A stretch of 34,525 nt of DNA from Hyphomonadaceae bacterium (GTDB taxonomy: Bacteria > Pseudomonadota > Alphaproteobacteria > Caulobacterales > Maricaulaceae), in assembly GCA_013001295.1 (NCBI GenBank), contig JABDMW010000054.1, positions 1 to 34,525 of the forward strand, written 5' to 3'. Both the position numbers and the translations under genes were made by a program. The notes below the pieces were generated by a model. The model was not told where the DNA came from. It saw nothing but the letters and a program-made list of their open reading frames with translations, and did not search any database. This document shows positions 1-34,525 of this stretch, one piece after another; position 1 is the stretch's first letter, and each line of letters opens with the position of its first letter.

Positions 1-404
1 GGGGAGGCATGCGAATGGGGATTGTCTTCAAAATTTGGATATAGGTCCGGATGCGCATCAATATGAACCAGATGAGCACGTTCGTCCCTGGCGCGAACAA
101 GCCCTTCAACCGCGGGCCAGGTGACAAAATGATCGCCGCCGAGAAAGACGGCGGGGCCGTTCTCAAAAGCCGCGCATGATGCTTCGGCTATTCCCTCAAA
201 ATCATCTTTGGTTTCTGTGATCGAAACGTCCCCGGCATCTTTAAAAATTGTCAGGTCGGATAAATCCGTGCCGTTCTCTGCGCATAGATTACTCATGCCG
301 CTCTTCATCAGCGTGCGAATGGCGGCTGGCGCACTGGCCGGGCCGCGTAAATGTGACGAATTGCTATCGGTTGGAAGGCCAAGCAGGGTGACAGGGTGTT
401 TCAT
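1..404 (-). CDS. Arginase/agmatinase-family ureohydrolase, N-terminal part (runs off the window)
   Basis: This is an open frame read from an ATG at 404 down to the window edge, about 134 codons with no stop, so only the N-terminal part is present. The translation shows two metal-binding signatures of the ureohydrolase fold: GGDHF at about residue 91 and DAHPDLY at about residue 115. In this family the His and Asp residues of these motifs bind a pair of Mn ions that activate water to hydrolyse a guanidino or related C-N bond. The missing C-terminal half would hold the later metal ligands and substrate loop, so agmatinase, arginase, formimidoylglutamase and guanidinobutyrase cannot be separated. 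It is divergent from the TonB receptor at 774 and has no visible link to the polysaccharide genes. I am sure of the superfamily, not of the substrate. Confidence 0.8.
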   Translation of the reverse strand, partial: MKHPVTLLGLPTDSNSSHLRGPASAPAAIRTLMKSGMSNLCAENGTDLSDLTIFKDAGDVSITETKDDFEGIAEASCAAFENGPAVFLGGDHFVTWPAVEGLVRARDERAHLVHIDAHPDLYPNFEDNPHSHAS

Positions 405-773
405 GCTTTTAGCCTAAATCACCTAACTGCATTGGCAAGTGTGAAGTCTTACGCCGATGCTAGAAGCTCGCATGGAAACGACTAAGGCGCGAAACAAGAG
501 TTTGCCGCAAAGTCAAAATTATTAAAATAAAATACGCAAAATGAGATAATAGAGCGTCACAAACCTGATTTTGCGTAGTAAATGCATTTGCATTTTACGC
601 AGTTTTGTGTATGAGTCATCTGCATGGTGGCGCAAACAAAATTTAATTGTTCACGTAGTCAACCCGTCGTTGCCAACGACGTCATACAACATAATGACCG
701 TTTATCCCGTCCCGTCCAACATTCCGTTGTCAGAAAGTCCCCTTGGCCAAAGTCCCTTTGAAAGGAACCGATC
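405..773. promoter_or_regulatory. Divergent intergenic region with TACGCA/TGCGTA inverted repeats
   Basis: This 369-base A+T-rich spacer separates the minus-strand ureohydrolase from the plus-strand TonB receptor, and I see no convincing gene in it. It carries three copies of one hexamer in alternating orientation. TACGCAAAAT at 533-542 is the exact reverse complement of ATTTTGCGTA at 568-577. The latter opens a second palindrome at 572-601: TGCGTA, a 2-nt bulge, AAATGCA, TT, TGCATTT, TACGCA. Such symmetry suggests operators for a dimeric repressor controlling the receptor, but no cognate regulator is visible. The receptor's ribosome site (AAAGGA) lies at the right end of the region. Confidence 0.55.
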
Positions 774-3041
774 ATGCACACTAAAGCTCTCATTGGCGTA
801 TCCGTTTTTGCCGTTTCAATCGCGTTCAGCCCGGTCGCAAATGCGCAACTGGATGAAATTGTCGTCACCGCACAAAAACGCGAACAAAGCCTGCAGCAGG
901 TGCCGATCGCGGTTTCAACGGTCGATTCTGACTACATAGAAAGCCGCAATATCACCGACATCAAATCGCTCGCCACGCTGGCCCCGAATTTGAAGATCGA
1001 AAACACGCCGGGCAATACAACGGCGGCCCAGATTTCTATCCGCGGCGGTGTGACCATCAACCCGGCATTGACCTGGGAGCCGACGGTCGGCATTTATCTC
1101 AATGGCGCTTATATCGGCAAGACCCAGGGCGCGATTTTTGATGTTGCCGATATTGAGCGTCTCGAAGTGCTGCGGGGCCCGCAAGGCACGCTATATGGAC
1201 GTAATACGTTAGCGGGCGCGATCAATGTGATTACGGCGAAACCGACCGAGGAGTTTGGCGGCAAAGCTAAATTCGGGTTTGGCAATTACAATCAACGCCT
1301 GGCCAAAGCATCGGTGAATTTTGGCCAGATCGGGCCGGTGCGGGCCAAGGTATCCGGAATGATTGAAACCCGCGACGGCATCGTCAACGGTATTGAAAAT
1401 CCATTCCCCGGCGTTTTCGCGGCCGGGCCCTTGTCGACGGACGAATTTGAAAATCTGGACAAGAAGAGCCTCATGGTGGCCTTGAGCTCCGACATTACCG
1501 AGAACCTGAGCGTCGACTATACTTTCGACATCAGTGACTCCGATACCAATTCGACATTCTCGCAATTGATTAGCGTCAGTCCCGGTAATATCTTTGATCC
1601 TGCATCGCCGTTTTATGTCGGTTTTCCCGGTGCACCCGGTCAATTTTTTGGCTTTCCGCTCGATCTTTATGTCAGCCCGGATAGGCAATTCGATGTTTCC
1701 GCCGACGGAGAAACTTTCGAGCAAAGCCGGATTGAAGGTCACAACTTGACCTTCTCACTTGAAACTGATGTCGGGACACTGAAGTCCATCACATCCAAGC
1801 GGTTCATGAGTTGGGATGATTCGCTTGATCTCGACGGTTCACCCCTGCCGCTCGCGCAAACGCAGCGGCTGTCCAGCTATGATAGTTTTTCTCAAGAAAT
1901 TCAGCTGACCGGATCAATGGGCCAGGTCAATTATGTTTTGGGGGCTTACTATTTCTTGGATGATGGCGACACGACCAATCCGCAAAACTTCTTTGGCGGC
2001 GCCAGTGTGTTTGACTCGCGCTATGCGTTTGAAACCGATGCAATTGCGGCTTATGGACAAGTCGATGTGGCGGTGACAGATGCCCTGACCGTGTCCGGCG
2101 GTCTGCGCTACACCGAAGAAGAAAAATCGATTGATCGGGCCAATTTAGCTGTCACCTTTATGGGACTTCCGCCCAACACATTCTTCGTTCCTGCGGGTAC
2201 GACCGCCGAGACAAAATTTGATAATTTGTCCCCGCATGTCACGCTCAGTTATCAAGCGGCGGACAATGTCAATGTATATGCCAAATATTCCAAGGGCTTT
2301 AAAAGCGGTGGCTTTAACGGCGAGGCCGGATCGGTGGTGGAGACGGTCCGCCCATATGATTCAGAGATCGTCGACTCGTTTGAAATCGGAGCTAAAACCC
2401 GGTTTGCCGACAACCGCGTGCAGCTCAACGGGGCCGTGTTTTTTAACAAACACAAAGACATGCAATTATCTGTATTTACCGCCCAAGGCGCAGCGGCGTC
2501 TGACATTCGCAATGCAGGCCGTGCTCAGATCAATGGTTTCGAACTTGAAGGCCTGTTCCAGGTCACAGACGCATTTCTGGCCCGGGGCAGTCTTGGTATT
2601 CTGGATACCGAGTATAAGGAATTTATTGAATTCGGTATGGATGTGGCCGATGACCGCGCATTCCCGCATGCACCCAAGTCCAATTTCTCGGTCGGGTTTG
2701 ACTGGGATGTCGCGGAGACCGATTTCGGCACGGTCGCGGTCAGTGCCGACGCCAATCATACGGGTGAGCATTTCCTCTATCCATACTCTTTAACTCCGAC
2801 TGCGCCGCAAAACGCCTTCACGTCTCAAGTGGAATCGCGCACGACCGTTGATGGCCGAATTGCGTTAAAAGACATTTCCGTGGGCGAGTTGGAAGTGGAA
2901 TTGGCGGTTTGGGGTCGCAATATTTTTGATGAAGAATATTTGGCCAATGCGATTGATTTCGGCCCCGGGTTCGGCGGGCTGACGGTTGGGTATTTCGGCG
3001 AGCCGGCAACCTATGGCGTGACGCTGGGAACTTCGTTCTAA
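774..3041 (+). CDS. TonB-dependent outer-membrane receptor, substrate unknown
   Basis: A 755-residue receptor that would take up a ligand across the outer membrane using TonB energy. Residues 1-24 form a signal peptide ending in ANA. LDEIVVTAQKR just after it is the TonB box region. The plug domain follows, with VPIAVSTV near residue 44, the QISIRGG motif, and LEVLRGPQGTLYGRNTLAGAINVIT around residues 123-147. The remainder is the 22-strand barrel, ending in a terminal phenylalanine (GTSF) as expected for BAM recognition. The ATG at 774 is preceded by AAAGGA at good spacing. The plug resembles the large proteobacterial group annotated as siderophore, vitamin or aromatic receptors, and nothing here fixes the ligand. 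It lies on the other side of the tRNA from the polysaccharide locus and its base composition is visibly more G+C-rich, so I treat it as unrelated to that locus. Confidence 0.9.
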   Translation: MHTKALIGVSVFAVSIAFSPVANAQLDEIVVTAQKREQSLQQVPIAVSTVDSDYIESRNITDIKSLATLAPNLKIENTPGNTTAAQISIRGGVTINPALTWEPTVGIYLNGAYIGKTQGAIFDVADIERLEVLRGPQGTLYGRNTLAGAINVITAKPTEEFGGKAKFGFGNYNQRLAKASVNFGQIGPVRAKVSGMIETRDGIVNGIENPFPGVFAAGPLSTDEFENLDKKSLMVALSSDITENLSVDYTFDISDSDTNSTFSQLISVSPGNIFDPASPFYVGFPGAPGQFFGFPLDLYVSPDRQFDVSADGETFEQSRIEGHNLTFSLETDVGTLKSITSKRFMSWDDSLDLDGSPLPLAQTQRLSSYDSFSQEIQLTGSMGQVNYVLGAYYFLDDGDTTNPQNFFGGASVFDSRYAFETDAIAAYGQVDVAVTDALTVSGGLRYTEEEKSIDRANLAVTFMGLPPNTFFVPAGTTAETKFDNLSPHVTLSYQAADNVNVYAKYSKGFKSGGFNGEAGSVVETVRPYDSEIVDSFEIGAKTRFADNRVQLNGAVFFNKHKDMQLSVFTAQGAAASDIRNAGRAQINGFELEGLFQVTDAFLARGSLGILDTEYKEFIEFGMDVADDRAFPHAPKSNFSVGFDWDVAETDFGTVAVSADANHTGEHFLYPYSLTPTAPQNAFTSQVESRTTVDGRIALKDISVGELEVELAVWGRNIFDEEYLANAIDFGPGFGGLTVGYFGEPATYGVTLGTSF

Positions 3042-3106
3042 TCCAGAATAACGGACTCCCGGACATCGATATAATCAACGTTTCCGATTCTCCTTTTCCT
3101 CCGCGG

Positions 3107-3484
3107 TCAGGCCTTGCTCAAGGTCCGATAAGCGAAAATGGATAAAGCGACCAGAGCGACTTCGATGAGGATCGGTTGCATGACGCCTTCGCCCGCTCCG
3201 ACGGCCACGAGGCTAATCAAGCGGCCTATGAGCACCAGTCCGTAAATAATGATCGGGATTTTCAAGGCCACCGTCTTGCCTTTGAACAGGGCCAATCCAC
3301 AGCCAAGCGCGCTCGCCAGGAATACCGCCCCGACATCGCCGCGTAAACTGTGCTCGCCCAGGACACCGACGCCTTCCAAGCCGATAATTCCACCGACTTT
3401 GGCCGGATCAACCCAGGCCATTAATCCCATCACGATTGAAAACAGCCCGACAAGCGCGGCTGCAAGTTTAGCTAAATTATTCAC
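3107..3484 (-). CDS. Small four-helix membrane protein, DUF4345-like
   Basis: A 125-residue protein with about four hydrophobic helices: LAALVGLFSIVMGLMAW, a Gly/Ala-rich segment after the conserved-looking RGDVGAVFLASA, an IIYGLVLIGRLISL segment, and a C-terminal LIEVALVALSIFA. The layout and the RGDxGG/A-like stretch between helices fit the DUF4345 family of small inner-membrane proteins of unknown function. An earlier GTG at 3517 keeps the frame open. I prefer the GTG at 3484 because AAAGGGG sits 5 nt before it and it starts the protein directly at the first helix. It is convergent with the TonB receptor and stands alone. No function can be assigned. Confidence 0.65.
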   Translation of the reverse strand: MNNLAKLAAALVGLFSIVMGLMAWVDPAKVGGIIGLEGVGVLGEHSLRGDVGAVFLASALGCGLALFKGKTVALKIPIIIYGLVLIGRLISLVAVGAGEGVMQPILIEVALVALSIFAYRTLSKA

Positions 3485-3631
3485 GATTTCCCCTTTTTGT
3501 TTTTTGATCGTCAGCACTGTAGGCGAGAACTCTTGCGTAAGCGAATTTTAATCGCCGCAGAACCGCATTAAATTCGGGATTTCGGTATTTAAGTCTTGAA
3601 ACAGTTCGTGAAATGCGGTTTAACCCGCGAC

Positions 3632-3722
3632 GGAGAAGTGGCCGAGTGGTCGAAGGCGCTCCCCTGCTAAGGGAGTATACGTCAAAAGCGTATCGAGGGT
3701 TCGAATCCCTTCTTCTCCGCCA
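3632..3722 (+). tRNA. tRNA-Ser (anticodon GCU)
   Basis: The sequence folds as a class II tRNA. The acceptor stem GGAGAAG (3632-3638) pairs with CTTCTCC, followed by discriminator G (3719) and an encoded CCA (3720-3722). The anticodon stem CTCCC/GGGAG (3659-3663 and 3671-3675) holds the loop CTGCTAA with anticodon GCT at 3666-3668. A long variable arm (TATACG..CGTATC) and the T-arm motif GGTTCGAATCC follow. The long variable arm and the anticodon make it serine-specific for AGC/AGU codons. tRNA genes of this type are common integration targets, and the locus downstream changes character immediately after it. Confidence 0.96.
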
Positions 3723-3775
3723 TTATTTTTACTTAAGTCGTTGAAATATATAGACTAAAAATAATATAGTAGAAG

Positions 3776-3799
3776 TTGTTCCCACTTTTGTTCCCACTT
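3776..3799 (+). repeat. Perfect 12-bp tandem direct repeat 54 nt after the tRNA
   Basis: TTGTTCCCACTT occurs twice back to back (3776-3787 and 3788-3799). It sits in the A+T-rich stretch just after tRNA-Ser. Short direct repeats next to a tRNA 3' end resemble arm-type binding sites of tyrosine recombinases, so this may be the edge of an integrated element. No integrase gene is present in the window to confirm it. Confidence 0.6.
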
Positions 3800-3955
3800 G
3801 AAAAATAAATTATTTTGTTCGCCGATACGTGATCGCTGAATTCCAAGTTACCAAGCCATCATAGTTGTTGAATGATTCGTTGATTTACTTAGTGGGGATG
3901 TATTTTTCCGAGGCTGTTCAAGATCATATTTTAGTGGTGATAGAAAACTCTAAAG

Positions 3956-4174
3956 TTGAATCCAGATCGGCTGTTCCCAATAGATAAGACGGCGCATCAA
4001 ATAGCAGGGCGTTTAAACTCGACGCTTGAATCTCTGGTAGAGGTCGCCCACGCATTGGATGTTGCTTTATACAAACTGTTAAAACTCCCGGTATTAAATG
4101 TATTGGAACCAAAAAAGGGCCGACTGAGTTCCGCGCGTATAATATACAGTATGATAGATATCGATAATTCCTAG
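3956..4174 (+). pseudogene. Possible remnant of an XRE-type helix-turn-helix regulator
   Basis: The 72-residue frame contains GRLNSTLESLVEVAHALDV followed by ALYKLLKLP. This closely follows the end of the XRE/Cro HTH domain, whose common form is roughly E-x-G-x-x-x-P-T-L-x-T-L-x-x-I-A-x-A-L-D-V. The earlier helices, including the recognition helix with its usual SQ..LA pattern, are absent from this frame and from the frames just upstream. The only in-frame start is a TTG without a ribosome site. I therefore read it as a truncated or frameshifted regulator rather than a working gene, although a chance match over about 30 residues cannot be excluded. Confidence 0.4.
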
Positions 4175-4211
4175 CGCCGAGGATATTCCTTAATTGACTA
4201 AAGTTGCTCGG

Positions 4212-4231
4212 AATGTGAACATTTTCACATT
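4212..4231. promoter_or_regulatory. CRP-like palindrome immediately upstream of uxaC
   Basis: AATGTGAA-CATT-TTCACATT is a perfect inverted repeat with 8-bp arms. It contains TGTGA-N6-TCACA (4214-4229), the consensus core of CRP/FNR-superfamily sites. It lies directly against the uxaC ribosome site (GAGGGAA, 4232-4238) and over the likely -10 region of a promoter whose -35 could be TTGACT at 4194-4199. That position suits repression or anti-activation better than classical activation. The site is seen directly; the regulator is inferred. Confidence 0.6.
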
Positions 4232-4245
4232 GAGGGAATATCGAA

Positions 4246-5655
4246 ATGAATAAATTGAAACTTCATAAGAAGCGGCTTTTTCCGTCTGATCCCATCCAAA
4301 GGAGTATTGCGAACGATCTTTTTGCGTCGGTTGAAGATTTACCAATAATTAGCCCGCACGGTCATACTGATCCCCGATGGTTTGCCGAAAACGAGCATTT
4401 TATAAACCCTACCGAGTTGTTGTTGGCGCCTGATCATTATTTGTTCAGAATGTTATACAGTCAGGGGATTTCACTTGATGATTTAGGTGTGGCTTCATTG
4501 TCCGGCCCTTCAAAAGCTGACCCTCGGGACGCATGGCGGCTTTTTTCCAAGCATTATCATCTTTTTAGAGGGACCCCGTCGCGTCTTTGGCTGGATCATA
4601 CTTTTGCGACGGTATTTGATCTGGACGTAAGACTTTGTGAAGAGACAGCTGATCATTATTTTGATGTCATCAGCGAGGCGCTTTCTCGAGAAAAGTTTCG
4701 TCCCAGGGCGCTATTCGATAAATTTAATATCGAACTTCTTGCTACAACAGAAGGTGCAACTGATAAACTCGCGCATCACAACCAAATCGTTCAATCTGAA
4801 TGGGGAGGGCGCGTCATATCGACTTATCGCCCTGACGCTGTTGTAGATCCAGACCATGAAGGATTTCAACAAGAACTCGATTTGTTTGGCGAAATAACAG
4901 GAGAAAATACGCGCAATTGGAACGGCTATCTTAACGCGCACCGTAAAAGACGGCAGGATTTTATTGCGATTGGCACCACGTCGTCCGATCATGGTCATTT
5001 GCGAGCTACGACGGCCAATCTCTCGACAGTTGAAGCTCAGGAGCTTTTTGAAAAAGTAATTCGGGGGGAAATATCAGCTTCGGAGTCTGATGTTTTCAGA
5101 GGACAGATGCTGACAGAAATGGCTGGAATGAGTCTCGACGACGGGCTTGTCATGCAGATTCACCCGGGCGCAATACGAAATCACAATTCTCATATATTCA
5201 ATACTTACGGCAGAGACAAAGGGGCTGATTTGCCGAGTGCAATTGATTATGTAGACGCGCTCAAGCCACTATTGGATAAGTTTGGAGACGACAATCGCTT
5301 ATCTATAATTCTTTTTACGTTGGACGAGACGACATATTCTCGTGAACTTGCGCCGTTGGCCGGTCATTACCCGGCGTTGAAACTTGGTCCTGCCTGGTGG
5401 TTTCATGATAGCCCGGAAGGCATGCGCCGTTTTAGAGAGCAAACAACGGAAACTGCGGGTTTCTACAATACCGTAGGTTTCAACGATGATACGCGGGCCT
5501 TTTTATCTATTCCCGCCCGGCATGATGTAGCACGGCGCGTGGACTGCGCATTTCTTGCCAAATTAGTAGCAGAACATAGGCTGGAAGAAGATGAGGCTTT
5601 CGAAATTGCGAAAGGCCTCGCTTACGATTTCGCTAAAAAAGCATATAAAGTTTAG
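4246..5655 (+). CDS. uxaC: Uronate isomerase (glucuronate/galacturonate isomerase)
   Basis: A cytoplasmic enzyme of 469 residues, the normal length for UxaC. It converts D-glucuronate to D-fructuronate (or galacturonate to tagaturonate). The N-terminal ISPHGHTDPRWFAEN carries the HxH metal-ligand pair of the amidohydrolase-type barrel. Other family landmarks are LLLAPDHYLFRMLYSQG, a lengthy central HPGAIRNHN stretch, LGPAWWFHDSPEGMRRFREQ and the C-terminal TDDTRAFLSI-like segment GFNDDTRAFLSIPARHD. The ATG at 4246 has GAGGGAA 7 nt upstream. uxuB follows 68 bases downstream, which fits a two-gene glucuronate unit. The CRP-like palindrome just upstream suggests control by sugar state. In this locus its substrate is most simply glucuronate released from the polymer. 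Confidence 0.93.
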   Translation: MNKLKLHKKRLFPSDPIQRSIANDLFASVEDLPIISPHGHTDPRWFAENEHFINPTELLLAPDHYLFRMLYSQGISLDDLGVASLSGPSKADPRDAWRLFSKHYHLFRGTPSRLWLDHTFATVFDLDVRLCEETADHYFDVISEALSREKFRPRALFDKFNIELLATTEGATDKLAHHNQIVQSEWGGRVISTYRPDAVVDPDHEGFQQELDLFGEITGENTRNWNGYLNAHRKRRQDFIAIGTTSSDHGHLRATTANLSTVEAQELFEKVIRGEISASESDVFRGQMLTEMAGMSLDDGLVMQIHPGAIRNHNSHIFNTYGRDKGADLPSAIDYVDALKPLLDKFGDDNRLSIILFTLDETTYSRELAPLAGHYPALKLGPAWWFHDSPEGMRRFREQTTETAGFYNTVGFNDDTRAFLSIPARHDVARRVDCAFLAKLVAEHRLEEDEAFEIAKGLAYDFAKKAYKV

Positions 5656-5723
5656 GATCTGTGGAAGAAAAGCCTGACAATGTGAGTAGTCGTAACAAGT
5701 CCGCAATTGTTGGAGGTTTTTGA

Positions 5724-7160
5724 ATGGCTGTTTCGCGATTAAATAAGCTCGGTCCGAAATCGTCGACGTTGAAATATGACCGCAATTCCATCACATTAGG
5801 GGTGTTACATATTGGGCCTGGGGCTTTTCACCGTGCCCATCAAGCCGTTTATTTTGATGATCTACTGGCCCGCGATCCAGGCTGGGGCATACATGCTGTT
5901 TCCATGAGAAGTGAAACACTGAAACAGCGGCTGTCCCCGCAAGATGGGCTATACACGTTGGCGGTTCTCGATCGTGAAGTAAGCTACCAACTCGTCGGGA
6001 GCTTATTAAAGATTTCGACCGCAGAAGACGGTGCATGGAAAGATAGTTTTTTGTCTGAGGACTTAAAACTAATCACGTTAACGGTAACGGAAAAAGGATA
6101 CTGCTTGGACTCACGTGGACATCTAAACTTCGACAATTCGGATATCATCGCGGATTTGTCGGATGGAAGCCGACCCAAAAGCGTTATTGGGATGCTCACC
6201 TACGGCTTGCAGATACGTTATGCGGAAAACCTCCCGCCGCCCATAATTATTTCTTGTGATAACCTCCCGGAAAATGGCGTGAAACTTAAAAATGCCGTTG
6301 TCACATTTTCGGCTCGAATTGATAGGAACCTCTCAAAATGGATAGAATCTTCCGTCGCATTCCCTTGTTCCATGGTCGATGCAATTACGCCCGCGACAGA
6401 TGAAAAATTGATAGCTCAAGTCGAAAAAGATGTGGGCTTCGCGGATGCATGGCCAGTTCAGAGGGAGGTATATTCTGACTGGATTATTGAACAAACCGGA
6501 GAAAACGATCTGTCAGTTTTGCAAGATTTGGGTGTAACTATTACAAGCAATCTGGAGAATTTTGAACAAGCCAAATTGAGATTGTTAAATGGAGCGCATA
6601 GTTGCTTAACATATATCGGATTAGCGAGGGGTTACGACACCGTCTATGATGCTATGAATGACAGCGAAGTGAATTCAAAAATACAGAGTTTATTGCGCCG
6701 GGAAATCAAGCCGGTCTTAAAATCGACTAAGGATTTGGATTTAGATTTGTATGTGGAAAATTTACTAAACCGGTTTTCTAATCCGGCTATCTCACATTTT
6801 TTATCTCAGATTGCTTGGGATGGATCGATAAAACTTCCTATTAGAATCCTCGAGACTCTTTTTGAAAACTTGAAAGTTGGCAGGCCGTCGCCAATTCTTT
6901 TCTTAGGAGTTGCGGCATGGATGCGTTTTATCAGGCGGAGTGTACGTGCAGAAAAGCCAATCGTAGACCCGGAATCAATAAGACTTATCCGGATCGGGCA
7001 CGAGTGCTGTGACAAAGGACATGTCGACGTACAAAAATTTCTATCTATGGATTTTGTATTCTCAGCACAATTGGTTGGTCACCCGAATATTGAATCAGAA
7101 TTAGTCAAAGGTTATGATCATATAATGCGAATGGAGGAGCAGTTCGGCGTAACCGTGTGA
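5724..7160 (+). CDS. uxuB: Mannitol dehydrogenase-family oxidoreductase, probable fructuronate reductase
   Basis: A 478-residue NAD(H)-dependent polyol dehydrogenase. The Rossmann entry LGVLHIGPGAFHRAHQAVYFDDLL is at residues 27-50, followed by SMVDAITPATD near residue 215, DWIIEQ, and KLRLLNGAHSCLTYIG near residue 288. These match the long-chain mannitol dehydrogenase family, to which UxuB (fructuronate to mannonate) and UxaB (tagaturonate to altronate) also belong. Position right after uxaC, with its own strong ribosome site GGAGG at suitable spacing, makes fructuronate reductase the best call. Mannitol dehydrogenase is the main alternative and motif reading alone does not exclude it. The next step, mannonate dehydratase (UxuA), is not in the window. 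Confidence 0.8.
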   Translation: MAVSRLNKLGPKSSTLKYDRNSITLGVLHIGPGAFHRAHQAVYFDDLLARDPGWGIHAVSMRSETLKQRLSPQDGLYTLAVLDREVSYQLVGSLLKISTAEDGAWKDSFLSEDLKLITLTVTEKGYCLDSRGHLNFDNSDIIADLSDGSRPKSVIGMLTYGLQIRYAENLPPPIIISCDNLPENGVKLKNAVVTFSARIDRNLSKWIESSVAFPCSMVDAITPATDEKLIAQVEKDVGFADAWPVQREVYSDWIIEQTGENDLSVLQDLGVTITSNLENFEQAKLRLLNGAHSCLTYIGLARGYDTVYDAMNDSEVNSKIQSLLRREIKPVLKSTKDLDLDLYVENLLNRFSNPAISHFLSQIAWDGSIKLPIRILETLFENLKVGRPSPILFLGVAAWMRFIRRSVRAEKPIVDPESIRLIRIGHECCDKGHVDVQKFLSMDFVFSAQLVGHPNIESELVKGYDHIMRMEEQFGVTV

Positions 7161-7503
7161 TTTTCATCGAACGAATCTGTGTAGAAATTTGAATAAGCAT
7201 TTATGGTATCTTTGAGTTCTGAAACCCTAACGCAATTGCGCTCAATTTAACATGACGATCTCCAGTCTCTTCTTGGTTCAAAATCTAGTGATTGATCGGG
7301 GCGATATCCCCGCAGCTTTGTCAGAAATACATAATAGATGAGTTTAAGCGCCCACATCGAATGGGCGGGGCGATCGAGGTTGCGTGATTGTAAGTATGTC
7401 ATAAAAATTCATTTAAAATCACTATTGCGCAAATACGATCAAATATGATAAGGGAATCGAATATAAGGATCACATACCTGTCAAAAAGGAAAAGGGGAGT
7501 AAT
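7161..7503 (+). promoter_or_regulatory. 343-base leader region upstream of the large TonB receptor
   Basis: No gene is seen here. The stretch holds several perfect short palindromes: CGCAATTGCG (7231-7240), CGGGG..CCCCG (7297-7312, loop CGATAT), a GCCCA/TGGGC hairpin (7350-7366) and TTGCGCAA (7425-7432). None is followed by a T-run, so none is a plain terminator. The palindromes could be operator sites or structure in a leader transcript. The ribosome site for the receptor, AAGGAAAAGGGG, ends just before 7499. Confidence 0.4.
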
Positions 7504-10500
7504 ATGAAAGTATCTAGAAACCGGGTTTATAAGACGTCCGCGTCGGTAATTGCATTGACCGCCCTTACAGGGCTGATCAACACGGCAAATGCGCAAACTG
7601 CGCAACCGCCAGAAGAAATTATCGTAACGGGTATTCGTCAATCTTTGGCCAGTGCCATTGCCGAGAAACGTTCTGCCGATAACCTTATTGAGGTCATTAA
7701 AGCGGAAGACATTGGTAAGTTGCCTGACCAAAACCTCGCTGAAGTGCTCGAAAATATCACAGGTATCCAAATCACACGGACAGCAGGCGTGGGTTCAGGC
7801 GTACAGATTCGGGGTACTGACTCAAACCGGACTGAAATTAACGGTGTTTCAACTGTCGGTTCAGGGTTTGGCCGTACGGGTATTAGCTTTGAAGATATAC
7901 CAGCATCTCTCATTTCATCGGTTGAAGTTACGAAAGTGCCGGAAGCCAAAACGATTGAAGGCTCGGTCGGCGGTACAATCAATCTTGAAACACTCCGTCC
8001 TTTAGACCTTGATGAACGTGTGATGGCCTTCCGTGCTCAGGTCGAGCAAAGCGACCTTGCCGACACCGTGACGCCGCGCGTTTCAGGAACGATTGGGAAA
8101 AAGTGGACCAACCCTAAGGGCCAAGAAATGGGCGTTGTCCTAAGTGGTAGCTATGCTAAGCAAGATGTTGCATTTTTCAATCCGCGCGCAGACCGCGACA
8201 ATGTAACGGTGGCGAACGATCCAGCTTTCGCAAGCTCAACGGATTTCGACTATTTGCGTATTCAATTCTTCCAACAAAATTACGACAATTTTGAATATGA
8301 AACGATAAACTTGAATGGTACATTTGAGTATTCTCCAAATGACAATACGCGGTTTTATGTTGACGGGATTTACAACGATCAAGAGCGCGCACAAGAAAGC
8401 TATGTGCTCGACTTATCTGGTGTGTCAAACGGTGGTGTCGTCAGCGGGACCGATTACACTGGCTTCGAAACTATCAATTTTGGTGAAATTGACGGGCCTG
8501 ATGGGCCGATCGACCTCGGCTCCGTAGAAGCCGCGCTATCCGGTACTCTTTTCCCGACAACCTCGGGCGGTCTTGATCCGAACTTTCGGGTTTCAACGTC
8601 AACCGGTGCGCGGGTCACAAAAAGTTCGGTTGTTTCGGCAGGTCTCGATTTTGCTAAAAATCGCCTAAGCGGCACGATTGAAGCTTCGACGTCAAACTCG
8701 GCAACAGAATCTCCGCAATTCCGTCCTCGCTTAGAATTTATCAACCCGAATACCACACAGCCCATTCCTGGTGGCTCAGGCAATGCGGATAATGGTGTTC
8801 CGGTGGTTTTTGACTTGAGTAATGACACACTGCAATTTGGCTTCGCGCAAGGCGTTACCTCTTCACCGTCAACGGAGGATTTACTTAATCCGGCAAATTA
8901 CCAGCTTGGACGTCTGACGTTCACGAATAGTATGGCGGACAACCGCGAATCTGCGGCACGCCTTGATTTCAATTACGATATGGAAGACGCGTTATCTTTT
9001 ATAACGTCTATCGATGCCGGTTATCGTTATAATGAAACGACATCGGAGCGGAACAGCTCGCTTTCCAGCGTCAATTATGGGAATGACCGTAATCGGCCAT
9101 CCGCTGATCAGTTTGCAAACGTCATTATCGCGGGACCTGATAATTTTGATGCAGCCGACGATCGAGATCTGTTCATCCGCGATTATCTGGCTGTAGATCC
9201 TGAGCTTGCCTTTGAAAATCCGCAGGCTATCGTGGATGCCTTCAACCAGGCAATTATAGCAAATAATGCTGATCCAAATCTCATTGGGCGCCAACTTCCA
9301 TTGGTTCAAACACCATCGGAAACTACAAGCGCGTTCTTTAATATCTCAGAAAAGACGCACGCCTTATATGCTCAAGCCAACTTTGATGGTAGCGCATCTG
9401 GTATGCCTGTTCGCGGCAATCTCGGGCTACGTTGGATTGATACGACGATTAATTCCGTCGGCAATACAGTCACCCAGGGAAATGTCACTCAGACTGAAAC
9501 CAGTGCGTCATACGATTTCTTTTTGCCGCGATTTAACGTGGTCGCGAATGCAACAGATGACATCTTACTACGCGGCGGTATTGCCCGCGATATCCGACGT
9601 CCTGGATTTACCAATCTGTCGACATCAATCAACTTTGGGACCGGCTCGAACACGGTTGTCCCTTTAGGCAATCCAGGCCTGGTTCCTGAAAGTGTCTGGT
9701 CGTATGACCTGTCTGCCGAGTATTATTTCTCGCCGTCTAGCTTGATTAGTGTCGGTTTGTTCCACAAAAGCCGGACAAACCTGTTTACTGATCTTCAGGA
9801 AGATCCTCCTGGAAATCCGGATCCAGCTACAGGAGTTTTGAACATTGACGTGACACCTCCTTGTGAACAGGGTGGTATTTTCAATCCGATTGCAGATCGT
9901 AATATTAACAGCCCAATTCCAGGTGTTGGTATTTGTGTTCCATTCAGGACCCAAGTCAATGGCGAAGGCACCTTTACCCAAACAGGTATTGAACTTGCTG
10001 CTCAGTTTGATCTTTCATCCTTTGAAGACAGACTTGGCTGGGCGTCTGGGTTTGGTTTTATCGGAAACTATACATATCAGAACCCGGGCGGAAGCGCACA
10101 GGACTTCGCGTCAAACTTCCGTCGGATTGGCGGCAATCGGAATATCTTTGGAAGATTAGGTATCGCAAATCCATTGCAGCAGATCGTACAGCCAAACCTG
10201 TCGAAAAATACTTACAACGCAACCGTATTCTACGAAAAGTATGATTTAAGTGCTCGGGCTCGCTATACATGGCGTTCTTCATATAGCCTACCAGCTTCAG
10301 TCGAGTCCTTCAAAGCCGGCGCACCGCTCATTAACGCAGCACGAGGTCAACTCAACGCAAACGTCACTTATGATATCAATGACAATATCTCTGTGGGTGT
10401 TGAAGGGGTCAATATATTGCAAAATGATCAGCAGCAATATTGTGTTAAAGACGGTACATTGCTTTGCTTTAATGGCTTCACAGACCGTCGCCTGATTGCA

Positions 10501-10521
10501 GGGTTGAACGTGAAATTCTAA
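7504..10521 (+). CDS. Large TonB-dependent receptor, Caulobacter type, probable oligosaccharide importer
   Basis: A 1005-residue outer-membrane receptor. Residues 1-27 are a signal peptide (ending NAQ). The TonB box region EEIIVTGIRQSLASAIAEKR is followed by the plug signature RSADNLIEVIKAEDIGKLPDQNLAEVLENITGIQITR, with VQIRGTDSNRTEINGV and a VTKVPEAKTIEGSVGGTINLETLRPLDL close to it. GKLPDxNxAExLxxxxGxxI is characteristic of the Caulobacter-type receptors that dominate carbohydrate uptake in alpha- and gammaproteobacterial PULs. The barrel ends with NVKF. Its position between uxuB and a lyase operon, with no SusD partner (normal outside Bacteroidota), fits import of lyase-made oligosaccharides. 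It has its own long leader and a strong terminator, so it is probably transcribed alone. Confidence 0.93.
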   Translation: MKVSRNRVYKTSASVIALTALTGLINTANAQTAQPPEEIIVTGIRQSLASAIAEKRSADNLIEVIKAEDIGKLPDQNLAEVLENITGIQITRTAGVGSGVQIRGTDSNRTEINGVSTVGSGFGRTGISFEDIPASLISSVEVTKVPEAKTIEGSVGGTINLETLRPLDLDERVMAFRAQVEQSDLADTVTPRVSGTIGKKWTNPKGQEMGVVLSGSYAKQDVAFFNPRADRDNVTVANDPAFASSTDFDYLRIQFFQQNYDNFEYETINLNGTFEYSPNDNTRFYVDGIYNDQERAQESYVLDLSGVSNGGVVSGTDYTGFETINFGEIDGPDGPIDLGSVEAALSGTLFPTTSGGLDPNFRVSTSTGARVTKSSVVSAGLDFAKNRLSGTIEASTSNSATESPQFRPRLEFINPNTTQPIPGGSGNADNGVPVVFDLSNDTLQFGFAQGVTSSPSTEDLLNPANYQLGRLTFTNSMADNRESAARLDFNYDMEDALSFITSIDAGYRYNETTSERNSSLSSVNYGNDRNRPSADQFANVIIAGPDNFDAADDRDLFIRDYLAVDPELAFENPQAIVDAFNQAIIANNADPNLIGRQLPLVQTPSETTSAFFNISEKTHALYAQANFDGSASGMPVRGNLGLRWIDTTINSVGNTVTQGNVTQTETSASYDFFLPRFNVVANATDDILLRGGIARDIRRPGFTNLSTSINFGTGSNTVVPLGNPGLVPESVWSYDLSAEYYFSPSSLISVGLFHKSRTNLFTDLQEDPPGNPDPATGVLNIDVTPPCEQGGIFNPIADRNINSPIPGVGICVPFRTQVNGEGTFTQTGIELAAQFDLSSFEDRLGWASGFGFIGNYTYQNPGGSAQDFASNFRRIGGNRNIFGRLGIANPLQQIVQPNLSKNTYNATVFYEKYDLSARARYTWRSSYSLPASVESFKAGAPLINAARGQLNANVTYDINDNISVGVEGVNILQNDQQQYCVKDGTLLCFNGFTDRRLIAGLNVKF

Positions 10522-10541
10522 TTTAGAATTACAATGAGAAC

Positions 10542-10575
10542 AAAGAGCCCGCTTAGTAAGCGGGCTCTTTTTGTT
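10542..10575 (+). terminator. Rho-independent terminator after the TonB receptor
   Basis: AAAGAGCCCGCTT (10542-10554) and AAGCGGGCTCTTT (10558-10570) form a perfect 13-bp stem with the 3-nt loop AGT. The T-rich tail TTTTTGTTT follows. It lies 21 nt after the receptor stop codon. The opposite strand gives the same stem with a weaker T-run, so it may also stop the converging lyase transcript. Confidence 0.93.
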
Positions 10576-10630
10576 TGTGGAGTAAAACTTATAGTGCTGA
10601 AAGCTTCGTTCTAACTTCAGCGGTGTGGTT

Positions 10631-12313
10631 TTAAGGTTGAAGCCTTTTGCCGAGCTGATAGTCATAGAGCGAAGGCACATCATTCATTTGGCTATTTGTG
10701 CGCTCCATGTAAGGTGCGGGCACATAATTTATTTTGAAATCTCTGTTCCCATGGACACCGACTACACGGGCGTTAGGACCTTCGGCTGTGCCCCGCAATT
10801 CGACTGTCTCAATCCGGTCGGCGCCACTCAGTACATTGACCTTTAAATTCCAGGTCGTGCTGAAACGGCCATGTCCCGGTTGCCAATACCCAGCTCCGCT
10901 TCCATCCCAGATCGGATAGTAAGGGCCGTTCTTGTCCCGTTTAGCGGCAATGTGAACTGTAACATTATCGAATAGGTTTTGATGATTGGCGCCTGCATGT
11001 TGATCCAGGACAGCCGCCTCATTTACAATCGCATTTTTAAACACGCATTTTGTCGATTGCGTGTTTAAACTTAGGGAGTGAATGGCTGGATTGTTCACCG
11101 TTAAATTTTGCACCAGCATATTGTGAACATTCCCTGCATGAACTGAATAGTGCGCGCGCCTGTCTCCGGTCGTTTCAATATTCGATATCGTCACATTGGC
11201 ACTATTATATGTCAGGATTCCGGTGTCGCCATTGTGAACACTGACATCTCGAACCCAGCCGTTAAATACACTGGTTAAGTAGATTCCATTATAACCGCGT
11301 TCCATATGGTGTCCGAAGTACGGCGAGTTCGGAAACGATAAATGTAGATCTTCGATGCCCACATTTGTGATATGATCCCAGCTTGAAAATTGTGCCGGTA
11401 AATCCTCTGATATATTATGCAAGAGAGGATCGCTGATTGTGACTGTGTTGCCAGATACTGCAAGGATCTCTGTTTTTTGACGGACAAGAGGACGAGTCTT
11501 AAATGTCCAATGATGCGAGCCAACCTTAAGATCTGTATCTCCATACATTTCTTTGATTAACGCGCCGCCTTCGCCTTGGCGGTTAAACCATTGTAGTTCC
11601 AGCACATCACCAACATTCAATTTTTGCGCAGTGTCGACAGTGACAGTTTGCGTTCCGACTTTCCCGCGTAAGGCTTGAGCAATCGCTATGATTTCGGGGT
11701 CTTCGCTCTCAAGATAAGAAGCGGCGCGCGTGCCTTCTTTTTGAATCCAGATGAACCCACCGCTCCAGGAGTATTCGGAGAAGAGTACATCAATATTTTT
11801 GTCTTTCGGCCGATGGCGTTTATCGTATTTTTTCAAATATCGTCTGAGCTCATCTAAGGAGTCTGTTTTGTCGATCATTTCGAGAGGACGGGGGAAATGA
11901 AGATTCGTACCGTCGGCGCCTGATCCAGCTCCTCGTAGAACAATATCACTTCGCTGAATTTTTAAAATTTCTGAGATAATTATTTTACCCTTGGGAAGTT
12001 GAACAACCACCGGGCTTTTTGAATTGTGAGCCTCCTTGAGCGCCTTAAGCATAGCAATAGAGTCGTCGATCTCGTCATCTGCGGTCACGCCATATTTCGT
12101 GACGTCAATAACTTTCCCTTTCAAAACAGGAATGTCCTCCATGCCGTGTTTATATCCAGCATAAGAAAAGTCAGGGAGGTAATGTTGATCAATAACGTCT
12201 TGGTCGGTTAAAATTTTAATTGGCACTTGGTCGTGGGCAGCGGCGAAGAGCGGAATAGTCGAGGCAGTTAGAATGCCTATCAGGCTCATTGTTTTTCTGG
12301 AAAATCTTTTCAT
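10631..12313 (-). CDS. Secreted right-handed beta-helix protein, possible polysaccharide lyase or hydrolase of unassigned family
   Basis: A 560-residue exported protein with a signal peptide ending AAA-H at about residue 27. VIDVTKYGVTADDEIDDSIAMLKALKEAH at about residues 48-76 is the typical opening of pectate_lyase_3/GH28-like beta-helices (D-V-x-x-x-G-x-x-x-D-G/D-x-x-D-D-x-x-A). After it, runs with N-V-x-I-x-N spacing (IEDLHLSFPNS, VRDVSVHNG, VTISNIETTG, MLVQNLTVNN, CVFKNAIVNE, NLFDNVTVH) read as successive helix coils. The central HHMERGYNGIYL and HAGANHQN stretches are rich in His and charged residues and could form the active site. It starts 18 nt after the PL25-like lyase gene with AGAGG before its ATG, so the two are co-transcribed. 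I do not recognise a named CAZy family. Lyase, rhamnogalacturonase-like hydrolase and a dehydratase-type role are all open. Confidence 0.72.
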   Translation of the reverse strand: MKRFSRKTMSLIGILTASTIPLFAAAHDQVPIKILTDQDVIDQHYLPDFSYAGYKHGMEDIPVLKGKVIDVTKYGVTADDEIDDSIAMLKALKEAHNSKSPVVVQLPKGKIIISEILKIQRSDIVLRGAGSGADGTNLHFPRPLEMIDKTDSLDELRRYLKKYDKRHRPKDKNIDVLFSEYSWSGGFIWIQKEGTRAASYLESEDPEIIAIAQALRGKVGTQTVTVDTAQKLNVGDVLELQWFNRQGEGGALIKEMYGDTDLKVGSHHWTFKTRPLVRQKTEILAVSGNTVTISDPLLHNISEDLPAQFSSWDHITNVGIEDLHLSFPNSPYFGHHMERGYNGIYLTSVFNGWVRDVSVHNGDTGILTYNSANVTISNIETTGDRRAHYSVHAGNVHNMLVQNLTVNNPAIHSLSLNTQSTKCVFKNAIVNEAAVLDQHAGANHQNLFDNVTVHIAAKRDKNGPYYPIWDGSGAGYWQPGHGRFSTTWNLKVNVLSGADRIETVELRGTAEGPNARVVGVHGNRDFKINYVPAPYMERTNSQMNDVPSLYDYQLGKRLQP

Positions 12314-12331
12314 TTAAACCTCTATTATTCT

Positions 12332-13711
12332 TTATTTTTTCCGTTGAACTGGGCCATTATCACCCACAAGATAAACGTTTTTGAGTTTAGAGTCGCTTGT
12401 CCGTGGACTCGCAATTATACGTGCATCTGGGTGGGCATCATCTATTAAAGCGCTAATGGCAAAACTTCCTTTACCATGTCGAAAAAGCACCTCGCCTTTT
12501 CCAAAGGTGTTACCGGCATCGTCGCTGTCCGTACGAGCAATAACCGCCTTACCATCTGCATCTTGGTAGGTCATAAAAACGCTTACGTCTGTTGCTGATT
12601 TGACCATCAAATCTGCCCGCGATTTTAATGGGCCGATGGTCACACCGCCAACCCATTTTGATCCGTCCCACCGGTAATGAATGGGTTGTTTGGGCCCACC
12701 TGTGACGAGGCCGACGTCTTTGCCGGCATTCATCAAGATGTGCGGATTGCCATCGGGATCAAGCGCAGCCGCCCCGTTGAAAGTCCACAAGTCTCCTGAA
12801 TCCACAACTTTCGTTTTCTGATCTGCAACTTCACGGGTGAGAGGCATGGGTAGGCGCTCGCCCTGCACATTTCGCCATTCTTTAGTATCGGTATCAAAGA
12901 CCATATAGTGCAGGTCTTCACGATTTGCGGTGTGACCTCGCTCTCTGGCGTCACGATCCCAACAGAGGTGGTAGTCAAAACTCACGATGATATCGTTGCC
13001 TTGGCCGTGTCCCACCCAAGGATACCAGCTGTCAACTCCTTCAACGTCGTCGCGGCGTTTGTGTTTTAGAAACGAAACCGGCGGGGTGAAACTTCGGCCA
13101 TTGTCTGTTGATACCTGATAAACCCAATCACTGCGGTGTGCACCGTGACGATAGAATAGATACATATCTCCATTATCCATTTTCAGAACTTGATTATATG
13201 TACCAAATGGGGGAATTGTATCGAGGTCTTCCCATTCTGATATATCGAGCGGTTTCTTACTCACAGCATGCTTGTTTGCGCCGTAATGATGGTTGCCAAG
13301 TGGGTTGTCTCCATGTTCGGGTGTCCCGCCATGGCCGCCGTAAAAGATATGAATATAGCCTTCATCATCAATCATCATAGTCGGCTTTCCGTGATTGTCG
13401 ATTTTCGGACGGCTTGGGTCTTTTCCCATTTCGCTCACACCGGCTTTAAAGGGGCCAAGCCACTCTTTGGTTTCATGATTATATGCTGCGACGTAAGGAT
13501 CTTCTAAAGGGCCTTGGTAGCTGACATAGGTAATTCCGTCATGATATTGTCCAGCGGGATGCTGCACGACGGCAACGGGATTTCCGAAAGCATTATCTGC
13601 AAAATGATCAACCATTTCGACGTTTTTTTCCGCCGATGAAGTTGATGTGGTTGAGCATCCAAGCGTTAAAACGGGGAATAAGAGGCAACAGAGTCCAAGT
13701 GTTTTCTTCAT
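12332..13711 (-). CDS. PL25-like ulvan lyase lipoprotein (seven-bladed propeller)
   Basis: A 459-residue lipoprotein (lipobox LTLGC, Cys19) predicted to cut the rhamnose-3-sulfate to glucuronate/iduronate bond of ulvan by beta-elimination. Propeller-type repeats run through it: DDEGYIHIFYGGHGG, GDMYLFYRHG, WVYQVSTDNGRSF, FDYHLCWDRDARERGHT, and D-x-D-G-x-P-H-I-L. His121, His127, His141/142, Tyr187, Arg206 and Tyr247 fall close to the catalytic set I recall for the PL25 enzyme PLSV_3936 (His123, His143, Tyr188, Arg204, Tyr246). That is memory, not an alignment. It heads the minus-strand pair with the beta-helix gene, and AGGGAA precedes its ATG. A close relative starts at 34039. PL24-like or an unassigned BNR propeller are the alternatives. 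Confidence 0.78.
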   Translation of the reverse strand: MKKTLGLCCLLFPVLTLGCSTTSTSSAEKNVEMVDHFADNAFGNPVAVVQHPAGQYHDGITYVSYQGPLEDPYVAAYNHETKEWLGPFKAGVSEMGKDPSRPKIDNHGKPTMMIDDEGYIHIFYGGHGGTPEHGDNPLGNHHYGANKHAVSKKPLDISEWEDLDTIPPFGTYNQVLKMDNGDMYLFYRHGAHRSDWVYQVSTDNGRSFTPPVSFLKHKRRDDVEGVDSWYPWVGHGQGNDIIVSFDYHLCWDRDARERGHTANREDLHYMVFDTDTKEWRNVQGERLPMPLTREVADQKTKVVDSGDLWTFNGAAALDPDGNPHILMNAGKDVGLVTGGPKQPIHYRWDGSKWVGGVTIGPLKSRADLMVKSATDVSVFMTYQDADGKAVIARTDSDDAGNTFGKGEVLFRHGKGSFAISALIDDAHPDARIIASPRTSDSKLKNVYLVGDNGPVQRKK

Positions 13712-13943
13712 TTTTTAATTCCCTTAGTTGGATGCTTGTGCTGGGAAACTCATAGTGATCCTACGTCCCATGTGTGTCTCACGCATTCGTCTATTCGCGT
13801 TATATCGGCTAGCGTTCGCATCTTTTTATTGATAATTGAATATACATTCTGTATTGAGTTTAGAGCATAAACGATCATAATCAAGCAAAAACAATCATGA
13901 TGGTTTAGGGGTGAGTGAAACTGCAGAAGCGAATTGTATCGAT
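13712..13943. promoter_or_regulatory. Divergent promoter region between the PL25-like and GH106 genes
   Basis: This spacer drives transcription both ways. ATACA-TTC-TGTAT (13842-13854) is a perfect palindrome of the TGTAT/ATACA kind bound by many GntR-family regulators. It partly overlaps ATTGATAATTGAATATAC (13828-13845), which matches 15 of 18 bases with a stretch at 33873-33890, in the other divergent promoter that flanks a PL25-like gene. The sharing suggests common control, perhaps by the GntR protein encoded at 27279-28028. The assignment is inference. Confidence 0.45.
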
Positions 13944-16900
13944 ATGAAGACAGTGAAAATGCAATTATTGACCGCTTTGATCAGCTCTTTTCTGATCGGA
14001 TGCGCGGCTTCGGACAATTCGGATTCTGCTTCGGTTTCAATTGAGACCCTGGAAGCCGAGTTCATCAACCCGCCACAATCTGCGCAACCACGGACCTGGT
14101 TCCATGTCATGAGTGGGAACATGACCAAGGCGGGTATTACAAAAGATTTGGAGTCGATTAAGTCCGTCGGTATTGGCGGTGTATTGTTGTTTAATGTCAC
14201 GCAGGGCATTCCGGTTGGACCTGTAAAGTTTAACTCTGACGAACATATTGAACTGATTAGATATATGGCCCGAGAGACCGAGAGATTGGGCCTGTCGTTT
14301 GGCGTGCACAATTGTGATGGTTGGACATCGTCGGGCGGTCCGTGGATTACACCCGAAATTTCCATGAAGAAAGTTGTTTGGTCGGAAACGTTAGTAAATG
14401 GCGGTCGAGTCGATGCCGTACTCCCTCAGCCCGACAGTTTTAAAGGCTATTACGAAGACATTGCGACGATCGCGTATCCGTCGCTGCCCGGAGAACTTGA
14501 AAACCAAACCAATCGTCCAAAGATTACATCCCCGCAGCCGGATCTGGATATAAACGTTATTACAGACGGGATTGTCAGTGTCTTGCGCGCAGTTACGCTT
14601 CTGGATGGCACAGAGGATGCGCCCGGGAGGCTTGATATTGAATATGCAAAGCCCTTTCCGTTGCAAACGATAAACCTTCGTTTTGAAAACGCGCGCCTGG
14701 CTAATGTGCTGCTCTTATCATCTCAAGACGGCGTAAATTATACCCCTGTAAAACACCTGGCATTGCGCCGACCCGGAAAGGATGACTGGGGGAATGACGA
14801 GGCTTTATCAAAGCCTGTCACTGCCCGGTATTTCCGTTTAGAGACCAAGGTGCCTCTGGCACTCAAAGAGATCAAGTTGTCTGCTGTACCATCTATTGGA
14901 AATATGTGGGGCCGGACGGGAGCGGCCCGTACCACTTATAGCGACTTGCCACCAATTGGCAGTGCGGCAAGCACATCCATTATCGATTCAAGCTCAGTCA
15001 TTGATTTGTCCGCGCAGGTAAATGCGTCAGGGCAGTTATTGGTGGATTTGCCCGATGGCAATTGGACGATTATGAGGTTCGGCCAAACATCGACCGGTGC
15101 TTGGAACTTGCCGGCGTCTGAAGAAGGAATCGGTTTAGAGGTTGATAAGTTCAGCCAAAGCGCGCTGAAGGTTCATTATGATGCGTATATGACCAACGTG
15201 ATCAATGCCGTAAAAGATGTTGCCCCCAATGCTCATCAATATACTCAGATCGATAGTTATGAAGTGGGGGCACAGAATTGGACAACCGGCTATGAAAAAA
15301 TTTTCGAGGATGAGAAAAATTATAGTTTAGTGCCTTTTCTACCACTGTTTGCAGGTCGTTTTGTGGATAGTGCAGACGTGTCGGAGCGAGTGACTTGGGA
15401 CATGCGGGACTTGTCCAACACGCTGATGCAAGAGAACTACTACGGTTACTTTAAAGAGCTCGCAAATGACGATGGCCTTCAGTTGTATGTGGAGCCCTAC
15501 GGCGATGGTCCGTTTAATGAGGTTGATGCAGGAGGAGTAGCCGACATCCCCATGGGGGAATTCTGGGTAAACAGGTTTGGCAATCGTGTTAATGCCGCTG
15601 TATCAGCCGCACATATTTACGGGAAGCCCATTGCCTCTGCAGAAGCCTTTACTGATATTTGGGATGTGAACTGGAAGTTTCATCCGGCCTATGCGAAGAC
15701 GATTGGCGATGCCAATTGGGCATTGGGTGTGAATGAATTTATGTTCCACCGCTTTGCACATCAAGCCAATACCAACGTAAAACCCGGTATGACCATGAAC
15801 CGCTGGGGCAGTCATTTTGATCGGACTCAAACGTGGTGGGATGGCGCCGGCGCGGAATATTTTAAATACATCAGTCGTGGCCAACATCTTTTGCGCCAAG
15901 GTATTCCTGTCAATGATGCACTTTTGTTCTTGGGCGATGGAGCTCCAACCACATGTCCTGAAAGAGAGAAAGAAAAATCCATCCCTCGCTCCCTGAACTT
16001 CGTGTGTCTGAATGCTGACGTTTTACAAAACCGTCTTTCGATTTCGGACGACGGATTTACTTTGCCCGCAGGCGGTACGCACAGGTTTTTAATTTTGCAA
16101 GACAGTGAGATAATTACCCAAGCATCTTTGGACGCTTTGGATGAGCTATCGAATAACGGCACTGGTTTTATTATCGGTGAGCCGCCACAAAACCTCGCGG
16201 GATTTGTGCAGACACCTGCTGAACGGGAAGCCTTTGCGACCCAGGTCAAAAACATTTGGGCACGTAAAACCGTGTCTACGCGTACGGAAGTAGATAAGCA
16301 GGGGTGGCGGGCGTTCTTGCAACACGTCGGTCATCAGCCTGATCTTGAAATTGAAGGCGACCCCGATGCGCTGTTTGCTCATCGCAAGAGCGGGAACAAA
16401 GATATCTATTTTCTGTATAATGCTGAGAACAATACACGCAGTATGAATGCGAAATTTCGCACTTCTGGGAAAGCAGTTTCGATTTGGAATCCGCAGACGG
16501 GAATAATCGGCGGTGTTAATGGCTACTCTGTAGAAGACAATATCACCAGAGTTAGCATGCAATTGAAATCGCAAGAATCTGCTTTTATCGTTTTCGACGG
16601 AGACAAGCCTTTAGACGAGACCATAGTGGCTCGCCCGGTGAAGGAGATTGCAAGGCAGCCCGTACTTTCTCCATGGAACATTAGCTTAGATCCTGAATAT
16701 GGTACGGGCAAGACCGTTCAACTGCAGTCTTTGATAGATTGGAAGGATCATGAGGATGCAGATATAAGATTTTATTCGGGCCCTGCTGTATACGAAACGC
16801 AGCTCAATATTCCAGATGCATTTTTAGAGGGTGGCGATCGCTTTATACTTGATCTGGGTGATGTTCAGGTTGCGGCAACTGTCGATATCAACGGAGTTGA

Positions 16901-17228
16901 GGTAGGGACATTATGGAAGGCACCGTTTGAAATTGATGTTTCTGAGTATCTGCAAAAGGGTCAAAACAAATTATCGGTCAAAGTTGTCAATTTATGGCCA
17001 AATCGCCTGATCGGAGATGCGGCATTGCCTGATTTGGACGGGTTTACGCCCGACACTTGGGTGCCACAGACTCAAATGCCTACCTGGTATAGTCAAAATG
17101 AACCGCCTACCTTAGGCGAGCGACGAACTTTCACGACGGCTGACTTTTACGAGAAGAAGGATCCACTGTTGCCCTCAGGCCTTATTGGTCCCGTAGATAT
17201 CGTGGCTTACAAAGCCAGTGTTAAATAA
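13944..17228 (+). CDS. GH106-family alpha-L-rhamnosidase lipoprotein
   Basis: About 1094 residues, the usual size for GH106, predicted to release L-rhamnose from oligosaccharides in the periplasm or on the surface. The signature is near the N-terminus: AEFINPPQSAQPRTWFHVMSGNMTKAGITKDLESIKSVGIGGVLLF, followed by LGLSFGVHNCDGWTSSGGPW. LQLYVEPYGDGPF (Glu at about 517) and KPIASAEAFTDIW (Glu at about 567) are candidate catalytic acids. The C-terminus carries a GH2-like sugar-binding sandwich (YETQLNIPDAF, RFILDLGDVQVAATVDINGVEVGTLWKAPFEIDV). The start is the ATG at 13944, which gives a clean lipoprotein signal (MKTVKMQLLTALISSFLIGC). A GTG at 13911 extends the frame but has its purine run directly against it. 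GH43 follows 27 bases downstream. Confidence 0.88.
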   Translation: MKTVKMQLLTALISSFLIGCAASDNSDSASVSIETLEAEFINPPQSAQPRTWFHVMSGNMTKAGITKDLESIKSVGIGGVLLFNVTQGIPVGPVKFNSDEHIELIRYMARETERLGLSFGVHNCDGWTSSGGPWITPEISMKKVVWSETLVNGGRVDAVLPQPDSFKGYYEDIATIAYPSLPGELENQTNRPKITSPQPDLDINVITDGIVSVLRAVTLLDGTEDAPGRLDIEYAKPFPLQTINLRFENARLANVLLLSSQDGVNYTPVKHLALRRPGKDDWGNDEALSKPVTARYFRLETKVPLALKEIKLSAVPSIGNMWGRTGAARTTYSDLPPIGSAASTSIIDSSSVIDLSAQVNASGQLLVDLPDGNWTIMRFGQTSTGAWNLPASEEGIGLEVDKFSQSALKVHYDAYMTNVINAVKDVAPNAHQYTQIDSYEVGAQNWTTGYEKIFEDEKNYSLVPFLPLFAGRFVDSADVSERVTWDMRDLSNTLMQENYYGYFKELANDDGLQLYVEPYGDGPFNEVDAGGVADIPMGEFWVNRFGNRVNAAVSAAHIYGKPIASAEAFTDIWDVNWKFHPAYAKTIGDANWALGVNEFMFHRFAHQANTNVKPGMTMNRWGSHFDRTQTWWDGAGAEYFKYISRGQHLLRQGIPVNDALLFLGDGAPTTCPEREKEKSIPRSLNFVCLNADVLQNRLSISDDGFTLPAGGTHRFLILQDSEIITQASLDALDELSNNGTGFIIGEPPQNLAGFVQTPAEREAFATQVKNIWARKTVSTRTEVDKQGWRAFLQHVGHQPDLEIEGDPDALFAHRKSGNKDIYFLYNAENNTRSMNAKFRTSGKAVSIWNPQTGIIGGVNGYSVEDNITRVSMQLKSQESAFIVFDGDKPLDETIVARPVKEIARQPVLSPWNISLDPEYGTGKTVQLQSLIDWKDHEDADIRFYSGPAVYETQLNIPDAFLEGGDRFILDLGDVQVAATVDINGVEVGTLWKAPFEIDVSEYLQKGQNKLSVKVVNLWPNRLIGDAALPDLDGFTPDTWVPQTQMPTWYSQNEPPTLGERRTFTTADFYEKKDPLLPSGLIGPVDIVAYKASVK

Positions 17229-17255
17229 GGTTGTGATGTTTGGGGCCATAGTCAG

Positions 17256-18644
17256 ATGAAATTTTATAAAATACTCATCGTCTTGTTCGTGATTTTATCG
17301 ACTTCAGGAGTCTCCTACGCCGGGAACCCGATTATTCCTAACCAGGGTGTGAATGACCCGCATATCCGTATTTTTGATGGCAAGGCGTACTTATATGCAA
17401 CTCACGATAAATCAGCTCAGAACACAACATTCATTATGGAGGATTGGTGGGTTTGGTCATCTGTAGATCTGGTGAATTGGACTAAAGAAAGCGTCCTCGA
17501 GCCAAAAGATACGTATATTGGCAAAGATTTCAAAAGTGCTTGGGCGACCGATGTTGCCGAAAAAGACGGCAAATACTATTGGTATTTTTCAGAGGCAAAT
17601 GAGCAAACCGGAGTGGTTGTCGCGGATAGCCCCATTGGTCCATGGGTTGATCCTTTAGGAAAGCCGTTGCTTACGTCGGAAATGACACCAACGCACGAGT
17701 ACGACCCGGGAATTCTGAAGGACGGAAACGAATACTACATCGTATTTGGAGCATTCAACTATCATATCGCAAAACTGGCGAATGATTTGATCTCATTGAG
17801 CGAGGCGCCGCGCCCGATCAAAGTGAGTGAAGCTCGAGGGCCGTATACGAACGACACTGAGGGACCTTTTGCGGGGAAGAAAACAGACGATAAGCCGTTT
17901 TTACATAAACGCGGCCATATATATTATCTTTCATGGGGCGCATTTTATGCGACAGCCGATAACCCGTATGGGCCATATGAGTATAAGGGCGAGCTCTTTA
18001 ATGACGAAAGCTTCCGTGATGGAACGGAAAGTCCGACTTGGCCGCAGGGATATCTCCAGGGTCGCCACGGATCCTTTTTCGATATGCATGGCCAGAGCTA
18101 TTTCGCTTATTGCGACATAAGCCAAACTGGAAATCGTTATTTTCGGGACACGTTTATCAGTTATGTCCATTACAGGGATGATGGCACAATTGCACCAATA
18201 CGAGTCGATCTGACTGGTGTTGGCGAATACAACGTCGATAAGGGCGTGATAGAGGCTGAAGATTTTTTCAAAAATGAAGGTTTCAAGAAAGTCGAGTTGA
18301 AGGCAGGCGGGTTTGGGGTAGCACAAGAGGCGAAGGTCGCCGAGCTTGTTTTCCCGAATATTCGCGGGCTCAAAGGTAAAACGGAATTACGAGCCGAATT
18401 TGAAGATCCGATTTCTTATGAAGCGAATCTGGAGGTTTTAAAGGTTAATCCAGACGGCTCAATGCACGTAATTGGCCCATTGGAGCCCGAGAAGTCTTCC
18501 TGGTGGAAGAGACTGCTGGGGCATTCAACTAAGATAGCAAAAGTTCAATTGAAAAACCTCAACGACTCGGAAAATATCGTGATCCGTGGAACCTTGAAAA
18601 CAAATGAGAATATTCCCGCCTTGGACAGTTTTGTGTTTGAATAA
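17256..18644 (+). CDS. GH43-family glycosidase, possible beta-xylosidase, with a divergent acid motif
   Basis: A 462-residue exported protein (signal peptide ending YAG at residue 23). The five-bladed GH43 propeller is seen in NDPHIRIFDGKAYLYATHD, where Asp34 is the likely base, in HEYDPGILKDGNEYYIVFG, where Asp150 is the likely pKa modulator, and in DDKPFLHKRGHIYYLSWGAFYATADNPYGPYEYKG. In most GH43 enzymes the last segment begins E-G-P and supplies the catalytic acid; here that place reads D-K-P (residues 212-214), while a separate TEGPF lies 10 residues earlier (Glu202). The C-terminal 130 residues look like a carbohydrate-binding sandwich (EAEDFFKNEGFKKVELKAGGFG). It is downstream of and probably co-transcribed with GH106. 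Ulvan contains xylose, hence the suggested xylosidase role, but substrate cannot be read from sequence. Confidence 0.82.
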   Translation: MKFYKILIVLFVILSTSGVSYAGNPIIPNQGVNDPHIRIFDGKAYLYATHDKSAQNTTFIMEDWWVWSSVDLVNWTKESVLEPKDTYIGKDFKSAWATDVAEKDGKYYWYFSEANEQTGVVVADSPIGPWVDPLGKPLLTSEMTPTHEYDPGILKDGNEYYIVFGAFNYHIAKLANDLISLSEAPRPIKVSEARGPYTNDTEGPFAGKKTDDKPFLHKRGHIYYLSWGAFYATADNPYGPYEYKGELFNDESFRDGTESPTWPQGYLQGRHGSFFDMHGQSYFAYCDISQTGNRYFRDTFISYVHYRDDGTIAPIRVDLTGVGEYNVDKGVIEAEDFFKNEGFKKVELKAGGFGVAQEAKVAELVFPNIRGLKGKTELRAEFEDPISYEANLEVLKVNPDGSMHVIGPLEPEKSSWWKRLLGHSTKIAKVQLKNLNDSENIVIRGTLKTNENIPALDSFVFE

Positions 18645-18681
18645 TGTTGTTCCCAGAGTGGGGTTCTTTTGATGGGGCCGC

Positions 18682-19515
18682 CTAAGCTATATCGCTTTGG
18701 GCAATATGATCCATGTCGTCGAAGACTTGGTTCTCTCCGCCCATTGACCAAATAAAAGTATAGGCCGAAGTTCCGGCGCCGCAATGCATGGACCAAATGG
18801 GAGAGAGGGCGACTTCACCAGATTTGAGGATCATTGGCTTCATGTTATCGGCTTCGCCCATGAAATGGAATACGCGGGCGTCGTCATCCAAAAGATCGAA
18901 ATACATGTAAAATTCTGATCGGCGTTTATGCGTATGCGGCGGGAAGGTATTCCAGACACTTCCAGATTCCAGCATCGTAAATCCCATCACGATCTGACAG
19001 GTTTTGACGATGTCCGGGTGAATGGGTTGGAAAATTGTTCTTTTATTGCTCGTCTCAGAAGCTCCTAACTTTACAATATTCGCATCAGATTTCTTGATGT
19101 GCTGCGTTTCATAACGCATGTGTGCAGGGTAGCTAACAAAGTAAAATTTTGCCGGGCTTTTTCCGTCCTGACTTGAAAACTTGATGCCCTTCGAGCCACG
19201 TCCCACATATAGACTATCTAGATTTTTCATATCATATGATATGCCGTCAACTTCTACAGCGCCCGCGCCTCCAATGTTGATTATACCAACTTCACGGCGT
19301 TGGGCGAAAAAGTCGCTCGCCAAGTCTTTATGAGTAGGGATTTCTAAAATTTCGGAGACAGGAACGGCTGAACCGATAACACCGCGATCAATATCAGAGT
19401 AAATGAGCGGAACTGCATCGGGCGTCCAGAGTGTATCTATGACGAATGTGTCGCGCAGTTCCTTATTTGTCATTGTTTTATAACGCACAATGTCAGCTGA
19501 GTATCGAATTTCCAT
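18682..19515 (-). CDS. kduI: 5-keto-4-deoxyuronate isomerase, copy 1
   Basis: A 277-residue cytoplasmic cupin enzyme that isomerises 5-keto-4-deoxyuronate (from unsaturated uronate released by lyases and GH105) to 2,5-diketo-3-deoxygluconate. The zinc site is visible as FPPHTHKRRSE (His194, His196, Glu201) and WSMHCGAGTSAYTFIWSMGGEN (His244). This matches the HxH-x4-E plus distal His pattern of E. coli KduI (His196, His198, Glu203, His245). Length and the [12 protein letters not shown] stretch are also typical. AGGAGTGA precedes the ATG. It is transcribed alone, divergent from the DUF4861/TRAP operon and convergent with GH43. The second copy at 24414 differs at many positions, so this is an old duplication or separate acquisition. 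Confidence 0.92.
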   Translation of the reverse strand: MEIRYSADIVRYKTMTNKELRDTFVIDTLWTPDAVPLIYSDIDRGVIGSAVPVSEILEIPTHKDLASDFFAQRREVGIINIGGAGAVEVDGISYDMKNLDSLYVGRGSKGIKFSSQDGKSPAKFYFVSYPAHMRYETQHIKKSDANIVKLGASETSNKRTIFQPIHPDIVKTCQIVMGFTMLESGSVWNTFPPHTHKRRSEFYMYFDLLDDDARVFHFMGEADNMKPMILKSGEVALSPIWSMHCGAGTSAYTFIWSMGGENQVFDDMDHIAQSDIA

Positions 19516-19744
19516 AACTTATCACTCCTGCGGGGCTCTTTAAGGCATAGTTTTATGAAGTTTATATCGTTCTATTTATGGCGGTGTTTGCTGCGAGTAA
19601 AGAATAAAAAGTCAAAAATAATCATTAAAGAGCAGTATTGCTCATTTTATATTTCACGTCTATAGTTCCCCAAATTGTCATCGGCTAGTTTTTGTGCGTA
19701 CGATGATGTTCAAAATAGTTCGATATCAATCGACAGGGGAATTT
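19516..19744. promoter_or_regulatory. Divergent promoter region between kduI copy 1 and the DUF4861/TRAP operon
   Basis: An A+T-rich spacer of 229 bases serving both directions. The only clear symmetry is GAGCA-GTAT-TGCTC (19630-19643), a perfect 5-bp-arm inverted repeat near the middle that could be an operator shared by both transcripts. GACAGGGGA just before 19745 is the ribosome site that fixes the start of the DUF4861 gene. Confidence 0.4.
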
Positions 19745-20701
19745 ATGAGAGACTCAAATATTTGGCCGCGTTTTCTGGGAATATTTTCCATAGCCGCAAT
19801 GATGGCCGCGTGCACAACAGTTGGAGATGTCGGGGATGTGCCTGGTGGATTGGCCAAGGTTGATTTACGCGTAGCCGTAACACCTGGCCCCAACGAAGTT
19901 TATGAATCTCGTTCCAAATATCAAGTTCCCGAAACCCATGAAATTGGAAACCATGTTTTCCCGTATGAAGGCGTTGGCTGGGAAAATGAAATTGTTGGAT
20001 ACCGTTTATATCTCGATGAGCGCGCCGTCACAGATATATTTGGGAAAAGAACACCGGACATCGTTTTAGATAAGGTCGACTACCGATCAGAATACCATGA
20101 TCTAGCAGATTGGGGCATGGACGTCATGAAGGTAGGCCCAAGCTTGGGCGTCGGCGGACTTGGCTTGTATCGTGGCGACAATCTCGAACGGTTTGGAAAA
20201 AAAGCCCAACTATCGGCCGAGGTTTTGCAAGAAAGCGGAGCAGAGGTCTCATTCAAGGTCATGCATAGACAAGTGCAGCTGTCCGATGGTGGGATTGGTA
20301 GCGTTGATACAACTTATTCATTGAAAAGCGGTAGCCCTTTAACCTGGGTGTCCGTCAAATCAACATTGCCCAATAAAACACTGGCCTCCGGACTCGTCAA
20401 CAATCCAAAAGGGAAGAGAATTAGAAATAGTAATGCCGTTAAAAAAGGTGAGTGGCGCTATATTGCGACCTGGGGGGATAAACAGAGTGAGGCGAATGAC
20501 GGGCTTGGCACCGTTCTTTTCTATCGTGATGGCGATGCGAGGCTAATGCCGACAGTAAATGATACATTCCCTCTTCGCTTTAATTCTTCCAATCCCAGCT
20601 ATGCTTTCGCTGGAGTATGGGAGCAGGGGCCTATGGGGATCGCAAATGAGAAAGACTTCATCGCGTGGGCGGATGACCAACAAAAGCAATTAAATAAATG
20701 A
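19745..20701 (+). CDS. DUF4861-family lipoprotein of unknown function
   Basis: 318 residues from the ATG at 19745, chosen because AGGGGA lies 5 nt upstream and it opens a proper lipoprotein signal (MRDSNIWPRFLGIFSIAAMMAAC). An upstream ATG at 19694 would add 17 residues before the signal. The body reads as a beta-rich protein: PYEGVGWENEIVGYRLYLDERAVTDIFGKR, YHDLADWGMDVMKVGPSLGVGGLGLY and the C-terminal NPSYAFAGVWEQGPMGI. This is the pattern of DUF4861, which occurs in lyase-linked loci for uronate polymers. Its stop codon overlaps the DctP start (ATGA), so it is translationally coupled to a TRAP transporter. A role in processing or handing over unsaturated uronate sugars in the periplasm is my inference; no reaction is known to me. 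Confidence 0.75.
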   Translation: MRDSNIWPRFLGIFSIAAMMAACTTVGDVGDVPGGLAKVDLRVAVTPGPNEVYESRSKYQVPETHEIGNHVFPYEGVGWENEIVGYRLYLDERAVTDIFGKRTPDIVLDKVDYRSEYHDLADWGMDVMKVGPSLGVGGLGLYRGDNLERFGKKAQLSAEVLQESGAEVSFKVMHRQVQLSDGGIGSVDTTYSLKSGSPLTWVSVKSTLPNKTLASGLVNNPKGKRIRNSNAVKKGEWRYIATWGDKQSEANDGLGTVLFYRDGDARLMPTVNDTFPLRFNSSNPSYAFAGVWEQGPMGIANEKDFIAWADDQQKQLNK

Positions 20702-21771
20702 CCCCGTTTAATGAGCCTGATCTAGGGTACAAACCACCGAGCGAGCTGAGTCAGAATAAAGTCCGGACAACCAGCACAATCACGCGGCGAGACTTCACGC
20801 GTTCGGTTGGGGCGTGCGCGGGCCTTGGACTTACTGGATGCGCGGGCCCGTCCAATTCTGGAATTCGGCTGAAGCTCGCTCATACGCTGAACAACGACCA
20901 CCCTGTCCACAAAGCCATGGTTTTTATGGGCCAGAAACTTTCCGAACTTTCATCGGGGACGATGAGTTTGGAGATATATTCCAACGGGCAATTGGGCAGC
21001 GAGCGGCAACTTATCGAATTGCTGCAAATTGGGTCATTGGCAATGACCAAGGTATCGACAATTTCAATGGAAGGGTTTTCCCCTGTCATGAAATTATTCT
21101 CAATCCCTTACCTGTTCAAAGACACCGAGCATTTCTGGAGAGTGCTGAATAGTGATATAGGTCAATCCCTCCTGGATTCCCTACGTGGTGTTCGTCTTCA
21201 AGGGTTAGGATATTATTCAGCAGGTAGTCGTAGTTTTTATATGACGGAGGCCCCGATTTTAACGCCGGCAGATCTTGTTTCAAAGAAAGTACGGGTTCTT
21301 CCCAGCCGAACTTCGATTGAGATGGTTGAAGCATTAGGCGGCGCTGCAACGCCGATATCCTGGGGTGAGCTATATACTGCGTTGCAGCAAGGTATAGTGG
21401 ACGGAGCTGAAAATAACCCGCCGTCTTATTATCTTTCCAAGCACTATGAGACAGCTAAATATTACACCTTGGACGAACACACATCGGTTCCGGATCTTAT
21501 TATCATGTCACGCAGAGTATTTGACGGTTTGTCCGAGCAGCAGCGAGCATGGTTGGAGGAGGCTATGAGCGCTTCCGTGATACACCAGCGTAAGCTATGG
21601 GACGCCGCCGAGAAGGAAGCTTTGAGCGAAGTCGCTAAGGCCGGTGTTGAGATCATTTATCCTGACAAACAGCCGTTTAGGGATGCCGTTGCTCCCATGA
21701 AAACCGCATTAGCTGAAACCGAGCTAGGGCCTTTAATTCGAAAAGTTGAAGCTTTGGAGGAGCCGTCGTGA
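20698..21771 (+). CDS. TRAP transporter substrate-binding protein (DctP family), Tat-exported lipoprotein
   Basis: A 357-residue solute receptor for the TRAP system encoded next. ITRRDFTRSVG at residues 28-38 is a twin-arginine signal and LTGC (Cys48) a lipobox, so it should be folded in the cytoplasm, exported by Tat and anchored to a membrane. LKLAHTLNNDHPVHKAM begins the mature DctP fold. LVSKKVRVLPSRTS holds the conserved carboxylate-binding Arg (Arg199), and SWGELYTALQQGIVDGAENNP (residues 221-241) is the motif usual in receptors for uronates and other sugar acids. The start overlaps the preceding stop by ATGA. Context argues for an unsaturated or keto-uronate ligand. The roughly 27-residue tail before the Tat motif is longer than usual. 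Confidence 0.9.
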   Translation: MTPFNEPDLGYKPPSELSQNKVRTTSTITRRDFTRSVGACAGLGLTGCAGPSNSGIRLKLAHTLNNDHPVHKAMVFMGQKLSELSSGTMSLEIYSNGQLGSERQLIELLQIGSLAMTKVSTISMEGFSPVMKLFSIPYLFKDTEHFWRVLNSDIGQSLLDSLRGVRLQGLGYYSAGSRSFYMTEAPILTPADLVSKKVRVLPSRTSIEMVEALGGAATPISWGELYTALQQGIVDGAENNPPSYYLSKHYETAKYYTLDEHTSVPDLIIMSRRVFDGLSEQQRAWLEEAMSASVIHQRKLWDAAEKEALSEVAKAGVEIIYPDKQPFRDAVAPMKTALAETELGPLIRKVEALEEPS

Positions 21772-22304
21772 AATCCATCATTACCCCAATAGATGTTCTT
21801 CTGCGCTGGGTTCTTGTTGCTCTTGCAGTATTCATGGTCGTTACAGTTTCGTGGCAAGTTTTTTCTCGCTATGTTTTACGTGCACCCAGCTCTCTAACCG
21901 AAGAGATCGCGCGTTTTCAGCTCATATGGCTTGGACTACTCGGAGCTGTTTATACATTCCGCAATCGGATGCATGTGGGAATCGATATCTTGGTCGCATC
22001 ATTGACAGGAAAAAAACGACTGGCTGCTGAATTGGTATCACTCACTTCAGTTTTCATTTTTGCAGTTCTAATCTTGGTTTACGGCGGCGGGCACCTGGTT
22101 TTGATGACCCATGAGCTCAATCAGACATCTGGAGCCCTCGGGATTCGGATGTCCTACATCTATTCGGTTCTTCCGATCAGTGGGATTTTGATATGTATCT
22201 ACGCTTTAGACTATATTGGTGATGTAGTTCTCAAAGGCAAAATACACAAACCGAGTGAACTCGACCCCTCCGAACTTGTAACCAATTTAGGTCAGGAGGG
22301 ATAA
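21768..22304 (+). CDS. TRAP transporter small membrane subunit (DctQ family)
   Basis: 178 residues with four hydrophobic helices: LRWVLVALAVFMVVTVSWQVFSRYVL, a FQLIWLGLLGAVYTFRN segment, VSLTSVFIFAVLILVYGGGHLVL, and MSYIYSVLPISGILICIYALDYI. The SWQVFSRYVLxxPSSLTEEIARFQLIWLGLLGA stretch is the DctQ family signature. The start is a GTG overlapping the DctP stop (GTGA) with GGAGG 7 nt before it. It forms the inner-membrane complex with DctM and passes ligand received from DctP, using the Na+ gradient in characterised members. Confidence 0.93.
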   Translation: MKSIITPIDVLLRWVLVALAVFMVVTVSWQVFSRYVLRAPSSLTEEIARFQLIWLGLLGAVYTFRNRMHVGIDILVASLTGKKRLAAELVSLTSVFIFAVLILVYGGGHLVLMTHELNQTSGALGIRMSYIYSVLPISGILICIYALDYIGDVVLKGKIHKPSELDPSELVTNLGQEG

Positions 22305-22306
22305 TC

Positions 22307-23602
22307 ATGCTACTTTCGATCATTGTACTACTCGGTCTTTTCTTCATCCTCGTGATGATTGATGTTCCGATCGCCGTCAGTATCGCACTGGCTTCTTTAG
22401 CAACCCTGTTATTGAGCATGCCATTTGATCCTGCTGTTATCACTATGGCTCAACGGCTTGCAGGCGGTCTCGATAGCTTTACGCTCCTCGCAATTCCATT
22501 CTTTGTTATTTCCGGATATTTGATGGGGCGAGGGGGAATCGCCAAACGTCTCATTGAGGCGGCAAAAGCAATTGTTGGCACGCTTCCCGGCGGATTGGCT
22601 CTCGTCAACACTCTCTCTTGCATGTTGTTCGGCTCTATTTCCGGATCTGCAGTTGCGGCGACATCCGCAATAGGGACCTTCATGATTCCGACGATGGAAA
22701 AAGAAGGATATGATAAAAATTTCAGTACCGCGGTTACGGTAACCGGGTCGATCTTGGGGCTTCTTATTCCCCCAAGCAATGTGCTCATTATTTATGCAGT
22801 TGCAGCCGGTAGTGTATCCATTGCAGCTTTATTTATGGCCGGATATCTGCCGGGTATCCTCGCCGGTCTTGCATTGATGATTGTTGCTGCCGGCTATGCT
22901 AAAAAGGAAGGATATCCCCGGTCAGCACGGATCCCGCTCAAAATTGCTTTTCAAAAAATCCTACAAGCCGGGCCCAGTATTTTAATGATCTTAATCGTTG
23001 TTGGCGGAATCATCGCCGGGATTTTTACGGCGACTGAGGCAAGTGCAATCGCTGTTGTCTACGCATTGGTACTTTCTCTGATGTATAGAGAAATAAAGAT
23101 TGGGGATTTACCCGAAATATTGCTGAAATCCGTCGAAACGACAGCGATGGTCCTGTTGCTTATCGGTGTTTCAACGGGGATGGCATGGGTTCTTTCTTAT
23201 GAAAATATCCCACAAGCCATAAGCAATGGTCTGTTGATGATAAGCGAAAACCCAATCATCATATTGTTGCTGATCAATGTAATCTTGTTGTTCGTTGGGG
23301 CGTTCCTCGATATCACGCCTGCTATCTTGATCTTTACACCGATATTTTTGCCCGTCGTGATGGAACTTGGCATGTCACCATTGCATTTCGGAATTATGCT
23401 TGTGCTTAATTTGTCTATTGGATTATGTACGCCTCCGGTGGGCAGTGTGCTTTTTGTTGGATGTGCAGTAGCGGGCACAACAATTCAGAAATTGGTACGG
23501 CCTCTTATAATGTTATATGCGGCGTTGATCGTCGCTCTTCTTCTCGTCACATTTATTCCATTCCTCAGTGAAGGTTTGCCGCGTGCGGCTGGCCTTATTT
23601 AA
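22307..23602 (+). CDS. TRAP transporter large permease subunit (DctM family)
   Basis: 431 residues, the usual length, with about eleven to twelve hydrophobic segments. Landmarks are IDVPIAVSIALASLATLL, the FTLLAIPFFVISGYLMGRGGIAKRLI loop, CMLFGSISGSAVAATSAIGTFMIP, LGLLIPPSNVLIIYAVAAGSVSIAALFMAGYLPG, FTATEASAIAVVYAL and the LNLSIGLCTPPVGSVLFVGCAVAG near the C-terminus. The GSISGSAVA and PPS/TPPVG motifs form the transport and ion sites in this family. It starts 3 nt after dctQ, with AGGAGG upstream. In this operon it very likely carries lyase-derived uronates into the cytoplasm for KduI/KduD. Confidence 0.95.
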   Translation: MLLSIIVLLGLFFILVMIDVPIAVSIALASLATLLLSMPFDPAVITMAQRLAGGLDSFTLLAIPFFVISGYLMGRGGIAKRLIEAAKAIVGTLPGGLALVNTLSCMLFGSISGSAVAATSAIGTFMIPTMEKEGYDKNFSTAVTVTGSILGLLIPPSNVLIIYAVAAGSVSIAALFMAGYLPGILAGLALMIVAAGYAKKEGYPRSARIPLKIAFQKILQAGPSILMILIVVGGIIAGIFTATEASAIAVVYALVLSLMYREIKIGDLPEILLKSVETTAMVLLLIGVSTGMAWVLSYENIPQAISNGLLMISENPIIILLLINVILLFVGAFLDITPAILIFTPIFLPVVMELGMSPLHFGIMLVLNLSIGLCTPPVGSVLFVGCAVAGTTIQKLVRPLIMLYAALIVALLLVTFIPFLSEGLPRAAGLI

Positions 23603-23613
23603 TAGAGTTTATT

Positions 23614-24381
23614 ATGTCTTCAAATATTTCTTTCGATTTAAGTAGTAAAACAGCTGTCGTTACCGGAGCAAGCCGAGGTATCGGGCAGGCCATTGCGATA
23701 GGCCTCGCGCAGGCCGGGGCCGATATTGTTGCGATTGCATCAAGGGCGGACAATGCATCAGAAACGGTAGCGCAGATTAAAAAGCTAGGCCGGAAAGCAA
23801 TGGCAGTTGGATGTGATCAATCTTCACCCGAGGCGATTAAGGCAGCTGTTAAATCCGCATATGAACTCTCAGGCTCGGTCGATATTCTTGTCAATAATGC
23901 GGGCACCATTCGCCGTAGCCCTGCGCGGGACTATTCGGATGAAGATTGGAGTGCAGTTATTGATACCAATCTCACGGGCGTATTTCAGTTCTGCCGTGCC
24001 GTCGGTGGGAATATGATAGATCAAGGGCACGGTAAGATCATCAACATTGCTTCTCTTTTGAGTTTTCAGGGTGGTATCACAGTGCCAGCCTATGCAGCCA
24101 GTAAGGGCGGTGTATCACAACTTACCAAAGCTCTTGCTAACGAATGGGCGAGTGATGGCGTCCAAGTCAATGCGATTGCGCCTGGCTACATAGCGACTGA
24201 TAATACGGCAGCATTACAAAGTAATCCTGAGCGCAATGCCTCCATTTTAGCTCGTATTCCGACGGGGCGTTGGGGGCAGGCAACAGATATTGCGGGAGCG
24301 GCAGTCTTTCTCGCTTCGCCAGCCTCAAATTATGTCAATGGTCACATTCTAACCGTAGACGGCGGTTGGATGGCCCGATAA
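23614..24381 (+). CDS. kduD: 2-dehydro-3-deoxy-D-gluconate 5-dehydrogenase
   Basis: A 255-residue short-chain dehydrogenase with the NAD-binding TGASRGIG at residues 17-24, NNAG at 94-97, and catalytic Ser147, Tyr160 and Lys164 in IASLLSFQGGITVPAYAASKGG. The NNAGTIRRSPARDYSDEDW and IASLLSFQGG stretches are those of KduD, which reduces 2,5-diketo-3-deoxygluconate (the KduI product) to 2-keto-3-deoxygluconate. The C-terminal DGGWMAR is also typical. It follows dctM by 11 nt and precedes a kduI gene by 32 nt, the same pairing as in pectin and alginate loci. Gluconate 5-dehydrogenase is the nearest alternative and much less likely here. Confidence 0.93.
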   Translation: MSSNISFDLSSKTAVVTGASRGIGQAIAIGLAQAGADIVAIASRADNASETVAQIKKLGRKAMAVGCDQSSPEAIKAAVKSAYELSGSVDILVNNAGTIRRSPARDYSDEDWSAVIDTNLTGVFQFCRAVGGNMIDQGHGKIINIASLLSFQGGITVPAYAASKGGVSQLTKALANEWASDGVQVNAIAPGYIATDNTAALQSNPERNASILARIPTGRWGQATDIAGAAVFLASPASNYVNGHILTVDGGWMAR

Positions 24382-24413
24382 TCAATACATAAAAGTTTAA
24401 TTTGGAGTAGTAA

Positions 24414-25256
24414 ATGTACAAGAAAACTTATCAAGCGACACACCCAGATATGATGGAAGGTGTCAGCAATGAACAGCTAAAAGAACGTTATCAGGTCGAG
24501 GGATTATTCTCTGACGATGAGATTCAACTTTTTTACTCACACAATGAGCGCCTGGTCATCGGCGGTATCGCGCCCGTTAAAGGTCCCGTCCGTCTTCCGG
24601 ATCATTCGGAGCCGCCTTCGGCTGCCGGCCAACCTTATCTAAGCCGACGGGAAATGGGCGTCTTTAATGTTAGCGAGAATACAGGATCAGTCACTGTTGA
24701 CGGAGAGAAAATTTCACTCGCCCCTAAAGAAGCACTCTATGTGCCGATGGGAAGTAAAGATGTTGTATTTGAAAGTGATAACAAGCCTGTTCATTTTTAT
24801 GTGATCTCAGCGCAAGCTCATAAAGCACTACCTCTGAAAAAAATCACGGTCGACGAAGCTAAACCCTTGGAGCGGGGCTCACTCGAAGAAAGTAACGAAC
24901 GGACGATCTATCAATACATAATCCCCGGAGTATGCGAGAGCTGTTCTTTGTTGGTTGGCATGACTGAATTAAAGCCTGGCTCGGTATGGAACACGATGCC
25001 ACCGCATTTGCACGACCGTCGGTCAGAGATTTACTTCTATTATGGATTTGACGAAGATTCGCGGGTCTTCCATTTCATGGGCGAAGCCGACAAGACCCGT
25101 CACTTGATATTGGAAAATGAAGACGCTGTTATCAGTCCGCCTTGGTCTATTCACATGGGCTCAGGAACGTCAAATTATAAATTTATCTGGGGAATGGCTG
25201 GCGAGAATCTAGATTATACGGACTTGAGAGGCCTCGATATCTGCCAACTTCACTGA
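24414..25256 (+). CDS. kduI: 5-keto-4-deoxyuronate isomerase, copy 2
   Basis: 280 residues with the complete KduI zinc site: [11 protein letters not shown] (His198, His200, Glu205) and [24 protein letters not shown] (His247), each two residues on from the E. coli ligands. The N-terminal cupin half contains [18 protein letters not shown] and [21 protein letters not shown], closer to the standard enzyme than copy 1, whose middle is more diverged. GGAG lies a few nt before the ATG. It is inside the TRAP/kduD operon and is therefore the better candidate for the main isomerase. Why the locus keeps a second one at 18682 is unclear; different hexuronate epimers (glucuronate versus iduronate origin give the same product) do not explain it. 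Confidence 0.95.
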
Positions 25257-25376
25257 GTGGTAGGCTGCTATGCTAGTCAAAGGTGAGTGAGCCGTAATCT
25301 TGTCTTTAAGCTTTCTCTTTCGTTCCTTCGCGTTTCTTACAACTCCTTTGTGCGCACTGTTCAAAGGGGTTTTGAC

Positions 25377-27143
25377 TTGAATTTACGATCACAGAAAAAA
25401 TTTAAAATCTTAGGGATTGGTCTGTTTTTGACCCTGCTTTTTTTAGCATTCTTGGAGTTCATATCGTTTGCCGCATCCGATACTGCACAAGATGTAAATG
25501 CTGAAGAAAATAAGCCAAACATCCTTTGGCTGGTTTTGGAGGACACAAGTCCAATCCTTCCGCCATATGGTGACAATACGATTGTCACCCCGAATATCAG
25601 CCGATTAGCCCGTGAGGGCGTGACTTACACAAATGTTTATTCTCCCTCCGGCGTTTGCTCTCCGAGCCGGGCAAGTCTGGCGTTAGGTATGTATCCTTCC
25701 TCTATTGGCGCAAACCACATGCGTACGTCCTCGCACACCGAAATTACAGGTTTACCAGTATATGAGGCTGTGCCTCCGCCGCAGGCCAGAATGCTCAGCC
25801 AGTATTTGCGGGAACAGGGCTATTACACGACAAATAACTACAAGACAGATTATCAATTCCAGGCCCCAAAGAACGCGTGGGACGAAAGTGGAATATTCGC
25901 GCATTGGCGAAACCGTCCTCAGGGTAAACCATTTTTTTCGGTCGTCAATTTTACGACCACGCACGAGTCAGGTCTTTTTGAACCATACGGCTTTCGTGAA
26001 GTGGAGATGCGTCATTACTTCTCAGACAATGCCGAAAGAATCGCCAAATTACCGAGTAATCACATACACAAGACGACCGAGTCCGAAACAGCTAAGCATG
26101 TCAAAAAAGATACAAATTTTCCTATTCCCCCTTATTTGCCAGATACTCAAGCAGTGCGCAGGGATATGTGGAAAATGTATAACAATATTGCTGAGACGGA
26201 CCGGCAACTTGGCGCGGTTCTCGAGCAGTTAGAACAAGATGGGTTACTCGATAACACAGTCATATTCTTTTATTCTGATCATGGCGGACCATTGCCACGG
26301 CAAAAACGCCTCATCTATGACAGTGGCTTAAAAGTGCCTCTGATCATTAGATTCCCCGAAGCAAAAAATGCAGGAGAGATCGATAATCAACTCGTGAGTT
26401 TTGTTGATTTTGCACCTACGACACTGACCTTGGTCGGGCAAAACGTACCGGAACATATGCACGGAAGGGATTTTATCCAAAAAGATACGGAGCAGAGAAA
26501 ATATGTACATGCGGCTGCCGATAGGTTTGATGGGTTGACGGATACAATTAGAGCGGTGAAAGACAAACGATATAAATACATTCGAAATTACCGTCCTGAC
26601 CAAGGCTATTACCTGCCTGTAAAATACAGGGAGAAAATCCCGTCGATGCGGGAACTTTTGCGTCTTCGAGACGCGGGGGGGCTGACAGATGTTCAAGCCC
26701 AGTGGTTCAGACAAACAAAAGAGGTTGATGAATTGTTCGATGTGACAACTGATCCGCATGAATTAGTGAACCTCGCTAACAACCCCGCTCACGCAGCGAA
26801 ATTGCAAGTTTTGAAAAATGAAATGGATAGATGGTTGGACCAAATCGAGGACGACCCATTAATGTCTGAACGAAATCTTATAGACAAACTGTGGGGCGGA
26901 AAATCAATCAAACCTAAAACTAAAGACCCTGAAGTAACGTTGCGGAACGGTATGGCTTCACTTTCGAGCGCAACATTTGGCGCTTCTATCAGTTATAAGA
27001 TTATTCAGAAAAATTATGAACCTGTAGCTTGGGAAATCTATTCGGATCCATTTGCGTTTTCGGAGGGCGCAACTCTTAAAGTTCAAGCCCATCGAATTGG
27101 CTATGAGGAAAGCGAAACGATCTTTTACGAGGCCCGTAAGTGA
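25377..27143 (+). CDS. Family S1 sulfatase, sulfamidase-like subgroup
   Basis: 588 residues from a TTG at 25377, chosen because AAAGGGG lies 7 nt upstream and it gives a normal signal peptide (NLRSQKKFKILGIGLFLTLL, onward). The frame is open back to a GTG at 25287, whose purine run abuts the codon and whose product would carry 30 extra residues before the signal. GVCSPSRAS holds Cys94, the residue matured to formylglycine. NILWLVLEDTSPILPPYGD has Glu-Asp where most arylsulfatases have Asp-Asp, a pattern I associate with sulfamidase-like members. FYSDHGGPLPRQK supplies the later Asp/His metal ligands. The C-terminus ends in a small beta domain (ATLKVQAHRIGYEESETIF). It ends the TRAP/kdu operon. 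Likely removes sulfate from ulvan oligomers; the position attacked is unknown. Confidence 0.88.
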   Translation: MNLRSQKKFKILGIGLFLTLLFLAFLEFISFAASDTAQDVNAEENKPNILWLVLEDTSPILPPYGDNTIVTPNISRLAREGVTYTNVYSPSGVCSPSRASLALGMYPSSIGANHMRTSSHTEITGLPVYEAVPPPQARMLSQYLREQGYYTTNNYKTDYQFQAPKNAWDESGIFAHWRNRPQGKPFFSVVNFTTTHESGLFEPYGFREVEMRHYFSDNAERIAKLPSNHIHKTTESETAKHVKKDTNFPIPPYLPDTQAVRRDMWKMYNNIAETDRQLGAVLEQLEQDGLLDNTVIFFYSDHGGPLPRQKRLIYDSGLKVPLIIRFPEAKNAGEIDNQLVSFVDFAPTTLTLVGQNVPEHMHGRDFIQKDTEQRKYVHAAADRFDGLTDTIRAVKDKRYKYIRNYRPDQGYYLPVKYREKIPSMRELLRLRDAGGLTDVQAQWFRQTKEVDELFDVTTDPHELVNLANNPAHAAKLQVLKNEMDRWLDQIEDDPLMSERNLIDKLWGGKSIKPKTKDPEVTLRNGMASLSSATFGASISYKIIQKNYEPVAWEIYSDPFAFSEGATLKVQAHRIGYEESETIFYEARK

Positions 27144-27278
27144 ACCTGCTTTGCCGGAAGATTTTGGCGTAGTATTTCCATCAGATTGGCGGGGTCAATA
27201 GCCTCATCCATTACTCGATATAATCTCAGTGATCTGCCAAGCTTGGATCGCTATTAAAAAAGGGAAGTCCTTATTTAT

Positions 27279-28028
27279 TTAGTTTAATTGGCTGGCCAAC
27301 ATGAAACGAGATCGTTTTTCGGACAGTTTTCTCTCAACTTCCATAAAAGCTTCCTTTTCCGAAGTTTCAATTAAGGCTTCAATGATGCGATTGAAGTGTT
27401 CTCGCATTGCAAGGCGGGCACCGGCAGGATCTCGGTTTTTCAAAGCATTCAAAATTGAACTGTGTTCGTCATCCAGATGGCTAGGATCGTGATCGCAAAC
27501 CGTTCTATAGACTTTTTGCAATTCTTTGTTCTCATTTCGAATTTTCCACATGCTTTTGACAACATAAAAAATCATGTGATTATTTGTTGCGCGCGCTATC
27601 GCAAGATGAAACGCGGCGTCGGCATCATCAACAGTCATATCGTATTGTTCATTTCCGGCCATGATCGCGATATACTTCTCTAGTTCGGAAATAGTTTCAC
27701 TTGTAATAATTGGCGCCGCCAGAGCAGCTGCCTCGGCTTCGAACAATGCACGTGCTTCTGTTAATTCCAAAGGCGTAACATTGGGCAGATTTGGCGCCAA
27801 CTGTCCCAATGGCTCTAGAATATAAGCGCCCGAACTTGCCTTGAGGTCAAGATATCCGAGCGCTTGAAGTGCTATTTTAGCGTCGCGGATCGATGCTCGA
27901 CCCACACCCAAATTTTGCGACAGTTGTTTCTCGCTTGGTAGTCTACTGCCCAAGGGAAAAACACCTGTTTCGATTAGTTCGAGAATTCGAACAGCAACCT
28001 TTTGATAGGAATGATCAGCAGTATTCAT
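27279..28028 (-). CDS. GntR-family transcriptional regulator with FCD domain
   Basis: 249 residues from the ATG at 28028 (a TTG two codons earlier is the alternative). The N-terminal winged helix is clear: KVAVRILELIETGVFPLGSRLPSEKQLSQNLGVGRASIRDAKIALQALGYLDLKASSGAYI. The C-terminal alpha-helical FCD domain has the metal/ligand residues expected of the FadR group: DADAAFHLAIARATNNHM, DEHSSILNAL and AMREHFNRI. UxuR, ExuR, KdgR-like and many sugar-acid repressors belong here, and their ligands are uronates or their catabolic products. It is the last gene of the minus-strand operon, 30 nt after GH105, so it may regulate its own operon and the others. ATACA-TTC-TGTAT at 13842 is a possible binding site. 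Ligand and sites are inference. Confidence 0.9.
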   Translation of the reverse strand: MNTADHSYQKVAVRILELIETGVFPLGSRLPSEKQLSQNLGVGRASIRDAKIALQALGYLDLKASSGAYILEPLGQLAPNLPNVTPLELTEARALFEAEAAALAAPIITSETISELEKYIAIMAGNEQYDMTVDDADAAFHLAIARATNNHMIFYVVKSMWKIRNENKELQKVYRTVCDHDPSHLDDEHSSILNALKNRDPAGARLAMREHFNRIIEALIETSEKEAFMEVERKLSEKRSRFMLASQLN

Positions 28029-28058
28029 TGACAATGACTCTGGTTTCGTGCGTCGGTT

Positions 28059-29252
28059 CTATTTCATTCTCTTTTCCGCATCGATCATTTCTGATGACAT
28101 TAGGAGGAAGCCGCCAACACCGTAAAGCTGAGAGCTGTCTTTTACAGTAAGCTGTGGGTCTTTCCCAATTTGTTGAACCCAACCCACCATGCCATTCGGC
28201 TGCACGGCATTTTTCATTGCCGTCCAGGCTTTATCGCGCGCATTCACATGACTAGCATCAGTCAAAAGTCCTTGATTAATACCCCAGGCCAAGCCAAAGC
28301 CGAAAAATGCGGTGCCGCTTGTTTCTGGGTTTGTAAATAGAGCTGCATCATCTAAAGACGTGGGCCAGTATCCGTCGTCTCGTTGTCGGGAGATCAGGGC
28401 GTTGGACATTGAGACAAAAAGTTTTTCATACCGAGGTCGGGCAGGATGTCCTGCCGGCAACGTTTCTATGAAGCGTGCTAGACCGGCATATACCCAACCG
28501 TTTCCGCGGCTCCACATGACTTTACCGCCGTTTTTAGTCTTGCGCTCGAAATATCGACTGTCGCGGAAAAATAAGCCTGTTTCGTCGTCATATAAATAAT
28601 CAATAGTTGCGTCAATTTCTTCGATTGCATATCGGCGGTATTTTTCGTTCCCTGTAACATTGCTTACGGCCGACCAAGCGGGCGGTGCCATAAAAATCGC
28701 ATCTGCCCAACACCAGCGCGTTTGACAGGTGCCCTCTGCTCCAGCTTCACCGGGTTTTGGTTCGACGAATTCCAGGCTTACCGTTGAACGGTCTTTGATA
28801 ATGTGGTCCATTTTTTCAAGCGTTGGACGCAATTGTTCTACAGGGACTCTGGAATCTCGTTCAATTACACCCGCGTAAATAGTGCCGAAAATTTGATCAT
28901 CTCCGTGCCAATAGCGTTCCCCTAGCTCGAACCCGTTTTCGTAAGATTCATTTCGCAATAGATCGAGGTATTCTTGATTTTGAGTTTTTTCCGCAAATCT
29001 TTCGAGACCGATATAAAACGCACCTTTTACCCAGCCGCGATTATATGAACTCTGTGGGATTTTATTGGGAAGATATGAAAGATCATCAATCGTTGCTAAT
29101 TGCCATCTCGCGGCAGCTTCTCCGTAACTTACAGCGTCCGTCATTGCCATTTGGCTAACGGTGTCCGCAGGCGTAAAGGATTGGGTTGCGCAAGCCGTAA
29201 GCGTGGTGGCTAGCATTGATGAAACTAAAAGTGTTTTAAATAATTTTGACAT
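28059..29252 (-). CDS. GH105-family unsaturated uronyl hydrolase lipoprotein
   Basis: 397 residues with a lipoprotein signal (LTACA, Cys21). It is predicted to hydrate and release the 4,5-unsaturated uronate left at the non-reducing end by lyases, which then opens to 5-keto-4-deoxyuronate for KduI. The (alpha/alpha)6-barrel features are RGWVKGAFYIGLERFAEKT, YWHGDDQIFG (Asp118/119), RWCWADAIFMAPPAW (Asp184, the probable acid) and MWSRGNGWVYAGLARFIETLP, all typical of GH105 rather than GH88. AGGAG lies about 7 nt before the ATG. It sits 12 nt after the BNR_4 lyase gene in a tight operon, giving a lyase-then-hydrolase order. Members act on rhamnogalacturonan or ulvan; sulfatases nearby favour ulvan. 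Confidence 0.92.
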   Translation of the reverse strand: MSKLFKTLLVSSMLATTLTACATQSFTPADTVSQMAMTDAVSYGEAAARWQLATIDDLSYLPNKIPQSSYNRGWVKGAFYIGLERFAEKTQNQEYLDLLRNESYENGFELGERYWHGDDQIFGTIYAGVIERDSRVPVEQLRPTLEKMDHIIKDRSTVSLEFVEPKPGEAGAEGTCQTRWCWADAIFMAPPAWSAVSNVTGNEKYRRYAIEEIDATIDYLYDDETGLFFRDSRYFERKTKNGGKVMWSRGNGWVYAGLARFIETLPAGHPARPRYEKLFVSMSNALISRQRDDGYWPTSLDDAALFTNPETSGTAFFGFGLAWGINQGLLTDASHVNARDKAWTAMKNAVQPNGMVGWVQQIGKDPQLTVKDSSQLYGVGGFLLMSSEMIDAEKRMK

Positions 29253-29264
29253 GGGAGGCTCCTG

Positions 29265-30665
29265 TTATTGAGGTATACGGTGCACGCGAAGAGTGGATGC
29301 TGGCGGTATGTTTTCCCGCGCTTGATCACGGTTGGGCTGCATGGCTTCCCAACTCAGATAGAATTCTGATGATTTACGGGTCTGATCCTCCATCATGGGG
29401 ATAACACGCAACGGGATCTCATTTTTTATGTCAAATTGTGTAATCGCATCAGACAAACCAGATTTGACTTCACCACCTGAAATTACCGACAAATTATCAT
29501 GATCAAGGATCCATTCCCAGCGCTTGTCTCGCAACAGTGCGGAGACTACAATATTGCCATTTGAATTGACGGAGGCTGGATCATTGGTCAGCAAGGGAAG
29601 GTCCAATGCACCGCTTTTATCCAAATCGACATAAAGGTCATCCCAATTTGACACCTGTTTAACGACCCACTTATCGTTTTCGCGCCTGGCGATATATACT
29701 TGAGACAGGTTTTTATTATTGTATTTTTGGTAGCTGACCAGGACCCGATTTTGAGAGTCGAATCCAATCGGATGACGTCCATTTAAGAGACCGCCATGTT
29801 CGGGGATAGGGTCAATGATATCACCCGTTCCCAACACAATGGGGAGTGAAATGGGTGTTCCGTCAGCACGCTCCCATTCTATTAAATCGCGGCTGCGTGC
29901 ATATGACAAATCATGATTAGAAGATGCGATGGGCGTTTCTCGCCAAGTAAATGTCATGTGGGCATATCCGTCTGGTCCCAATACGGGGCCCAGCGGGTAA
30001 ACACCGCGTACATCTTCACCGGATAACAAAACAGTTTCATGCAGATGCGACCACTTATTCGTATCGGCGTCCCAACGATTATAAAACCACCGTCCTTGTC
30101 CTGATGAGCCGTCTCGGTATTTAAAAATTAATCCACCGTCAGGGTCTTGGAAAAACTCTGGATAAGTCATACGTTGTTCCACTGAACTTTTGACCATCAT
30201 GTCAACTTGTTCGAGTGTGCGCGGGTCATAGGGAGAACTAGAACGGAAATACACAAGTTTATTGGTATGTAGATTGCCGACCAGATGAATGACGCCGTTT
30301 TTATCAAACGCCACTTCAACCTTGTTGTGTGCGTCCCATCCAAGCCAACTTGGTACCTTGTGGTAACTCCAAGGCGCACCATTGACATCGTTCATTTTAC
30401 GCACAGCTACGCTCATCTGCCGAGAGGCGTCATAATAAGCGATCATCTGGTAATTGTTCTGTTCGACAAAATCGAACCACACCCGTTGTCCGGCCCAGAC
30501 GTGGTCAATGGCTTCATTGAGCGGTCGCGCGACATTGGTTTCTTGCGCGGATACGCTAGTTGATTTTACATTCTCTGAGGTGGTAGCGCTGGGCGGCGTA
30601 GTGGTCGATGCTTGACACGCAGTTAGGCAAATTAACGATGCTCCAAAATATAAGTAATTCATCAT
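29265..30665 (-). CDS. BNR_4 propeller lipoprotein, probable PL24-like ulvan lyase
   Basis: 466 residues with a lipoprotein signal (CLTAC, Cys17). After a low-complexity Ser/Thr linker, WAGQRVWFDFVEQNNYQMIAYYDASRQMSVAVRK begins the propeller. WLGWDAHNKVEVAFDKNGVIHLVGNLHTNKLVYFRSS (residues 107-143) is the hallmark of BNR_4 proteins, with paired histidines at 113, 127 and 133. Later blades read GPDGYAHMTFTWRET and FDSQNRVLVSYQKYNN. PL24 ulvan lyases are seven-bladed propellers with a His-pair active site and this architecture. It is not closely similar to the PL25-like proteins in this window, so the locus would hold two lyase types. Other BNR_4 proteins are uncharacterised, which is the main doubt. 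It lies between a sulfatase and GH105 with gaps of 11 and 12 nt. Confidence 0.7.
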   Translation of the reverse strand: MMNYLYFGASLICLTACQASTTTPPSATTSENVKSTSVSAQETNVARPLNEAIDHVWAGQRVWFDFVEQNNYQMIAYYDASRQMSVAVRKMNDVNGAPWSYHKVPSWLGWDAHNKVEVAFDKNGVIHLVGNLHTNKLVYFRSSSPYDPRTLEQVDMMVKSSVEQRMTYPEFFQDPDGGLIFKYRDGSSGQGRWFYNRWDADTNKWSHLHETVLLSGEDVRGVYPLGPVLGPDGYAHMTFTWRETPIASSNHDLSYARSRDLIEWERADGTPISLPIVLGTGDIIDPIPEHGGLLNGRHPIGFDSQNRVLVSYQKYNNKNLSQVYIARRENDKWVVKQVSNWDDLYVDLDKSGALDLPLLTNDPASVNSNGNIVVSALLRDKRWEWILDHDNLSVISGGEVKSGLSDAITQFDIKNEIPLRVIPMMEDQTRKSSEFYLSWEAMQPNRDQARENIPPASTLRVHRIPQ

Positions 30666-30676
30666 CGACTAACTCG

Positions 30677-32143
30677 CTAATCGCGCAATTGTTGGTCGAA
30701 CATTGCGGTAAATTCTTGGGCAATTTCGGGAAATTGCGCGGCTAGGTTCTGACTTTCGGATTTATCATCAATGATATTGTAGAGCTCGATATCAGAGTCC
30801 TCGGTTAATCTGACGACTTTCCAGTCTCCACGTCTCGCAGCTTGCTTAACGGTTCCAATTACACCGGAATTTGGATCGCCCAGCTGTTGAGCAAATTCCC
30901 AGTAGAGCACGCGCTCAGCCAACTCGGCATCAGGATTGACGAGGATAGGGAGCACAGATGTTCCGTTAGGATCCAGCCCTACCATAGCGGTTTGCGGCGC
31001 ATCTACCAGATCCGCAAGAGTCGGCAGGACATCAGCGAATGCCATGGGCGTATCGCTGATGCGCCCGCCTTCGATTTTGGCCGGCCAATGTGCAATCAAA
31101 GGCACGTGTATGCCCCCATCATAGAGGTCGCGCTTCCCGCCGCGATAAGGGCCTGATGCGCGGATTTCGATGGGGTCGGCACCGCCTTCTTCATGTGGCC
31201 CGTTGTCTGATGAGAAAAATACGATGGTGTTTTCCGCCAAGCCTTGGGCTTCCAGAGCCGACATAACTTCGCCGACATAATGGTCAAGCGCAGTGACCAT
31301 GCCGGCCTGTGTCGCAGTGGGTTCCGACACGGGCTTAGGATAGTAATCTGCAAATTTTGGCTTGTTGTCCGGGTCTGACAATCCCGGGTAATTTACCTCA
31401 TCAAACTTGCCGGAATAGGGCTCAACGAATTCCTGAGGTGCGGCCAGTTCTGCGTGGGGTGAAGTATAAGACAAAAATACAAAGAACGGATTAGTTTCAT
31501 CCTGTTCGCTAATGTAATCAATAGCCGCGTCCGTAAATAATTCCTGCGCATAAGCACCTTCGGCTCCAGCCACATTGGGGGAAACAAATTCCATATCATT
31601 GTCACGGAATATCATCGTCGGGTATTGGCGGTGAGCTGTAATATTATGGAGCAAGCCATACCAATTCTGAAACCCCATCGCCATGGGATCGGTCTTGCCA
31701 AACGTCGAGCCGATGCCAAATTTTCCGAACAAGGCCGTCTTGTAACCCGCGCCGCTCATCATATGCGCGAGCGTTTTGTCTTCTGGCCGCAGCTTAATGG
31801 TATTGGCATTGGAGTGTAGTTTACCCACATCCTTGCCAGTCATAAGTGAAATGCGGGACGGTGAACACACTGTGCTGCCGGCATAGGCTTGCGTAAACAA
31901 AATTCCGTTTTCCGCCAGCTTATCAATATTCGGGGTCTTGATGATCGGGTGTCCTGTCACCCCGAGTTGCCCATATCCTAAATCATCAACCAGGATAAAC
32001 AATATATTGGGAGAACCGGCTTTCGCTGAGATTGATTCAGCAATGGGCGGGCTGTGATCCGCTTGACTGGTTTCAACTGAGCAGGCTCCGAAAGCGAGCA
32101 GTGGTAACGCTAAAACGGTATTGGTGAATGTTTTAAGAGTCAT
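30677..32143 (-). CDS. Family S1 arylsulfatase-type lipoprotein
   Basis: 488 residues from the ATG at 32143 (AGGAAA 6-7 nt upstream; a TTG five codons earlier lacks this). LAFGAC is a probable lipobox. The S1 core is complete: NILFILVDDLGYGQLG with the metal Asp53/Asp54, STVCSPSRISLMTG with Cys93 for formylglycine, YTSPHAELAAP, IVFFSSDNGPHEEGG and the GPYRGGKRDLYDGGIHVPLIAHWP stretch. The last 100 residues form the usual small C-terminal domain. Unlike the sulfatase at 25377 it has the standard Asp-Asp pair and the arylsulfatase A-like middle, so the two should attack different sulfate positions. It is second in the minus-strand operon, after the NCS1-type permease. Confidence 0.92.
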   Translation of the reverse strand: MTLKTFTNTVLALPLLAFGACSVETSQADHSPPIAESISAKAGSPNILFILVDDLGYGQLGVTGHPIIKTPNIDKLAENGILFTQAYAGSTVCSPSRISLMTGKDVGKLHSNANTIKLRPEDKTLAHMMSGAGYKTALFGKFGIGSTFGKTDPMAMGFQNWYGLLHNITAHRQYPTMIFRDNDMEFVSPNVAGAEGAYAQELFTDAAIDYISEQDETNPFFVFLSYTSPHAELAAPQEFVEPYSGKFDEVNYPGLSDPDNKPKFADYYPKPVSEPTATQAGMVTALDHYVGEVMSALEAQGLAENTIVFFSSDNGPHEEGGADPIEIRASGPYRGGKRDLYDGGIHVPLIAHWPAKIEGGRISDTPMAFADVLPTLADLVDAPQTAMVGLDPNGTSVLPILVNPDAELAERVLYWEFAQQLGDPNSGVIGTVKQAARRGDWKVVRLTEDSDIELYNIIDDKSESQNLAAQFPEIAQEFTAMFDQQLRD

Positions 32144-32163
32144 AAACGTTTCCTGCAAATAAT

Positions 32164-33822
32164 TTAGTTTGCATCTTCGGCTCTATCTTTATGAATAAAA
32201 ACCAGGGTAATTGCGGCGGCGAAATATATTAAAGTCGGCAGAATTATCGCTGTTTTGAACGCGCCGGGATATGCGTCGCCCGAGCTCTTGAAACCAAGGT
32301 AAAATCCAACAAGCAAAGCGATTGCGGCGATTGCCAAAAGAGCTGTCTCCAGGGGAGGGCGACGCACGCCCTTCGCAATCTTAAGCGTGGCGATGAATTT
32401 CGCCTCGTCGCGTTTTCTCTCTATTTCCGCCTGCTCCATCTCAGTCAGTGTTTGAGATTCCGCCGATTTGGCGCCCATAAAGTATGCCAGCAATACATAC
32501 AGAACCATGGCAATGATCCAGGTTGGTATGAACAAAAAGAAAATATGGATTTTGAAAATGGTGCCCAAACCATAAGCGCATAGTGCAGATAGGAACCAGG
32601 TTAATGTCGCAGGGACGTTCAGTTTGTTTCCACGCCCAATTCGCCAATAACGGGTGAGGCCTAAGGGTCTAAATAGGTAATGTTCTGCGAAAATTATCGC
32701 TCCGATAGGCGCCATTATCACGGCCATGATACCGAGGAAGCCGAGCAGTTGTGAAAACACGAAGGGCGAGCAGGCTATGACAGCGGTAATAATGCCTACA
32801 ACCCACGTTACGCTTTCACGAGACCATTTCGGGTTTAATGACTGAAAAGCCAGGCCGGCGCGATAAATCGTTGGGTTTGACGTCGTCCAGCCGGCAATCA
32901 CAACGGCCAAAATACCGACGGCACCAAGCGCTTGATATGCCACGCCACCCGCATCTAGCTCAGTCAACGGTGTGTTTAAAATACTTGCCGCACCAGCACC
33001 CATGATTCCAGCCGCTATCCATGCAGCGAAATGACCGATGAACATACCCAGTGAAGAATACCAGCCATAGGCTTTGTTCTTTGCAAATCTTAAAATCGTC
33101 ATGTCACCCAAGCCACCGTGGAACGCAAGGTTAGCGCCCCATGTAAATGCTATGACATGCCAAACTGTGATTTCAGTACCACGATCTACGAAAACACTTT
33201 TATCAAGCAGGGTCATCAGATCGGACGATGATCCAACTCCCGCGAGATCAGGAGTTGCACTTATTAAAGCCGGAAGTGTCGCGAGTGCACCAATGAAAAA
33301 CATTGAGATCATCCACGGGGCGGCGACTTCGGCAAATTTCGCAACGAATTTAAACCCTTTCACAGCGGCAAATGCGACGACCATCCCGACACTTAAGGCA
33401 ATAAGTATGAACCTGAGGTCTGTCGGAAACAGGCCTGTCTGTGGGTCCAAACCAAACAGTATTCTGATGGCGCTGGCCGAAACCGTGATCATCGCGCCCG
33501 CTAGAATGCAAAACAAAGCTCCGTTTACGACACTATATATTTTGATGAAATGTGGTCCGGCGATCTTTTCCAAATATGCATAGAGTGTGAGGCGCGTATC
33601 TGTTGCGATTGGCGCACACAATAAAGCCCACGTCAAAACCGCCAATAAGTTGCCGAAGACTAGGCCAACGATAACGTCCATTGCGCCCAGACCAAAGGAT
33701 ACGAATAATGCGCCAATGACAAATTCTGTCCCTGCAACATGTTCGCCAGCATAAGACGCTGCAAAATATTGACCGGATTGCAATGCCTTCGGCGCAACCG
33801 GTGTTCTATCAAATTCGCTCAC
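32164..33822 (-). CDS. NCS1-family (cytosine/purine-type) permease, substrate unknown
   Basis: 552 residues and about 12 membrane helices, beginning with a GTG at 33822 preceded by GGGGA. ALQSGQYFAASYAGEHVAGTEFVIGALFVSFGLGAMDVIVGLVFGNLLAVLTWALLCAPIATDTRLTLYAYLEKIAG is the amino-terminal pattern of the nucleobase:cation symporter-1 family. IAFTWGANLAFHGGLGDMTILRFAKN and VIAGWTTSNPTIYRAGLAFQSL further on are also family-like. A charged cytoplasmic stretch (EMEQAEIERKRDEAKF) precedes two extra C-terminal helices, making it longer than CodB-type proteins. Being first in an operon with a sulfatase, lyase and GH105, it probably imports a sugar or sugar acid rather than a nucleobase; that is inference from context alone. 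Confidence 0.8.
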   Translation of the reverse strand: MSEFDRTPVAPKALQSGQYFAASYAGEHVAGTEFVIGALFVSFGLGAMDVIVGLVFGNLLAVLTWALLCAPIATDTRLTLYAYLEKIAGPHFIKIYSVVNGALFCILAGAMITVSASAIRILFGLDPQTGLFPTDLRFILIALSVGMVVAFAAVKGFKFVAKFAEVAAPWMISMFFIGALATLPALISATPDLAGVGSSSDLMTLLDKSVFVDRGTEITVWHVIAFTWGANLAFHGGLGDMTILRFAKNKAYGWYSSLGMFIGHFAAWIAAGIMGAGAASILNTPLTELDAGGVAYQALGAVGILAVVIAGWTTSNPTIYRAGLAFQSLNPKWSRESVTWVVGIITAVIACSPFVFSQLLGFLGIMAVIMAPIGAIIFAEHYLFRPLGLTRYWRIGRGNKLNVPATLTWFLSALCAYGLGTIFKIHIFFLFIPTWIIAMVLYVLLAYFMGAKSAESQTLTEMEQAEIERKRDEAKFIATLKIAKGVRRPPLETALLAIAAIALLVGFYLGFKSSGDAYPGAFKTAIILPTLIYFAAAITLVFIHKDRAEDAN

Positions 33823-34038
33823 AATTTCCCCGTTATGTTTTTTACATATATCTTCTTACATTATCTTATTTGATTGATAATGCAATATAATGATTGTAAA
33901 TGATTGAAAATTATTTTTTACTTGTGACTTCAACCATTTCGACGCTTTCGTCGTTTGGTGGGCTAACTGGTTTTGATTATGAGCGAGTGCTGCCAGTATG
34001 TCACTAAGTTCCTAGGTTTATGCGTGGAGGTGTCAGGA
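33823..34038. promoter_or_regulatory. Divergent promoter region between the NCS1 operon and the second PL25-like gene
   Basis: A strongly A+T-rich spacer. ATTATC-N10-GATAAT (33860-33881) is an inverted repeat, and ATTGATAATGCAATATAA (33873-33890) matches a stretch at 13828-13845 in 15 of 18 bases. Both lie in spacers flanked by a PL25-like gene, consistent with shared control. GGAGG at 34026-34030 is the ribosome site of the plus-strand gene. Confidence 0.45.
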
Positions 34039-34525
34039 ATGAAAAAAATATTTAGGCTTTTAATTCCAAACTTGCTGATATTGTTTTCAGCGTGCTCAAC
34101 TGACAACGTAACCCGCGATGAAGTCACAACTTATTTCTCTGAAAATGGATTTGGGGAAGGGGTGGCAGTTGTGCAGCACCCTGCCGGTGAGCATATTAAT
34201 GGAATAACGTACGTTGCCTATCAAGGCCCGAATGAGGATCCATACGTCGCTTCATACAACCATGAAACACAAGCTTGGAGCGGTCCTTTTCAAGCTGGAA
34301 CCAGTATACTTGGCAAAGACCCGACGAAGAAAATAGATAGCCATGGCAAGCCCACAATGATTATTGATGATGAGGGCTATATTCACATATTTTACGGCGG
34401 ACATGGCGGCGATAAAACTTTGCATGGTGAGAATCCCTTGGGCGGACATCATTCAGGGGAAAACCGTCACGCCGTTTCGCAGAAGCCCTTTGATATCACG
34501 AACTGGAGGGATCTGAATAATGTGC
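34039..34525 (+). CDS. Second PL25-like ulvan lyase lipoprotein (3' end beyond window)
   Basis: The first 162 codons of a lipoprotein (lipobox LFSAC, Cys19) that is plainly a paralogue of the protein at 12332-13711. Shared stretches include GVAVVQHPAGEH, GITYVAYQGPNEDPYVASYNHET, SHGKPTMIIDDEGYIHIFYG, GHGG, NPLGGHH and the downstream HAVSQKPFDI. The candidate catalytic histidines of the first propeller blades are kept. GGAGG lies 8 nt before the ATG. The frame is open to the window edge, so the gene is cut by the window, not by mutation. It is divergent from the NCS1 operon. Two lyases of one type suggest different polymer regions or locations. Confidence 0.8.
   Translation, partial: MKKIFRLLIPNLLILFSACSTDNVTRDEVTTYFSENGFGEGVAVVQHPAGEHINGITYVAYQGPNEDPYVASYNHETQAWSGPFQAGTSILGKDPTKKIDSHGKPTMIIDDEGYIHIFYGGHGGDKTLHGENPLGGHHSGENRHAVSQKPFDITNWRDLNNV

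Follow-up and report, generated by a model that had tools for sequence, protein, structure and literature searches.

A probable ulvan utilisation locus of a Caulobacterales-like bacterium and signs of an undescribed transporter, possibly for rhamnose

Green seaweeds contain ulvan, a sulfated polysaccharide, in their cell walls, and gene clusters for its digestion are already known in other bacteria. The stretch of DNA analysed here, 34,525 nucleotides of contig C21 and hereafter the window, carries two PL25 ulvan lyase genes. The first, PL25a (12332-13711, minus strand), has a start that by eye resembles that of a lipoprotein, and aligns with PLSV_3936 (PDB 5uam) at E 1.3e-176 across 433 residues, covering the full propeller. 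Its H107, H127, Y172 and R188 correspond to H123, H143, Y188 and R204 of PLSV_3936. The second, PL25b, is represented by its N-terminal part (33973-34525, plus strand), which measures only 184 amino acids because the contig ends there; the gene continues at C11:3-962, and with the two pieces combined all four catalytic residues are present. A quick tree, read on SH-aLRT support only, nests the alphaproteobacterial PL25b within Alteromonadaceae, and Bacteroidota were rejected as its donor; the same tree left the position of PL25a unresolved.

The two parts of the PL25 gene interrupted by the contig ends fit together across C21 and C11. That the two contigs are not neighbours and that the pieces come from two different genes is very improbable, since the pieces cover query residues 9-165 and 169-459 without overlap, are 80% and 82% identical to a single PL25b gene in G193, a genome from another genus of the same family, and the two flanks are joined in G193, where the permease gene found at the end of C21 directly adjoins rhaM, found at the start of C11.

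Five minus-strand genes, separated by gaps of 24, 12, 11 and 5 nt in order from the regulator to the permease, are predicted to form one operon. A 552-aa permease (32164-33822) is its first gene and a GntR/FCD regulator (27279-28034; Pfam) its last, and between them lie an S1 sulfatase (30677-32158), a PL42-like protein (29265-30665) and a GH105 unsaturated uronyl hydrolase (28059-29252). The GH105 is of the ulvan type, its best solved relative being 4ce7, named as an unsaturated 3S-rhamnoglycuronyl hydrolase (E 4.4e-58). The operon sulfatase (Pfam 1.3e-58) matches PDB 7an1 at 9.3e-76 and S1_8 at only 1.2e-21. The sulfatase nearest to S1_8 lies instead on the opposite strand at 25287-27143, matching 9bb9 (S1_8A) at 5.7e-73 in the PDB comparison, with the next non-S1_8 entry at 8.1e-27.

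Beside the two PL25 lyases, an earlier note on this DNA had called a third propeller, the protein at 29265-30665, PL24-like. The PL25 propellers align as proposed, whereas the third aligns with PL42/GH145. The entries for Uly1, a PL24 enzyme, and for Short ulvan lyase match just 43-51 of its residues, at 2.8e-8 or weaker, and PL24 was dropped. The alignment with BT3686 (GH145/PL42; PDB 5muk) has an E of 9.1e-37 over 275 residues, and the NCBIfam BT3686 model gave 2e-49, below the cut-off of that model. The protein keeps the His-His-Tyr-Arg anterior site as H113, H133, Y168 and R184, in a printed alignment that ends before BT3686 Arg333. The accessible part of PMC8377490 gives the FoRham1 counterparts as H85, H105, Y150 and R166, and assigns 6BYT to PL24. 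At the posterior site Q69 stands where hydrolytic GH145 has His48, and none of the 19 homologs aligned has a histidine in that column. His48 is kept in about 70% of GH145 members, and membership without it is allowed. The protein belongs with PL42 (former GH145), and we predict that it acts as an exo L-rhamnose-alpha-1,4-glucuronate lyase.

The likeness to FoRham1, BT3686 and BACCELL_00856 extends to the BNR_4 propeller, the lyase residues and a predicted product suited to GH105. The difference lies in the substrate, which for these characterised enzymes is, in the available portions of the literature, either gum arabic or the side chains of AGPs. Counting against the ulvan reading, PL42 enzymes have been described for rhamnose-capped arabinogalactan proteins, and FoRham1 has only trace activity on ulvan (PMC8377490, accessible part). 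Among the open-access matches listed, no title or abstract opening reports PL42 within ulvan loci. Of the 24 proteobacterial PL25 genomes searched, 23 have a PL42-like protein (E <= 1e-86), as against none of the 15 other PL25 genomes.

Further degradation enzymes are a GH106 alpha-L-rhamnosidase (13911-17228, plus strand; Pfam 6.1e-162) and a GH43 protein, likely a beta-xylosidase (17256-18644, plus strand; Pfam 3.8e-27). Together with GH105 and the two sulfatases these were already named in the earlier note, and all are confirmed. That note had overlooked the permease, the GntR/FCD regulator, the content of C11 and two further proteins. One, a right-handed beta-helix protein (10631-12313, minus strand; PF12708, 8.6e-10), has no match in the PDB or in the G193 region, has relatives at two other loci (L019 and L020; 79% and 52%), and gave a poor AF2 model with pLDDT 43 from three sequences. 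The other is a DUF4861 protein (19694-20701, plus strand; Pfam 4.1e-47) with no PDB match, and the term DUF4861 is absent from the open-access literature searched. A candidate identity as the Formosa dehydratase found no support, the term being absent here too, and was dropped.

Uronate catabolism is encoded by UxaC, a glucuronate isomerase (4246-5655, plus strand; Pfam 5.9e-77), KduD (23614-24381, plus strand; TIGR01832, 346.1 bits, cut-off 338.85) and two KduI proteins (18682-19515, minus strand, 379 bits; 24414-25256, plus strand, 377 bits; NCBIfam cut-off 250 for both), all as the earlier note had them. Its UxuB (5724-7160, plus strand) survives at the level of a UxuB-like reductase of the mannitol dehydrogenase family (Pfam) but not in its specific identity, since fructuronate reductase (254 bits) and D-arabinitol dehydrogenase (252 bits) score alike, both below the NCBIfam cut-off. 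UxuA is present in the same genome. C11 contributes the L-rhamnose pathway, a third sulfatase, a GH3 and a second TonB receptor. RhaI scores 670.8 bits (cut-off 646.75) and RhaD-ALDH 1141.6 bits (cut-off 634). The RhaK-like kinase is named by position, all NCBIfam kinase models falling below cut-off, and a DeoR-like protein is named by eye. Once C11 is included, the gene set of an ulvan locus (ulvan lyase, sulfatases, GH105/GH88, rhamnosidase, xylosidase, rhamnose and uronate catabolism, transport) is all present, so the description of the locus as complete-looking holds for the two contigs but not for the window by itself. Four FGE-sulfatase-domain matches were found in the genome.

For import, the window encodes a TIGR01782-type TonB-dependent receptor (7504-10521, plus strand; 499.7 bits, cut-off 310; 71% in G193) and a TRAP system on the plus strand, comprising DctP (20698-21771; Pfam 3e-76), DctQ (21768-22304; 4e-31) and DctM (22307-23602; 1.7e-118). 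The TRAP system had been recognised correctly, whereas the supposed single receptor has a second of the same type on C11. Pfam gave no SusD in a set of 34 window and C11 proteins, which comprised neither the PL25b part on C11 nor the DeoR-like protein, and the locus lacks a SusC/SusD pair of the Bacteroidota type in this set. The Formosa agariphila ulvan PUL imports via SusC/D. The import logic proposed as different is so in comparison with Bacteroidota, but Alteromonadales ulvan loci already have this arrangement; TonB and TRAP import stand together on plasmid pAlt76 of the ulvan-growing Alteromonas sp. 76-1 (NZ_LR136959.1).

The likeness to pAlt76 covers transport (the permease, TRAP P/Q/M and two TonB receptors), catabolism (KduD, KduI, an FGGY kinase, RhaD, RhaI, RhaM, an alpha-hydroxy acid oxidase and DeoR) and degradation (sulfatases, GH43, GH88-annotated hydrolases, BNR proteins including a PL42-like one, and a protein annotated DUF4861). 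pAlt76 differs in being a gammaproteobacterial plasmid with several annotated alpha-L-rhamnosidases, and UxaC and UxuB are not named in the two stretches viewed, which leave out 50000-76000. Unlike the window, it carries PL24 enzymes according to the accessible part of PMC6431674. The Pseudoalteromonas marina PUA1001 locus, as far as PMC13050008 is accessible, similarly combines TonB and TRAP import, PL25, GH105, GH43 and rhamnose genes, but has PL24 and PL40 and names MFS carriers for rhamnose, and neither PL42 nor a CodB-like permease was found in that text. The Formosa PUL shares the logic of lyase, GH105, sulfatase and rhamnosidase, but is from Bacteroidota and has PL28 and PLnc lyases, GH78 and the dehydratase P29_PDnc (PMC8511951, accessible part). 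Among the open-access matches listed, titles and abstract openings gave no dedicated description of an alphaproteobacterial ulvan locus; in their accessible parts, PMC9676036 gives counts of CAZymes for green-algal material among Alphaproteobacteria, and PMC10233909 deals with Ulva epiphytes including Erythrobacter.

The host rpoB shares 84-87% identity with two Caulobacterales MAGs over partial genes, 67-68% with four Sphingomonadales and 58% with two Alteromonadaceae. On these identities we place the host with Caulobacterales, in line with the alphaproteobacterial origin proposed earlier. PL25 loci are also carried by the cultured relatives Pontixanthobacter rizhaonensis RZ02 and Aurantiacibacter marinus KCTC 23554. 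G193 holds a largely syntenic locus of ~55 kb (C1:764-819 kb) with most of the gene order kept. Since two of the 299 genomes in the order have PL25 and this gene order is repeated in another genus, the locus is more than a chance assembly. The window and C11 were searched for a repeat of the tRNA-Ser end on the right-hand side, and none of at least 12 bases was found; G193 has two, 13 and 12 bases long. We consider it highly probable that the window and C11 form a proteobacterial-type ulvan utilisation locus of ~50 kb across two contigs. This reading draws on gene content, residues, synteny and co-occurrence, from which activity, substrate, location and transcription are predicted.

It is possible to ask whether ulvan is only a secondary substrate and the locus targets another sulfated rhamnose-uronate glycan, such as rhamnan sulfate, a sulfated arabinogalactan protein or some other glycan of green algae. 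Bacteroides plebeius breaks down sulfated AGPs with the participation of a GH145 (PL42) lyase, a GH105 and a sulfatase of type S1_8 (PMC8406133, accessible part), and the window has the same kinds, its S1_8-type gene standing outside the PL42 operon; moreover, the G164 genome, in which PL25 found no match, encodes the permease along with sulfatases, KduD and an RpiB-like gene. However, the presence of two PL25 genes, both with their catalytic residues complete, the 4ce7-like GH105, the encoding of both uronate and rhamnose catabolism, the match to pAlt76 and the tracking of PL25 by PL42 among the Proteobacteria searched make such a target unlikely. The assignment to ulvan is well supported by the PL25 residues, the ulvan-type GH105, the S1_8-type sulfatase, the rhamnose pathway on the adjoining contig and the pAlt76 gene set, and with this substrate the host would be marine.

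Sequence comparison with Pfam, NCBIfam and the PDB gave no match for the permease (up to E 10 nothing but Spore_YhaL, 0.13), and no NCS1 Pfam family matched up to E 10. Given its 13 hydrophobic segments, a reading as an enzyme was rejected. A structure model of modest quality (pLDDT 62, five sequences) gave CodB as best Foldseek match (E 7.1e-8, TM-score by target 0.75), with Mhp1 at rank 13 and other LeuT-fold carriers between them. The fold may be LeuT-type, near that of the NCS1 carriers CodB and Mhp1, from which the permease differs in its lack of an NCS1 match and its rhamnose gene context. It was found in 32 of 39 PL25 genomes searched (E <= 1e-88). Within the order it occurs in 6 of 299 genomes, all six RhaI-positive, against 21 of 299 with RhaI overall (hypergeometric 5.8e-8, or 1.2e-5 without the two PL25 genomes; the genomes are not independent).

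Could its cargo be something other than L-rhamnose, namely a nucleobase or nucleoside, L-lactate or a rhamnose-uronate disaccharide? Three of ten plasmid records annotate it as 'nucleoside transporter', its nearest solved fold is a cytosine carrier, LldD is a frequent neighbour, and RhaT, present in 13 of 43 genomes, co-occurs with the permease in 10 of these, so that the two are not exclusive genome-wide. The Sphingomonadales short loci, where DctM and DUF4861 are the neighbours (7 of 7), and three of the 20 permease regions fetched, which show no rhamnose kinase, isomerase or aldolase and in one case LldD only, also speak against rhamnose. In its favour, the other 17 regions have rhamnose enzymes near the permease, the 20 including no Sphingomonadales; all six permease genomes of the order have RhaI, and RhaI lies immediately beside the permease in 8 of 10 short loci from Gammaproteobacteria. 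Relatives with RhaI but no permease hold nine MFS carriers and one RhaT among ten carriers scanned in their rhamnose regions. No RhaT was matched in the host genome, G193 or seven Sphingomonadales genomes, and no RhaS in the host genome or G193. We regard another cargo as possible, though somewhat doubtful. The accessible open-access literature yielded nothing on the permease as a rhamnose or nucleoside carrier, and from its context we predict a new family of L-rhamnose permeases.

In the degradation that we propose, the two PL25 lyases would cleave ulvan by beta-elimination, as their conserved residues suggest, and the two TonB receptors would take in oligosaccharides. In the periplasm, the products of the predicted operon may work as a loop: GH105 would first take off the unsaturated uronate, the sulfatase would desulfate the exposed rhamnose-3-sulfate, and the PL42-like exo-lyase would eliminate free L-rhamnose, creating a new unsaturated uronate for GH105. 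That the operon sulfatase is not of the S1_8 type counts against this loop. GH106, GH43 and GH3 would deal with leftover rhamnose and xylose. The TRAP system may import uronates or unsaturated uronate, and the CodB-like permease L-rhamnose. KduI/KduD and UxaC, the UxuB-like protein and UxuA would turn uronates into KDG, and RhaM, RhaI, the RhaK-like kinase, RhaD-ALDH and LldD would turn rhamnose into central intermediates, with the GntR/FCD and DeoR-like proteins as probable regulators. We give roughly an even chance to the proposal in full, that the permease founds an undescribed family of CodB-like-fold L-rhamnose importers, which occurs in ulvan degraders from three groups of bacteria and goes under the annotations 'nucleoside transporter' or 'hypothetical protein', and that its proteobacterial members receive their rhamnose from a loop of PL42 exo-lyase, GH105 and sulfatase stripping ulvan oligosaccharides residue by residue without hydrolysis of rhamnosyl bonds.

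These observations would add Caulobacterales, and with them Sphingomonadales, to the groups equipped for ulvan, and the history of one lyase points to exchange with Alteromonadales, not Bacteroidota. Two conserved parts of proteobacterial ulvan loci gain testable functions, the PL42 enzyme and an inner-membrane carrier that may be a rhamnose importer.

Judged from its genes, the locus is an ulvan locus of a known type, in a host group for which we saw no description of such loci in the open-access literature searched. All window genes in 4246-34525 were scanned against Pfam and some also against NCBIfam. Of the earlier note's list, the two PL25 lyases, the two sulfatases, GH43, GH105, GH106, the TRAP system, UxaC, KduD and both KduI are upheld. 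For the first PL25 enzyme (PL25a, 12332-13711) the match to solved members of the family reaches 1.3e-176, and its H107, H127, Y172 and R188 are the counterparts of PLSV_3936 H123, H143, Y188 and R204, as named in an excerpt of PMC8377490. The GH105 protein is closest to 4ce7, titled unsaturated 3S-rhamnoglycuronyl hydrolase. A beta-helix protein (10631-12313) adjoins PL25a and weakly matches the BT3328 hyaluronate lyase model (9e-28, scoring 96.9 bits where the cut-off is 1100); it is possibly a further lyase. A DUF4861 protein (19694-20701), with a weak resemblance to the BT3233 model, was found repeatedly in alpha- and gammaproteobacterial ulvan loci; the term DUF4861 was absent from the open-access papers searched.

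A single TonB receptor with a TRAP system had been read as a different import logic. The TRAP system stands, but a second receptor lies on C11, the contig taken to continue the window contig C21, and the logic is not new. Plasmid pAlt76 of Alteromonas sp. 76-1, a strain that grows on ulvan according to part of PMC6431674, likewise encodes TonB receptors, a TRAP system, a copy of the permease discussed below, KduD/KduI and a rhamnose set, and P. marina also combines TonB with TRAP (excerpt of PMC13050008). The combination is therefore already known from Proteobacteria, and occurs here in Alphaproteobacteria.

C21, 34,525 bases of a 3.49 Mb assembly in 59 contigs, ends within a gene. The first 184 residues of the second lyase, PL25b (33973-34525), close it, and C11 (18,834 bases) opens with a piece matching PL25a residues 169-459. 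C11 contributes RhaM, RhaI, RhaD-ALDH, an FGGY kinase and an FMN-dependent (LldD-like) dehydrogenase, along with the second TonB receptor, a third sulfatase, a GH3 and a DUF1501/DUF1800 pair; one further gene was judged DeoR-like by eye. In G193, from another genus of the family, one chromosome has most of this gene order over ~55 kb, with the permease gene directly beside rhaM, as abutment of C21 and C11 would predict. There PL25b and the S1_8-type sulfatase are placed at the far end of the locus. No match to UxaC, UxuB, KduI or the beta-helix gene appeared within the 100 kb of G193 examined; the KduI place is filled by an RpiB/LacAB-family isomerase (L013:4465-5118), also found beside KduD in two other loci (L020, L024). 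It is comparable to the KduI alternative in an excerpt of PMC12838403, and is possibly a DhuI-type replacement. A C-terminal PL25b piece near the G193 tRNA (L012 584-865, C1:764583-764864), with whole PL25b at the opposite locus end, is a sign of rearrangement. The host's DUF1501/DUF1800 pair lies at L006:4820-7359, and six Sphingomonadales loci (L016, L017, L018, L023, L024, L065) have a more distantly related pair after PL25.

In both genera the locus begins just past tRNA-Ser(GCT) (window 3632-3722; G193 L012 35-125), and the downstream stretch TGTTCCCACTTTTGTTCCCACTT is common to both. Window GC is 0.515 over 1-3000, then 0.45-0.49, and the locus has the appearance of a tRNA-associated island. 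The tRNA end has a 13-base copy in G193 at L015:14787, and none of at least 12 bases in the window or C11. By rpoB identity the host groups with two Caulobacterales MAGs (84-87%). Of 299 genomes of the order, 2 have PL25; the three other same-genus genomes listed all lack it. A scan across genome contigs found 75 PL25 loci; going by record titles, 14 come from Alphaproteobacteria (9 Sphingomonadales, 5 Caulobacterales), 15 from Gammaproteobacteria and most of the remainder from Bacteroidota. A quick tree of 79 rows, one very long row (a second L063 protein) retained, places the alphaproteobacterial PL25b copies inside Alteromonadaceae (SH-aLRT 99-100), and PL25a of the host and G193 forms a separate pair of unsure placement.

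The propeller protein at 29265-30665 had been called PL24-like. It is PL42-like, matching BT3686 at 9.1e-37 over 275 residues; short ulvan lyases align over only 43-51, and the PL24 call was dropped. PL42 is the name that CAZy was due to give GH145, according to part of PMC8377490. The lyase residues are kept in this protein and in 19 homologs (L092-L110). At the posterior hydrolase position this protein has Q, and the homologs have Q, R or K. The alignment also took in four pAlt76 rows, one clearly PL42-like. Matches to the protein at E <= 1e-86 were found in 23 of the 24 PL25 genomes from Proteobacteria (the one in G307 is a partial gene); the 15 others had none, their top match being 2.2e-19. 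The GH105, PL42-like, sulfatase (30677-32158) and permease genes share a strand and are separated by 12, 11 and 5 bases, which suggests a loop: the sulfatase would desulfate, the PL42-like enzyme would eliminate rhamnose, and the new unsaturated uronate would be removed before the cycle repeats. Sulfated AGP breakdown in B. plebeius involves a PL42 enzyme, a GH105 and an S1_8 sulfatase (excerpt of PMC8406133). The sulfatase of this run is not S1_8 type; the S1_8-type sulfatase sits at 25287.

The permease (552 residues, 32164-33822, minus strand) has no Pfam match (up to E <= 10 only Spore_YhaL, 0.13), no NCBIfam match and no PDB sequence match. The nearest Foldseek match to its AF2 model (five sequences; pLDDT 62, pTM 0.64) is CodB, at 7.1e-8. 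Of ten PLSDB records, five annotate it as 'hypothetical protein', three as 'nucleoside transporter' and one as 'membrane protein'; one gives no label. Homologs occur at E <= 1e-88 in 32 of 39 PL25 genomes (the G331 match contains two in-frame stops), with one weak match (G310) and six genomes without. Six of 299 genomes of the order have it, all among the 21 that are RhaI-positive (one of these, G114, matches weakly).

Among 20 regions extracted around the permease, none from Sphingomonadales, 17 encode RhaI, RhaD or RhaK, one LldD only and two none of these; the 17 include G164, G060 and G120, genomes with no PL25 match. In the seven short Sphingomonadales loci it is flanked by DctM and DUF4861. 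RhaI regions were also taken from 15 other genomes, 14 lacking the permease and G167 carrying it on a separate contig; 14 of the 15 encode a protein with at least six hydrophobic segments (15 proteins in total), and the ten scanned, none from G167, are six MFS_2, three other MFS and one RhaT. In the stretches of the host, G193, G164, G060 and G120 that were covered, the only such proteins are DctM, the permease and two large unlabelled ones. RhaT occurs in 13 of 43 genomes searched, the host, G193 and the Sphingomonadales not among them; ten of the 13 also carry the permease, so the two are not mutually exclusive genome-wide. RhaS gave no match above cut-off in 20 genomes. The permease is most simply read as a candidate L-rhamnose importer, and it and the PL42-like enzyme are two conserved, unassigned parts of the locus worth testing.
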